Source: Tridacna crocea (lineage: Eukaryota; Mollusca; Bivalvia; Cardiida; Cardiidae). Taken from it: a DNA stretch of 64,000 bases. The translations under genes and the position numbers were made by a program. The stretch's first letter is position 1. Every line of letters starts with the position of its first letter. The stretch covers positions 35,744,619 to 35,808,618 of the forward strand of contig OX031071.1 of NCBI GenBank assembly GCA_943736015.1, read 5' to 3'. The notes beneath the pieces were generated by a model that did no database searches, was not told the origin of the DNA, and saw nothing but the letters and a program-made list of their open reading frames with translations. Below, piece after piece: positions 1-64,000 of the stretch.

Positions 1-133
1 CACTTAAACCTATGTTGTGGGTACTCATTAGAATCGTCTCGTTGAGACGATTCTAATGAGTACCCACAACATAGGGTTTTGAAGAGAAATGATGAATTTA
101 GAATGCCATCACTCCCTCTTATATGGAGCTCTG
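1..133. mobile_element. MITE family D, cut by window start
   Basis: Central palindrome (arms about 36 bp, TGTGGGTACTCATTAGAATC and its complement) at 9-78, followed by the right arm and the terminal motif CACTCCCTCTTATATGGAG at 108-127. The left terminal repeat lies outside the window. Other copies are at 7786, 15284, 34186 and 35228. No coding capacity. Confidence 0.75.
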
Positions 134-154
134 TGAGAGCAAAGTAAAAGTGGC

Positions 155-268
155 TCAAGAATTGAAATTAGTTGTTGCTGGTTACCAGTGTTTTCTCCTT
201 TTACCATGATATTTTCTAAAGGTATTTTCTCTGAAGGTATCAAAACTCATGATTGTTTGATAAGGAGC
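155..268 (+). repeat. decayed MITE A fragment
   Basis: Traces of the family A left arm (AATTGAAATTAGTT), the hairpin tip CTGGTTACCAG and the right arm with a TGTTTGATAAGG end. Heavily diverged; an old copy. Confidence 0.45.
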
Positions 269-343
269 CTTCATTTGATTGGTTGTTCGCCTGAGTGCTT
301 TCAATGCAGATAACTACAGACTTCCTTTATGCTATATAAAGAA

Positions 344-549
344 TTAACCCATTACTAGACAAACCCTCCTTTTGACACCCCTGAGAAAGAAGCCTTTAGA
401 AAACATTGTGGGAAAAGGAGAAAATGCTGGTAACCAGCATTTTCTCCTTTTCCCACAGTGTTTTCTACCCTTCACAAAACAAATTTTTGTCGTCTGCAAA
501 TGCTTTCAATTTGGACACCTCTTAAATTTTGTCGTGTGGTAATGAGTTA
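344..549 (-). mobile_element. MITE family A
   Basis: Starts TTAACCCATTAC and ends GTGGTAATGAGTTA. The central palindrome about tip CTGGTAACCAG is intact (401-467). The right arm is shortened between AAACAAATT and TTGTCGTCTGC. Confidence 0.8.
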
Positions 550-579
550 TCCTTCCATCAATTGACGTAATTTTAGAGT

Positions 580-770
580 AGTACAGCTTGAAAGTAGACA
601 ACAAAGTGGTTGAAGGATTAAAATCATTTCAGGAATGGTAGAAAAAACATTGGGGAAAAGGAGAAAATGCTGGTCACCAGCATTTTCTCTTCTCTCCCCC
701 TCCGCAATATTTTTTAAAGGTTTATTTTCTCAGGGTTGTTAGATGTTATGATTGTTTGGTAAGGGGTTAA
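580..770 (+). mobile_element. MITE family A, degenerate left end
   Basis: Hairpin around tip CTGGTCACCAG, then right arm ending GGTAAGGGGTTAA. The left end lacks a clear TTAA, so the start is approximate. It shares its right TTAA (767-770) with the next copy. Confidence 0.6.
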
Positions 771-914
771 CCCTTTACCGCACAAGAAGAATATTTGAGA
801 TCTGTCTAAATCCATAGCATAATGCAGATGTCAAACTAATTGGGGCTAAAATTGAGGAAGCTGTCTTTAATAGGGTAGAAAACATTGTGGGATAAGGAGA
901 AAATGCAGTTTTTT
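767..914 (+). mobile_element. MITE family A, left half only
   Basis: TTAACCCTTTACCGCAC start and left arm up to the first half of the hairpin (TAGAAAACATTGTGGG, then a T-run). The piece from 862 onward is repeated at 1695-1740, so this half-element was already broken before the local duplication. Confidence 0.55.
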
Positions 915-1340
915 TTAACTCTTATCCTGCTAAATAACTAAAAAGAAATTTTCAGTTTGATAGTAAAACCCAAAATACTGTAATTTCAAAAGTGTGATTT
1001 TGGGAATAATATCTCCTTATCAGACAGTGTAGATCCAAGATCAGGCTGCACGTTCTGTGCAGTCTGATCTTAATCTACAGTGTCCGCAAAAGGTCAGTGA
1101 GACGCTATAAGCAGCCAAAGGGTTAAAAGCCCCTTGTCTTTGGGTCATCAAAAGGCAGTAAGTGTGGTGAAGGGTGCCGGAGATACATGTAGCAGCAGGT
1201 GAGATAAGATGATCACATCATCCTGTATATATTACAAACCTTTCTTTGGTTGGTTTGTAATGGAGTTAACCTATTACCAAACAATCCCTACTTTTGACCC
1301 TGAGAAAGAAGCCTGTAGAAAACATTGTGGAAAAAGGAGA
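862..1340. repeat. segmental duplication, copy 1
   Basis: The stretch from TTTAATAGGGTAGAAAAC through the flank (AGCCCCTTGTCTTTGGGTCA) to the start of the MITE A at 1266 recurs at 1695-1970. Copy 1 carries the family F element; copy 2 does not. Confidence 0.8.
915..1126 (+). mobile_element. MITE family F with TTAA target duplication
   Basis: TTAA at 915-918 and 1123-1126 bound a 204-bp element that starts CTCTTATCCTGC and ends GCAGCCAAAGGG. Its centre is a palindrome (1024-1086) built on GACAGTGTAGATC and its complement. The paralogous sequence at 1735-1750 has one TTAA and no insert, so both borders are directly shown. Confidence 0.9.
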
Positions 1341-1482
1341 AAATGCTGTTAAGCAGCATTTTCCCGCAATATTTTCTACTCTTCTCAAAACAAATTTCAA
1401 CTTTTCAGTCACTTTTATTTTGTCGTCTGCAAATGCCTCGATTTGGACATGCTTAGAATACTGTTGTTTGGTGATGAGTTAA
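1266..1482 (-). mobile_element. MITE family A
   Basis: TTAACCTATTACC start, shortened hairpin (GCTGTTAAGCAGC tip with about 12 bp missing from the second arm), right end GGTGATGAGTTAA. It shares TTAA 1479-1482 with the next element. Confidence 0.75.
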
Positions 1483-1698
1483 CTATAAGGCATTTCTATG
1501 GTAACTCTAATTGACCCTAAATAACAGCAATGATGAAGCCACTTTTTATGTCTACATGACACCTTTTGATAGCATAGAAAACATTGTGGCAAAAGATGAA
1601 ATTGCTCGTCACGAGCAATTTCACCTTTTGCCACAATGTTTTCCAAAGGCTCCCACAAGCAATGCGTAGTAATGAGTATCTATGGAGTAAAGGGTTAA
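1479..1698 (+). mobile_element. MITE family B
   Basis: TTAACTATAAGGCATTTC start, near-perfect palindrome at 1579-1642 about tip CTCGTCACGAG, right end GGAGTAAAGGGTTAA. Its right TTAA is followed at once by segmental copy 2, so it inserted at the TTTAATAGGG site seen uninterrupted at 861-870. Confidence 0.85.
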
Positions 1699-1970
1699 TA
1701 GGGTAGAAAACATTGTTGGATAAGGAGAAAATGCTGTTTTTTAAAAGCCCCTTGTCTTTGGGTCATCAAAAGGCAGTAAGTGTGGTAAAGGGTGTGGAAG
1801 ATACATGTAACAGCAGGTGAGATAAGATGATCACATCATCCTGTATATATTACAGACAAACCTTTCTTTGGTTGGATTGTAATGGAGTTAACCTATTACC
1901 AAACAATCCCTACTTTTGACGACCCTGAGAAAGAAGCCTGTAGAAAACATTGTGGAAAAGGAGAAAATGC
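1695..1970. repeat. segmental duplication, copy 2 (empty F site)
   Basis: Same order as 862-1340 but with an intact TTAA at 1741-1744 where copy 1 holds the 204-bp family F element. The flanks AGCCCCTTGTC and GATCACATCATCCTG match copy 1 closely. Confidence 0.8.
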
Positions 1971-2163
1971 TGTTATCGAGGCATTTGTAGACGACAAAAT
2001 AAAGGTGACTGAAAAGTTGAAATTTGTTTTGAGAAGAGTAGTAAACATTGTAGGAAAAGGAGAAAAATGCTGCTTAACAGCATTTTCACCTTTTCGCACA
2101 ATGTTTTAAAAAGGCTTCTTTCCTAGGGTCGTCAAAAGTTGTCGTTCTGTGGCAAAGGGTTAA
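1888..2163. mobile_element. MITE family A, arm-inverted hybrid
   Basis: Begins like the copy at 1266 (TTAACCTATTACC), but after half a hairpin the next segment (1977-2042) is the reverse complement of 1374-1441 of the sister copy. A second hairpin and a right arm ending GGCAAAGGGTTAA follow. It reads as two head-to-head element parts. Confidence 0.7.
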
Positions 2164-2298
2164 GTATCGGAATAGGCCTACTTAGCAAAGGATTCAGGTA
2201 GAGGAAGGGTGTGGATCAGTCTATTAGTAGGAAGACGAAATCTTTCTTTAAACCAGAAACTAAAATTGCTAATTGGCGAGTTGACCACTGCACTTACC

Positions 2299-2400
2299 AT
2301 CGGAAGGGTTTGGCCTCTAAACCCTTTTGAACATTCTCTGAAAATTTGTACAAATTTTCAGAGAATGTTCAAAAGGGTTTAGAGGACAAACCCTTCCGAT
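2299..2400. repeat. gapless 102-bp palindrome
   Basis: Perfectly centred inverted repeat (centre GTAC at 2348-2351) from ATCGGAAGGGTTTGG to its complement ending CCCTTCCGAT, with only a few mismatches near GGCCTCT/AGAGGAC. No flanking element ends recognised. Confidence 0.85.
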
Positions 2401-3030
2401 GATACATTTCTTTCCTGGAAAATCTTAAAATAGACCAAGCCTTTGTAAACACGTCGATAATACAGTCTACGATACAACTGCTTTGTAGATTTTTGTCGGA
2501 TTTATATCCGAATTTAGACAAACCTTTGGCACTAATTTTAGTCCTTAATTATCTTTTTTATTGTTTATATAATTCGCTAAGTTTATTAATGTCGGAGTAA
2601 AACCTTTTATCTGTTTGCCTATTCGCTTCGTCAGTATTGTACTAAACAAGCGTGCACAAAAGCTTTCGTTTTTGACGGAAGGCCGGACATGCTGTTTAAA
2701 TATGAAGTCACAGGCTTTGTTTAATTGCCATGTGCAACGTGGATTTCTGAAAAGCAAGGTAAGATTTAAACTTACTTCTGCTTCTTCAAGTTCTTGTCTG
2801 GTCAAGCGAAACGCTCGTCATAAAAATATAATCGTCTGCTCATGGCTAATTATTCGGACGGATTGAAATTCGGATAAAAAATTAGAGAACCTCGGGGACA
2901 TATGGTTGTCCTCGCTGGTAGTATAGGATTAGGTTTAGGGTTAGATAATCCGTAAAATACCTAATTAGCATAATGTAGCGCCACCTATCATCCTATTTTC
3001 GCCTTTAAATCACAAGCAGAAGCGACTTCT
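2401..3030. other. no recognisable gene or known element
   Basis: AT-rich, apparently single-copy within the window. It has a short telomere-like GGTTTAGGGTTAG at 2932-2944 and several short ORFs of under 90 codons, without recognisable domains or splice context. Confidence 0.5.
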
Positions 3031-4830
3031 TAGCTCACCTTAGCACAAAGTGCTAAAGGTGAGCTATTGTGATCGCCCAATGTCCGTCGTCCGTCAACAA
3101 TTTCTTTAAACATATTCTCCCCCTAAACCGCTGGGCCAATCTTCATGAAACTTGGCAGGAATGTTCCTTGGGTGAAGCTCTACCAAAATTGTTCAAAGAA
3201 TTTAATCCCACCCATAATTCTGGTTGCCTTGGAATAAAAAAGAAAACAGAAATCTTTGAAAATCTTCCTCTCTGAAACTAGGAAGCGTAGAGCTTTGATA
3301 TTTGGTATGTAGCATCTCCTAATGGACCTCTACCAAGATTGTTCAAATTATGCCCCTAGAGTTAAAAAAAACTGGTCCCGCCCCGGGGGATAACACAATT
3401 GAGCATAGGAACAAAGAAGGAAAATTTTAAAAATCTTCTCCTCTGAAAATTGAAGGTGTAGAGCTTTGATATTTGGTATGTAGCATCCCCTAGTGGACCC
3501 CTACCAAGTTTGTTCAAATTATGCCCCTGGGGTCAAAACTGGCCCCACCCCAGGGGTCACAAGTTTGAGCATAGGAACAAAGAAGGAAAACGTTAAAAAT
3601 CTTCTCCTCTGAAATTTGAAGGCCTAGAGCTTTGATATTTAGTATGTGGCATCTCCTAGTGGACCTCTACCAAGTGTGTTCAAATTATGTCCCTGGGGTC
3701 AAAACTGGCCCCACTCCGGGGGTCACAAGTTTGAACATAGGAACAAAGAAGGAAAACTTTAAAATTCTTTTCCCCAGAAACTATAAAGCGTAGAACTTTG
3801 ATATTTGGTCTGTTGTATCTCCTAGTGGACCCCTACCAAGTTTATTCAGATGATGTCCCTGGGGTAAAAAATGGCCCCACCCTGGGGGTCACTAGTTTGA
3901 GCATAGGAACAAAGAAAGAAAACTTTAAAATTTTTCTCCTCTGAAACCAGATGGCGTAGAGCTTTGATATTTGGTATATGGCATCTCCTAGTGGACCTCT
4001 ACTAAGTTTTTTATATCATGCCCGTGGGGTCAAAACCGGCCCCGCCCCGGGGGTCACAAGTTCGAACATAGGAACAAAGGAAGAAAATTTTAAAATTCTT
4101 CTCTAAAACTAGAAGGCATAGAGCTATGATGTTTGGCATGTAGTAATTCCAAGTGGACCTCTACCAAGTTTGTTCATATTATGGCCGTGGGGTCAAAACT
4201 GGCCCTGCCCTGCTGGGGGGGGGGGGGTCACAGGTTTGAACATAGCAGAAGGAAAACTTTAGAAATCTTCTCTGAAACTTGAAGGTGCAGAGCTTTGATA
4301 TTTGGTATGCATAATCTTCTAGTGGATCTCTACCAAGTTTGGTCATATGATGTCCCTGGCTTCAAAACTGGCCATGCCCCGGAGGTCACAGGTTGGAACA
4401 TAGGAACAAAGAAGGAAATTTTGAATTTCTTTTTCTCTTAATTTGGAAGGTGTAGAGCTTTGATATTTGGTATGTAGCATCTCTGAGTGGACCTCTGCCA
4501 AGTTTGTTCCAAGGATGCTGCTTTGGTTAAAACTGACCCAGCCCTGGGGACCACAAGTTCGAACATGGGACAAAGAAGGAAAATTTAACATTCTTCTTTG
4601 AAATTGGAAGGTGTAGAGCTTGGATATTTGATTGCTCTATGTCAGACATCTGTTGCCTGTCAACAATTTCTTTCAACATCTTCTTCTCCTAACCCACTGG
4701 GCCAATCTTGATGAAACTTGGCAGGGATGTTCCTCAGGTGAAGCTTTACCAAAGTTGCTCAAAGAATTGAATTTCACTCATAAGCTATAGTCTAAGGTGA
4801 ACATTCCAGGGTCAATGGCCCTCTTGTTTT
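3031..4830 (+). mobile_element. pearl/Helentron-like element, tandem type 1
   Basis: 5' end TAGCTCACCTTAGCACAAAG followed by a (GTCCGTC) stretch and ACCGCTGGGCCAATC. The body has about eight tandem units of roughly 165 bp, each with GAGCTTTGATATTTGG and CAAAACTGGCCCC. The 3' end has hairpin GGGTCAATGGCCC then TCTTGTTT. The architecture matches non-autonomous pearl/Helentron-associated elements; no Rep/helicase ORF is present. Confidence 0.75.
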
Positions 4831-4851
4831 TTTTTTATGGATCAGTTTGGT

Positions 4852-5078
4852 TAACTCTTTACCAAACGACAAAATTATAGACTGATCTAAATTGAAAGCA
4901 TTTGCAGACGACAAGATAAATGTGAATCAAAAATTGAAATTTGATTTGGAAATTATAGAAAACAGTGTGGGAAAAGGAGAAAATGCTGGAAACCAGCATT
5001 TTCTCCTTTTCCCACAATGTTTTCAAAGGCTTTCCTTCTCAGGGTCGTTAAAAGTCGGGATTGTGTGGCAAAGAGTTG
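4852..5078 (+). mobile_element. MITE family A
   Basis: TTAACTCTTTACCAAACG start, full left arm, palindrome about CTGGAAACCAG, right arm ending GTGGCAAAGAGTT; the right TTAA has decayed. Confidence 0.85.
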
Positions 5079-5683
5079 CCTTCAGTATTTACAAATTGCA
5101 ATAATGAAGCACAATTTTCCTTCATATTTTGAAAATAATTATCCCTTGTTACTCATAAGGCAGATAGTTCATGTTTGACTAAGTTCATCTGCTGTGACGT
5201 CCTAGCTCTCACCGGAAACAAAAACTAAGGGAGCTGAATCATTTTCAAAAAAATGAATATTATTTTTTTGTGATTTCAAAAAAGATATTATGGTGAACTC
5301 TCTTTGGAGCACCAGTAGTCAACTTGGTAACTTGACCTACATGTAGATATTTTTGTCTGAAGAACACTACTTCATTTTCAATAGCAACATTATAGCGGAG
5401 GATTTTGACATTCTATAACCAAAATAAATGATAGAATATAAAAAAAAAATCTCCCCTATATAATAATTATAAACATAAGGGATGCAATGTCTTGATTGCC
5501 AGCGCCAGCACAAGACAGCCTTTCCCACCAAAAATCACCCACGAAACAAACATTGATCATAATTTCCTTTACCCTAGCGACAGACAACACAACAATGTAC
5601 CTGCGTGTGAAGAAAAGATTTAACACTTTAGCATGTGAACAAGACTACCGGTAACTGCTGTAGGTTTCAAAATCAATCTAGAG
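5079..5683. other. unassigned AT-rich spacer
   Basis: No exon, element end or repeat recognised. Poly-A and poly-T runs occur around 5250-5290 and 5440. Confidence 0.4.
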
Positions 5684-5910
5684 ACTCGATACCAAACAGG
5701 AAAATTTTAGACTGGTCCAAACTATAAGCATTTGCAGACGACAAAAAGGAAAGTGACTGAAAATTTGAAATTCGTTGTGGGGAGGAAAGAAAACATTTTA
5801 GGAAAATGAGAAAATGCTGGTTACCAGCATTTTCTTCTGTTTCCACAATGTTTTCATAAGGTGTTTGTCTTAGGGTTGTTAAAAGTCTGGATCATGTGGT
5901 AAAGAGTTAA
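5684..5910 (+). mobile_element. MITE family A
   Basis: Left end decayed (ACTCGATACCAAACAGG), left arm with GACGACAAAAAGG, palindrome about CTGGTTACCAG, right end GTGGTAAAGAGTTAA. Confidence 0.8.
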
Positions 5911-6414
5911 ATTGTTGTTTCACAGATTTCATCTTTATTTCAGAATTGACAAAACAAGCCATTAGGTGATGGAGGTCAGTTGATCTGATATCATATTGAA
6001 ACAGAAGAACAGAGATAGATACAGACTTTTCCATACAATAAATTAAAGATAAATATTTTCCTAGATAGAGGTGAGTCCTTCATTGTTACCACTCGCCCAA
6101 ATTCTTGTGTAAATCAGTTACAGAATTGAAATTCATGTGACAAATATTCATTACACGTGAGACCTCACATAAGAAAATACAGAGACAACGTGACCACTGT
6201 CCACTTATCTCGGGTAAAATGACAGGTTTTGAAGTTACTTGTTATTCTTATAAACAGATTTATATCCAATCATGCAGAAATACCTATCCAGAAATTGCCA
6301 GGTATGAAACATGGATCGGAGCAAAAACCGCGGAAACCCATGACACAACAAAATGTCTCTTACACATTGTCTGATCGGAGTCATTTCTGACAGCCCTTCA
6401 GCTTTTTAATGACT
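5911..6414. other. unassigned spacer
   Basis: No homology to the repeats in the window and no convincing exon. A few AG and GT signals do not bracket an open frame with recognisable features. Confidence 0.4.
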
Positions 6415-6642
6415 TTAACTCTTTCCCAAACAACAATTTTTGGACTCTTCCAAACTGAAAGAGTTTGCAGACAACAATTTTAGATTTTGAGAAAATGGCA
6501 GAAAGTTCTGAAAAAGGGTAGCAAATACTGTGGGAAAAGGAGAAATTGCTTGTTACGAGCAATTTCTCCTTTTCCCACAGTGTTTTCAAAAGACTTTTAC
6601 TGCCGACACGAAAAAACCAGGGCTTGTTTGGGAAAGGGTTAA
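6415..6642 (+). mobile_element. MITE family C
   Basis: TTAACTCTTTCCCAAAC start, arm with AGATTTTGAGAAAATGGCAG, palindrome about CTTGTTACGAG, right arm GACACGAAAAAACCAGGGC, end GGGAAAGGGTTAA. Confidence 0.85.
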
Positions 6643-6743
6643 GCAGTAAATTTACATAGATATCTTATCAGAGTAGACGTTTTGCTGTAAATCCTCAATA
6701 TGGATTGCTTTACCTCAAGTTGAGAACCCTTGTTGTCATACCC

Positions 6744-7106
6744 ATCCTCGGATACCCCGGGGTCTCCCTATTTGCTACGCTACATCGACCCCCAGGACAA
6801 TTAATTGAATTTCCCTCGCTTTACCGCTGGCCGAATGCTGGCTTTTCATTGGTTCCATCATCATTTTGTGATGGGCGAGTGGACTGTACGCTATGACGTT
6901 TCGTATCGATTTTCGGCGGCTCACTTTACAGCTTGCCGAATGCTGGCTTTTCATTGGTTGCATCATCATTTTGTGATGGGCGAGTGGACTGTACGCTATG
7001 ACGTTTCGTATCGATTTTCGGCGGCTGATTCAAAGTTTTATTAGTCAATTGTCCCAGGGGTCGATGTAGCGTAGCAAATGGGGAGACCCCGGGGTATCCG
7101 CGGATG
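6744..7106. mobile_element. Mutator-like MITE, 9-bp target duplication
   Basis: Terminal inverted repeats of about 60 bp (ATCCTCGGATACCCCGGGG and its near complement) with direct repeats GTCATACCC at 6735-6743 and 7107-7115. The interior is two tandem 105-bp units starting GCCGAATGCTGGC (6830, 6935). A 9-bp duplication and long terminal repeats fit MULE-type elements; there is no transposase. Confidence 0.75.
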
Positions 7107-7353
7107 GTCATACCCCTCTAATATGAAATCTTACCCCCAGGTTTTCAGGCCAGGGGGTAAGTTTACCCTTGAAATAAAAAGCTAATGGGAACTCTGGTCC
7201 TTTTACTTCTGTTTTTAGCTCACCTGAGCAACAGCTTTTTTGATCTTGTATGCATGTCATGCATTTGCAGTCAACAATTAATATAATTTTATATGCACTG
7301 TACAGACTACATTTTCAGTCAGATATCCATGAAACTTGGTCAAAGTGTTTGTC

Positions 7354-7582
7354 TTAACCCTTTACTCCACAGAGACTCATTTCTACGCTTTGCTTGTAGG
7401 AGCTTTTGGAAAACATTGTGGCAAAAAGTGAAATTGCTCGTCACGAGCAATTTCACCTTTTGCCACAATGTTTTCAATGCCATCAAAAGATGTCATATAC
7501 ACATAGGAAATGGCTTAATCCTTGCCTTTATTTAGGGTCAATTAAAGGTACCATAGAAATGCCTTATGGGGTAAAGGGTTAA
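7354..7582 (-). mobile_element. MITE family B inside a larger element
   Basis: TTAACCCTTTACTCCACAG start, palindrome about CTCGTCACGAG at 7417-7474, right end GGGGTAAAGGGTTAA. Flanks on both sides belong to the type 3 element at 7216. Confidence 0.9.
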
Positions 7583-7785
7583 TACTGTCCTGGACAATTT
7601 TGAAACCGGTTCATGGCAGTCAAAAAGTAGGTTGTTTGATTCGATCTTAGAAAAAGCCTTATGTGCCACATAAAGTTCAGTTTCATACTCTACTTGGTAA
7701 GAATGGATCTCTTCATATATCTTAAATATGTGTGAAATTGGGTCATGTCAGGTGAAATAGGTCATCAGATCAAATCTTAAAAATC

Positions 7786-7951
7786 CATCCAGATAGAGGG
7801 AGTGATTTTGTTTTCAAAATCGAAAATACCAATTTTTCTATTATGGGTACTCATTAGAATTGTCGCATCGAGACGATTCTAATGAGTACCCTCAACATAG
7901 GGGTTCGAAGAGAAATAATGGATTTGGAATACCATCTTATCTAGGGCTCTG
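7786..7951. mobile_element. MITE family D inside a larger element
   Basis: Left end CCAGATAGAGGGAGTG, central palindrome (ATGGGTACTCATTAGAATTG and complement), right arm ending CTTATCTAGGGCTCTG. It interrupts the type 3 element. Confidence 0.8.
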
Positions 7952-8096
7952 CACTTTGTGTCCATTGAACCATAGAGTCTACGCTTTCACTTTGATTCTC
8001 ATGAAACTTTGTTTGAGTGTTTGTCATGATGATATCATAGACTGGTTTCAGATCGGGTCATTTTCTCCTTTTTCCACTCATGTTTTTTCTACCTTT

Positions 8097-8335
8097 TTAA
8101 CCCTTTACCCCATAGATACTTATTTCTACACACTGCTTGTACACTGCTTGTAGGAGCCTTTGGAAAATATTGTGGCAAAAGGTGAAATTGCTTGTGATGA
8201 GCAATTTCACTTTTGCCACAATGTTTTCTATGCTATCAATAGGTGTCATATACACATAAGAAACAGCTTTATCCATGCTGTTATTTAGGGTCAATTTGAG
8301 ATACCATAGAAATGCCTTATGGGGTAAACGGTTAA
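8097..8335 (-). mobile_element. MITE family B inside a MITE A remnant
   Basis: TTAACCCTTTACCCCATAG start with a duplicated ACACTGCTTGT, palindrome at 8165-8225, end GGGGTAAACGGTTAA. Family A right-arm pieces lie on both sides (8055-8096 and 8396-8502). Confidence 0.85.
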
Positions 8336-8395
8336 TAATAACTTCAAATGTTTGAGCCTTAGTTACTTTTTTGTCTGCTAATCACAAGGTTTCCT

Positions 8396-8502
8396 ACAAT
8401 TCCCAAATTGAATTTCAAACTTTTGAATCACATTTATTTTGTCGTATGCAAATGCTTTCAATTTGGACTAGTCCAAATTGTTGTCGTTTGGTAAAGAGTG
8501 AA
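8396..8502 (-). repeat. MITE A arm remnant
   Basis: AAATTGAATTTCAAAC, TTTTGTCGTATGCAAATGC and GTCGTTTGGTAAAGAGT identify one family A arm. The other part may be the ATTTTCTCC piece before the B insert. Confidence 0.6.
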
Positions 8503-8659
8503 GATGTATCCCCTGGAAATGAGGTACATGTAATTTATCTGAAATAGGCCTTTTGCAGTAAATTAATTAATTGTGAGAAAAGGTAGCAATGAAAAATGAC
8601 TGTCTAGTTGAAAATGTAAAAAAACAAATTCAGCTTGGCAGAGTGACAGACTTGGTAAA

Positions 8660-8783
8660 TTAACCCTTTACCCCACAAGGCATTTCTCGTCAGGAGCAAT
8701 TTCACCTTTTGCCACAGTGTTTTCCATGGGCTCCAACAAGCAATGCGTAGAAATGAGTATCTATGGAGTAAAGGGTAAATTAA
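8660..8783 (+). mobile_element. MITE family B, internally deleted
   Basis: TTAACCCTTTACCCCACAAGG passes after about 10 bp straight into the hairpin second half (CGTCAGGAGCAATTTCACC). It ends GGAGTAAAGGGTAAATTAA. The left arm and first hairpin half are gone. Confidence 0.75.
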
Positions 8784-8868
8784 TAAACAATGATACTGCA
8801 GTCATATGCCTGAACATGTGACACAACATTCTATATGCACATACTGTATATTATTACATGTAATATGC

Positions 8869-9097
8869 ATTACCTCTTTATCAAACTGTATGCATTACCC
8901 TGGTTTTAACAATCCCAAGGAAGAAGCCTTCTGAAAACATTGTAGGGAAAGGAGAAAATGCTGGTAACCAGCATTTTCTCTTTTCCCCACAATGTTTTCT
9001 ACCTTGCCAAAGAAAGTCATATATCACTTTAGCCATGTGTGGTTTGTCATCTGCAAATGCTTTCAATTCGGAAAAGTCTACAATTTTTATGCGGAGC
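8869..9097 (-). mobile_element. MITE family A, decayed ends
   Basis: CATTACCCTGGTTTTAACAATCC, palindrome about CTGGTAACCAG at 8935-8997, and arm with GTCATCTGCAAATGC. TTAA ends are not preserved. Confidence 0.7.
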
Positions 9098-9110
9098 ATA
9101 GATAGATAAG

Positions 9111-9240
9111 TCAGTATTGTGCAGGACTTGAGAGGTGGGGTGGGGGTTGTAGGTTCAATTCTTGGCTTGGCCAGTATCTTACTGAGGATTAATGATACAG
9201 ATTGCAATTGTGACTGGATTCATTTGTCGCCCAGCACTGA
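9111..9240 (+). mobile_element. tRNA-derived SINE fragment
   Basis: B-box-like GGTTCAATTC, then GGCTTGGCCAGTATC and GAGGATTAATGATA. These match the better copy at 11860 (GGCTTGGCCAATTTC, GAGGATTGATCATA). 5' and 3' ends not resolved. Confidence 0.5.
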
Positions 9241-9392
9241 CCATAGTTTATGCAGTTTTATTAAGGGTTTCACAGCTTTGTGATTGACTTCTTGTTCAAA
9301 ACAGTCTTGGAAAATGAATAACTTGTAGCAAGCTATTACAACTTTTCCTTCAGATATTTTCAAATATCGATACAGTGTATTGTGCAACCCCT

Positions 9393-9526
9393 TTAACCCT
9401 GCATGGAATGACAAAATTTTACAGGGGTCCAAATTGAAAGCACTTGCAGACAAAAAAATAAACGCAAATCAAAAATTGAAATTTGTTTCCAGCAGAATAG
9501 AAAACATTGTGGGAAAAGGAGAAATA
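9393..9526 (+). mobile_element. MITE family A, left half only
   Basis: TTAACCCTGCATGG start and full left arm, breaking off within the hairpin after GGGAAAAGGAGAAA. Confidence 0.7.
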
Positions 9527-9626
9527 TTTCCTTCTGTGGCTTTGGAAAGAAAGTTGTGTTAATACAGTTATGAGAAAGCCAGGAAACACATGTGCGTCAC
9601 GGACTGCCATGATATGACCTTAGCTG

Positions 9627-9855
9627 TTAACCCATTACCACACAATCCCGACTTTTGACACCCCTGAAAAAGGAGCCTTTTGAAAACACTGTAGGAAAAG
9701 GAGAAAATGCTGGTAACCAGCATTTTCTCCTTTTCCCACAGTGTTTTCTACCTTTCCCAGAACAAATTTCAATTTTTCAGTCACCTTTATTTTGTCGTCT
9801 GCAAATGCTTTCAAATTGAACCAGTCTCAAATTTTCTCGTGTGGTAAAGAATTAA
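9627..9855 (-). mobile_element. MITE family A, complete
   Basis: TTAACCCATTACCACACAATC start, palindrome about CTGGTAACCAG, end GTGGTAAAGAATTAA. About 229 bp, the family's usual length. Confidence 0.9.
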
Positions 9856-9862
9856 AGTGGCT

Positions 9863-10552
9863 TTGACCCTTTACCAAACAAAGCCTGGTTTTTACAAGTC
9901 TGGAATACTAGCCATTTGAAAACATTGTTGGAAAAGGAGAAAATGCTGGTAACCAGCATTTTCTCCTTTTCCCACAATGTTTTTTACCCTATCAGTAACA
10001 GAAATCATCTTTTCAGCAAGAGTTGAATTGCCGTCTGCAAATGCTTTCAATTTGGTCTAGTCAAAAGGTTCACGGCGGGGAATCACGTGACACAACAACA
10101 ACAGAAATGACCCGACATTTGAAAAAATTCCCCAACTTGAGGTAAGAAAATCTTCAATCATTCCGTTAATACATGACCGATTGGAATATGGTTTGAAGCA
10201 GAGAAGGCGGAAGGACTCCAGGGATTTGCTTGATGTGTTAGATTTTTTAAACAACACCCGATAAAAAAGTTATTGATGAGCAAACAAATTTTTTACCCTG
10301 GATAATTTGTTTGCTCGTCAATAACTTTTTTATCAGGTGTTGTTTTTGAAAAATCTAACACATCAAGCAAATCCCTGGAGTCCTTCCGCCTTCTCTGCTT
10401 CAAACCAAATTCAAATCGGTCATGTATTAAAGGAATTATTGAAGATTTTCTTACCTAAAGTGGGGGAATTTCTTCAAATGTCGGGTCATTGTTTTTGTTG
10501 TTGTGTCACGTGATTCCCCGCCGTGAGGTTTGTCGTTTGGGAAAGGGTTTAA
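9863..10552 (-). mobile_element. MITE family A split by a foldback element
   Basis: TTGACCCTTTACCAAAC start, palindrome about CTGGTAACCAG, arm through GGTCTAGTCAAAAGG, then a 455-bp foldback insert. It resumes TTTGTCGTTTGGGAAAGGG with end TTAA at 10549-10552. The copy at 26143 shows the uninterrupted form. Confidence 0.9.
10071..10525. mobile_element. foldback element, 5-bp target duplication
   Basis: Two arms of about 220 bp in inverted order (CACGGCGGGGAATCACGTGA and complement) separated by a few bases near 10298. AGGTT flanks it at 10066-10070 and 10526-10530. Arms keep small mismatches, so the copy is not brand new. No transposase; a short open frame in the arm is unrecognised. Confidence 0.85.
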
Positions 10553-10890
10553 CCCCAATACAATCAACCAATCTAAAACAGGCCTGATTTCTCCTCATTT
10601 GTATTGATAATTAGCCATTTTCTCCATTGGTACTTTATATATAGCACATATTACTACAATCCCCCCAACTTAGGGGGGAGTGATTTGCCATAGCAGACAG
10701 GTTGAATCTTTGAAGAAAATGACATGCAGAGACAAAGAAGCAAATCCTGAATTCTTTTACAACCATCAAGGTTGCTTTAAACACATGTATCAGTTATAAA
10801 AGGTTAGAGTTTTATTAACTTTTAACTTTCAAAGTAAGATTTTGTATCGGAGCGATATCTCTTTTGGTCAGTCGTTATGACATTAGTCTT
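10553..10890. other. unassigned spacer
   Basis: A trace of AGGGGGGAGTGATTT occurs at 10671-10685 (perhaps family D terminus). Nothing else recognised. Confidence 0.35.
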
Positions 10891-11144
10891 TTAACCCATT
10901 ACCACACAATCCCTACTTTTGACATCCCTTAGAAAGAAGTCTTTAGAAAACATTGTGGGAAAAGGAGAAAATGCTTGAAAAGAAGCCTTTTGACAACATT
11001 TGTAACCAGCATTTTCTCCTTTTCCTACAATGTTTTCTACCCTTCACAAAACAAATTTCAAATTTTCAGTCACTTTTATTTTGTTGTCTGCAAATGCTTT
11101 CAATTTGGACCAGTCTAAAATATTGTCATTTGGTAATGGGTTAA
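10891..11144 (-). mobile_element. MITE family A with internal duplication
   Basis: TTAACCCATTACC start. The first hairpin half is followed by a repeated GAAGCCTTTTGACAACATT before CAGCATTTTCTCC. It ends GGTAATGGGTTAA. Confidence 0.8.
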
Positions 11145-11434
11145 TTCTCGAAATACATGTACTAGGATATTTGTCTCTTGAAGGGTTAGAATCTCGCCAG
11201 ATGCAGTTTTTATTTGAGCTATGCATTTATTTGTTTCTTTGTTGCGGACTAAATTGTTCGTAAGACCTATGCTCTTCAGAGTGTAAGGGGATCATCACCC
11301 ACTCTTTTCAAATTCAGGATCAGAAACTGTTGAAAGTGGTGTAATACACTGATCAAGACATCAGTTCCTTTGTGATTTTTTCACTTGGATATACATTATC
11401 GGCAAGAGCAGGAAATATCTGTTTCCTTGAGTCC

Positions 11435-11668
11435 TCAACCCTTTGCGGTATGATTTCGTATTTTAAGGATCACAAAGAAGAGATCTATTGAAAACATTAT
11501 GGGAAAGGAAGAAAATGCTGGGATACCAGCATTTTCTCCTTTTCCCACAATGTTTTCTACTCTGCTGGAAACAAATTGCAATTTTTACGTTACATTTATT
11601 TTGTGACAAGTCTGCAAGTGCTTTCAATTTGGACCAGTCTAAAATTTTGTTGTTAGGTAAATGGTTAA
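11435..11668 (-). mobile_element. MITE family A
   Basis: TCAACCCTTTGCGG start, palindrome with tip CTGGGATACCAG, arm GACCAGTCTAAAATTTTG, end GGTAAATGGTTAA. Confidence 0.8.
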
Positions 11669-11862
11669 TATTTTCATTTGTGAAATCAAGATTGTTCCCT
11701 CTATCTGGAGCTCTATATTATAAGTTAAACATTTTTTTTTTTCAGACTGACCGAAAGGATTTGCTTCAAAGTGTGATATAGAGTTTACTATTTTTATGTG
11801 ACACAAAAGCACCATGTTTGTTGCTAGACACTGTTGTAAGTATTTCTACTATTCAAGACAAA

Positions 11863-12160
11863 AGTCCCACAGCTCAGTCTGGACCATGTAGGACTTCAGA
11901 ACAGGAGGTTGCTGGTTCGATTCCAGGCTTGGCCAATTTCTTTCCGAGGATTGATCATAGTCGTTGTGACAGTTTTCGTTCCTCCCTCAATGCTGCAGGA
12001 CCAGTGCAGTGGCAATGGTTATGTCAGACAGCAGCCAATGGCTTGGAAAAAATATTGTGCAGAGTACTGGAGAGCATGGATAGTTGCACTGGCCAGTGTG
12101 ATATAACTGAAACAATTTTGAAAATAGCATTAAACACAATATGCAATCAATCAATCACTG
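11863..12160 (+). mobile_element. tRNA-derived SINE
   Basis: A-box-like CAGCTCAGTCTGG at 11869-11881, exact B-box GGTTCGATTCC at 11913-11923 and a 3' tail AATCAATCAATCA at 12144-12156. The open frame across it is incidental. Related to the fragment at 9111. Confidence 0.65.
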
Positions 12161-12221
12161 TCTGCCACTGTGTCACAGAACTTGTGGAAAACAACCTGGT
12201 AATGAAAATTGTTTTGATGCT

Positions 12222-12308
12222 TTTCCCGAGACAGGTTTTCATGAAAAAGCCTTCTTTCTCAAGGTCGTTAAAAGTCGGGCTTGTCGGGCTTGTGTAGTAA
12301 AGGGTTAA
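12222..12308 (+). mobile_element. MITE family A, right end
   Basis: AAAGCCTTCTTTCTCAAGGTC, GTTAAAAGTCGGGCTTG with a duplicated TCGGGCTTG, end AAAGGGTTAA. The left part is missing. Confidence 0.7.
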
Positions 12309-12358
12309 CTCTTTGGGTGCCAAATGTATAAACTTGATCTCTGAGGTGGTAAAGGGGT

Positions 12359-12588
12359 TAAATCTTTACCAAACGACAAAATTGTAGACTGGTCCAAATT
12401 GAAAGCATTTGCAGACGACAAAATAAAGGTGAATTCAAAAAACTGAAATTTAGTCTGGGAAGGGTAGAAAACATTTTTGGAAAAGGAGAAAATGCTGGTT
12501 ACCAGCATTTTCTCCTTTTCCCACAATGTTTTCAAAAGTCTTCTATTCCAGGGGTGTCAAAAGTAGGGATTGAGTGGTAATGGGTTAA
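12359..12588 (+). mobile_element. MITE family A, complete
   Basis: TTAAATCTTTACCAAACGAC start, palindrome about CTGGTTACCAG at 12468-12533, end GGTAATGGGTTAA. The right TTAA is shared with the next copy. Confidence 0.9.
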
Positions 12589-12780
12589 ATCTTTACTAAA
12601 CGACGAAATTGTAGACTGGTCCAAATTGATGCATTTGAAGTGGTTTGGGAAGGGTAGATATAAAAGATTGGAAAAAGGAGAAAATGCTGGTTACCAGCAT
12701 TTTCTCCTTTTCCTAAAATGTTTTCAGAAGGCTTCTTTCTCGGGGTCGTTATAGGTTGGGATTGTGTGGTAAGGAGTCAA
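12585..12780 (+). mobile_element. MITE family A, left arm shortened
   Basis: TTAAATCTTTACTAAACGAC start. The arm lacks the GACGACAAAATAAAGG part. Palindrome about CTGGTTACCAG, end GTGGTAAGGAGTCAA (TTAA mutated). Confidence 0.85.
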
Positions 12781-12823
12781 AGCACCAAATAAACAAAATG
12801 GAAAGCCCTCAAATAACTGCTGT

Positions 12824-13048
12824 TTAACCCATTACCACACAATACCGACTTCCTGGGGAGCAGGCATTTCGAAAACATAGAGGGAAAAGGAGAAAATGCT
12901 GGTAACCAGCATTTTCTCCTTTACCCAAATTGTTTTCTTCCCTTCCTAAAACAAGTTTTGATTCTTTAGTCACATTTATTTTATCGTCTGTCTGCAAATG
13001 CTTTGAATTTGGACCAGTCTAAAATTTTGTCGTTTTGTAAAGAGTTAA
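12824..13048 (-). mobile_element. MITE family A
   Basis: TTAACCCATTACCACAC start, palindrome about CTGGTAACCAG, arm with a duplicated GTCT, end TGTAAAGAGTTAA shared with a family C copy. Confidence 0.85.
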
Positions 13049-13272
13049 CCCTTTCCCAAACGACAAATTTTGGACTCTCCCAAACTGAAAGAGTTTGCAC
13101 ATAACAATTTTAGATTTTGAGAAAATGGCAGAAAGTTCTGAAAAAGGGTAGAAAACATTGTGGGAAACGGAGAAATTGCTCGTTACGAGCAATTTCTCCT
13201 TTTCCCACAGTGTTTCCAAAAGACTTTAACTGCAGACACGTAAAAACCAGGGCTTGTTTGGGAGAAGGTTAA
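13045..13272 (+). mobile_element. MITE family C, complete
   Basis: TTAACCCTTTCCCAAACGAC start, palindrome about CTCGTTACGAG at 13153-13215, end GGGAGAAGGTTAA. Its right TTAA also begins the next element. Confidence 0.9.
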
Positions 13273-13426
13273 GGCTGTTTATAGCAAGAGTTGCTCATCG
13301 TGGCAGAGAGTCAAGATCAAAGATCAGACTGCATGTTATCTGCAGCCTGATCTTGATCTTTTCTAACCGCAACAGCCACTAAAGTTGTGAAAGGAGCCTG
13401 AACCCTTTTCATGCTGAATAAGTTAA
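13269..13426. mobile_element. MITE family F relative
   Basis: TTAA at both ends and a central palindrome GATCAAAGATCAGACTGCA with complement. The arms differ from the family F copies at 915 and 36073. Confidence 0.6.
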
Positions 13427-14032
13427 TCCATTACCTCACAATCCTGACTTTTGACAACCCTAAGAAAGAAGCCTTGAGAAAACACTGTGGGAAAACGAGA
13501 AAATACTGGTAACCAGCATTTTCTCCTTTTCCTACAATGTTTTCTACCCTGTACTAAACAAATTTCAAATGCCTACTTTTGACGACCCTGAGAAAGAAGC
13601 CTTTAGAAAACATTGTGGAAAAAGGAGAAAATGCTGCTTACCAGCATTTTCTCCTTTTCCTACAATGTTTTCTACCCTGTACAAAACAAATTTCAAATGC
13701 CTACTTTTGACGACCCTGAGAAAGAAGCCTTTAGAAAACATTGTGGAAAAAGGAGAAAATGCTGCTTACCAGCATTTTCTCCTTTTCCTACAATGTTTTC
13801 TACCCTGTACAAAACAAATTTCAAATGCCTACTTTTGACGACCCTGAGAAAGAAGCCTTTAGAAAACATTGTGGAAAAAGGAGAAAATGCTGCTTACCAG
13901 CATTTTCTCCTTTTCGCACAATGTTCTCTACCCTTCACAAAACGAATTTCAAATTTTCAATCACTTTTATTTTGTCTTCTTAGGCAAAATGCTTTCGATT
14001 TGGAGAAAATTTTTTTCATTTAGTACCTTTAA
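13423..14032 (-). mobile_element. MITE family A with tandemly amplified core
   Basis: TTAATCCATTACCTCAC start and one right arm, but the centre is repeated. Units of exactly 128 bp begin ATGCCTACTTTTGACG at 13569, 13697 and 13825, each holding a full hairpin. The right end decays into TAGTACCTTTAA. Confidence 0.9.
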
Positions 14033-14178
14033 GTGGATAGTAAAAACCCAAAGTTAGCAATTTCAAAATCATTGGTTGGGGAAAGAATATCTCCCTAATA
14101 GACAGTGTAGATCAAAGATCAGACAGCACAATCTGTGCCGTCTGATTTTCATCTACAATGTGATTATATATCTGTTAA
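14029..14178 (+). mobile_element. MITE family F, short form
   Basis: TTAAGTGGATAGTAAAAACCC start, palindrome GACAGTGTAGATCAAAGATC at 14102-14121 with complement, TTAA at 14175-14178. Confidence 0.7.
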
Positions 14179-14400
14179 CCCTTTACCCCATAAGGCATTT
14201 CTGTATGTCTGATTGACCCTTAATAACAGCAAGGATGAAACTGTTTCTTATGTGAATATGACACCTTTTGATAGCATAGAAAACATTGTGACAAAAGGTG
14301 AAAGTGCTTGTCACGAGCAATTTCACCTTTTGCCTCAATGTTTTCCAAAGGGTCCTGCATGCAATGGGTAGAAATGAGCATCTATGGAGTAAAGGGTTAA
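14175..14400 (+). mobile_element. MITE family B
   Basis: TTAACCCTTTACCCCATAAGG start, palindrome about CTTGTCACGAG with a few mismatches, end GGAGTAAAGGGTTAA. Confidence 0.9.
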
Positions 14401-14800
14401 AGTGCATACATGTACGGCTTTTGCTTAGAAAGTAAAAAAATTGTCGTAGATTAACAACATACAATCCTTCAGGTGCGTACGTTGTTAGAGGCCACAGTGT
14501 TTCAGCTAATTGTTTCAGCTAAGCAGACAGCATAGCATGTTTTGTGTATCTAATCATGACCTTTGTTGCTAGCAAAAGCAAATGAAAAAGAATGGTAAAG
14601 TGTTTGATTGATGCAAACCATCTTTTTTCTTTCTTTTTTTCAGATTTTTTCAAGACCTACTTTTTGATATTATGGTGTATTTATGACCCTCAAGGTAGGA
14701 TACTTAAGGCTTGGTCACGCTGAGCTAACGGATGAGTTTGGATATAAAATGATTTCTTTTTTGTTTGTTTCCTTTTCTAACTACATGTATTTTATGCCAG
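14401..14800. other. unassigned sequence upstream of a possible exon
   Basis: No element ends seen. A splice-bounded 51-nt open stretch at 14644-14694 (CAG before, GTAGGA after) has the wrong phase for the next candidate exon and is not called. Confidence 0.4.
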
Positions 14801-14974
14801 TTTGTTAACTGGTGAATCTGCTACTTGTCCTGTGATTTCTGGTGATGACCATTCCATCTTGTGGGAAGTTTTGAGCATGTTCAAAATGTCCGGCGAACAA
14901 AGCGGACAGATATGTGCAAATGACAGACTTTCAAAGCAATTGACTATTTACACCCTCAGCATGTCACTTGACAG
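14801..14974 (+). CDS. possible cadherin-repeat exon (first half)
   Basis: A single open frame fills the interval between a good acceptor (branch-like CTAAC, then TATGCCAG) and a strong donor (GACAG|GTATGT). The frame contains GQICANDRLSKQLTIYTLSM, which resembles the cadherin 'TGxIxTxxxLDxExxxxYxLxV' strand region. It starts and ends in phase 2. That matches the exon at 23284 (starts phase 2) but not the one at 18488 (starts phase 1). It may be an alternative exon, part of an upstream cadherin repeat whose partner exon I cannot find, or a decayed duplicate. The frame has no methionine and is internal if real. Confidence 0.45.
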
Positions 14975-15283
14975 GTATGTTCCTCATACATTAGTGTTTG
15001 TTACATATCTGTTCATGGTACATTAGAAGGAAGAACGTTTTTTCTGGTTCTCATGCTTTGCACTTCTGTCTCTCGTACAGTGATATCCATTAATAGACCG
15101 TTTATTATCTGGTACATATCCAGTAAATGTGCATTTTCGTTACATATGTGGTACTTATGCAGTCATTGTGTGGCTTCTTTTCGCCGCACAGCGATCACGT
15201 AAGCCTCAAGTGGCAGAGGACATGAATTTTGTAACCGGAAAATTAAATTCTGCATGTTTTGGTCCATTTTCCCTATGTTACAC

Positions 15284-16375
15284 AGAGCTCTAGATAAGGA
15301 GGAGTGATAGGATTCTAAATTCATTATGCCCCCCTTTGAAGAAGCGGGGGTATATTGCTTTGCACATTTCAGTCGATCCGTCGGTCCGTCCGTAGACTAC
15401 ATTTTGTTCGGAGCATAACTCAAAAAAGTATTTCAGGTATCATCTTGAAACTACATAGGTGGATAGATCTCATTAAGAAGAAGTGCAGTGCACAAGAATC
15501 ATAACTCTGCCCATCATATTTACGGAGTTATTGCCCTTTGTTGATTTTCATACTTAATTTTTGTCCGGAACATAACTCTAAAAGTATTTCAGGTATCATC
15601 TTGAAACCTCATAGGTGGATAGATCTCATTAAGAAGTGCAGTGCATAAGTACCATAACTCTTCCCATCATATTCTTGGGAGTCATTGCCCTTTGTTGATT
15701 TTCATACTTAATTTTTGTCCGGAGCATAACTCAAAAAGTATTTCAAGTATCACCTTGAAACCTCATAGGTGGATTAATCTTATTAAGGAGAAGTGCATTG
15801 CACAAGAACCATAACTGTGCCCATCATATTTTTGGAGTTATTGCCGTTTGTTGATTTTCATACTTAATTTTTGTCCGGAGCATAACTCGAAAGGTTTTTC
15901 AGGTATCATCTTGAAACTTCATATGTGGATAGATTTTATTCGGGAGAAGTTCATTGCACAAGAACCATAACTCTGCCCATTATTTTTTTGCAGTTATTGC
16001 CCTTTATTGATTTTCGTACTTTATTTTTTTGCGGGGCATAACTCAGAAAGTATGTGAGGTAAAATCATGAAACTTTAAAAGTTGATAGTTCACATAAATG
16101 GGAAGTGCAGTGTCCAAGAATTGCTAATTTATCACCAATAATTTTTTAGTAATTACCCTTTGTTTGTTTTTACACTTTGAACTTAACAGTTTATAATCAC
16201 ATGTTATATTTAGAATTGGATGCCATTAGGGGGGGCATACATGTTTTACAAACATCTCTTGTTTATCTTTTAAAACGAGACGATTCTAATGAGTACCCAT
16301 AACATAGGGTTTTGTGCAGAATAGTTCATATTTTTCATTTTAAAATCCAAATCACTCCCTCTATCTGGAGTTCTG
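15284..16375. mobile_element. MITE family D split by a pearl-like element
   Basis: Left terminus CAGAGCTCTAGATAAGG at 15284; right half (GACGATTCTAATGAGTACCC onward) at 16279, ending CACTCCCTCTATCTGGAG. The middle is the element at 15324-16265. Part of the D left arm is lost. Confidence 0.75.
15324..16265 (+). mobile_element. pearl/Helentron-like element, ATGCCCCCC type
   Basis: 5' TTATGCCCCCC with GTCGATCCGTCGGTCCGTCC, about four tandem units of roughly 150 bp (GTCCGGAGCATAACTC, CATCTTGAAAC). 3' subterminal GGGGGGGCAT answers the 5' CCCCCC, then small hairpin ATGTTTTACAAACAT and CTCTTGTTT. No protein-coding capacity. Confidence 0.75.
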
Positions 16376-16990
16376 GTTACATATCCGTTAGGCAGTCTGA
16401 CCAAGCCTTTACAGTTTTAAGAAAGGTTGATTCAGTGGTTGTTTATTTTACATTGATTTAGGAATAAATTTGAATAACATAAGCCAATTCCCCTTGATTC
16501 TGTTTCCTGAGAACTTCACCAGTACTTGCCTTGGATATGTGGGCCAATCAACAATCCTGAAGTTAACACATACTCCTGGGCATAGAAAATGGGAATTTCT
16601 GGTAATGAGACCACTGCTCTACCTCATAACAGATGCCAGGCAAACTTTAAGTGTCATGTTTTGTCGTCGCTTAGTGATTTTCTTGCAGCATTATCTTGGC
16701 CATTCTTGTAATGCAAAATTAATTTATCATTTATTGATAATGTTGCTTAATATGATCGGATTCGGTTCTGAAAGATTAGAAAGCATCGAGGGACAGTATT
16801 GTATAGTCAGGTGGCAGGGGACTTGGAAACTTGTTGATGGCTGTGGTGAATCATGTTGCACATAGCCAAAGGCTAGGTGGCCATATGATTTGACACAGCC
16901 ATGAAGAAGTTTCCAAGTCCCACTACACCTGACTGTACAACAAATTTATTATACTGCAAAGTTTTACCCTTTCTAAGCATGTTAAGGGAA
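16376..16990. other. spacer with an open frame ending in palindrome H
   Basis: A 131-codon frame (16470-16865) runs into the hairpin at 16799 and has no recognisable domain, so I do not call a gene. It could be part of the larger repeat that carries palindrome H. Confidence 0.4.
16799..16941 (-). repeat. palindromic repeat H
   Basis: Inverted repeat GTCAGGTGGCAGGGGACTTG with a diverged complement ending CACCTGACTGTACAAC. The following 16942-16980 is the reverse complement of 59411-59446, so this copy is the opposite orientation of the one at 59447. Confidence 0.75.
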
Positions 16991-17930
16991 ATTTTCCTAT
17001 TTTATGCCTAGGTCACAAATAAAAGGGGCGTCGGACGATTTCTTCCAACTACACCGATTAAAAATTTTGAGACATCATCCGGGCCCCGTATGGCTTTACG
17101 ACATTTTGCTCAAGCAGTCACAAATCAAAAGGGCATCTGACGGCAGTTTCTTTGGAAATGCCTTTGTGCCTTTTTCAGTTCAGAAAGGCACTGGGTGGCA
17201 ACCGAATGGTCATCAGGCACTTACTGGATGGCGACTGGACGGACATGTTTCGGAATTTGCCGCCGTCAAGCTAGCTACAGAGGCGTGTCATACTGTCCAA
17301 GATGACATGCTTCTGTAGCCACTTTTTGGACAACACAGTTCTCACCCTACAACCTTTCAGCACACTGCTGATCGTAAAACAGCAGCAGCTGCTTTTGCAT
17401 TACTGTGCCTTCGGCTAGCAGCTTGCAATCTCTATTGATGAAGGAAAAGATTCAACAGATTTTATGGCGGTATAAATGTCATTTTCACTTCAGAACTGAT
17501 AAATGATAATGAGGTGAGACATCAATATACACTTTTATAATATACAAGAGTTGTCTCAAATTCCGTGACAGTTTCAATAGCAAAGGAAAATGAAACAATA
17601 CAAATTTTATTTTGCAATATGTTATTTTCGTACTGATCATGTCGCCAAAGTGTATGTTTGCCGTCTGGTCGCTGTACAGAAAGAATTAACAAAATCAATG
17701 CCGCACAGCAATCTGACTGTCACTGGACGGTGCGTGGACGAATATTTATAATCAGGTGGTGCCTGTCCAGGCTCTGTCTGGCGCCTGGACGGAGGCACTC
17801 TGGTCACCGGCCGGATGCAGTGCGGTCGCCGGATGAGTTGGAGTTAAATGTTTTCATAAAAATCTGCCGGATGCTGTCCGATGTCTGAAGGTATCGTTTG
17901 AGTAATACATTAGCCTAAATGAAGGTAGAG
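16991..17930. other. unidentified, less AT-rich region
   Basis: Two stretches (17004-17318 and 17640-17890) are rich in CGG, GGACGG and CCGG words and carry open frames of 104 and 76 codons. I recognise no domain. The repeated GGATG/GGACGG vocabulary suggests a decayed repeat rather than a gene. Confidence 0.35.
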
Positions 17931-17956
17931 TGATACAGGGCCATTTTTGCCCTCTT
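17925..17956 (+). repeat. pearl-like 3' tail remnant
   Basis: GAGTGATACAGGGCCATTTTTGCCC in two parts: subterminal GAGTGATACA, then hairpin GGGCCATTTTTGCCC and TCTTC. The same tail closes larger elements elsewhere. Confidence 0.5.
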
Positions 17957-18014
17957 CTTCTTGCACTATTAAGAGTTTTAAAGCTTCAGGTGTCTTTCAA
18001 ACCTATGGTTACCT

Positions 18015-18085
18015 TAGCTAGATCAAAATCAGACTGCACAAAATATTCAGTGTGATCTCTGATCTACACTGTCAGCTTTGCTTAA
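18015..18085. repeat. MITE family F fragment
   Basis: GATCAAAATCAGACTGCAC and its complement TGATCTCTGATCTACACTGTC, ending at the TTAA that starts the next MITE. Confidence 0.55.
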
Positions 18086-18310
18086 CCTTTTACCACACAG
18101 TGACGACTTTTAATGACCCTGAGGAAGAGACCTCTTGAAAATTTTGTGGGAAAAGGAGAAAATGCTGGTAACCAGCATTTTCTACTTTTCCCGCAAAGTT
18201 TTCTACACTATCAAGGAAAAATTGCAGCATTTGAGCCACTATGAAATTATTGTCTACAAATGCTTTCGAGCAGGATAGGTCTAAAATTCTGCTGTGTGGT
18301 TAAGAGTTAA
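18082..18310 (-). mobile_element. MITE family A
   Basis: TTAACCTTTTACCACAC start, palindrome about CTGGTAACCAG, arm TGTCTACAAATGC, end GTGGTTAAGAGTTAA. Confidence 0.85.
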
Positions 18311-18321
18311 CACACACACAG

Positions 18322-18380
<59 letters not shown>

Positions 18381-18386
18381 AAAATC
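18311..18386. repeat. compound microsatellite (CA)(TA)(GA)
   Basis: About five CA, ten TA and seventeen GA units in a row, ending in an A-run. It lies about 100 bp before the exon at 18488. Confidence 0.95.
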
Positions 18387-18487
18387 AGCCATGAAACTGC
18401 AATTATCTGGGCTATATATTTGACTGAAAATGTCTTTTAGGTTTAATCTGCACTTCAAGCATTACTTATTGTTTGTACAAATTTCAG

Positions 18488-18740
18488 TGGAGGCAGTAGC
18501 ACCAACCTTTCTTGTACCCATTGCTTCAACAACAGCCAGAGATGTAGATGAAAACTCCCCAAAAGACCTCTCTATACTCACAGTTGAAGGACAAGACGGA
18601 GATGGTGATACGCTGACATTTTCTATTTTTAGTCAGAATCCTATGTCCCCTCCATTTGAATTGGAGAGTAACACAGGACTTTTTAAGACACCAAATGGGC
18701 TGGATGCAGAAACAGCCCAGAGTTTTACCTTTGTATTTAG
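18488..18740 (+). CDS. cadherin-EGF gene, exon: cadherin repeat 1
   Basis: Acceptor TACAAATTTCAG and donor TTTAG|GTAAGT bound an open frame of 84 codons. It begins in phase 1 (residues EAVAPTFLVP) and ends in phase 2. Cadherin marks in order: APTF start, DVDENSP with the Glu of the calcium site, QDGDGDTLTFSI (DxD-type acidic cluster), then ESNTGLFKT and LDAETAQSFTFVF, the usual 'TGxIxT...LDxE...YxLxV' region. It supplies most of one extracellular cadherin repeat; the closing strand is on the next exon. The protein is expected to be secreted or a single-pass membrane protein, but neither signal peptide nor membrane segment is in the window. Confidence 0.85.
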
Positions 18741-18751
18741 GTAAGTTAAGT

Positions 18752-18964
18752 TGTAACCCATTACCGCACAACCCCGACTTTTGAAGACCCTGAGAAAGAA
18801 GCCTTTAGAAAACATTGTAGGTAACCAGCATTTTTCTCCTTTTCCTGTAATGTTTCCTACCCTTCACAAAATAAATTCCAAATTTTCAGTCACTTTTATT
18901 GTGTCGTCTGCAAATGCTTTTGATTTGGACAAGCCTAAAATTTTGTTGTTTGGTAATCAGTTAA
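18752..18964 (-). mobile_element. MITE family A just after a splice donor
   Basis: GTAACCCATTACCGCAC start only 12 bp past the donor of the preceding exon. Hairpin first half reduced (TGTAGGTAACCAGC), arm and TTAA end at 18961-18964 intact. Confidence 0.8.
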
Positions 18965-19009
18965 TGTTGTATGCTCTTTACTACATTGCAGCCAGCTATT
19001 AACAGATTT

Positions 19010-19620
19010 TTTATGCTCCCCGAAACATTTCGGGGAAGCATATCGTCGCCATGCTGTGTGTACGTCCGTGTGTCCATTTGTTCGTTCGTTCGTCGGTCTG
19101 TCCAAAGCCATTTCTCCACAACCCCTGGACCAAATTTTATGAAACTTCATATCTGAACTCTTTGGAACAATGCACAACTACCTCTTTCCTAGTTTCTCAG
19201 TTTTTCACTAATATCTCGTACATTAGTGCTCAAAACTTTGTGAAATTTCAAATCTGAACTTGTTTGAACATTGTCCAGATACCTCTTTCCGAGTTTCTTA
19301 ATTACAGGCTGCATCGCAGAAAAAGAAGGCTTCATGTAAAAAATTGTTTTTCTCTAATATATCTCCTACATTAGTGCTCAAGAGTTCATGGAATTTCACA
19401 TCTGAACTCATTGGAATATTGCCCAGATACCTCTTCCACGGTTTCTCAGTTTCAGGCTGCATCACGGAAAAAGGGCACTTCATTATCATGTAAAAAGTTG
19501 TTTTATGTAATATGTCTACATTACTGCTCAAAATTTCATAAAATTCAAATTTGAAATTATTATTCAAAAATGCAACAAACCACGCACCATTTTTATTTAT
19601 TCCAATTATGCAATATTGCC
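19010..19620 (+). mobile_element. pearl-like element, ATGCTCCCC type, truncated
   Basis: 5' hairpin ATGCTCCCCGAAACATTTCG, GTCCGTGTGTCC stretch, then tandem text (CTCCTACATTAGTGCTCAA, GGCTGCATCACGG) in units of about 165 bp. The same body occurs at 31577-32410. The right end meets a MITE A; no 3' tail seen. Confidence 0.65.
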
Positions 19621-19842
19621 TTAACCCTTTACCAAACATATTTTAGACTGGTCCAAATTGAAAGCACCTGCAGACAACAAAATAAGCCTAACTCAAAAAT
19701 TGAAGTTTGTTTCCAACAGGGTAGAAAACATTGTGGGAAAAGGAGAAAATGCTGGTTACCAGCATTTTCTCTTTTTCCTACAATGTTTACAAAAGGCTTT
19801 CATCTCGGGCTCGTAAAAACAAGGGATTGTATGGGAAAGGGG
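19621..19842 (+). mobile_element. MITE family A
   Basis: TTAACCCTTTACCAAAC start, palindrome about CTGGTTACCAG, right arm CGTAAAAACAAGGGATTG, end GGGAAAGGG without TTAA. Confidence 0.85.
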
Positions 19843-19849
19843 GCTCAAA

Positions 19850-21807
19850 GGGTGCTTAGTGTCTTTAGACATTTCCTTGATGACATCTTGGTCAAGATTG
19901 AAAATTGGTCATATCAAGTTAAAAACAATGTCATTAGATAAAATGTTATTACACTCTAGAAGCCATGTTGTTCAGTTCTCTTAACAGTTAGTCAAAATGT
20001 TTGTCTTAATGATATATTGGACAAGTTTGAAAATGGGCTATGTCAGGTCAAAAAATAGTTCACTATGTTATATCTTAGAAAAACCTTGTGTACTCTCTAG
20101 AGGCAATGTTGTCAGTCCAGTTCTCTTGAAGGTTGGTCAGAGTATTTGTGTTTATGATATCTTTGGTGGGATTGAAACTGGGCTATGTCAAGTCAAAAAC
20201 TAGGTCACTAGGTCACATCTCAGAATGCGATAGGTATACACTCTAGGGGCCACAATTGCAGTCTGATATTCAGGGAAGTTGATTAAGATGTTTGTCTTGA
20301 TAATATGTTGAAAATATCTTAGACAAGCTTGAAAATTGGTACTGTGTGGTCAAAAAGTAGATCACTAGGTCAAATTATAGAAAAGCTTTGTATTTACTTT
20401 AAAGGTCATTTTGATAGTAATACTCATGAAACTTGGTCAGGGTATTTGTCTTAATATTTTTAATGAGTGTAGAAATAGGCCATATCTGGTCAAAAACTAG
20501 GCCACTAGGTCACATGCTAGTAATGCCTTGTGTACACTCTAGAAGCAATGTTTTCCAATATTTAAAATTTGGTCAGAATGTATTACCGGAATGAATTGAC
20601 CTGAAATTGATCTATATGCTAAGAATAATTAAATGGTGAATATTTAAATCATCGTGTATAATCGGGCGGTACGGAAATTCTGTTAATTGTAAGTGTCGGG
20701 TTTGACCCTTACTGCGCCTTAGTCACAATATAAGCTTTTGGGGATGGCATAGATCAAGATCAGGCTGCACAGGAAGTGCATCTTAGATCTAAGTCACCCC
20801 CCATGTATTACCAATTTAAACCAACATAATAATGTTTATTTCAGGTATATTAAGTATTCTCTGAAGACAGTATAAATCTGTTAGCCATCTAAAGAGTTGA
20901 AAAACGTTCATGTCGTTCTGCATGCAGATGACGCTAGCCGAAGCTAGGTTTGGACAATAATTCAAGCATGTAATATATGATAATAGAGGTCATTTATTTC
21001 ATGTCAATTTGTTCGGGTAATATGTCTTCATATTTTTGACGAGTTTTGAAATGGACCTTGTCATGTCAAAAACCAGATCACTTTTTTAAATCTGAGAAAA
21101 ACCTTGTGTACTCTCTGAGAGCCCATTGTCAGTCCAATACTCTGGAATGCTGGTCAGAAATTTTGGCCTTATCTCAGACCAGTTCTAAATTGGGTCATGT
21201 TGGGTCATAAACTGGGTCACTAGGTCAGATCTTAGAAAAACCTTACCTAACTTTTGCAGGCGATGTTTACAGTCCATTACTCTTGAGAGTTAGTCAGAAT
21301 ATTTGTCTTGATGGTAGCTTTGATAAGTTTAAAAATGGATGGTATTGGATCAAAAACTAGATCACAAGGTCAAATCTTTGAAAAACTGTGTGTACATTGC
21401 AGACACCACATTTTTAGTTTGATCATTTTGGAACATGGTCAGAATCTTTACCTTTACGATATATTGGATGAATTTGAAAAGGGTCGCATCAGGTCAAAAA
21501 ACTAGGGTACTAAGTCAAATCTTTGAAAATCTTATGCCACAGTTTTAGTCTGGTAATCTTAAAACTTGGCTAGAATGTTTTGATGATATCTTGGATTAGT
21601 TTTAAAACGTGTTACATCAGGTAAAAAATTAGGTCACTAGGTCAGATCTTACATACAACTTGCTTACATTCTAGAAGCATATTTTTAGTCGAATACTAAT
21701 CAAAGTTTGTCTGAATGTTTGTCAATATCCTGAAAGAAATTAGAAATGGGTCATATATGGTCAAAAGGCTCAGGTGAGCGACTTCCTGCCATCTCTGCCT
21801 TCTTGTC
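19850..21807 (+). mobile_element. pearl/Helentron-like element type 3, interrupted
   Basis: Tandem units of about 145 bp with TTGGTCAGAATGTTTGTC, GGGTCATGT and AACTAGGTCACTAGGTCA. 3' part CTCAGGTGAGCGACTTCCTG ends TTCTTGTCTTAA. A non-repeat insert (about 20580-20995, with a family F-like GATCAAGATCAGGCTGCAC) breaks the array. The 5' terminus is missing. Confidence 0.65.
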
Positions 21808-22036
21808 TTAACACTTTACCAAATGACGATATTTTAGACCTGTCCAAATTGATAGCATTTGCAAACAATAAAATAAATGTGATTTGAAAATTGAAATTTG
21901 TTTTGGAAAGAGTAGAAAACATTGTGGGTGAAGGAGATAATACTGGTTATCGGCATTTTCTCCTTTTCCTACAATGCTTTCAAAAGGCTTCTTTCTCAGG
22001 GTCATTATAAGTTGGGATTGTGTGGTAGAGGGTTAA
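21808..22036 (+). mobile_element. MITE family A
   Basis: TTAACACTTTACCAAATGAC start, imperfect palindrome (CTGGTTATCGG tip), end GTGGTAGAGGGTTAA. It starts exactly where the type 3 element ends. Confidence 0.85.
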
Positions 22037-22074
22037 CTTAATGCTAAGAACATGATTTTCCATCTGGTTACAAA

Positions 22075-22157
22075 CATTTTCTCCTTTTTCTGCAATGTAT
22101 TCATAGGATTTCTTTCTCATCGTCGTCAAAAGCCAGGATTGTGTGATAAAGGGTTAA
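22075..22157 (+). repeat. MITE family A, right half
   Basis: Hairpin second half CATTTTCTCCTTTTTC and right arm CGTCGTCAAAAGCCAGGATTG, ending GATAAAGGGTTAA. Confidence 0.65.
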
Positions 22158-22283
22158 ATATTACAATGGACAGAATAATGAGATATATACATGTATATAG
22201 GATCTGACATGAGTTGGTTTTTGAGATAAAAAAATATCAAACCAGTCTACATAGAAATGTTATGAAGCGAGCCTTTGGCAAGC

Positions 22284-22512
22284 TTAACCCTTTCCCAAAC
22301 GACAAATTTTGGACTCTTCCAAACTCAAAGGGTTTGCAGACAACAATCTTAGATTTTGAGAAAATGGCAGCAAGTTCTCAAAAAGGGTAGAAAACACTGG
22401 GGGAAAAGGAGAAATTGCTTGTTACAAGCAATTTCTCTTTTTCCCCACAGTGTTTTCAAAAGACTTTAACCGTAGACACGTAAAAACCAGGGCTTGTTTA
22501 GGAAAGGGTTAA
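22284..22512 (+). mobile_element. MITE family C, complete
   Basis: TTAACCCTTTCCCAAACGAC start, palindrome about CTTGTTACAAG, right arm GACACGTAAAAACCAGGGC, end AGGAAAGGGTTAA. Confidence 0.9.
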
Positions 22513-23283
22513 TAGCATTTTTTTGTGGACAAGTTTAATAACTTTTTACCTCAAAAACCAGTGAGTGTCAAATTCTTTTTATCACATTACTGTAAAGCAA
22601 GAATTATAGTCCAAAATGTGTTAAACCAGAGGCATACATGTATCATGTGTAATGAAATTTACATGAAGCCTGTGTACTTATTTTGACATTTTGACAGGTA
22701 CATAACGAACGAAAAAAAGTTCCGAAGAAGCTTGCATATATTGAATTTGTTTTGAGTCTACAAGTAATTAAATTAACAACTTTATCACGATTAAGAATTT
22801 TGACCACAAATTTCATTTCGGAACCTTGGTCAGTAATGTTTTAGAATAAAGCGTATAATTACTGTGTTAATGAAATACAGCACTATTTTCTTATCTCACT
22901 CGTGTGTGAGACAAGAAAATTCGTAATGGCTGTATTACATTACAAACAAGGAGAGTTGTGTGATAAAGACTTGTTGTAGCATGCAAATATTGACCAATGG
23001 CAAATTAGTTTGACCCAGGTTAGCATATGTGGACAACTTGGGCTGACCATGGTTGATATTGTTGTCAGATGCTTTAAACTACAATTTTATAGAGCAAAGG
23101 CAAATATGCAGAGTGCGTGTGTATTCAGAGAGTTTGGTTCTTATCTAAATAGTTACAGTAAAAAGGTTGCTCTGTCAATCCCTTGGTGTGTCCTGATAAA
23201 AAAAAGAAAAGTGTGAAATATATTCGGGACCCCTAGTTCACGGATTGTTATTGAAACTGATGATGATTGTTCTTGTTTTGCAG
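22513..23283. other. intron sequence without recognised elements
   Basis: Holds a 64-bp imperfect palindrome at 22873-22937 (TTTTCTTATCTCAC and complement). No exon seen until the acceptor at 23281-23283. Confidence 0.45.
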
Positions 23284-23411
23284 TGTTAGCGACGGTACAA
23301 ATTCTATTGACAGTGTACCATTTACTGTAATCATTAATGATCTAAATGATAATACTCCACAGTTTGTGGGAACACCGTATACAGCCTCATTGCTGGATTC
23401 AGTAAGTGATG
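23284..23411 (+). CDS. cadherin-EGF gene, exon: end of repeat 1, start of repeat 2
   Basis: Acceptor TTGTTTTGCAG, donor GATG|GTGAGT. Phase 2 in, phase 1 out; joining to 18740 gives an AGT serine. Residues run VSDGTNSIDSVPFTVIINDL then NDNTPQF. The V-x-V-x-I strand followed by the D-L-N-D-N-T-P-Q-F linker is the classical cadherin calcium-binding repeat boundary. The next repeat begins at VGTPYTASLLDSVSD; it lacks the early Glu of the usual 'A-x-E' motif. An upstream intron of 4.5 kb contains four MITEs and two pearl-like elements. Confidence 0.9.
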
Positions 23412-23635
23412 GTGAGTACTCTTCCACAATGTTTTTTGTAAAGTTATTTTGTAATGGTGGAGTTAAGATCCTCATTCCGCAGTATTAGCCACAGGGCCAA
23501 AGACTCGTTATCAATTACTTGATAAGCAGGTTGATTTTAAATTTGATATATAGCAAGGTATGTTATTAGACTTGCTTTGTTTGATATTTGTGGGTTATTT
23601 TTCGTATTGGCAGTTTGCTGATATTGGCTGTGTTG

Positions 23636-23872
23636 TTAATCCTTTAGTCATTACCACATGACAATATTTTAGGTTTGTCCAAATCGAAAGCATTTGCAGA
23701 AGACAAAAAAAAAAGTGACTGAAAATTTGAAATTTGTTTTGTGGAGGGTAGAAAACAATGTTGGAAAAGGAGAAAATGCTGGTGACTAGCATTTTCTCCT
23801 TTTCCAACAATGTTTTCTAAAAGCTTCTTTCTCAGGGGCGTCAAAAGTAGGAATTGTGTGGTAATGGGTTAA
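23636..23872 (+). mobile_element. MITE family A
   Basis: TTAATCCTTTAGTC start, palindrome about CTGGTGACTAG at 23751-23818, right arm GGGGCGTCAAAAGTAGG, end GGTAATGGGTTAA. Confidence 0.85.
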
Positions 23873-23943
23873 GGAATGACGAGAATTTTTTTTTGTTTTC
23901 ATGGAGATATTGAAAAAAAAAAAACACCCCAAATCACACTGTA

Positions 23944-24171
23944 TTTACTCTTTACCAAACAAAAAAATTGTAGACTTGTCTGAATTCAAAGCATTTGCAG
24001 AAGACATAATAAATATGGCTCAAAAGTTGAAAATTGATTTGGGAAGGGTAGAAAACATTGTGGGAAAAGGAAAAAATACTGGTTACCAGCATTTTCTCCT
24101 TTTCAAACAATGTGTTCAAAAGGCTTCTTTTTTAGGATTGTTAAAAGTTGGGATTGCGTGGTAAAGAGTAA
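23944..24171 (+). mobile_element. MITE family A, ends mutated
   Basis: TTTACTCTTTACCAAAC start and GTGGTAAAGAGTAAA end in place of TTAA. Palindrome about CTGGTTACCAG with two mismatches. Confidence 0.8.
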
Positions 24172-25822
24172 AACCACAAAGGGGTTTCATACAAAAGTGT
24201 ATGTAGTGGGAATAGGTGTTAAAGGTTACTTGCCCTGTAGACTTTTTCACTTGTAAGTCATCTTTGTGAAATATTTGTCTAACAGAATTGAAAGTTATGT
24301 GATTAATTATACTTAATCAAAACATTGATCTGAAATAAATGTCAAGAGATATTATCATGCCTGATATCTAGCTTTTTATTCAACTGCCCTTTCATTAACA
24401 CCATGCAATGATAGGATTCATTTTCAAAAGGTAACGTAAACAAACAGATGGTGTTCCCTATAATGCTACCAAGTTACATGCACCTTCCAATTTTCTGATC
24501 TAATGACTTGCAGTTCAAGCGCAACATTAACCTCATCTGTTTATGTTACAGGGGATATTTGTTTTTTCCGGTGAAAGATCGAAATTTATTTCATCTCGTG
24601 AACACCATCAGTAATATTTTCAGGCGTGGCGCACTGATCTTTCACCTGAAAAAAACAAATATTCTATTTATTTCAAGCTTTTAACCCTTTCTGGGAGGAG
24701 CTTTATCAAAATCTAGTACAGTTCTTTCCGTTATTCCCTGTGGCGTATCCCTCCCGCTTAGCAACGCACTACAATATTACGTCAAGAGTGAGAATTTTAT
24801 GGTAAATGACGTCATATTTCCCATCTGGTTGTAAGGCATGCACAATTTACCTCGGGGACAAGTACATGAAAATTGGTATTTTCACTTGTGGTACCAGTGT
24901 AAGATCGAAAAATATTTTCACTGCTATTTCTCGATATCCTACTGGAAAGGATGAAATAAAATTTCTTCTTTCATAATCTTCTTTACAATGCATCTGTAGT
25001 GATTCGATCAATTTAATGAAAATTAGGTCATTCAACTTCTGCGAAATAATACAAAACCAGTTACGAATTTCTTTGGCTTTTCCTGTAAGAAAAGAATTAA
25101 ATACTAAAGTATACAGCTGGATTTATGCTAAGTCTGCCCAAGGTTGTTGCTAAATACCAAGTATAGGATGCAGAATCAAAGAATGGGTTTTAGAAATTAT
25201 GGGTGGCGACTAAATCTTGTCTGTAATACGTGATTGATTCGCTGTAGAGATTTGATGCAGATTGGGTGTGGCAAAATCAACATTGTATTGTGTATGCTTG
25301 TAATGAATTGTAACCAGACAAAACCTCAAATAACTGATGTAAACTTCCTTTTGATTACCACTTCTATGATATTTTACAAAATATGTCAGAAATTGCAGTG
25401 AGGTGTTGCTTGTACTTGCCCATAGTCAAGGATCATTTGCCAATGCGAGCAGGCAAGTGGAAGTTTTTCATCCCTGAAAAGGTGCTTTAAGAGTTAAAAT
25501 ATTCGCAAGTCCCTTAACGTCTTCCGTCTTCTCATCCTTAAGATCATGTGAAAAATTTGTTATAACTATAGATATGCACTTCATACTGAAGTGAGTTGTT
25601 GAAGGCAAGTGACCCTGAAATACCTTTGAAATAATTGTTTTCCTTGAGAATTTGTGGTGTAGAATTTTCACTGAAGAGGAACAACAATCAAGGGCTGGCA
25701 CCTGCATGAGGTGCTCTTGAATTTTTTGTTTTTAAAGGGTGGGGCAGGGGTAACATGTTGCATGGGAAACCATTGCCAACATGCCTCTTACATATATTCT
25801 ATACATTTTGAAATATTTACAG
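24172..25822. other. intron sequence with a stem-loop and a pearl-like tail
   Basis: 24554-24580 and 24636-24663 form a 27-bp stem (TTTCCGGTGAAAGATC and complement) with a 55-nt loop. At 25698-25719 a hairpin GCACCTGCATGAGGTGC is followed by TCTTG, the tail style of the pearl-like elements. Otherwise unassigned. Confidence 0.5.
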
Positions 25823-25894
25823 GTACAAGTGTTTTCATTGTGAATGCCACAGATGCTGACGTAACGCCAGCCACGATAACCTACCGTATTACAG
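25823..25894 (+). CDS. cadherin-EGF gene, exon: cadherin repeat 2, part
   Basis: Acceptor ATATTTACAG, donor TTACAG|GTGAGT; phase 1 to phase 1, 72 nt. It encodes TSVFIVNATDADVTPATITY plus RIT. The ATDAD motif is the cadherin DxD calcium site and follows the F-x-V strand as expected. Junction codons at both ends are GGT glycine. Being symmetric, it could be skipped without a frameshift, but skipping would remove the calcium motif. Confidence 0.85.
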
Positions 25895-26014
25895 GTGAGT
25901 AGCCACAGGGGTGTGGATTAAGTATCATTAGTTTTCTTACCTCAGAAAGTTACCTGGCAAGGATACTATTAAGATTTAACAAGCCAAGAAGCATATCCCT
26001 GATGAACAGGAGAA

Positions 26015-26142
26015 ACTTTAACAAGGCCATTAGACCTGTATAGCAAGGTCAAAGTTCTGTGTCAGAAACTTTGATTACCAAGTGGTACTATCTTTATGAA
26101 GGAGAAACAGCCTTTCTTTTTTAACATTTACTTATCCATCCT
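26015..26142. repeat. short segmental duplication, copy 1
   Basis: GGCCATTAGACCTGTATAGC, CAGAAACTTTGATTACCAAG and AGGAGAAACAGCCTTTC recur at 26372-26400 and 26628-26720. Copy 2 is split by the MITE B at 26400. Confidence 0.8.
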
Positions 26143-26371
26143 TTAACCCTTTCCAAAACAATCCCTGGTTTTTACAGTTCTGGAATAGTAGCCTTTTGAA
26201 AACATTGTGGGAAAAGGAGAAAATGCTGGTAACCAGCATTTTCTCCTTTTCCCACAATGTTTTCTACCCTATCATAGACAGAAATCATCTTTTCTGCAAG
26301 AGTTGAATTGTCGTCTGCAAATGCTTTCAATTTGGTCTAGTTCAAAAATTTGTCATTTGGGAAAGGGTTAA
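26143..26371 (-). mobile_element. MITE family A, complete
   Basis: TTAACCCTTTCCAAAAC start, perfect palindrome about CTGGTAACCAG at 26197-26264, arm TTGTCGTCTGCAAATGC, end GGGAAAGGGTTAA. It shows the unbroken form of the copy at 9863. Confidence 0.95.
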
Positions 26372-26399
26372 ACAAGGTCATTAGACCTGTATAGCAAGG

Positions 26400-26627
26400 T
26401 TAACCCTTTACTCCATAGATACTCATTTCTACGCATTGCTTGTAGGAACCTTTGGAAAACATTGTGGCAAAAGGTGAAATTGCTCGTCACGAGCAATTTC
26501 ACCTTTTGTCACAATGTTTTCTATGCTATCAAAAGGTGTCATATACACATATGAAATGGTTTCATCCTTGCTGTTATATAAGGTCAATTAGAGATACCAT
26601 AGAAATGCCTTGTGGAGTAAAGGGATA
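26400..26627 (-). mobile_element. MITE family B
   Basis: TTAACCCTTTACTCCATAG start, palindrome about CTCGTCACGAG at 26458-26518, end GGAGTAAAGGGATAA. The duplicate flank at 26045-26056 reads AAGGTCAAAGTTC without the insert. Confidence 0.9.
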
Positions 26628-26724
26628 AAGTTCTTTGTCAGAAACTTTGATTACCAAGTGTTACTAGTTTTATGAAGGAGAAACAGCCTTTCTTTTTAAC
26701 ATTTACTCATCCATCACTTAAGGA

Positions 26725-26860
26725 TGAAGGCTATTGAACATAAAATGGGATTAGGAGAAAATGCTGAAAACAAGCATTTTTCTCCTTTTTTCCAAAATAT
26801 GTTCCAAAGACAGATCTCATCATATGAGTCACATTTATTTATGAAAACATCATGAAAGGA
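26725..26860. repeat. decayed MITE A fragment
   Basis: GGGATTAGGAGAAAATGCTG and its loose complement CATTTTTCTCC, then a faint arm. No ends preserved. Confidence 0.45.
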
Positions 26861-27231
26861 GGAAAAAATGAGTTAAAAAATTTTATCATAGAATGCCATT
26901 AGTTACATTGACCAGCATAAATTTTGTAAAAATTGGCTTTTTATAACAAATTTTCTACCACAGTCTAAGCCATTCTTCTTTCACGTGCTGTTCTCTGTTC
27001 CAACAAGTTGTGTAATAAACCACCTATGTTCTTGTAAAATTCGAACTAATATGCTCCATCTGTCATATTTTTGTTAATCTTAGGATTCAAGCAATAATTA
27101 TCTATCCATTTTGGATGAGCTATATAATTGAAGGAATATAGTGAGGTTGAAAAGTTTGCTACAAAAAGCTGTTTTATTACAAAACCGGTTCTAACACTGC
27201 CCTCCTATGTGCTTGTTATCAGTTAGTCCTA

Positions 27232-27425
27232 TATCCCCTTTACCAGATTGCAATTGTTTACACTTGCCTAAATTGAAAGTAACTTAAAATAACAAATTTT
27301 ACTTAAATGATAAATTTGTCAATGAAAGGGTCGAAAACACTGTTTGATATGGAGAAAATTACTTGTTGCCAGCATTTCTCCTGTTTCTATTATGTTTTAC
27401 GAAAGCTTTGTTCTTGTGGGTCAGA
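27232..27425 (+). repeat. old MITE A copy
   Basis: CCCCTTTACCAGATTGC, CTAAATTGAAAG, GGTCGAAAACACTG and CCAGCATTTCTCC keep family A order at low identity. Confidence 0.5.
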
Positions 27426-27507
27426 GAAGTTTTGGACTTGGAAAGTTTGAGAAGAGCTCAATCTTGCATTTTAAATTTTAAAGCCGTGATTTACCATTCT
27501 TTTACAG

Positions 27508-27605
27508 GTGGGAATACTAACAATACATTTGCGATCGTTTCAAATGGAAACATAACAACAAATGCTACCCTGACGGGAGGTTCATCCTTTACTTTAAATG
27601 TAGAG
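27508..27605 (+). CDS. cadherin-EGF gene, exon: cadherin repeat 2, part
   Basis: Acceptor TTCTTTTACAG, donor GTAGAG|GTAATT; phase 1 in, phase 0 out. It encodes GNTNNTFAIVSNGNITTNAT then LTGGSSFTLNVE. 'F-A-I-x-S-N-G-x-I-T-T' is the cadherin F-strand and glycine turn; the usual LDxE is replaced by TGGSS. Four Asn-X-Ser/Thr sequons (NNT, NTF excluded; NIT, NAT and NNT clear) suggest glycosylation. Confidence 0.85.
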
Positions 27606-28144
27606 GTAATTATTTTGGTTTTTCTCAGATGTTTTTAAAAGTAAGTGAGTTATTGTTATAGCCCAGTTGTTGTTTGCTTCATGGAAACAACTGTTCTTAT
27701 ATCTCTGTTGCTATTGAAGATACTCACATCCAGTTTTGAGGACAGGTGACTCTAAAGTATTTTGACATTTATGTTCATTTTTGACTCCATTGTTTTCAAG
27801 AAAAGGTCAAGGTTTTGTCACAGCCCCTGCATTGTCCATATCACTGGCATGTTTGGCTGCATCATCTTGCTAAAACTTTGACATTAGTACAACAAAGGCA
27901 GGTAAATGTTGAACTACTTTTTAGCTCACCTGAGCACAACATGGTCAAGGAGAGCTTTTGGATCACCCGATGTTCGTCGTCCGTTGTCAACAATCATCAA
28001 CTCCTCCTAAACTGCTGGGCCAATTTGGACCAAACTTTGCTGGAATGTTCCTTGGAGGTCCTCTTTAAAAATTGTTCACATAATTTGATTCTGTCAAAAA
28101 CTCTGGTTGCCATGGCAATCAAATGGAATTTTCTAAGTAGTTTT

Positions 28145-30334
28145 TAGCTCACCTTAGCACAAAGTGCTTAAGGTGAGCTATTGTGATCGCCCTATGTCCG
28201 TCGTCCGTCAACAACTTCTTTAAACATCTTCTCCTCCTAAACCACTGGGCCAATCTTCATGAAACTTGGCAGGAATGTTTCTTGGGTGAAGCTCTACCAA
28301 ATTGTTTAAAGAATTTAATTCCACCCATAACTCTGGTTGCCATGGCAACAAAAAAGAAAAAAAAAAAAACATGAAATCTTTGAAAATCTTCTTCTCTGAA
28401 ACTAGAAGGCGTAGAGCTTTGATATTTGGTATGTAGCATCTCCTAGTGGACCTCTACTGAGTTTGTTTAAATTATATCCCTGGGGTCAAAACTGGCTCCA
28501 CCCCAGGTGTCATAAGTTTGAGCATAAGAACAAAGAAGGAACACTTTAAAAATCTTCTCCTCAGAAACTTGAAGGCTTTGATATTTGGTATGTAGCATCT
28601 CCTAGTGGACTTCTACCAAGTTTGTTTAAATTATATCCCAGGGGTCAAAACTGGCTCCACCCCAGGTGTCACAAGTTTGAACATAGGAACAAAGAAGGAA
28701 AACTTTAAAATTCTTCTCCTCTGAAACTTGAAGGCGTAGAGCTTTGGTATGTAGTATGTAGCATCTCCTAGTGGACCTCTACCAAATTGTTCAAATTATG
28801 CCCCTGAGGTCAAAACTGGCCCCACCCCGGGGGTCACAAGTTTGAGCATAGAAATAAAGAAGGAAAACTTTAAAAATCTTCTCATCTGAAATTTGTAGGC
28901 GTAGAGCTTTGATATTTTGTCTGTTGCATCTCCTGGCGGACCTCCACCAAGTTTGTCCAAATTATGTCCCTGGGGTCAAAACTGGCCCCACCCCGGGGTT
29001 CACAAATTTGAGCATAGGAACAAAGAAGGAAAACTTTTAAATTCTTTTCCTCAGAAACTAGAAAGCGTAGAGCTTTGATATTTGGTCTGTTGCATCTGCT
29101 AGTGGACTTCTACCTTGTTTGTACACATGATGTCCCTGGGGTCAAAATGGCCCCAACCTGGGGGTCACTAGTTTGAGCATAGGAACAAAGAAAACTTTAA
29201 GATTCTTCTCCTCTGAAACTAGATGGTGTAGAGCTTTGATATTTGGTATGTGGCATCTCCTAGTGGACCTCTACTAAGTTTGTTTAACCCTTTCCCAAAC
29301 AACAAAATTTTAAACTGGTCCAAATGAAAAGAACTTGCAGACAACAAAAGTAATGTTAATCAAAAAGCAATATTTGTTTCCAGCAGGAATGAAAACATTG
29401 TGGGAAAAGGAGAAAATGCTGGTTACCAGCATTTTCTCCTTTTCCCACAATGTTTTCAAAAGGCTTCTCTCTCAGGGCTGTAAAAACCAGGGATTGTTTG
29501 GTAAAGGGTTAAATCATGCCCTCGGGGTCAGAACTGGCCCCACCCCCGGGGTATCAAGTTCGAACATAGGAACAAAGAAAGAAAATTTTAAAATTCTTCT
29601 TCTCTAGAACTAGAAGGCATAGAGCTATGATATTTGGCATGTAGCAATTCCTAGTGGACCTCTACCAAGTTTGTTCATATTATGCCCTTGGGGTCAAAAC
29701 TGGCCCTGCCCCGGGGGAGGGGGGGGCACAGATTCGAACATAGCAACAAAGAAGGAAAACTTACGAAATCTTTTCTGAAACTTGAAGGTGCAGAGCTTTG
29801 ATATTTGGTATGCAGAATCTTCTAGTGGACCTCTACCAAGTTTGGTCATATGATGTCCCTGGCGTCAAAACTGGCCATGCCCTGGAGGTCACAGGTTGGA
29901 ACATAGGAACAAAAAAGGAAAATTTCGAATTTCTTTTTCGCATAAACGGGAAGGTGTAAAGCTTTGATATTTGGTATGTAGCATCTTTGAGTGGACCTCT
30001 ACCAAGTTTGTTCCAAGGATGCTGCTTTGGTTAAAACTGACCCAGCCCCAGGGACCACAAGTTCAAACATAGGAAAAAGAATGAAAATTTAAAATTCTTC
30101 TTTGAAACTGGAAGGTGTAGAGCTTTGATATTTGATTGCCCTATGTCTGGCGTCAGTGGCCTGTCAACAATTTCTTTAAACATCTTTTTCTCCTAACCCA
30201 CTGGGCCAATCTTGATGAAACTTGGCAGGGATGTTCCTTGGGTGAAGCTTTACAACTGTTGCTCAAAGAATTGAATTTCACTCATATGCTATAGTCTAAG
30301 GTGAGCGTTCCAGGGCCAATGGCCCCCTTGTTTT
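28145..30334 (+). mobile_element. pearl/Helentron-like element type 1, inserted
   Basis: TAGCTCACCTTAGCACAAAG head as at 3031, about ten 165-bp units with GAGCTTTGATATTTGGTATG, and 3' hairpin GGGCCAATGGCCC before CCTTGTTTT. It lies within the type 2 element and itself contains a MITE A. Confidence 0.8.
29284..29512 (+). mobile_element. MITE family A, innermost of a three-level nest
   Basis: TTAACCCTTTCCCAAAC start, flawless 60-bp palindrome about CTGGTTACCAG, end GGTAAAGGGTTAA. Flanks (CTAAGTTTGT and AATCATGCC) rejoin into a type 1 unit, giving a clean TTAA target. Confidence 0.95.
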
Positions 30335-31576
30335 AAGATCTTCTCCGAAACTGCTGGCCAGATTTTAAAATAATTTCACAGAGATGTTCCTTGGGTGAGT
30401 GACCTTTCCAAAAATTGTTTGGGAAATTTTGATCCGTCAAGAAACATGGCTCTGGTAAATGGGAGCTTCTTGCACTATACAGAAATGAAGAAATTCTTAA
30501 AAATTCTTCTCCTCTGAAACTGCTGGTCAGATTTTGAAATAATTTCACAGAGAGGTTCCTTGGGTGACCCTTTTCAAAAGTTGTTCGTGAAATTTTGATC
30601 CATCAAGAAACACAGGTTTGGTGAATGAGGGCTACTTGCACTTTAGGGAAATGCAGAAATTCTTAAATATTTCTTCTTCTTTCGAATGGCTGGTCAGGTT
30701 TTGAAATAATTTTACAGAGATTTTCCTTAGGTGACCCTTTTAAGAATTTGTGAAATTTTGATTCATCAAGAAACATGGCTCTGGTGAATGGAGGCTACTT
30801 GCACTATAGGGAAATGAAGAAATTCTTAAAAATTATTCTTCTCTGGAATGGTTGGTCAGACTTTGAAATAATTTCACAGACATGTTCCTTGGTTGACCCT
30901 TTTAAATTTTTTTTTGCGAAATTTTGATTCAAGAAACATGGCTCAGGTGAATGGGGGCTTCTCTGAAACCGCTATGATTTTGAAATAATTTCACAGAAAT
31001 GTTCCTGGGATGACCCTGTTTAAAAATTGTTTGTGAAATTTTGGTCCATCAAGAAACATGGCTCTGGTGAATGGGGGCTTCTTGCACGATACGGATATGA
31101 AGACATTCTTGAAAATTCTTATTCTCTGAAACGGCTGGTCAGATTTTAAAACAATTTCACAGAAATGTTCCTTGAATGACTCTTTTAAAAACGTGTTTGT
31201 GAAATTTTGATAGGTCAAGAAACATGGCTCTGGTGAATGGGGGCCACTTGTGCTGTACGGACATAAAAAATTCTTGAAAATTCTTCTTCTCTGAAATGGC
31301 TGGTCAGATTTTATAACAATTTCACAGAAATGTTCCTTGAATGACTCTTTCTTAGAATTGTTTGCGAAGTTTTGATTGGTCAAGAAATGTGGCTCTGATG
31401 AATGGGGGCTACTTGCACTGTATGGAAATTAAGAAACAGGTGACCTATTGAAAATTCCTGGGCAAAATAATCATCTTGTTTCCAGTGTTTCAATACCTTA
31501 AAAAGAAAAAAAATGGCTATGGTCCTATCAAAAATTCAGGTGAGCGATCCAGAGCCATCTTGTCCCTCTTGTTCAA

Positions 31577-32410
31577 TTTTAGGCCGTGTCACGGAAAAAG
31601 GGGGCTTCATGCGAAAAGTCCGCCCAAAGCCATTTCTCCACATCTGCAGGACCAAATGATTATTATGAAACCTCATATTCTGAACCCTTTGGAACAATGC
31701 ACAAGTAAGGCTTTCCAGGTTTCTCATTTTGAGGCTGCGTCACGGAAAAAGGGGCCTTCATGCAAAAAATTATTTTTCACTAATATCTCCTACATCAGTG
31801 CTCAAAACTTTGCAAAATTTCAAATCTGAACATGTTGGAATATTGCCCAGATATCTCTTTCTCGGTTTCTCAGTTTGAGGCTGGGTCATGGAAAAAGGGG
31901 GGCTTCATGCAAAAAATATTATATATATTTTTTTTTTAATAGCTCCCAACATTAGTGCTCAAAAGTTCATGAAATTTCAAATCTGAACTTATTGGAACAT
32001 TGCCCAGATACCTCTTCTCCGTTTTCTCATTTTCAGGCTGCATCACAGAAAAAGGGGGCTTCATGTAAAAAATCTTTTTTTTGATACCTCTTTCCCAGTT
32101 TCTCAATTACAGGTTGCATCACGGATAAAGGAGGCTTCATTTAAAAATTGTTTATCTCTAATATCTCCTACATTAGTGCTCAAAAGTTCATGAAATTTCA
32201 AATCTGAACTTGTTGGAACATTTCCCAGATGCTTCTTCCCTGGTTTCTCAATTTCAGGCTGCATCACAGAAAAAGGGGGCTTCATATAAAAAATCGTTTT
32301 ATGTAGTATCTCCTACATTACTGCTCCAAATTTCATGTAATTTTGAAATTGAATTATTATTTTGAAAATGCCACAAAGCATTTGTATTTATTTCAACTAT
32401 GCAATATTGT
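31577..32410 (+). mobile_element. pearl-like body, ATGCTCCCC type, ends missing
   Basis: Tandem units with GGCTGCATCACGGA, AAAAAGGGGGCTTCATG and TCCTACATTAGTGCTCAA, as at 19010. It abuts the tail of the nested element; neither end is present. Confidence 0.6.
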
Positions 32411-32510
32411 TTTAAGGGAAAAGATGGCTTAAAGATGGCTCAAAACAATGGCTGAACAGACAGTTTTAAAACAAAAAGTGGAGGGCAAGCAAACGGAAAT
32501 CAGTTCTTTT

Positions 32511-33838
32511 TAGCTCACCTAAGCACAACATGCTCAAGGGGAGCTTTTAGGATCACCCGGTGTCTGTCGTGTGTCAGTGCGTTGTGCGTTGTCAACAATT
32601 CTTTAAACATCAACTCCTCCTAAACTGCTGGGTGGATTTGGACCAAACTTGGCTGGAATGTTCTTTGGGAGGTCCTCTTAAAAAGTGTTCACAGAAATTT
32701 GATTTCATCAAAAACTCTGGTTGCCATGGCAACCAAATGGAATTTTTTAGGGAATTCTTTAAAAATCTTCTCCTCTGAAACCGCTGGTCAGATTTTGGAA
32801 TAATTTCACAGATATGTTCCTTGGGTGACCCTTTTCAGAAATTGATCGTAAAATTTTGATCCATCAAAAAATGTGGCTCAGGTGAATGGGGGCTTCTTGC
32901 ACCATATAGAAATGAAGGAATTCTGAAAAATTCTTCTTCTCTGAAACCGCTAGTCAGATTTTGAAATAATTTCACAGGATTGTTCCTTGAGTGACCCTTT
33001 TCAAAAAGTGTTCGTAAAATTTTGATCCGTCAAAAAATGTGGCTCTGGTGAATGGGGGCTACTTGCACTATACGGAAATTAAGAAATTCTTAAAAATTCT
33101 TCTTCTCTGAAAGGGCTGGTCAGAATTTGAAATAATTTCACAGAGATGTTCCTTGAATGACCCTTTCCAGAAAGTGTTCGTGAAATTTTGATCTGTCAAG
33201 AAACACAGCTCTGGTGAATAGGGGCTACTTGCACTATAGGGAAATGTGGGAATTCTCAAAAATTCTTCTTCTCTGAAACCGCTATGATTTTGAAATAATT
33301 TCACAGAAATGTTCCTTGGATGACCCTGTTTAAAAATTGTTTGTGAAATTTTGGTCCATCAAGAAACATGGCTCTGGTGAATGGGGGCTTCTTGCACTAT
33401 ATGGCAATGAAGAAATTCTTTAAAATTCTTCTTCTCTGAAACGGCTGATCAGATTTTGAAATGACCTCACAGAAATGTTCCTCAAAAATTGTTGGTAAAA
33501 TGCTGATTTGTCTAGAAACATGGCTCTTGTGAATGGGGCTACTTGCACTATTTGGCCATGAAGAAATTCTTTTTCTCTGAAACGGCTGGGCTGATCAGAT
33601 TTTGAAATAATTTCTCAGAAATGTTTCTTAGCTAATCCTTTTCAAAAAGTGCTCTAGAAATTTTGATCCATTAAGAAACATGGCTCTGATGACTGTAGGC
33701 TATTTACACTATACAGACATGAAGAAATTCTTAAAAATTCCTCTTCTCTGAAAGGGCTGATTACATTTTGAAAGAAATGGCTATGGTTCTCTCAGAAATT
33801 CAGGTGAGCAATCCAGAGCCATCTTGGCCCTCTTGTTT
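32511..33838 (+). mobile_element. pearl/Helentron-like element type 2
   Basis: TAGCTCACCTAAGCACAAC head, TGTCAACAATTCTTTAAAC, about six units with GAAACCGCTGGTCAGATTTT, 3' CAGGTGAGCAATCCAGAGCC, hairpin then TCTTGTTT. Complete in structure, without protein. Confidence 0.8.
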
Positions 33839-34185
33839 ACGAGGATAGTACTGTATTTTAAAAATTCCTAGTTTTTTAAACACAGTGTAGATTGGCATAC
33901 ACATTTAATTTTTATTGAAAGTAATGTGATTTCTGTTCTTTTAAATTGTGAACTGGCATAGAAGAGGATTAAATGAATGAAACCATAGACCAGTCTATCT
34001 GTTCACAGAGAAACAAGGTTCGGTGTGTGGAACTTCTTTAGCTATTCTTCACCCCTTTATAATCCGATCCCCTATACAAACCAACTTTTTTTTCTTGGTC
34101 TGAGTGAGGGTAGGTATAGACAGGTTATACTGTATTTTCAAAATGTGTGTATTACATAAATTGGTTTGTAAGTGGTGAAAATCAT
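33839..34185. other. unassigned intron sequence
   Basis: Nothing recognised on either strand. Confidence 0.4.
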
Positions 34186-34343
34186 TTAGAGCTACAGATA
34201 GGAAGAGTGATTTTGATTAAACAATTTGAAATATTAATAGAATTAATTGTCCACTAAAACCCTTGATCATCAGTACCCACAACATAGGGAAATGATGGAT
34301 TTAGAAATTAGAATACTATTATTACCACTTTTCTGAAGCTCTG
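34186..34343. mobile_element. MITE family D, centre deleted, next to an exon
   Basis: TAGAGCTACAGATAGGAAGAG left end, ACCCACAACATAGGG from one palindrome arm only, right end GAAGCTCTG. It stops 20 bp before the acceptor of the exon at 34364. Confidence 0.7.
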
Positions 34344-34363
34344 ATCATTGTTTATATTTTAAG

Positions 34364-34415
34364 GCATCAGACAATACATTTACAAGCACAACAACTGTCA
34401 CTATTACCGTGAATG
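34364..34415 (+). CDS. cadherin-EGF gene, exon: last strands of cadherin repeat 2
   Basis: Acceptor TATATTTTAAG, donor AATG|GTAAGT; phase 0 in, phase 1 out, 52 nt. It encodes ASDNTFTSTTTVTITVN, which directly extends LNVE of the previous exon to V-E-A-S-D, the 'V-x-A-x-D' signature near the end of cadherin repeats, followed by the alternating T-V-T-I-T-V strand. The next domain is EGF, so the cadherin part stops here. Confidence 0.85.
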
Positions 34416-34675
34416 GTAAGTATGGAATATTTTTGTAATCAGTATGTTTTCTTTCATAAAGTAGTTATTTTTTGGAGTACGAGATGTACAATAAATATCC
34501 TACAATCATCCTCATTTATCTGGGTTTGTTAGCTCGGGTGTTTTCAAAGAAAACATTGAGTTATTTACGTAGCCATAGCTTTCTTGTTATCTGCACTGTC
34601 ATTGTGCAAAAACGTTCACATTTTTTATCACTGTAATTACTGAAGATATTTATTTTGAACTTGGAAAAGCTGTTA

Positions 34676-34810
34676 GGCATGGGAAACCCATACAACAAGG
34701 GTGGGCAGCCATCAAATTATTTTTGACATAGGTATGCTCCATTTTGAACTTGGTATTTTCACTGAAAAGTAACCCTGGGATTGTTGACACCCACATGCAG
34801 TGCTCTTGTT
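34676..34810 (+). repeat. pearl-like tail remnant
   Basis: The text resembles 25600-25720 (TATTTTCACTGAA, CATGCAGTGCTCTTG) and ends in GCTCTTGTTTT. Confidence 0.4.
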
Positions 34811-34877
34811 TTGTCCTGCAACCAAATTTTTGTACTTTCTAGCAGATGGTATAAAGATTATATGGTTATTAACATGC

Positions 34878-35116
34878 TTAACCCATTACCACACGAGAAA
34901 AATTTAGACTGGTCTAAATTGAAAGCATTTGCAGACGACAAAATAAAGGTGACTGAAAAATTGAAATTTGTTCTGGGAAGGGTAGAAAACACTGTGGGAA
35001 AAGGAGAAAATGCTGGTTACCAGCATTTACCAGCATTTTCTCCTTTTCCCACAGTGTTTTCAAAAGGCTTCTTCCTCAGGGGCGTCAAAAGTAGGGATTG
35101 TGCGGTAATGGGTTAA
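34878..35116 (+). mobile_element. MITE family A with duplicated hairpin tip
   Basis: TTAACCCATTACCACACGAG start. The tip reads CTGGTTACCAGCATTTACCAG, an 11-bp local duplication. It ends GGTAATGGGTTAA. Confidence 0.9.
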
Positions 35117-35197
35117 AAGAAGGCACCATTGAAATACTTATTATCACCAGTAATCACCAGTTGCATTAGAGTTAGCTCTCTTTTAACATTCCTATGC

Positions 35198-35662
35198 ATA
35201 TGGCTTGCAACTTTTGAAAAGGGATCTCAGAGCTCTAGATAGAGGGAGTGATTTTGATTTCAAAGTTGAAAATATTAATAATTCTCCACTAAACCCTATG
35301 TTGTGGGTACTCATTAGAATCGTCTCATCAAGACAATTCTAATGAGTACCCACAACATAGGGTTTGGAAGGGAAACAATGGATTAAGAATACCACCACTC
35401 CCTCTTATATGGAGCTTTGGATCTTCAGACATTTGCATAAAAGTGTCGTGTTGGATCAGCCTTGGCAGTCTGCGCAGGCTAATCTGAAATGTCACTATAA
35501 ATTTTTATGTGATTTTCCTGTTTTGGTTAAGTCTACTGTAGCACAAAATCGAAAGTGGTAATAAAGTGGTATCTCAGATTGGCCTGCACAGAATCCATGT
35601 AGGTTGATCAGAGACAACATGCATAATGTCCAAATGCCCCTTTTGCATGTTGTAGGCCATAT
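35198..35662. mobile_element. MITE family G carrying a MITE D
   Basis: Terminal repeats ATATGGCTTGCAAC and TTGCATGTTGTAGGCCATAT. The interior has TGGATCAGCC and GCGCAGGCTAATCTG as in copies at 42992, 47335 and 63282. A MITE D sits after AAAAGGGATCT. Confidence 0.8.
35228..35419. mobile_element. MITE family D, complete, target duplication GATCT
   Basis: Terminal repeats CAGAGCTCTAGATAGAGGGA and its near complement ending GGAGCTTTG; central palindrome of about 75 bp with arms TATGTTGTGGGTACTCATTA. GATCT is present at 35223-35227 and 35420-35424. Length 192 bp. Confidence 0.85.
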
Positions 35663-36072
35663 AGGGTGAGAAAATGAACATAGCCCACAAGGCAGGATGA
35701 CATTATCAGAACCTTTATGGTACCTATAACATAGCCAAATTGTTGATGAATCTATAAGGGGAAGATAACATTAGAGATGCAAGCCTGACAACACTTTTCA
35801 GATTCTGGATTGCAATGAAAAGTGCCTCCTTTAGCTCAAATAGCGCTGCTTGATTGTATTTCATATGTAATACCATGATCCAGGAAATAGGGCTAGAGGT
35901 GCCTGTAACTTGAAGAGTTATTGGTCTATGAATAGATTAATATTTTTTTTCATATTTTATAAAGAAAAAACATACAGCTGTATCGTCATTGCTTGGCACT
36001 GATACAAAATGGTTGTTTGGTCTCTATATATTTTGGATAATATTGTGTGTCCAAAAGGATGTACAAGACTTG
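35663..36072. other. unassigned intron sequence
   Basis: No element or exon recognised. Confidence 0.4.
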
Positions 36073-36286
36073 TTAACCCTTATCCTGCTATATAACTAAA
36101 ATTAATTTTTTCAATTCTATACTAATAACCCAAACATTACTGTTTTAAAGTTGTAAGTTGAGGAATAATATCTGCTTATCAGACAGTGTAGATCAAAGAT
36201 CAGACTGCATGTTCTGTGCAGGCTGATCTTTGATCTACACTGTCCGCAAAAGGTCTGCCAGTCGCACTTAGCAGCCAAAGGGTTAA
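36073..36286 (+). mobile_element. MITE family F, complete
   Basis: TTAACCCTTATCCTGC start, palindrome GACAGTGTAGATCAAAGATC at 36182-36201 with complement to 36244, end GCAGCCAAAGGGTTAA. 214 bp including both TTAA. Confidence 0.9.
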
Positions 36287-36450
36287 TGGTTTCACTACTG
36301 ATCACAGATTTGATTATGTATGTGGGCAGTGATACTTAATCTGCAGTATGACTTTTAATCTACGCTGTCTGTTTTTTTTGCAGAATATTTTGACAGGCGT
36401 CTTTAGTATTCATTGAGAATGTCCATTTCATTCATACAAAATTGTAATAG

Positions 36451-36689
36451 TTAACCATTTACCAGATGGCGGAATTTTAGCCATGTCCAGATTTATAGCA
36501 TTTGCAGACTCTTCAATTCAAACAATTTCAGTGTGACTCAAATGGTGCAATTATTTATTGATAGGGTAGAAAATATTAAGGGAAAAGGAAAAATGCTGGT
36601 AACCAGCATTTTCTCCTTTTCTCATAATGTTTTTAAAAGGCCACTTTGTAAAGGTCGTCAAAACTCACCAGTATCTGGTAATGGGTCAA
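36451..36689 (+). mobile_element. MITE family A
   Basis: TTAACCATTTACCAGATGG start, palindrome about CTGGTAACCAG, end GGTAATGGGTCAA. Confidence 0.8.
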
Positions 36690-37613
36690 TGACTCAATAC
36701 ATGTTTCTGATCTATCAGCATGCATCTAATTGCATGTATGATTTGAACTTTTACTTCAGTAGATCGTGTTTTTTCCCTTCAGTTTTGAATGATTATCACA
36801 AGTTTTAATCTTTGTTTTGACACATAAAAGCATGGTTATAGTTAACTAGAGGCCAGATAAATGAGGTTGATTTTGGCCCATATTTAATAACTATTTTTAG
36901 TTGCATTATTGGTGTAATTTTTTAGTTAGAAGGCTAAAATTTAATAGGCAATGCTGTTGCAAAAGTGGGTCAAATGTGTCTCTTTTGTGCGAAATACTAA
37001 GCAAATCTTCACGCAATTATGAATCGGTAGAAATTGATTTAATATAACAATTATTCTAGTTTTTAACTCTTAAGAGTTTAAACCATCCTTTATAAGCAGA
37101 AAATTTACAATTAAAAAAAAAAGAATCGATCCATGTCAGCCTGCGTGAACTATGTGGGCAAACTTTGGTTGATACCTTTTTGCAGATATATATAAAGCCC
37201 ACTTTAATATTTCTTTCAATATTAGAAAATTCTAATGAGTTTGACTTGGAATGCTATTCACAATTGACATTTAGTGTATGATCACATGCAAAAATAACAT
37301 AATATCTTTCTTCTAGAAATTTGATTTTTAGATGTAGTAAATTTTCCATCTAGTTTTTGCTTCTTGAATTAACATACCATAATATTAACCTTTTTACATG
37401 CTGTTTGTAGTGAGATATGGCCTTTTTGATAACCCAATACATCTTTGAGATAACATTTTTTATGAAATTTAGACACCATTTCCGTACATATCTCTTTGTT
37501 ACTATAAATAGCTAGCTTGTGCAATTGAAAAAAAAAAAAAACTTAAAGGAAAGCAAGGTGTCTCAACCGAATGATAAAGAAAACATTGTTTGTAGAAGAC
37601 AATAATGTTTGTT
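36690..37613. other. unassigned AT-rich intron sequence
   Basis: No exon or repeat boundary recognised; A-runs at 37120 and 37530. Confidence 0.4.
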
Positions 37614-37839
37614 TTAACCCTTTACCACACGATAATGACTGTTAACGCCCCTGAAAAAGAGGCTTTTGAAAATATTGTGGGAAAAGCAGAAAATTCTTAC
37701 CAGCATTTTCTCCTCTTTCCATAATGTTTTTCTTCCTGTTCAAAGAAAAACCTTTTCATTTGGGTTACATTAAAACTGTCATCTGCAAATGCTTTGAATT
37801 TAGACAAGTTTAAAATTTTGTTGTGTAGGAAAGGGTTAA
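37614..37839 (-). mobile_element. MITE family A
   Basis: TTAACCCTTTACCACACGA start, hairpin weakened (AGAAAATTCTTACCAGC), end GTAGGAAAGGGTTAA. Confidence 0.8.
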
Positions 37840-38039
37840 ACAAGGAATAGATCCTTTTACCTATTCTGATTTTTGGAAGAAGTCTAAAGCCATGTTATAA
37901 AAGTCTGTATTTGTTCTTGTGTAGTTTGTGAAACATATAAAATACAAATTAAGACTCACGAGACCCACATGATGATAGACCATAAGCAGTGTGTTTGTCC
38001 TATGGTGCATGATTTTATTTAGTTTTATCACATAACCTC

Positions 38040-38350
38040 CCTTGTTTTCAGTGTAATATACCCTTTACGAATTTTCTTATCTTATACACGTTTGATGACA
38101 CTTTTGTGTGATGTCATTTTTGACGTCATTTTGTACGTATTTCATATAAGTGAATGGGTCTTATGGATAATACCGCGGACCGTGCATTCATGAAGGTTTT
38201 TACATCATCTGATCTATATTTGTGAAATATCATCATGTGATAAAAAGAATCAGATATTAATGGACTTTTGAGATGAAATTTTATTGAACTAGTCCGGGAA
38301 AATGTTAGAACATTTCCCCAGACTCGTTTAATAAAAATCTTCTCTCAAAA
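38040..38350. repeat. local duplication, copy 1
   Basis: CATCTGATCT, TGATAAAAAGAATCAGA, AATAAAAATCTTCTCTCAAA and CAAATCCTATATA recur in order around 38500, 40241, 40530 and 40565. Copy 2 is spread by two insertions (38520-40229 and 40329-40505). Confidence 0.65.
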
Positions 38351-38519
38351 GCCCACTCATGTCAAATCCTATATATCTTATATACCTTTGATATCATAAT
38401 TGTGCATCATGATTTTGTTGCGTCATTTTCTAGGAATTAGATGTAAATGGGTTTTATGGATTTAACTGCAGGTGCATCTACAGATGTTTTTGCATCTTCT
38501 GATCTGTTAATTTCTTAAT

Positions 38520-40229
38520 TAGCTCACCCGAGCACGAAGTGCTCATGGTGAGCTATTGTGATCGTGCCGTGTCTGTTGTCCGTCGTCAACTTTTTACCTT
38601 GTGTACGCTCTAGAGGCCACATTTTCAGTCGGATACTCATGAAAGTTGGTCAGGATGTTTGTCTGGATGATATCTCGAACAAGTTCGAAAATGGGTCATG
38701 TGGAGTCAAAAACTAATGTGTGTTTTTACATTTCTATATTGATACCGTCTGGACCAGGAGATCGGTTATTGTTTATAGATTTAACACTATTGATGATTTC
38801 GTTGTCTGCTATGGGTAGATTTAGACAACTACTGTCAACTGGATTCCGGTTCGAACGGAGCGATTCCTCGTCACTGAAGTTTAGATCTTTCTGTGGAAAA
38901 TCGTTATTTGAGAAAAGATCACTGAAATAATTATACCAATCACATGCTGGTATGCTAGTTTCTACTTCTTTAGTCATACGGTTCTCTTTAATCAATTTCC
39001 AAAACTCTTTAGGGTTTTTACTGGCTGCTTTTAGCGCCTCGCGATTTTTACGAAGAAAGATTTGTTTCTTTTGCTTACATACTGCCCTGAAGCGATTGCG
39101 CTGTGTGATGTACAGATGTGGGGTCAAAAACTAGGTCACTAGGTCAAATCTTAGAAAAACCTTGTGTATGCTCTAGAGGCCACATTTTCAGTCTGATACT
39201 CATGAAAATTGGTCAGGATGTTTGCCTGGATGATATCTTGGACAAGATCGAAAATGGATCATGTGTGGTAAAAAACTAGGCCACTAGGTCACATCTTAGA
39301 GAAACCTTGTGTAGGCTCTAGAGGGCACATTTTCAGTCCAAAACTCTTGAAAGTTGGTCAGAATATTTGCCTTTATGATATCTTAGACGAGTTTGAAAAT
39401 GGGTCATGTCGGGTCAAAAACTAGGTCACTAGGTCAAATGTTAGAAAAACCTTTTGTAGGCTCTAGAGGCCACATTTTCAGTCCAAAACTCTTGTAAGTT
39501 GATCAGAATGTTTTCCTTGATGATATATTAAACAAGTTTGAAAATGGGTCATTGGGGGTTAAAAACTAGGTCAACAGGTCAGATCTTGGAAAAACCTTGT
39601 ATATGCTCTGGATGCCACATTTTCAGTCCAACACTCTTGAAAATTAGTCAGAATGTTTGCCTTTATAATATCTTGGGTGAGTTTGAAAATGGGTCATGTT
39701 GGGTAAAACTGGGTCAATTGGTCAAATGTTATAAACACCTTTTGTATGCTCTGGAGGACACATTTTTAGTCTAATACTCCTAAAACTTGTTCATAATATT
39801 TGTCCTAGTGATACCTTGAATTGAGTTTGAAAATGGGTCATGTGGAGTCAAAAACTAGGTCAATGGGTCAAATATTAGAAAAACCTTGTGTACACTCTAG
39901 AGGCTACATTTTCTGCCTGATACTCTTTAGACTTGGTCAGAATATTTGTTTTGGTGATGTCTCAAAAGAGTTTGATAATGGGTAATTGTCGGGTCCAAAA
40001 CTAGGTCATTTGATGAAATCTTAGAAAAACATTTTGTACGCTGTAGAGGCCACATTTTCAGTCAGATACTCATGAAACTTGGCCAGAATATTTGTCTTAT
40101 TGATATCTCAAAAGTGTTTGATGATGGGTAATGTCTGATAAAACACTAGGTCACTGGGAAACTAGGTGGTGCATGTTTGGTCAATAGACTCAGGTGAGTG
40201 ATTTCAGGGCCATCATGGCCCTCTTGTTT
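38520..40229 (+). mobile_element. pearl/Helentron-like element type 3 with captured LINE piece
   Basis: TAGCTCACCCGAGCACGAAG head, tandem units of about 145 bp (GGCCACATTTTCAGTC; GAAAATGGGTCATGT; AACTAGGTCACTAGGTCA). 3' CTCAGGTGAGTGATTTCAGG, hairpin GGGCCATCATGGCCC and TCTTGTTTT. A 405-bp LINE-derived segment replaces part of the first repeats. Confidence 0.8.
38716..39120 (-). pseudogene. LINE reverse-transcriptase fragment
   Basis: On the minus strand an open frame of about 133 codons contains FWKLIKENRM, WYNYFSDLF and SVKSINNNRSPGPDGI. These fit the stretch between endonuclease and reverse-transcriptase domains of LINE ORF2 proteins, ending at the S-P-G-P-D-G motif (RT block 1). Neither LINE end nor a poly-A is present. 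GTCAAAAACTA stands at both borders (38705-38715, 39123-39133), but this is also part of the host tandem unit, so it may not be a target duplication. The frame is still open, suggesting a fairly recent acquisition. Confidence 0.8.
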
Positions 40230-40328
40230 TGTTATTTGATAAAAAGAATCTGACATTCGATGGCATTTGTTGTAAAATTTTATTAAATTCATCAAGAAAA
40301 CTGATTATTAAGCTCACCAAAGGCTTGC

Positions 40329-40505
40329 TTAACCCTTTCCCAAACAAGCCCTTGTTTTTACGTGTAACAAGCAATTTCTCCTTTTCCCACAGTGTTTTCT
40401 ACCCATTTGGAGAACTTTCTGCCATTTTTATCAAATTTGGAATTGTCGTCTGCAAACTCTTTGAGTTTGGAAGAATCTAAAATTTGTCGTCTGGGAAAGG
40501 GTTAA
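40329..40505 (-). mobile_element. MITE family C, internally deleted
   Basis: TTAACCCTTTCCCAAAC start. After TTTTTACGTG it jumps to the hairpin second half TAACAAGCAATTTCTCC. It ends GGGAAAGGGTTAA. Confidence 0.85.
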
Positions 40506-41468
40506 TAACATTTTTCCTGCACTCTTTTAATAAAATTTTATCTCAAACGCCAACTCGTATCAGATCCTATATATACTCACCCTGTCTCACACAACAAAGT
40601 TACGGGGAAATTCTGGAATCATGCTGACTGTCTGTCCATCAGTAGAATAATTTTATGTCTACCTCTCCTGCAATCTGGTACTTATTTTTTTTAAATTTTG
40701 ATAACGTCTGTCCTGTTCTGAGACTTTGTGTACCTACATTTTGATCATGATTGGTTATATATTTGGAACTAAATCACCAGTTTGAATTAAAACTCATCAG
40801 TTGTTACTTGGTAAAGACTTCAGATAGTAAGGATTGTTGGTAAAGTGCCCAGCTGGACCAAATTTTTTTCCAAGGACAGCCATTACATATCATTTAGTTA
40901 TTTACTTATCATTAGTTATCATTTACATTCTTAATATATCTCTCCCTGCTGAACATTATTTTAGCGAAGATTATGTGTTAAAGCAAAGAATTTGTGTAGT
41001 GTCCATGATTGGTGTCAATATTCATAACCCTACGATCCTGAGTTTAATTCCTGGGAGTGGGCGTCAACTTCGGGACTTTCCATTGGCTTACATGTTCTGC
41101 TCAAGTACTAGTGTAGTTCCCATGAAGCATAATCAAGAGAGATTAGCATAAGTTGCAACAACTTGTTTCTCAATCAATGTAAAATAGATATTTTTATACA
41201 TAGAGAAGAAAAATACATGTAAGTAAAACAGCTTGTAAAGTAAATTCCAGAAAAGCCTGGGAAAGTGATACACAGTATATTTTTTTCATTAAAAAAAGTA
41301 AAAGAGAAACTTTTTGTAGCAGATGATTTATCATATTCCTCCAATATGTTAAAGCCTCTCTTCTGAAAGGTAGTGGGGTGGGTAGATGCACTTTTGCTGC
41401 ACCGAAATACTGATGACAATGGAATGACGTATTTACCAGCCAGCAAAAGTTTAGACTCATTCAAAACC
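40506..41468. other. unassigned, with a possible SINE trace
   Basis: CCTGAGTTTAATTCCTGGGAG at 41036-41056 in two parts (CCTGAGTTTAA, TTCCTGGGAG) resembles a decayed tRNA B-box region, with GTGCCCAGCTGGACC at 40846. Otherwise nothing recognised. Confidence 0.35.
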
Positions 41469-41693
41469 TTAACCCTTTCCCAAACAAGCCCTGGTTTTTA
41501 CGTGTCTGCAGTAAAAGTCTTGAAAACACTGTGGGAAAAGGAGAAATTGCTCGTAACGAGCAATTTCTCCTTTTCCCACAGTGTTTCTACCTTTTTTGAG
41601 AACTTTCTGCCATTTTCTCAAAGTCTAAAATTGTCGTCTGCAACCTCTTTCAGTTTGGAAGAGTCCAAAATGTGTCGTTTGGGAAAGGGTTAA
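41469..41693 (-). mobile_element. MITE family C, complete
   Basis: TTAACCCTTTCCCAAAC start, flawless 60-bp palindrome about CTCGTAACGAG (41526-41586), end GGGAAAGGGTTAA. Confidence 0.95.
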
Positions 41694-41810
41694 CTGTTGT
41701 CGGGCAAGTCTAAAATTTTGATAAAACATAGTTCCTCCATTTTTCATCCTTTCACTTGTCATTTGTATTTCTCCATTGAGCCTCTATCATGATGCTTCAT
41801 GGTTTATACC

Positions 41811-41878
41811 GAACTCTTTACCAGACAGCACAAATTTAGACTTGCCTAAATTGAGAGCATTTGTGGACCCCAAATTAA
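41811..41878 (+). repeat. MITE family A, left arm fragment
   Basis: CTCTTTACCAGACAGC, CTTGCCTAAATTGAGAGC, then cut by the next copy at its TTAA. Confidence 0.65.
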
Positions 41879-42103
41879 CTCTTTACCACACAACAAAATT
41901 TTAAACTGGTTCAACTTGAAAGCATTTGCAGGTGACAAGATAAAGGTGACTGAAAAATTGAAATTTGTTCTGGGAAGGGTTGAAAACACTGTGGGAAAAG
42001 GAGAAAATGCTGGTTACCAGCATTTTCTCCTTTTCCTACAGTGTTTTCAAAAGGCTTCATTCTCAGGGGCGTCAAAAGTAGGGAGTGTGTGGTAATGGGT
42101 TAA
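41875..42103 (+). mobile_element. MITE family A, complete
   Basis: TTAACTCTTTACCACAC start, palindrome about CTGGTTACCAG, right arm GGGGCGTCAAAAGTAGG, end GGTAATGGGTTAA. Confidence 0.95.
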
Positions 42104-42325
42104 ACAGACTAAACTAATACATTTTGAGCCATGTTCTTTAGAAAAGTAGCCTAGTGCATCTGCAAAAAGTATCAACCCATGTCAGCTTACATTGATTGCT
42201 CAGGCTAAAAGGGATCAAAATTGTGCTATTGGTAAATTTTCTGTATGTCTAACAACTGTTCTTCCTAATTGTTTAGTTCTTACCAATGAAATGAAAGTTG
42301 TGGATCCCTAATCACACTGGTGGTA

Positions 42326-42473
42326 AACTTCATATTCAGAGCCAATGGCCCCAATGAGAAAATGTTGTGTTAGTCTTCTGTTTCTGAATATTTTGGCTGA
42401 AAAACAGCTTCCAGTAATGGAAGACCAACACAACATTTTCTCATTGGGGCCATTGGCTCTGAATATGAAGTTA
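42326..42473. repeat. inverted repeat, 53-bp arms
   Basis: AACTTCATATTCAGAGCCAA at 42326 is matched by its complement ending 42473; the arms differ at one or two sites and enclose a 42-nt loop. About 190 bp upstream of the first EGF exon. Confidence 0.9.
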
Positions 42474-42664
42474 TATACCCGTGAGTCATGTGATGACTTG
42501 CTTAGTATGGTTGATCAAAGAGATGCATTCAGCTTCCTTTTGTCAGAGGGTGGCTCACTTTGTATTAGAAAGGGTAGAATGAATTGTTGTAAAAGTGTGG
42601 GAATTGTTTGATGAAGCATTAAATCACATTTATCATTTTCCATTCCATTAACACTTGTTTGTAG

Positions 42665-42775
42665 AGGACTTTTGTACGCCATCACCTTGTGAAAATAGTG
42701 GTACATGCACCCTGACTGGAAGCTCCTATAACTGTTCGTGCTCAGATGGATTTATTGGTCAGAATTGCTCCCAAG
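42665..42775 (+). CDS. cadherin-EGF gene, EGF exon 1
   Basis: Acceptor CTTGTTTGTAG, donor CCAAG|GTATAA; phase 1 to phase 1, 111 nt. One EGF module of 37 residues with six cysteines: DFC, SPC, GTC, YNC, SC and QNC, and the G-F-I-G-x-N-C end. Between cysteines 2 and 3, C-ENSG-T-C fits the C-x4-(S/T)-C pattern used for O-fucose on EGF domains; the later modules do not. No Asp-x-Asp/Asn-Glu calcium motif precedes cysteine 1. It differs clearly from the following EGF exons and so is not part of their recent expansion. Confidence 0.9.
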
Positions 42776-42991
42776 GTATAATAATATTTCTTTTTTATGC
42801 TAATGCAGATGTATCTTTATTCAAACTTTAAAAAATGACTTAATATCTATTTTTTTTTTTTAACATCACCCTGCGCTCTGTAGTTTTTTTCACATAATTT
42901 GAAACTTCAAATAAACATTGGATACCTTTTAACAGACTTTTAAATCTTGTGTATGGGAGGGCACCGTTCATTCTGTGTTATCTGATCTTTA

Positions 42992-43256
42992 TATGGCTTG
43001 CAACACACGAAAAGGGACATTCAGATATTTGCATAAAGTGTCGTCTCGGATCAGCCTGCGCAGTTCACACAGGCTAATCCAAGACGGCACTTTATAACTA
43101 CATTAGATTTTGTGCTACAGTAGACTTGCGCAAAACAGAAAAATGCATAAAAACGGAATGTTGTCTCGGTTTAGCCTGCGCACACTATTAAGGTTGATCC
43201 AAGACAACACTTTAGGCAGATGTTTAAATGCCCCTTTTTGCATGTTACAGGCCATA
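42992..43256. mobile_element. MITE family G, complete
   Basis: TATGGCTTGCAACACACGAA and TTTTTGCATGTTACAGGCCA ends in inverted order. The interior carries two GATCAGCC/GGCTAATCC type motifs and GTGCTACAGTAGAC. 265 bp. Confidence 0.8.
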
Positions 43257-43401
43257 AGTGCTGTCCACTAGACTGCCATTTTACCTATTATACTGGAAGT
43301 GTAAGAAATAGGTGGACATTTTTAGAGGAAAGCTGGAAGCCTGAATATCAGACTTTTGTGTCAGTGTTTTATTTTGGAAGTGTACTTCTTATGTGGATTT
43401 T

Positions 43402-43810
43402 TAGCTCCACTGGCCTGCTTATGTTATGGCCCGCTGTCCCTTATGTGTCCGTCTGTGTGTGCATGTGTACGTGTGTCTGTCTGTGCCTGTGTTGGCTTTT
43501 ATTTCAAACAACTTCTTCTCTGAAACTAAACATCTAAATTGGATGAAACTTCACAGAAATTATCCTGCCATGATGCTCTTCAGAACTTCTTGAAAGAAGT
43601 TGATTCCTTCAAAAACTCTTGTTGCCATGGCTACAAAAGTGAAAAAAAAATTTAGAAATCTTTGAAAAGTGTCTTGTCTGAAACCTTAAGGCTCAGGGCT
43701 ACCAAATTTGGCATTTAGCTTTATCTGATAGGTTTCTAAAAGATATCTTCATATTATATACCTGGGGTTTAATTGGTCCTGTGCCAGGGATCTCAAGTTT
43801 AGCATGGACT
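43402..43810 (+). mobile_element. pearl-like element, CCACTGGC type, 5' part
   Basis: TAGCTCCACTGGCCTGC head and a (TGTG) rich GTCCGTCTGTGTGTGC stretch, then CATGGCTACAAAAG and GGGGTTTAATTGGTCC. The matching tail GCCAGTGGAG with hairpin is absent here but occurs at 55610, 56378 and 57552. Confidence 0.6.
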
Positions 43811-44214
43811 TGTATATTGTGATTTTAATTAAACTAGTATTTATAATATAAAATACTGTTATGTTATGTTAAAAATAGTAAGAGTTAAAGTCTGTTACTA
43901 TTTACTTTCCTTGGTTATCAAACTTCAGTGATCTCTGATTCATGTTGATATTAAAGTTTTTTGGATTGAACATGTCCTGTTGTCAGGGAGAGCGATTTAT
44001 TTTGATGCTAGTACTTATGCTCACATCAGTGGAATTTTATACTTAATGTAAGGTTTCTGTTGTTTAGTTTTCTTTCCAGAACGTTACCTTTCATGCCAAT
44101 GAATAAACCTTCTTGTATTCACTGACATAGTCTTTGCACTTAATAAGATAATGATTTTTAATTTGTTGGGCAGCTGGGAGATTATGTTCTCCCAGTAAAT
44201 TTACTACCACACAG
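43811..44214. other. unassigned intron sequence
   Basis: Contains a small inverted repeat CTGGGAG..CTCCCAG at 44172-44194. Nothing else recognised. Confidence 0.4.
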
Positions 44215-44386
44215 ACATGTTATGCTGTATTTCTCTGCAGTACCATTTAAGTGATAGATTAATTTCACTCATTAAGAAAGGACAATTATTTTTTACTGGA
44301 CACGTTATGCTGTATTTCTCTGCAGTACCATTTAAGTGATAGATTAATTTCACTCATTAAGAAAGGACAATTATTTTTTACTGGAC
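44215..44386. repeat. two-copy tandem duplication, 85 bp
   Basis: GTTATGCTGTATTTCTCTGC begins at 44219 and 44304 and the units are virtually identical, so the duplication is recent. Confidence 0.95.
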
Positions 44387-44425
44387 CAAGTTTAAAACCA
44401 TCGCAAAAGACAAATTGAACCTAGC

Positions 44426-44656
44426 TTAAATCTTTACCACACGAGAAAATTTTAGACTGGTCTAAATTGAAAGCATTTGTAGACGACAAAATAAAGGTGA
44501 CTGAAAAATAGAAATTTGTTCTGGGAAGGGTAGAAAACACTGTGGGAAAAGGAGAAAATGCTTGTTACCAGCATTTTCTCGTTTTCCCACAATTTTTTTT
44601 ATAGGCTTCTTTCTCAGAGGTGTCAAAAGTAGGGATTGTGTGGTAATGGGTTTTAA
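44426..44656 (+). mobile_element. MITE family A
   Basis: TTAAATCTTTACCACACGAG start, palindrome about CTTGTTACCAG, end GGTAATGGGTTTTAA. A decayed right half of another copy follows to 44792. Confidence 0.85.
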
Positions 44657-44794
44657 ATGACTATTTCTGTCTTCGATAAAGTAGGAAACATTGATAGAAA
44701 AGAAGAAAGTACTGACTAAAAACAAGTTGTCCCCACAAAAGCTTTCTCTTTAAGGGGCGTTAACACTTTCATATTTATGGTAAAGGGTTTAAAA

Positions 44795-44838
44795 AGGCCT
44801 TGGAGCGATAGAGAGACATCATGGCCCTCTTGGTTTTG
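44795..44838 (+). repeat. pearl-like tail remnant
   Basis: GGAGCGATAGAGAGACATCA, then TGGCCCTCTTGGTTTTG. Only the last 40 bp survive. Confidence 0.5.
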
Positions 44839-44845
44839 TTATTAG

Positions 44846-45072
44846 TAGGGTCCTACATGGCTCTATGGTTAAGCATGAGACTTGTAACGTAGAGGTCCTG
44901 GGTTAAAGTCACACTGGATCAACTGGGTCTTTGTGGGACTGTCCTTGGGCAATGCACTTCACAGTCCTAGCCTTGTACTAGTAAAACCCATGAATATATG
45001 AATTTGTGAGCAGTTGCTGTGATATGTGTGAAATAATGTTGAAAGCAGTGTTAAACTCTATTCAATCAATCA
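44846..45072 (+). mobile_element. tRNA-derived SINE
   Basis: A-box-like TGGCTCTATGGTTAAGC, B-box-like GGGTTAAAGTC, GTCCTTGGGCAATGCACTTC body and an AATCAATCAG tail. A different family from the copy at 11863. Confidence 0.65.
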
Positions 45073-45708
45073 GTTGTCCGTAGTTTTAAGTTTTTCTTAA
45101 CGACCACAATTTACAAATAGAATCTGATGTAATTTTACCCCACAATGTTTCAGCTTCAAGGGACAAGACAATCCAACCTGTAATCAACAAGAAACTTGAC
45201 ATAAAATTTGATTTCCAGATAGCGAACGTTTGATTCAAATCATTGATAATTCCATTGGTGAAAGATTTCCGATACATTTTCAAGCGTAGGATTTTTGGAC
45301 CTGCTCGAAAGCTTTTTTCTCTTTCAATTATGCATGCCCAAAGGGACTCATTATTTATGCTTCTGACTGTCATTTGGTCGGTCATTATGTTACAGATTTT
45401 ATGGCCACTTGATATATCTTGAATCTAAATGGTATTATTTTCAAAATGTTTCACATACACATGCACCTTGATGAGACATTGTGAAGAGTGGAGGTTTCAG
45501 ACACTAGCCGCCCAGTTCAAGGTCACAGATGTTGTTGAAAGGTGGCATGCTGTTGATAGTTCTTTCTGGCACAAATTGCCCTTTTTTGGTAGAATGTTGG
45601 GATTTCATCAAGAAGTGTAGCATTTACATGTAACTCCAACATAGTATCCTATGTGATTAAAAAAGGGATTTTTGAAATATATATATATATACGCTTCATA
45701 TACTACAG
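45073..45708. other. unassigned intron sequence
   Basis: A 99-codon minus-strand frame (45086-45385) has no recognisable domain and no splice or repeat support; not called as a gene. (AT)n just before the acceptor of the next exon. Confidence 0.4.
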
Positions 45709-45816
45709 TGGATTATTGCTTTGGTGGCCCTTGTGTGAATGGAACCTGCATCAATGGAAACACAAACTACTCATGTAATTGTAACCCTGGATACATAGGA
45801 ACAAACTGTTCAATAG
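45709..45816 (+). CDS. cadherin-EGF gene, EGF exon 2
   Basis: Acceptor ATACTACAG, donor CAATAG|GTATTT; phase 1 to phase 1, 108 nt. The 36-residue module VDYCFGGPCVNGTC...YSCNC...GTNCSI has six cysteines with spacing C-x4-C-x4-C-x8-C-x-C-x8-C. NGT and NYS are possible N-glycosylation sites. It is the first of the set that all begin V-D-Y-C. Confidence 0.9.
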
Positions 45817-46019
45817 GTATTTCTCTTTTTCAAAATTTATGCTCATTAATTTCACATCATATTTAAACACGTTTTTCGTGTTGATTATATATATGGGAGA
45901 ATTTTTTTTATCAAATACAACCCAAGGCTCTGTAGAAAAGACTTTTTCGGTTGTTTACAATGCCTGTATAATGCAGAGAAATGTTCAGTTTTTTACAACA
46001 ACTTAATATTACCGCAGGC

Positions 46020-46085
46020 ATTGTATCACAGGATCACACTAGAAGAAGGCAGTTGTACCGCCGAAAGCTTGTGTACATTTTTATA
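46020..46085 (+). pseudogene. possible Penelope-like element C-terminal scrap
   Basis: CTAGAAGAAGGCAGTTGTAC reads L-E-E-G-S-C-T-A-E-S-L-C-T-F-L then stop, resembling the last residues common in Penelope-like retroelement proteins. Only about 60 bp, so tentative. Confidence 0.3.
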
Positions 46086-46399
46086 ATTAAAAGTTACATT
46101 TCTCAAGGAGAGGATATCATGGTTGGAAATATTCATTTTTTTTCCAATGGCCTTTGACTAAATAATGTCAATAGAATTGCCCTTTTAACTGATAGAAGAA
46201 TGTTTTGCCTGTTCCCATTTTTCTACATAACACACTTGTGTATTATGTGTTTTGGACACTACACCTTCACTGTTCTTCAAGAGTATATTTAAATTTACAA
46301 GATTAGCTTGTATATGAAGTGAGAGTTACCATAATTTTTGGTGAATTTTCTGGCGAAAAAGTGCATAATTTCTAAGTTTTTATGTTTGAACTGCTGCAG

Positions 46400-46507
46400 T
46401 GGATTATTGCTATGGTGGGCCATGTGTGAATGGAGTCTGCATAAACGGCGACACAAACTACACATGTAACTGTTCAGCAGGATTCATTGGAGTAAACTGT
46501 TCACAAG
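46400..46507 (+). CDS. cadherin-EGF gene, EGF exon 3
   Basis: Acceptor GAACTGCTGCAG, donor CACAAG|GTATTC; phase 1 to phase 1. Module VDYCYGGPCVNGVC...YTCNC...GVNCSQ with all six cysteines and the same spacing as exon 2. It is separated from exon 2 by only 583 bp of intron, the closest pair in the array. Confidence 0.9.
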
Positions 46508-46610
46508 GTATTCATGTCAAGTACAAGTTTACAATTTACAATTAATAGATGTATTATCGGTGTATAAAAGCAGGCAAGGATCACTCTTACATATAATTAG
46601 GAAAATATTA

Positions 46611-46841
46611 TTAACTCTTTACCACACAATCCCGACTTTTAACAACCCAGACAAAGAAGCCTATAGAAAATATTGTGGGAAAAGGAGAAAATGCTGGTAA
46701 CCAGCATTTCCTCCTTTTCCCACAACGTGTTTTACCCTTTCCAAATCAAATTTCAATTTTTTTGATTCACATTTATTGCATTGTCTACGATTGCTTTCAA
46801 TTTGGACCAATTCCAAATTTTAATTTTTGGTAAAGAGTTAA
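46611..46841 (-). mobile_element. MITE family A
   Basis: TTAACTCTTTACCACAC start, palindrome about CTGGTAACCAG with two mismatches, end GGTAAAGAGTTAA. Confidence 0.85.
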
Positions 46842-47079
46842 AACAGGACAAGTAGAAAGATTTGCACTCTAGGTCATTGCAGAGTCTTTTGCTTGAATAC
46901 TATTGGATGAAAAAAGCTAGTAAATGCAAAAGGTCATTGGATGATACTGTATAAGTGCAAATTTTTGCAAAGTGTGCCTTTTATAATAAGGCTGTGAATA
47001 CAATTTGGAATATTTGGTGAATGAAACCCCATGTCTCATCAGTCTCATTCTTCATCATAACCATAATCTTAGAACAGGT

Positions 47080-47283
47080 TTAATTCAATACCAAACATGA
47101 AAATTTTCAACGGTATCAAATTCAAAGCAATTCAAAACTTAGTGTTGCTATCATTATTATCATTTGATCATTTGTTTTGAATAGGGTAGAAAACAACAGC
47201 ATTTTCTCCTTTTCCCACAGTTTTTTTCAAAAGTCTCTTCTTTCAGGGTTGTCAAATCTCTGGATTGTGTTGTAAAGGGTTAA
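47080..47283 (+). mobile_element. MITE family A, hairpin halved
   Basis: TTAATTCAATACCAAAC start, diverged left arm, GGGTAGAAAACAACAGCATTT joins directly to the second hairpin half. It ends GTAAAGGGTTAA. Confidence 0.75.
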
Positions 47284-47334
47284 TTGCTACCAAGTTTTGC
47301 ACTGTGATCCTTGCCTGGTGCATATCAAGAATTA

Positions 47335-47576
47335 TATATCGTGTGCAACATATGAAAAGAGGCTTTCTGAGATTTGTGTAAATATTGTTACGGATTAGCC
47401 TGATCCAAGTGGACTCCTTCTGATTGTGTGATTTTCACTGAAGTTTAATGTAGGACAAAATCTTATGTTGACGCAAAATGCTGTCTTAGATTAACCTGCA
47501 AGGAGTGCACAGGCTGATCCGAGATGACACTGTAAGCAAATGGCCGAAAAACTCCTTTTGCATGTTGCAGACCATA
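47335..47576. mobile_element. MITE family G
   Basis: GTGCAACATATGAAAAGAGG and CTTTTGCATGTTGCAGACCA ends. The interior has GGATTAGCCTGATCC and GCACAGGCTGATCC. Confidence 0.75.
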
Positions 47577-47602
47577 TGTGGATAAACTCTGTATAACTTT
47601 GT

Positions 47603-48055
47603 TCAACCCTTTACCACACAACAAAAGTTTAGGTTTGTCCTCATTAACCCTTTCCCAAAGAATCCCTGGTTTTTACAACCCTGAGATAAAATCCTTTTGA
47701 AAACATTGTGGGAAAAGGAGAAAATGCTGCTAACCAGCATTTTCTTCTTTTCCCACAATGTTTTCTACCCTGCTGGAAACAAAGTTCAATTTTTGGGTTA
47801 CGTTTATTTTCTTGTCTGCAAGTGCTTTCAGTTTAGACCAGTCTAAAATTTTCTTGTTTGGTAAAGGGTTAAGGGAATTCAAATAGGACATCTAATATTT
47901 TTCAAGCAATAATAATTGCTTTTGAATGGGTGTAAAACATTGTGGGGAAAAGGAGAAAATGCTGGTTTCCAGCATTTTCTCCTTTTCCCACAATGTTTTC
48001 AAAAGCTTTTTTTCTTGGTGTCGTTGAAAGTCAGGATTGTGTGTTAAAGGGTTAA
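47603..48055 (+). mobile_element. MITE family A, outer copy of an A-in-A nest
   Basis: TCAACCCTTTACCACAC start, resumes after the inner copy with GGGAATTCAAATAGG, palindrome about CTGGTTTCCAG, end GTTAAAGGGTTAA (48052-48055). The paralogous empty site is TTAA at 48239-48242. Confidence 0.85.
47644..47872 (-). mobile_element. MITE family A, inner copy
   Basis: TTAACCCTTTCCCAAAG start, palindrome about CTGCTAACCAG, arm TCTTGTCTGCAAGTGC, end GGTAAAGGGTTAA. Opposite orientation to its host copy. Confidence 0.95.
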
Positions 48056-48159
48056 ACAGAAAATGGATGCTTTTAATGAATAACATGCACTCTGCCTTCA
48101 TTTATACATGTTTAAAAGTAACAATCTGAGAAAAGGGGGGGTTTATTGTATAACCAAGA

Positions 48160-48340
48160 TGACACTGTAAGCAAATGTCTAAAAAAGCCTTTTCGCATTT
48201 TGCAGACAATATGTGGATAAACTCTCTTATAACTTTGCTTAAACAGAAAATGGATGCACTTAATGAATAGCATGCACTCTACCTTCATTTGTACATGTAT
48301 AAAAGTAAAACTCTGACAAAAGGGGGGTTTATTGCACTTC
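48160..48340. repeat. local duplication copy 2 (empty MITE site)
   Basis: TATAACTTTGCTTAAACAG at 48228-48246 is the uninterrupted counterpart of the flanks of 47603-48055. The downstream CATGCACTCTACCTTCATTT matches 48088-48107. Confidence 0.85.
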
Positions 48341-49109
48341 TTTGATCCAATTATACCAAGCAAGTTATCATATCTTTGTGGATCCTTAAAATCCCTGTTT
48401 GTATACCAACTGGCTCAAGCATTGGGTAGAAAAGTCTTTGGGCAAGCAGAAAATTTACAAGTAAAGAAAAAAAATGTTTACCGATGTTAGCATATGCGGA
48501 CGGCACAGGCTGGCCTGGGTTTATACTTTATAGACATACATCAAGCTCCCTTTATAAAGAGCATGTCTCATATGTATACGTGACTCGTCACGCAAAAAGG
48601 GAGTATTTTTGTGGAACTGCAAAAGACGTCGACCCTAGTCAGAATGTGTGCAATATGCTAGTTAACAAGAATTTTCTTTATTTCCCATAATGTTTTGTAT
48701 TCTCTCTCGGCACTTTTGATGATTTGTATCTGTTTTGATTTTGTCAGCTGGAGATGTGCAATGGTTACATCACGAACAAAGTTATGTCATAGTGAAAAAA
48801 AAAACACTTTTAAATATGATGTTGAGGAAAATAGGAATTTGCTAGAAAACAGCTTCCTTTGCCTTTTCCGCAAAGTCTTCTATCCTTTCCAAAACAAGTC
48901 TTATCATAGGACCTGTGCTTAATGTCATCCTCAAGTGCTGTTTTATCACAAGTCTATAAACTCTTGATCTTGTAGAAAGGTAACATGCTGTATCTAGATT
49001 TGGATAACTTTTCCACAGTAGTTAGGCTGATAGACATGGGAGCATTTAACAAAATATGAAACACAATTTTTCTGGAAAATTTGAATGGATTTTGAAAGTC
49101 ATTAACATA
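48341..49109. other. unassigned intron sequence
   Basis: A faint family A-like CAGCTTCCTTTGCCTTTTCC near 48850 is the only repeat trace. Confidence 0.35.
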
Positions 49110-49870
49110 CAGTTCACGAATCTGTTTATGAACCAATAGTTTGTGAGCCACATTAGTCACAAAGTAATTGTAAACTTGACATGGATATTTATGGAATGGA
49201 ACCATGAAATATTTCAGTAGCTACAGTTCTATTTAGCATAATCATGTTTTAGTTTACATGTACTTTGTAAATTTTAAAGTTAATAAAGTGTTTGTGAACA
49301 TTAAACATGGGTATTCATGGAATGGCTGTGAATAATAGAGTTCACTAACTGTTAACTTGAGCGTGGTTGTTCAGGGGATTGTCATTGTTAAATATTAACC
49401 TCTCAAACTGCTTATAAACTTGACAATGGATGGCATAGCTATAGTGGTGAATGATACAGTTAACAAACCATAAACCGAGACATGGTTACTCAAGGAATTG
49501 TTAGTGATATTGTTGGATATTGGGTTCACAGATTATTTGTAAATTTGAACATGGATGCTGATGCTATAGTTGTGATTAGAAACTGTAAACTTGAACATGA
49601 TTGTTCATGGCATTGTTGTGAATACAGAAGTTCACAAACTGTTTGTTAACCTGAAGATGAATGATCCTGCAATAGTTATGGATATTTAAGGTCACAAACT
49701 GTAAACTTGAACATAGTTTTTGACCCTGAAAGGTCACAAGCTGTTAGTAATAAAGGATGTTAATGGAATGCTAAACCTGAACACGGATGCTCATGCAATT
49801 GTTTTGAATATTTAAGTTCACAAACTGTAAACCTAAACATAGATATTCATAGAATGGTTCATAAACTAGC
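49110..49870. repeat. decayed minisatellite, unit about 70-75 bp
   Basis: Recurring GTTCACAAACTG, GTAAACTTGAACATG and GTTCATGGAATTGTTGTGAA-like words in the same order, at least eight times, with many substitutions and indels. Confidence 0.7.
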
Positions 49871-49966
49871 TCATAAGCTAAAGGCCTACACGTATTTTAA
49901 TACAAATTGCTAGTTATGTACAAATTCATTTACTATTTTAGCGGATTTTTGACAAGGAAATGTCAG

Positions 49967-50195
49967 CTAACTCATTACCAAACGACAATATGTTAGGCTT
50001 GTCCAAATCGAAAGCATTTGCAGATGACAAAATAAAAGTGATTGAAAATTTGAAATTTGTTTTGTGAAGAGCAGAAAACATTTTGGGAAAAGGAGAAAAT
50101 GCTGGTAACCAGCATTGTCTCCTTTTCCCACAATATTTTCTAGAGGCTTCTATCTCGGGGTCATCAAAAGTTGTCGTTGTGTGGTTATGGGTTAA
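49967..50195 (+). mobile_element. MITE family A
   Basis: CTAACTCATTACCAAACGAC start, palindrome about CTGGTAACCAG, end GTGGTTATGGGTTAA. Confidence 0.85.
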
Positions 50196-50242
50196 AACAG
50201 ACATTAAGTTTGTCATCATGTTGACCTTTGTAGTGCTTAGAC

Positions 50243-50340
50243 AAGCCTTTATTGCTTTTGCAGACTTTCTGGATCAAGATCAGACTTTTAAGAAAATGCA
50301 GTCTGATCTTGGACCCTTACTGTGTAAGCTTTGTGAGCCT
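50243..50340. repeat. short palindromic repeat related to MITE F
   Basis: GGATCAAGATCAGACTT and AGTCTGATCTTGGACC in inverted order; no TTAA ends. Confidence 0.45.
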
Positions 50341-50559
50341 TAAAATATCAATATTTCAGCTGCTTTCCTCCTCCCTTTTTGATCATGTTTTATTACCTTT
50401 CTCATCCAAAAAAAGAATATATTAGTGACAGAGAAGTAAATCCAAACATATCAGAATATGGGGATACAGATTTTTCTTACATATGAAGTCATAAAAACAC
50501 TGCAAAATATGCTAAAATTACAGTTACTAAGAATTACAATTAACTAAGCAACGGCCTTT

Positions 50560-51200
50560 ACTGTAATGGTTTAAGAACCCATATCGGTGAGTCATTTGTG
50601 TAGGCGGCCCAGTAGCTTGGTCGGTAGAGCACTCGCCATGTATGCAAGGGGTTCTGGGTTCGAGACCTGGTCTGGCTGCATAAATTTTCTCACCTGGTTA
50701 CATTTGGTGCCGAACATGGGACAATTGCGATGATGGTTATGCCAAATAACTAGTTCTCCCATCTATAACTACCCTTGGCTTTGTCAAGAACATAGCAAGT
50801 TGTTCTTTGTCCTATGAATTCGTGGACAAATTCCAAATTGGCAGGGTAGTATATAATGGCCTTTAATGTAACTGTTTGAGAACCCATGTCGATGAGTGAT
50901 TTGTGTAGGAGGCCCACTAGCTCGGTCGGTAGAGCACTCGCCATGTATGCAAGGGGTCCTGGGTTCGAGACCCGGTCAGGCTGCATAAATTTTCTCACCT
51001 GGTTACATTTGGTGCCGAACATGGGACAACTGCAATGATGGTTATGCCAAATAATTTGTTCTCCCATCTATAACTACCCTGGGGTTTGTCAAGAACATAG
51101 CAAGTTGTTCTTTGTCCTATGATTTGTGTAAGCGGCCCTGTAGCTCGGTCGTATGCGAGGGGTCCCATGTTCAAGCCCGGGTCTGGCTGCATAAATTTTC
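50560..51200 (+). repeat. tandem array of a tRNA-Thr-like SINE unit
   Basis: Two full units of 305 bp and a third partial one, with tRNA-like heads at 50603-50680, 50908-50985 and 51131-51190. Each has A-box TAGCTCGGTCGG, B-box GGGTTCGAGAC and body TTTGGTGCCGAACATGGGAC. The anticodon stem is CTCGC/GCAAG (GCGAG in unit 3, which lacks the D-arm side) with loop CATGTAT, i.e. TGT. Position 33 is A rather than T and the acceptor stem is poor, so these are not functional tRNA genes. Confidence 0.7.
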
Positions 51201-51484
51201 TCACCTGGGAGACTATCATAAAAACAATGCATAAAACATTCTATAATTATATTCTACAAAAGTGGTAAAATTCAGTAATGGATTTTACCATAAGATATAT
51301 GAGAAAAATATACAAGCCTTCTCGATCCCCCCTTTTCTTGTCCATATTCTATGTAGTTGTTATGTATTATTTTCTGATATCTTTTGTGTTACGGAAAATT
51401 GTTTACTTTGCACTTGTGCTGTTTAATTATTATTGAAAGTAAAAATTGCGTGCCAGAAGTGCAGGTCACACTGTCTGTAAAAAA

Positions 51485-51612
51485 AGGGGTTACCCCTTTT
51501 CCAGACGACAACATTTTAGCCTTGTCCAAATTGAAAGCATTTGCAGACGAAAATTTTAGTGTGGCTCAAATGGTGTAATGTTTCTTTGATGGAGTAGAAA
51601 ACATTTTGTGAA
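51485..51612 (+). repeat. MITE family A, left half
   Basis: GTTACCCCTTTTCCAGACGAC, TGTCCAAATTGAAAGC, GGAGTAGAAAACATTTTG, then lost. Confidence 0.65.
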
Positions 51613-51725
51613 ACTGCTAAGCATAAGAAAAAAGTTTAATTCTTCTCTTCCTCCAGGATTTCAACACTACCCAAAATTGACACAAAATGGCATCCTAGCA
51701 CGACAAATTTATTTACTGTTTTTTT

Positions 51726-53181
51726 TAGCTCACCTGAGCACAACGTGCTCAAGGGGAGCTTTTAGGATCACCCGGTGTCCGTCGTCCGTCGTCCGTCGTG
51801 CGTCGTTTGTCGTCCGTCGTCCGTCGTGCGTCAACAATTCTTTAAACATCAACTCCTCCTAAACCGCTGGGCGGATTTGGACCAAACTTGGCAGGAATGT
51901 TCCTTGGGAGGTCCTCTTTAAAAACTGTTCACAGAATTTGATTCCATCAAAAACTCTGGTTGCCATGGCAACCAAATGGAATTTTTTAGCAAATTCTTTA
52001 AAAATCTTCTCCTCTGAAACCGCTGGTTGGATTTTAAAATAATTTCACAGATATATTCCTTGGGTGACCCTTTTCAAAAATTGTTCGTGAAATTTTGATT
52101 CGTCAAAAAATGTGGCTCTGGTGAATGGGGGCTTCTTGCACTATACAGAGATGAAGGAATTCTTTAAAAATCTTCTCCTCTGAAACCGCTGGTCGGATTT
52201 TGAAATAATTTCACAGATATGTTCCTTGGGTGACCCTTTTCAAAAATTGTTCGTGAAATTTTGATTGGTCAAAAAATGTGGCTCTGGTGAATGGGGGCTT
52301 CTTGCACTGTACAGCAATGAAGGAATTCTTAAAAAATCTTCTTCTCTGAAACCGCTGGTCAGATTTTAAAATAATTTCACAGAGATGTTCATTGGGTGAC
52401 CCTTTTCAAAAATTGTTCGCGAAATTTTGATTGGTCGAGAAACATGGCTCTGGTGAATGGGGGCTACTTGCACTATACAGAAATGAAGAAATTCTTAAAA
52501 ATTCTTCTTCTCTGAAACCGCTGGCCAGATTTTAAAATAATTTCACACAGATGTTCCTTGGGTGACCCTTTTCAAAAATTGTTTGCGAAATTTTGATCCG
52601 TCAAGAAACATGGCTCTGGTGAATGGGGGCTACTTGCACTAGATGGAAATGAAGAAATTCTTGAAAATTCTTCTTCTCTGAAACCCGTGGTCAGATTTTA
52701 AAATAATCTGACAGAGATGTTCCTTGGGTGACCCTTTCCAAAAGCTGTACATATAATTTTGATCCGTCAAGAAACATGGCTCTTGTGAATGGGGGCTACT
52801 TGCACTATACGGACATGATGAAATTCTTTAAAATTCTCTTTCTCTGAAACCCCTGGTCAGATTTTGAAATAATTTCAGAGAGATGTTCCTTGGGTGACCC
52901 TTTTCAAAACTTGTTCATAAATTTGATCCATCAAGAAACATGGCTCTCGTGGATGGGGGTTACTTGCTTTTATACAGAAATGAAGAATTCTTAAAAATTC
53001 TTCTTTTTGAAACTGATGGTCAGATTTCGAAATGACTTTTACAGGTGACCTTTTGAAAATTGCTTGGCAAAATTATAAATTTGGTTCCAATGTTTCAACG
53101 CTAAAAAAGAAAAAAAAAATAGACTATGGTCATCTCAAAAATTCAGGTGAGCGATCCAGGGCCATCTTGGCCCTCTTGTTT
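51726..53181 (+). mobile_element. pearl/Helentron-like element type 2, complete
   Basis: TAGCTCACCTGAGCACAACG head, expanded (GTCCGTC) tract at 51778-51830, about seven 165-bp units (GAAACCGCTGGTCAGATTTT). 3' CAGGTGAGCGATCCAGGGCC, hairpin GGGCCATCTTGGCCC and TCTTGTTT. Units are very alike, so the copy is young. Confidence 0.85.
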
Positions 53182-53495
53182 CCAAAATTATTCACCCCCC
53201 CCCCAACAGATTATTAAGGTGAATAAAGATCAATATGCACATCTTTCTTTTGATTCAATAAACAATGAATTCTCTTGAAAACATTGTCATTTTATGCTTA
53301 AAATAATCTGAAGTCAAAACAATATGACAAGTTGAAGTTTCGACTTTGTGATATTTGTCAGTACAAAGAAGACATCTCAAACGCCGCTATCTGAGAAATT
53401 CTACAAAACGCCATGAAATCCATGTGTCTCCAAATTAGAAAGTCAAGTTATACTATAAAGCAGAAATACCGTACCTGTGTTTAGGCCCCTCTTTT

Positions 53496-55048
53496 TAGCT
53501 CACCTGAGCACATCATGCTCAAGGGGAGCTTTAAGGGTCACCCAGTGTCCGTCGTCCGTCGGTTGTTGTGCGTCGTACGTCGTCAACAATTCTTTAAACA
53601 TCAGCTCCTCCTAAACCGCTAGGCCAATTTGGACCAAACTTGGCTGGAATGTTCCTTGGGAGGTCCTCTTTAAGAATTGTTCGCAGAATTTGAATCCATT
53701 AAAAACTCTGGTTACCATGGCAACGAAATGGAATTTTTTAGGGAAATCTTTAAAAATCTTCTTCTCTGAAACCACTGGCAAGATTTTAAAATAATTTCAC
53801 AGACATGTTCCTTGGGTGACCCTTTTCAAAAATTGTTCGTGAAATTTTGATCCGTCAAACATGGCTCCGGTGAATGGGGGCTTCTTGCACTATACAGAAA
53901 TGAAGGAATTCTTAAAAATTCTTCTTTTCTGAAACCGCTGGTCAGATTTTAAAATAATTTCACACAGATGTTCCTTGGGTGACCCTTTTTAAAAAATGTT
54001 TGCGAAATTTTGATCCGTCAAGAAAGATGGCTCTGGTGAATGGGGGCTTCTTGCACTATACAGAAATGAAGGAATTCTTAAAAGTTCTTCTTCTCTGAAA
54101 CCGCTGGCCAGATTTTAAAATAATTTCACAGAGATGTTCCTTGGTTGACCCTTTTCAAAAACTGTTCGCGAAATTTTGATCCGTCAAGAAAGATGGCTCT
54201 GGTGAATCGGGGCTTCTTGCACTATACAGAAATGAAGAAATTCTTAAAAATTCTTCTTCTCTGAAACCGCTGGTCAGATTTTGAAATAATTTCACTGAGA
54301 TGTTCTTTGGTTGACCCTTTTCAAAAGTTGTTCGTGAAATTTTGATACGTCAAGAAACCTGGCTCTAATGAATGGGGGCTACTTGCGCGATAGGGAAATG
54401 AGGAAATTCTTAAAAATTCTTCTCCTCTGAAACCGATGGCCAGATTTTAAAATAATTTCACAGAGATGTTCCTTGGTTGACCCTTTTCAAAAACTGTTCG
54501 CGAAATTTTGATCCGTCAAGAAACATGGCTCTGATGAATGGGGGCTCCTTGCACTATAGGGCAATGAAGAAATTCTTAAAAATTCTTCTTCTCTGAAACT
54601 GCTTGTCAGATTTTGAAATAATTTCACAGAGATATTACTTGGTTGACCCTTTTCAAAAACTGTTCGCGAAATTTTGATCCGTCAAGAAACATTGCTCTGG
54701 TGAATGGGGGCTACTTGCATTTTATGGAAATGAAGAATTTCTTGAAAATTCTTCTTCTCCTAAATGGCTGGTCAGATTTAAAATTTTTTTGATAGGTCAA
54801 GAAACATTGCTTTGGTGAATGGGGGCTACTTGCAACGTACGGAAATTAAAAAACTCCTAAAAATTCTTCTTTTCTGAAACTGCTGCTCAGATTTTGAAAA
54901 GACTTTTACATGTGACTTTTTAAAAATTGCTTGGCAAAAAAATGATTTTGTTTCCAGTGTTTCAATACCTTCAAAAAAAAAAAAAACGGCTATGGTCCTG
55001 TCAAAAATTCAGGTGAGCGATCCAGGGCCATCTTGGCCCTCTTGTTTT
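53496..55048 (+). mobile_element. pearl/Helentron-like element type 2, complete
   Basis: TAGCTCACCTGAGCACATC head, GTCCGTCGTCCGTCGG tract, about eight 165-bp units, 3' CAGGTGAGCGATCCAGGGCC, the same hairpin and TCTTGTTTT. It lies 315 bp after the previous copy in the same orientation. Confidence 0.85.
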
Positions 55049-55794
55049 CGTGGTGTTTTCTAAAGTTATAATGTGCCGAGCTTTACAAGCTTACACCCGT
55101 TTGTACAAAAGGTGTACATGTGCTTGTAATTAGGTAAAATGGAAAAGCATGTACAAAAACACATAAATAACACAAAAGCAAAATGTTAACTATGATAGTT
55201 TATTCTTTTATATATCTGAACGATCACAGAAACAATACAGAAAAGTGCCCTCTTGATATAGAACACATGTTATTTTTACTACAAAACAAGAATTCTTCTA
55301 AATTATTTAAATAGACATGGTTTGATTATTTCCAAAGTGCTTATCCCGAAACATTCATAGGAAACAGGAGTTTCCGGAGAAAGGCAGCTTGACTGTGTTT
55401 GGATTGTGGCTGTATTTTGTTGACCTCTACCAGTATTTATGGAATTATAGTTCATAATCATTGGTCAAAATCTTAAAATACAGATCAGATATGGACTCGC
55501 CCTGGGGTCACAACTTTTATATGGGCTTTTATAGAGAAAATTCTACACCTTCTTGTTGGAAATATTTGCCCTAATTGTCACATTTGATATGTATGATTTT
55601 GTACTTATTAGCCAGTGGAGTGATACAGGGCAATTGTTGCCCTCTTGATAGAGAACACATGTCATTTTCACTACAAAACAAGAATTCTTCTAAGTTATTT
55701 AAATGGACATGATTAGATTATTTCCAAATTGATGATTATATCATCGGTTTATGTAAGAAGGCATGACTTTAAAATTATGTTTAAACTACTACAG

Positions 55795-55902
55795 TGGATT
55801 ATTGCCATGGTGACCCATGTCTACAGGGAACTTGCATAAATGGGAACACTAATTACACATGTAACTGTACCCCAGGATATCTCGGAGTGAACTGTTCCAA
55901 AG
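55795..55902 (+). CDS. cadherin-EGF gene, EGF exon 4
   Basis: Acceptor AACTACTACAG, donor CAAAG|GTATTC; phase 1 to phase 1. Module VDYCHGDPCLQGTC...YTCNCTP...GVNCSK, six cysteines. Nearly identical to exons 5 and 6, with Q where they have H. Confidence 0.9.
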
Positions 55903-56564
55903 GTATTCTTATCATAATTATATCCAAGTTATTATTAACAAAACAGAGAATGATTTGACCATTCTTTTATATATCTGAATGATCACAGAAACAATAGAGA
56001 GAAGTGCCTATGTAAATCATATGCTATTGTATTTCTTACAAAGTATGGTGTCCCTCATCAATATTGAAGTATGGTGATCCCAGTTCTTTAGTCCGGAAAG
56101 ACGGCTTATCTAGAAACATTCGTAGGAAAGAGGAGTGTCCGGATAAACACAGCTTGACTCTGTTTGGATATGGGCTGTATTTTGTTTACCTCTACCAGTA
56201 GTCAAGTAATTATAGTTCATAATCATACGTCAAAATCTTAAAATACAGATCAGATATGGACTCAGCCTGGGGTCACAACTTTTTATATGGGCTTTTATAG
56301 TGGAAATTCTACGCCTTCTTGTTGGAAAAATTTGCCCTAATTGTCACGTTTGATGTGTATGTTTTGTACTTATTAGCCAGTGGAGTAGTAATACAGGGCC
56401 ATTGTGGCCTTCTTGACAGAGAACACATGTTATTTTTGCTACAAAACAAGAGTTCTTGTGAATTGTTTAAATGGACATGGTTAGATTATTTCCAAATTGA
56501 TGATGATTTTAGCAGATTATTTAAAAAGAGGCATGACTTTAAAATTATGTTTAAACTACTACAG

Positions 56565-56672
56565 TGGATTATTGCCATGGTGACCCATGTCTACACGGAA
56601 CTTGCATAAATGGGAACACTAATTACACATGTAACTGTATCCCAGGATATCTCGGAGTGAACTGTTCCAAAG
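56565..56672 (+). CDS. cadherin-EGF gene, EGF exon 5
   Basis: Acceptor AACTACTACAG, donor CAAAG|GTACTC; phase 1 to phase 1. Module VDYCHGDPCLHGTC...YTCNCIP...GVNCSK. It starts 770 bp after exon 4 within the same duplicated unit. Confidence 0.9.
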
Positions 56673-57691
56673 GTACTCTTATCATAATTATATACAAATT
56701 ACTCTTGACAAAATAGAGATAATGATTTGACCATTCTTTTATATATCTGAACGATCACAGAAACAATAGAGAGAAATGCCTATGTAAATCATACGCTATT
56801 GTATTTCTTGCAAAGTATGGTGTACTTCATCAATATTGAAGTATGGTGATCCCAGTTCTTTAGTCCGGAAAGACGGCTTATGTAGAAACATTCGTAGGAA
56901 AGAGGAGTGTCCGGATAAACACAGCTTGACTGTGTTTGGATTGGGGCTGTATTTTGTTTACCTCTACCAGTAGTCAAGTAATTATAGTTCATAATCATAC
57001 GTCAAAATCTTAAAATGCAGATCAGATATGGATTCACCCTGGGGTCACAACCTTTTATATGGGCTTTTATAGTGGAAATTAAACTCCTTCTTGTTGGAAT
57101 AATTTGCCCTAATTGTCACGTTTGATAGAGATAATGATTTGACCATTCTTTTATATATCTGAATGATCACAGAACCAATAGACAGAAGTGCCTATGTAAA
57201 TCATATGCTATTATATTTCTTACAAAGTATGGTGTCCCTCATCAATATTGAAGTATGGTGATCCCAGTTCTTTAGTCCGGAAAGACGGCTTATGTAGAAA
57301 CATTTGTAGGAAAGAGGAGTGTCCGGATAAACACAGCTTGACTGTGTTTGGATTGGGGCTGTATTTTGTAGTCAAGTAATTATAGTTCATAATCATTGGT
57401 CAAAATCTTAAAATACAGATCAGATATGGACTCACCCTGGGGTCACAACTTTTTATATGGGCTTTTATAGAGAAAATTCCACTCCTACTTGTTGGAATAA
57501 TTTGCCCTAATTGTCACGTTTGATGTGTATGTTTTGTACTTATTAGCCAGTGGAGTAGTAATACAGGGCCATTGTGGCCTTCTTGACAGAGAACACATGT
57601 TATTTTTGCTACAAAACAAGAGTTCTTCTGAATTGTTTAAATGGACATGGTTAGATTATTTCCAAATTGATGATGAGTATAGCAGATTATT

Positions 57692-58554
57692 GCATAAAAC
57701 GTGCCTTTTCGGGCCGTTATAAGCATGTATTAACGGGTAAAAATTGGGCGGTTAACGGGAGAAAACGTGTATTAATCAGTAAATTCACGCGCCGTTAACG
57801 CCCGGGTTTGTACTATCAATATCCTCGATTCGGGCCTACCTTGTAAACAACGTTTGTCCTTGTCAGATTTTCCCTAGACTCCGACCATCAAACTGTAGGA
57901 ATTCGTACCATATTCGATCCTTTCCATGGCATGTCTTTGATGATATTAGTACACCACAAACAAACCTTTGCACAGAATCTCAGTTTAATCGAGATCTGAA
58001 CAAAAATTCACCCGTGAAATATACACTAAACCAGCTACATCCCACCCACTTTTTAACGTGATCGGTCCGCCTCGCTTGATGTATACCAAACCCTCTGTCG
58101 CCTTCAGTTACAGAAATTTATATCCACGCATTCATCCTAGATGTAATTGTCCAAATGTGTGCAAGTTTATTCCACATAAGTCCAGTGTGTATTAAAAATC
58201 AATAAAAGTGTATTTACAGCGAGAGATTCAAAACTGGCATACAGGACTAACGGCCCTTTCCTAATCGTAACAAAAACTTCTTCGCCGACTTCCGGTTTTG
58301 ACCCATTTGCGTACAGTACATTTGAAATTCACTTATTTGCATTTCTATGGAAATATTTTTGCTATCTGTGCAAATTATTGTTAGAATACCTTTACTTTAT
58401 GCAATAATAGCGTTAATTCACGTTTTTTTCGGTCGTTAACATTCGCAGAGGCCCTCAAAATACTTAAACACCCTTGTGCTTCGCACTCGGGCGTTAAAGC
58501 ATTTTTCGGGCCTCTGCGAATGTTAACGACCTCAAAAACGTGAATTAACCCTAT
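57692..58554. mobile_element. unclassified insertion, 863 bp, ATTATT duplicated
   Basis: It breaks the duplicated intron unit after AGCAGATTATT; the unit resumes ATTATTTTAAAAAAGGC. ATTATT stands at 57686-57691 and 58555-58560. Start GCATAAAACGTGCC; the right end is a hairpin (58411-58550, GCGTTAATTCACG...GTGAATTAACC) with stem GCAGAGGCCC/GGGCCTCTGC. No ORF of note, family unknown. Confidence 0.7.
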
Positions 58555-58603
58555 ATTATTTTAAAAAAGGCATGACTTTAAAATTATGTTTAAACTACTA
58601 CAG

Positions 58604-58711
58604 TGGATTATTGCCATGGTGACCCATGTCTACACGGAACTTGCATAATCGGGAACACTAATTACACATGTAACTGTACCCCAGGATATCTCGGAATGAA
58701 CTGTTCCAAAG
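58604..58711 (+). CDS. cadherin-EGF gene, EGF exon 6
   Basis: Acceptor AACTACTACAG, donor CAAAG|GTATTC; phase 1 to phase 1. Module VDYCHGDPCLHGTC then IIGNTNYTCNC, with Ile replacing the Asn found in its sisters (AAT to ATC shift in CATAATCGGG). Six cysteines, GMNCSK end. Confidence 0.88.
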
Positions 58712-58842
58712 GTATTCTTATCATAATTACATGTATATCCAAATTACTATTAACAAAATAGAGATAATGACTTGACCATACTAAATTGCTTACAAGTGTT
58801 TGCTTTGAATTGAGAATCTTAAGGGGAGACGTCCATTTATGC

Positions 58843-59071
58843 TTAACCCTTTCCCAAACAATCCCTGGTTTTTACGACCTTGAGATAGAAGCCTTTTGAA
58901 AACATAGTGGGAAAAGGAGAAAATGCTGGTAACCAGCATTTTCTCCTTTTCCCACAATGTTTTCTACCCTTCTGGAAATAGATCTCATTTTTAGAGTTAA
59001 ATTGATTTTGTTGTCTGCAAATGCTTTCAATATGGACCAGTCTATAATTTTGTTGTTTGGTATAGGGTAAA
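58843..59071 (-). mobile_element. MITE family A
   Basis: TTAACCCTTTCCCAAAC start, palindrome about CTGGTAACCAG, arm GTTGTCTGCAAATGC, end GGTATAGGGTAAA. Confidence 0.9.
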
Positions 59072-59126
59072 TCCTATCCAACCAATACAGTTTGGTTTAT
59101 TATACTTCAAAGAAATTTCTCGTGAT

Positions 59127-59315
59127 CTGATTGGTTAACATGCCGGGAACATAATATCATGTTCCCTGGCAAAAACCAGTTTCCCTTTTGAGTGCCCCGT
59201 AAACATCACTACACGTGCAATACATCATCCAAAATGGCGGTGCCGATCGATCACCAGACTGCACATTTATTCACCAAACTGCACGTTTTAGTGACGTCAG
59301 CTTCCAGTGACGTCA
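59127..59315. promoter_or_regulatory. possible promoter-like motif cluster
   Basis: CTGATTGGTT (inverted CCAAT box) at 59127, AAAATGGCGG (YY1-like) at 59231, and two perfect TGACGTCA CRE palindromes at 59292-59299 and 59308-59315. It lies inside an intron next to palindrome H, so it may belong to a transposon. No TSS evidence. Confidence 0.3.
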
Positions 59316-59446
59316 GTTTTCATTGAATTGGGGCACACAGAAGGGAATCTCTATTTTGTTAGCATACCTGATTCGTGAAATTATAAAACAGGAAAATTTC
59401 GCTTAACGCGCTTTGAAAGGGTAAAACTTTGCAGTATAATAAATTC

Positions 59447-59585
59447 GTTGTATGGTCAGGTGGCAGGGGACTTGGAAACTTGTTCACGGCTGTGGTGAAT
59501 CATGTCGGCTCGGGGCGACATGGCGACATGATTCACCACAGCCGTGAACAAGTTTCCAAGTCCCCTGCCACCTGACCGTACAACT
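59447..59585 (+). repeat. palindromic repeat H, well-kept hairpin
   Basis: GTTGTATGGTCAGGTGGCAG and its complement ending 59585; arms about 62 bp, loop about 16 nt (GCTCGGGGCGACATGG). Opposite orientation and better preserved than the copy at 16799. Confidence 0.9.
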
Positions 59586-59737
59586 AATACTGTAGTAATT
59601 GCATGAGAAAACCACCTTTTACTGAAGTCATAAGCTGTGCTTTATAATAGTTCTACTGACAAGGTTTGATTGAATCTGAAATTATTATTATCCTTATCAT
59701 TAATACTGTTATAATTATTGTTTAGTTTGAAGTCCTT

Positions 59738-59966
59738 TTAACCCTTTACCAAACGGCAGATTTTGGACCCGACCAAATTGAAAGCATTTTGCAGATGACA
59801 AATTAACAGTTGTTAAAAAGAGTATTTTTCTATATGATTGGGTAGAAAACATTGTTGGAAAAGGAGAAAATGCTGGCTACCAGCATTTTCTCCTTTTCCA
59901 ATAATGTTTTAAAAAGGCTTCTATTCCTGACTCGTAAAAACCAGGGATTGTGTGGGAAAGGGTTAA
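59738..59966 (+). mobile_element. MITE family A
   Basis: TTAACCCTTTACCAAACGGC start, palindrome about CTGGCTACCAG, right arm CTCGTAAAAACCAGGG, end GGGAAAGGGTTAA. It ends 42 bp before the acceptor of EGF exon 7. Confidence 0.9.
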
Positions 59967-60008
59967 AAAGGGCATGACAGTAAAGTGTTTTTTTTTAACC
60001 TACTACAG

Positions 60009-60116
60009 TGGATTATTGCCATGGTGACCCATGTTTGAATGGAATTTGCATAAATGGAAATGCAAGCTACACTTGTAATTGTACTGCAGGATTTCTTGGT
60101 GTAAACTGTTCCAAAG
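60009..60116 (+). CDS. cadherin-EGF gene, EGF exon 7
   Basis: Acceptor CCTACTACAG, donor CAAAG|GTATAC; phase 1 to phase 1. Module VDYCHGDPCLNGIC...ASYTCNCTAG...GVNCSK, six cysteines. Between the two expansion groups in sequence: H-G-D like exons 4-6, F-L-G like exons 8-9. Confidence 0.9.
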
Positions 60117-60488
60117 GTATACAAGTCTAATTGTTCAAAATAACTAATTAAACTCTAACTAGATAAGAACTTTTTATGGCTTAATAGTAGTGAAAGTGGC
60201 TGAATTGATAGAATGTGTCTTAAAAAGAGTAGAAAACATTGTGGGGAAAAAAATGAAGTGCTTGTTGCAAACATGTGTCATAAATTTACTATACCTTTTC
60301 ATCAGAGTGGTTGAAGTTAACATTCTTTTGTAAAAAGATGACAAGTGTATGCATGTATAACCTTCATATTTGATAGTAAAACTTCAAGAAAGACAAAAAG
60401 TACAAAAAACATAAGAACTTCGTACTCAGGAATAGATTATTCTGTCATAAAAATAACAATTTCAACACAACAACAAACAAAAGTTTTA
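60117..60488. other. unassigned intron, MITE A scrap
   Basis: AAAGAGTAGAAAACATTGTG at 60215-60234 is the only repeat trace. Confidence 0.4.
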
Positions 60489-61779
60489 TTTACTCACCTG
60501 AACATGAAGTACTCAAGGTGAGTTGTTCTGATTGTGCTGTGTTGTCAACTTCTACCTTGTGTATGCTCTAGAGTCCACATCTTCAATTCAATACTTGTGA
60601 AACTTGGTCGGAATGTTTGTCTCATTGATTTCTAGAATTAGTTATATAATGGCTTTTGTCAGGTCAAAAACTAGGTGACCAAGTGAAATCTTATAGGCTC
60701 TAGAGGCCACGTTTTCAGTCCAAAACTTGGGAATATTTGTCTCTATGATATTTTGGAGGAGTTTGATGATAGGTTATGTCTGATGAAAAACTAGGTCACT
60801 AGGTAAAATATTACAAAAAACTTGTTAATACTCTAGAGCCCACAATTTTAGTCAAAACCTCCCAAAAGTTGATCAGAATGGTTGTCTTGATGATGTCTCC
60901 AAAGAGTTTGAAAATGGGCCATGTTGGGTAAAAAACAGATCACTTAGTTAAACCTAAAAAAAACTTACGTAAACTCTAGAAGCCATATTTTCAGTCCAAT
61001 ATTATAAGTAGGTCAGAATAGTTATGTTGATGATACCTCAGACAAGTTAGAAAATGGGTCATGTCAGGACAAAAAGTAAGTCGCTACGTCGAATCTTACA
61101 AAAACCTTTTGTACACTCCAAATGCCACGTTTTTTTATACAGGAACTTTTAAAATTGGAAAAATGTCTGGCTTGGTGGTACCTTGGATGAGTATGAAGAA
61201 AGGTCATGTCCAGTCAAATCTTAGAAAAACCCTTTTTACTCTCTAGAGGCCACATTTTCTGTCCAGAATTCTTAAAATTTAGTCTGAATGTTTTTCGTGA
61301 TGATATCTCAGGAAATTTTGAAAATGGGTCATGGTAGGTAAGAAACTAGGTCACTAGGTCAAAGCCTAGAAAAACTTTGTATGCTCTAGAGGCAACATTT
61401 TCAGTCCAAAACTCTTGCCAGAATGTTTGTCTTGATGGTATCTCAGAAAATTTTAAAAAATACTTCATTTTGGGTCAAAAACTAGGTCACTAGGTCAAAA
61501 CTTTGAAAACCTTGTGTACTTTCTAGAGGCCACATTTTTAGTGCAGTGCTCATGAAACTTGGTCACAATAGTTGTCTTGATGATTTCAAGTGGGAGGTTT
61601 CAGGTCAATAACTAATTCACAGAGTGAAATCGTTGAAAAACTTTTTTTTCATTCAAGTACTCCTGAACATCATGGTAGAATGATTGTCATGTCATGATAT
61701 CTCAAGAGATTGACAATGGGTCATATTTGGTCAAAAGACTCAGATGAGCAACTTCAGGGCTATTATGACCCTCTTGTTT
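60489..61779 (+). mobile_element. pearl/Helentron-like element type 3
   Basis: TTTACTCACCTGAACATGAAG head, about eight units of roughly 145 bp (GGCCACATTTTCAGTC; AACTAGGTCACTAGGTCA). 3' CTCAGATGAGCAACTTCAGG with hairpin GGGCTATTATGACCC and TCTTGTTTC. Confidence 0.75.
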
Positions 61780-62020
61780 CAGCCTGCTATAGTGCAGAGT
61801 AGATATAGAAGCAAGAGAAAGCAATAGAAAAAAGTTATTGACTAAGCTTACAACCAAGAGCACCCATTCAATTCTAGACTTTGAAATATGTTGCTTATCA
61901 CATGCTATTTATGGTTTACTAAAGAAAATTGGGCATTACTTTTTTCATATTTTTGAAATAATATGTACAAAATGGCTGATACGAAAAATTAAATGCTTCA
62001 TAATGTTTCAACTACTACAG

Positions 62021-62128
62021 TGGATTATTGCTATGGTGACCCATGTGTGAATGGAACCTGCATAAACGAGAACACAAACTACACATGTAATTGTATCCCA
62101 GGATTTCTTGGAACCAACTGTTCCAAAG
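62021..62128 (+). CDS. cadherin-EGF gene, EGF exon 8
   Basis: Acceptor AACTACTACAG, donor CAAAG|GTATAT; phase 1 to phase 1. Module VDYCYGDPCVNGTC...ENTNYTCNC...LGTNCSK, six cysteines, NGT and NYT sequons. First of three units spaced about 805 bp apart. Confidence 0.9.
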
Positions 62129-62820
62129 GTATATACTAAATTTCCAAACTACTTTTCTCAGTGTAATACTCTAGTCTTATCCTGCAATTTGCGATGAGTC
62201 ATTCTGCCACAAAGCCATTTGCTTACATAGCCAGCCATCCCTTAACAAGCATTTTACCAAAACAACCTTCCTGACAAAGTTATAAATAAACTTGTTTTGT
62301 TATAGAACTTTAGGCCAAATGCAGTTTGCCAAAAACAGCCTTTCTGAACTCTTTATTTGTTTTTCTCAATACAGACTTCAGGCCATAATTATGCTGTTTT
62401 CAATTGAAGGAATCTTGCTTTACACCATTATAGCCATTTACCAATATAGTTATCTCACACCAAGCTGTCCCTTCCATTTGCATCAATATTGATAACCTTA
62501 CCAGCTTTTTGTATTTTCCCAACCATGCTTTTACATGTACAAGGTTTCTTTCTCCCAGTGTATTTATTGTTTGCTTCATAGTTAAGTATCTCAAGGAAGG
62601 CAATCTATAAATCCAAAGTTCTGTTAAATCACTACATTTTGGACTGCAATGATTGCATATGAACATCATCCTGCTTTTTGCTTCTGGTGACAGTTCTGGA
62701 TTGTGGAAATTGACAAAGTTGAACTCTAATTTATTGATTATGATTTTGGGTAAAAAACAAAGTTTGGAGAATATTCTTTAAAAAAAGGCATGACTTTAAA
62801 GTGTTTATATTTAACCTGCT
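62129..62820. repeat. duplicated intron block of the 805-bp units
   Basis: CTTATCCTGCAATTTGC, AACAAGCATTTTACCAAAAC and CCTGACAAAG in this intron recur after the exon at 63630 (CTTATCCTGCAATTTGCC, AATAAGCATTTTGCC). A partial version follows 62825. Confidence 0.75.
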
Positions 62821-62824
62821 GCAG

Positions 62825-62881
62825 TCGATTATTGCTATGGTGACTGTATCTCAGGATTTCTGGGAACCAACTGTTCCAAAG
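62825..62881 (+). pseudogene. cadherin-EGF gene, truncated EGF exon
   Basis: Acceptor CTGCTGCAG then VDYCYGD joined straight to CISGFLGTNCSK. Relative to exon 8, exactly 51 nt (17 codons) holding cysteines 2, 3 and 4 are missing, so the frame and phase 1-1 are kept but only three cysteines remain. The donor is AAAG|GTTTCT, weaker than its sisters' GTATxT. Likely skipped or decaying; if used, the module could not form the EGF fold. Confidence 0.7.
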
Positions 62882-63024
62882 GTTTCTGAATTCTGAATTT
62901 CCACACTTCTCTCAGTTTATCACACTGGGCTTGTCCTGCCACATGTCAAAATAGCCATCCTGCTGTTAAGTAAACTATTAGCTAATATATGACCATCCTG
63001 CCTGAACAAAACTTTAAGTGGCTT

Positions 63025-63185
63025 AAAGTGACTAAAAAATTGAAATTTGGTTAGGGAAGGGTAGAAAACATCGTGGGAAAAGGAGGAAATGCTGGTTACC
63101 CGCATTTTCTCCTTCTCTCACAAAGTTTTCAAGAGGCATCTTTCTCAGGGTTGTTAAAAGTCGGGATTGTGTGGTAAAGAGTTAA
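63025..63185 (+). mobile_element. MITE family A, 5' truncated
   Basis: AAAGTGACTAAAAAATTGAA arm, hairpin about CTGGTTACCCG, end GTGGTAAAGAGTTAA. Confidence 0.85.
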
Positions 63186-63281
63186 AAAGCACATAGACAA
63201 GAAGAAAATCCACTGATCTGTAACTGGATTTACAAATGAAAGCAACCAATCAGTCTAAAACTTGAAAACATAAAGCTTATT

Positions 63282-63508
63282 GTATGGCATGCAGCACACG
63301 AAAAGACACATTCGGACATATGTGTAAAGTGTCCGGCAGCCTGTGCAATCCGGGTAGTCTGATCCGAGATGACTCTCTCTGATTTCAGATTTACGCAACT
63401 CTACTGTAGGACAAAATGTAATAATGACGTAAAGTTCCGTCACGGCTTAGCCTGATCGGAGATGACACTTTACTCAAGTGTCTAAATGCCCGGTTTTGCA
63501 GGCCATAT
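63282..63508. mobile_element. MITE family G
   Basis: GTATGGCATGCAGCACACGA and CGGTTTTGCAGGCCATAT ends. The interior has GGTAGTCTGATCCGAG and TACTGTAGGACAAAATG. Confidence 0.75.
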
Positions 63509-63629
63509 ACAATTCATGGTTTATCTTTGAGAAATGTGCATGAACTATTTTGTTATTTTCAACACTGATTAGTTGAACAAATAGGTCTTTCAAAGAAATT
63601 TAATGTTTTATAATGTTTCAACTATACAG

Positions 63630-63737
63630 TGGATTATTGCTATGGTGACCCATGTGTGAATGGAAAGTGCATAAACAGGAATACGAGTTACAACTGTAAT
63701 TGCACCCAAGGATTTCTTGGAACCAACTGTTCTGAAG
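63630..63737 (+). CDS. cadherin-EGF gene, EGF exon 9
   Basis: Acceptor TCAACTATACAG, donor GAAG|GTATAT; phase 1 to phase 1. Module VDYCYGDPCVNGKC...RNTSYNCNC...LGTNCSE, six cysteines. The last exon visible; the open phase-1 donor and a repeat of the 805-bp intron to the window end imply further EGF exons to the right. Confidence 0.9.
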
Positions 63738-64000
63738 GTATATATGTAGTAAATTCCCCCGACTACCTTTTCTCAACATGACACTCTGGGCTTATCCTGC
63801 AATTTGCCATTGGTCCATCTTGCCACAACATATTTACCTATAAAGCCACCCTTAAATAAGCATTTTGCCAAAACGGACTTCCTGAACAAAGTATCAAGCC
63901 TTTTGCAAAAACAAAAAAAAAACAAAACCTATAGGCCATTTGCTGAAATGCAGCCTTCCTGAACAATTAAGTAAGATTTTGTAAATACAGCCATCAGGCC

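Follow-up and report, generated by a model that had tools for sequence, protein, structure and literature searches.

We analysed a window of 64,000 nucleotides from Tridacna crocea (contig OX031071.1 of assembly GCA_943736015.1, positions 35,744,619 to 35,808,618). It holds nine complete head-tail pairs, seven with AGCTCACC-type heads, one with ATGCCCCCC and one, weakly paired, with AGCTCCACTGGC, besides orphan ends; the features listed here lie on the plus strand. Subfamily i-b of these predicted HINEs was found at 3032..4826, where the head AGCTCACCTTAGCAC and its adjacent inverted arm are followed by ~166-bp tandem repeats and by the tail CTAAGGTGAAC, a hairpin and CTCTTG. It was found again at 28146..30330, where a copy whose end has mutated to CCCTTG is inserted within a T run and interrupts an i-a element (27923..31571). 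Further i-a elements lie at 32512..33835 (head AGCTCACCTAAG), 51727..53178 (166-bp tandem repeats) and 53497..55044, and an i-c element at 38521..40226 joins the head AGCTCACCCGAG and 145-bp tandem repeats to the tail CTCAGGTGAGT, AGGGCCATCATGGCCCT and CTCTTG. Family iii is present at 15325..16261, with the head TATGCCCCCC, the adjacent arm GGGGGTATA, ~156-bp tandem repeats, the tail GGGGGGCATA, a ATGTTTTACAAACAT hairpin and CTCTTG, while a probable family ii element at 43403..44832 carries the head AGCTCCACTGGC and a degenerate tail, GCCTTGGAGC...CTCTTG. A family v head, TATGCTCCCCGAAACATTTCGGGGAAGCATA, forms a 5' hairpin at 19012..19042; no tail was found for it within the window, and a member with both ends at another locus, L007, terminates CTCATGTT.

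The orphan ends comprise an i-type head, AGCTCACCTGAG, at 7217..7228, with TTTTT directly before it and lacking the adjacent inverted arm, and a type iv tail at 25698..25719 (hairpin GCACCTGCATGAGGTGC and CTCTTG). For this GCACCTGC hairpin type, no head was recognised in the window, either by eye or by a search for an inverted partner. A family ii tail at 55611..55647 (GCCAGTGGAG, AGGGCAATTGTTGCCCT and CTCTTG) is followed by ATAG, not by T, and similar tails ending in TTCTTG were found at 56410 and 57580; the nearest AGCTCCACTGGC-type head to the GCCAGTGGAG tails (55642, 56410, 57580) is only at 43403. An i-c type tail lies at 61739..61776 (CTCAGATGAGC, hairpin and CTCTTG), and the 3' hairpin is decayed in this tail, at 61771, as in that at 31566. 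A previous sequence-only reading of this DNA had proposed at least ten elements with unrelated interiors. All the heads, tails and hairpins that it quoted were located, but the complete pairs number nine and seven of them belong to one head family.

The elements share one register, composed of the head, the adjacent arm, the 3' repeat, the hairpin and CTCTTG. Subterminal inverted repeats of the type described for Helentrons and HINEs (~11-15 bp, the 3' copy lying inside the 3' hairpin) were complementary at 8-11 of 12 letters per element, and a palindrome or stem-loop lies near the 3' end. Folds of nine heads gave the 5' hairpin between end repeat and nearby letters that is typical of Helitron2, the fold being weak for the family ii head and for a AGCTCTACTGGC head. 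The folds also showed the CTCTTG end pairing further with GAGCGA, a pairing that depends on G-T pairs. The word CTCTTGTTT was found 10 times in the window, where shuffles predict 1.48 copies, and its 44,042 occurrences in the whole genome compare with 14,260 for the same word read backwards. Together with the complementarity of own pairs, which exceeds that of shuffled pairs (see below), this excess led us to reject a chance origin of the end modules. Not every CTCTTGTTT is a tail: the minus-strand copies at 57622 and 56452 lack the hairpin module, and among the first eight genome sites a full module was present at L001, a hairpin without end repeat at L005, and neither at the other six. Genome-wide, we counted 993 family iii tails (at most 3 mismatches), with a family iii head within ~1.4 kb in 4 of the 13 copies examined, and 502 matches to type iv, GCACCTGCATGAGGTGC (at most 2 mismatches). 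The i-a tail pattern gave no match in viral contigs. Related elements end in TTCTAG, CTCTAG or CTCATG, so that the earlier claim of a CTCTTG tail that stayed fixed does not hold for all of them.

The claim that end pairs have changed together fared better. In the window's nine pairs, the complementarity of heads to their own tails was 88, a value reached by 140 of 200,000 shuffles, whose mean was 75.4; i-a pairs were complementary at 9-10 of 12 letters and the i-c pair at 9 of 12. The 3' repeat was said to mirror the element's own head always, which is too strong, since the AGCTCCACTGGC pair (43403/44827) matches at 8 of 12 letters and the type iv tail at 25714 has no recognised head. The i-a and i-b heads are variants one letter apart, and their linkage to tails was counted by position on one large contig, C1. 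Among the matches listed there, an i-a tail lay at most 4 kb downstream of 18 of the 100 i-a heads, and an i-b tail downstream of none; an i-b tail followed 4 of the 24 i-b heads within the same distance, and an i-a tail none. The correspondence of heads and tails that the earlier reading had proposed to examine was therefore 18 matched for i-a, 4 matched for i-b and 0 crossed. Over all of C1, where only the i-b tails were fully listed, 19 of 71 i-b heads had an i-b tail. The head also varies with its adjacent arm: genome counts gave 9,591 G-C and 1,113 T-A matched combinations against 112 G-A and 119 T-C unmatched ones, with 0 for the reversed-word controls. Because the copies are related by descent, these end-pair counts represent joint inheritance rather than many independent compensations. 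Altogether, these results support a joint variation of heads and tails within the window and, on contig C1, for the two subfamilies with the best counts.

The nested i-b copy (28146-30330) provides a paralogous empty site, as the sequence made by joining its flanks aligns across the insertion point with uninterrupted i-a copies. This site is a T run, with no target duplication beyond T letters. In addition, all 13 family iii copies examined have TT directly after CTCTTG; at most 11 of them are independent, since two pairs have a common 3' flank and are possibly duplicates. The empty site and the family iii flanks show insertion into T runs without target duplication, as known for Helentrons and HINEs.

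The earlier reading had called for a Rep-helicase with the same ends, and the refutation that it set itself, a genome lacking any rolling-circle-type protein with these ends, fails. Four elements encoding a Rep and a PIF1 helicase (E1, E11, L010 and L019) were found to carry the AGCTCACC-type tail, and E1 and E11 also carry the head; for L010 and L019 the upstream sequence covered only 1.5 kb before the Rep match and did not reach a head. The ORFs of E1 (2,575 aa) and E11 (2,728 aa) contain Herpes_teg_N, DUF6570, Helitron_like_N and PIF1 domains. In E1, Helitron_like_N spans residues 1177-1368, PIF1 1871-2088 and Exo_endo_phos 2389-2567, the latter at E 2e-4, under the curated cut-off; in E11, Exo_endo_phos had no match at E<=0.001. 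Among partial ORFs, this domain exceeded the curated cut-off in L010 (5.4e-6), L009 (3.1e-8), L015 (1.4e-6) and L036 (5.9e-8) and stayed under it in L019 (5.7e-4). Hence, three of the four coding elements with the AGCTCACC-type tail have an endonuclease match, one of them over the cut-off, and the Helentron arrangement, in which a single protein joins a Rep, a PIF1-type helicase and, at its C-terminus, an AP-like endonuclease, is present. Homology between E1 and E11 starts at the T run preceding AGCTC, and a 40-base block over the tail stops at CTCTTGTT. Two candidate heads were seen in each of them. Their 3' non-coding stretches differ, and therefore their tails could in principle be those of separate 5'-truncated HINEs. 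L010 and L019 share the 3' repeat of E1 and E11, with the hairpin GGACCATCATGGTCC; the two keep the tail, while their hairpin letters have changed in compensation. Their identity is 67% across 1.6 kb of coding DNA and 88% across the last 104 bp. In L014, also of Rep group A, no AGCTCACC-type tail was found.

The ends of window and coding elements were compared in stretches of 110-120 bases. Identity to the heads E1_572, E11_1629 and E11_2306 was 70-95% for the i-a heads at 51727, 53497 and 32512, and the head at 27923 was close to E1_1511 alone (87%, against 61-65% for the other coding heads). The four i-a tails were 74-82% identical to the E1 tail and only 56-70% identical to the E11 tail. 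Moreover, the first 1,319 bases of the i-a element at 51727 are 85% identical to the 5' part of E1. A random-piece control was left out of these identities, as its top value (95%) probably came from a piece overlapping a real tail. Subfamily i-a thus shares both ends with the coding elements E1 and E11, as expected of a non-autonomous family and its autonomous partner. The i-b, i-c, ii and iii ends of the window reached only 45-80% with coding ends, and no coding partner was found for families ii (AGCTCCACTGGC), iii (ATGCCCCCC), iv (GCACCTGC hairpin type) or v.

These findings bear on what moves the elements. Very probably, they are HINEs, non-autonomous Helentrons of the Helitron2 group with predicted rolling-circle copying, and for the AGCTCACC family the proteins are provided by Helentrons. 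Their 5' hairpin arises from pairing of the 5' end repeat (A) with the inner arm next to it (B); a second complement of A is the 3' end repeat (C), which precedes the small hairpin and CTCTTG. Rep would nick at the end sequence, the copied strand would be peeled off and transferred, and C would pair with A, displacing B and marking the end of the copy. An end-pairing mechanism was earlier proposed for Helitron2 by Bao and Jurka (PMC3627910). If C-A pairing indeed marks the copy's end, a change in A would therefore survive best with changes in B and C. For the AGCTCACC family, the proteins would come from Helentrons encoding Rep, a PIF1 helicase and an endonuclease, while other families are probably served by related Helentron groups with different end repeats and tails.

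The sequence-only reading favoured a single machinery, a view that stands only in part: a Helentron-type Rep-helicase exists for the AGCTCACCTGAG family, but no coding partner was found for the ATGCCCCCC or GCACCTGC type, and the L036 ends differ. In its strict form, one Rep-helicase would move all families by reading only the hairpin and CTCTTG, and the end-repeat letters could vary freely provided that they still pair. CTCTTG, unlike the end-repeat letters, is common to families i, iii and iv, and the constant tail of L010 and L019 beside compensated hairpin letters fits such a reading. However, little but CTCTTG is common to families i and iii, since their hairpin letters differ too. The genome also has at least three endonuclease-bearing Rep groups, one of which (L036) differs in its end repeat and terminates in TTCTAG, and among the eleven 3' sides examined, iii or iv ends were not found on any coding copy. 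We thus find it doubtful that one enzyme serves all families. A tentative alternative, possible although we would not favour it outright, is that every Helentron Rep group uses an end code of its own, whose repeat letters, hairpin and last six bases (CTCTTG, TTCTAG, perhaps CTCATG) diverged alongside the protein. One genome would then house several rolling-circle systems side by side, not interchangeable with one another, and each would feed satellite-like HINE families of its own. The L036 head was absent from 7 kb further upstream. Among the matches listed on C1, on C2 and on the initial 15.8 Mb of C3, an exact AGCTCTACTGGC..AAAGCCAG head stood upstream of only 1 of 18 exact tails of the L036 type, whether 4 or 16 kb was allowed. 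Hairpin scans of L009 and L015 (Rep group B) and of L011 gave no convincing end module.

Canonical Helitrons (Helitron1) insert between A and T. That they account for the elements is highly improbable, even though Rep-helicases devoid of an endonuclease match are present in this genome (E16 and the partial ORFs L028 and L011). The heads start with AGCTC or ATGCC instead of 5'-TC, the end is CTCTTG or CTCTAG instead of CTRR-3', insertion occurs in T runs, and a 5' hairpin, absent from Helitron1, is present; the 3' stretches of E16 and L028 contain no i-type end repeat with hairpin and CTCTTG. Equally hard to sustain is an origin as MITEs with terminal inverted repeats, or as satellite with end-like flanks by chance. 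Short inverted repeats at either end and tandem interiors would suit it, but the subterminal 3' repeat has a hairpin and a recurrent tail beyond it, no target duplication other than T letters is seen at the empty site, and the ends are common to coding Rep-helicase elements.

Because Helentron and Helitron2 anatomy has already been published, the elements are no new class. Cg_HINE of the Pacific oyster (Vojvoda Zeljko et al. 2020, PMC7492417) is described, in the parts of the article consulted, with the same 5' end repeat, adjacent inverted arm, microsatellite-like stretch, tandem repeats mostly of 140-180 bp, 3' end repeat and palindrome, with T-rich insertion without target duplication, and with several families per genome showing element-specific changes in end repeats, arms and stems. 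No word beginning CTTG or CTAG occurs in its text; the end sequences stand in figures, and a shared tail is possible. The oyster HINEs could not be related to any autonomous Helentron, whereas here E1, E11, L010 and L019 carry the AGCTCACC tail. Pearl/CvA-type bivalve elements (cited in PMC7492417 and PMC11136912) are alike in their ~160-bp central repeats, a likeness of architecture. In the title-level literature, none of the hits for four tail strings was about transposons, and none for CTCTTG with Helitron was about bivalves or Helentrons. As far as the consulted parts tell, Helitron2 (Bao and Jurka 2013, PMC3627910) has asymmetric terminal inverted repeats of 8-15 bp and hairpins at both ends, and its end pairing was proposed to end the replicated copy; compensatory changes were noted for one related element pair, whereas we provide genome counts and two position-linked subfamilies. 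Similarly, from what we consulted of Thomas et al. 2014 (PMC4067079), Helentrons, HINEs and DINE-1 combine a Rep-helicase and C-terminal endonuclease with a 3' stem-loop and T-run insertion, their end repeats are near identical between families otherwise <70% identical, and non-autonomous copies outnumber coding ones; the hosts named there are mite, mosquito, fly and oomycete, and the likeness is one of description. The present analysis adds the genome-wide counts with a 5' end repeat varying with its adjacent arm, and the position link of head and tail variants on one large contig, which the Helitron2 end-pairing idea predicts. It also adds coding Helentrons sharing ends with bivalve-type tandem-repeat HINEs, a link unavailable to the 2020 oyster study. 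The matched and unmatched end pairs allow a direct test of end pairing in rolling-circle transposition.

We looked at the ends of the HINEs (protein-less, non-autonomous Helentrons of the Helitron2 group) in the window. The word CTCTTGTTT occurred 10 times there against 1.48 expected; the genome (1.05 Gb, 31 contigs) has 44,042 copies, against 14,260 of the same word read backwards. Nine elements complete with a head (the 5' end repeat) and a tail (the 3' repeat with its hairpin and terminal motif, typically CTCTTG) were found within the window. When sorted by their end repeats, they comprised i-a elements at 27923-31571 (interrupted by an i-b element), 32512-33835, 51727-53178 and 53497-55044, i-b elements at 3032-4826 and, nested, at 28146-30330, an i-c element at 38521-40226, a iii element at 15325-16261 and a poorly paired ii element at 43403-44832. 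Seven of the nine carried AGCTCACC-type heads: AGCTCACCTGAG in i-a, with AGCTCACCTAAG in one of them, AGCTCACCTTAG in i-b and AGCTCACCCGAG in i-c. The iii head is ATGCCCCCC and the ii head AGCTCCACTGGC (one element each), the latter pairing poorly. Where TRF detected an array, the interior consisted of tandem repeats with units of about 145, 156 or 166 bp; no array of these lengths was listed for the ii element. The motifs quoted by the sequence-only reading, which had described at least ten elements with unrelated interiors, are present and real, but the independent designs in the window are fewer than its text suggested. The window also contains orphan ends. After further family ii tails (55642, 56410 and 57580) comes ATAG or ACAG, not T; these tails have neighbouring sequence in common (55000-57650) and look like pieces of a larger duplicated stretch.

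The correspondence of heads and tails was scored by adding up, over the pairs, the best complementarity between each 12-letter head and the tail of its own element, and tails were re-dealt among the nine pairs as a null. The own-pair sum was 88 (10, 11, 11, 10, 9, 9, 8, 10 and 10 of 12) against a re-dealt mean of 75.4 (sd 3.3), a value reached in 140 of 200,000 shuffles. The iii, i-b and ii elements contributed most of this signal, the i-a and i-c heads of the window being served equally well by i-a and i-c tails. For a stricter test, we used subfamilies i-a and i-b, whose heads are one letter apart, and tied heads to tails by position on one large contig, C1, a link being an exact tail on the same strand 200-4,000 bases downstream. 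The ranges were 0-10.35 Mb for i-a heads and 0-33.85 Mb for i-b heads, where both tail lists are complete. An i-a tail followed 18 of 100 i-a heads and an i-b tail none, while of 24 i-b heads, 4 were followed by an i-b tail and 0 by an i-a tail (all of C1: i-b tail for 19 of 71 i-b heads). Counted from the other end, the 26 i-a tails within 0-10.35 Mb had an i-a head upstream in 18 cases and an i-b head in none; for i-b tails there, it was 1 of 5 and 0 of 5 for i-b and i-a heads, respectively (i-b head for 20 of 59 over all of C1). Given margins of 18 and 4, zero crossings are expected by chance once in 7,315. Opposite-strand tails were found for 0 of 100 i-a and 0 of 24 i-b heads (i-b tail at 1 of 71 over all of C1). 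When tails were sought upstream instead, i-a tails were met at 4 of 100 i-a and 1 of 24 i-b heads, and i-b tails at 3 of 71 i-b heads over all of C1, probably due to clustering. Most C1 heads lacked an exact tail, at least partly because only letter-perfect tails were taken. Free assortment of heads and tails, which would have refuted the sequence-only reading, was not seen in the subfamilies tested. Since the i-a and i-b tail patterns also differ at letters outside the end repeat, this is a linkage of end variants and not of a single compensating letter. The inverted arm adjoins the head on its inner side and forms a 5' hairpin upon folding. Genome counts of head and arm letters were 9,591 for G-C and 1,113 for T-A against 119 for T-C and 112 for G-A (reversed-word controls, 0), indicating, for copies that are related and not independent changes, that head, adjacent arm and tail differ jointly between i-a and i-b.

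The 3' hairpins vary by family with pairing mostly kept (AGGGCCATCTTGGCCCT, AGGACCATCATGGTCCT, AGGGCAATTGTTGCCCT, AGGCCCTTCAGGGCCT, ATGTTTTACAAACAT, GCACCTGCATGAGGTGC); those of the tails at 31566 and 61771 are decayed. The claim that the tail had stayed fixed holds for families i, iii and iv (a hairpin type), which share the CTCTTG end, but not for others: CTCTAG is found at E1 20059, and at locus L036 GCCAGTAGAGC and a hairpin are followed by TTCTAGTTT, with TTCTAG in place of CTCTTG. Family v, with both ends at L007:1037-2630 (TATGCTCCCCG head with 5' hairpin, CGGGGAGCATA tail with hairpin), ends in CTCATG, CTCATGTT replacing CTCTTGTT after the tail hairpin. Insertion was into T runs. In family iii, TT directly followed CTCTTG in 13 of 13 copies (the window copy and 12 loci picked for a perfect tail), of which at most 11 may be independent, L058/L059 and L064/L065 having common 3' flanks and possibly being duplicates. 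Four of the 13 had the ATGCCCCCC head no more than about 1.4 kb upstream, with TT in front of it; the others may be longer, truncated or mutated. For the i-b element nested at 28146-30330, the joined flanks aligned across the point of insertion with i-a copies that are uninterrupted, with 219 of 257 columns identical to the copy at 51727 and 216 of 257 to that at 53497; the copy at 32512 also aligned (score only). The site is a T run, with no duplication past the T letters.

We then looked for coding elements sharing these ends. Helitron_like_N (Pfam) matched 32 places in the genome, 30 of which were taken as loci and grouped by identity of the Rep stretch: A (L010, L013, L014, L016-L019, L024), B (L009, L015, L021, L030, L034), C (L036, the L031/L038 locus), D (L011, L012, L027), F (L020, L022, L023, L025, L026, L028, L029, L032) and ungrouped L033, L035 and L037. 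In E1, the domain order is Herpes_teg_N, DUF6570, Helitron_like_N, PIF1 and Exo_endo_phos, the last under the curated cut-off; we take Herpes_teg_N to correspond to the OTU protease described for Helentrons. Exo_endo_phos exceeded the cut-off in L010, L009, L015 and L036 and fell under it in L019. None was found in E11 and E16 at E<=0.001, nor at E<=0.01 in the partial ORFs of L011, L014 and L028, whose incompleteness may be the cause. A second Rep-helicase group (L043 (E16), L028 and relatives) had no endonuclease match, with open frames of at most 1,976 aa and, in E16, an OTU domain; its copies lie on several contigs and form three sets, within which the Rep stretches are 97-100% alike.

The 3' sides of 11 loci were examined: E11 (L016), E1 (L017), L010, L019, L014, L009, L015, L036, L011, L028 and E16 (L020). 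An i-type repeat, hairpin and CTCTTG lay about 1.95 to 3.6 kb past the ORF in E1, E11, L010 and L019, that is, in four of the five group A loci examined; this module was absent from the 3' stretches of L014 (short ORF) and of L009, L015, L036, L011, L028 and E16 (0 of 6). About 7.9 kb past its ORF, E16 had a AGCTCTACTGGC head and a tail that was poorly matched and terminated in CTCTAG. The head TTTTTAGCTCACCTGAG is upstream in both E1 and E11, each with two candidate heads; the two become homologous from the T run that precedes AGCTC, and CTCTTGTT closes a 40-base block that spans the tail. Repeats of the 166-bp type seen in i-a HINEs occur in their 5' part, and the first 1,319 bases of 51727-53178 matched E1 at 85%. 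The coding DNA of L010 and L019 was 67% identical over 1.6 kb, against 88% for their last 104 bases, which finish with the tail. There is a protein of rolling-circle type with these ends, so the second refuting condition of the sequence-only reading, its absence, did not hold either. The proposal of a single machinery for all applies to only some of the families. Over 110-120 bases the i-b, i-c, ii and iii window ends were only 45-80% identical to coding-element ends, and i-a tails were nearer to the E1 tail (74-82%) than to that of E11 (56-70%), which counts against one common partner.

A common palindromic repeat with core AGAAAATGCTGGTTACCAGCATTTTCT, at 13447-13954 and 44500-44620, was also found in seven of nine stretches scanned (3' stretches of L009, L036, L011, L028, L010, L019 and E16) and seems to be a foldback or MITE family with no relation to the HINEs. 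An exon-like stretch at 18490-18741 weakly matched Cadherin (E 3.5e-4, under the curated cut-off), which may place the window within a cadherin-like gene. A 305-bp unit, present about twice at 50553-51122 and containing a tRNA-like stretch (GCTCGGTCGGTAGAGC...GGGTTCGAGACCC) in which ARAGORN called no tRNA, is possibly a tRNA-derived SINE.

The end set is real, well matched and of a known kind. Most likely, a Helentron protein would copy the element by rolling circle, presumably with nicking at the end and strand transfer; the head would fold with the adjacent arm and pair with the 3' repeat, marking the end of the copied strand. Head, arm and tail would change together because one stretch must pair with two others. 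For its Cg_HINEs, the oyster study (PMC7492417) reports that no relation to autonomous elements bearing a Helentron-type Rep could be made out, and the opening lines of abstracts of mostly open-access papers since 2020 gave no obvious link between HINEs and an autonomous partner. End pairing that marks the copy end was already proposed for Helitron2 (PMC3627910, in excerpt). As far as the excerpts of the Helitron2 (PMC3627910), Helentron/HINE (PMC4067079) and oyster Cg_HINE (PMC7492417) papers go, the structural features found here were already described, together with compensatory changes and with end repeats, arms and stems that change from element to element.
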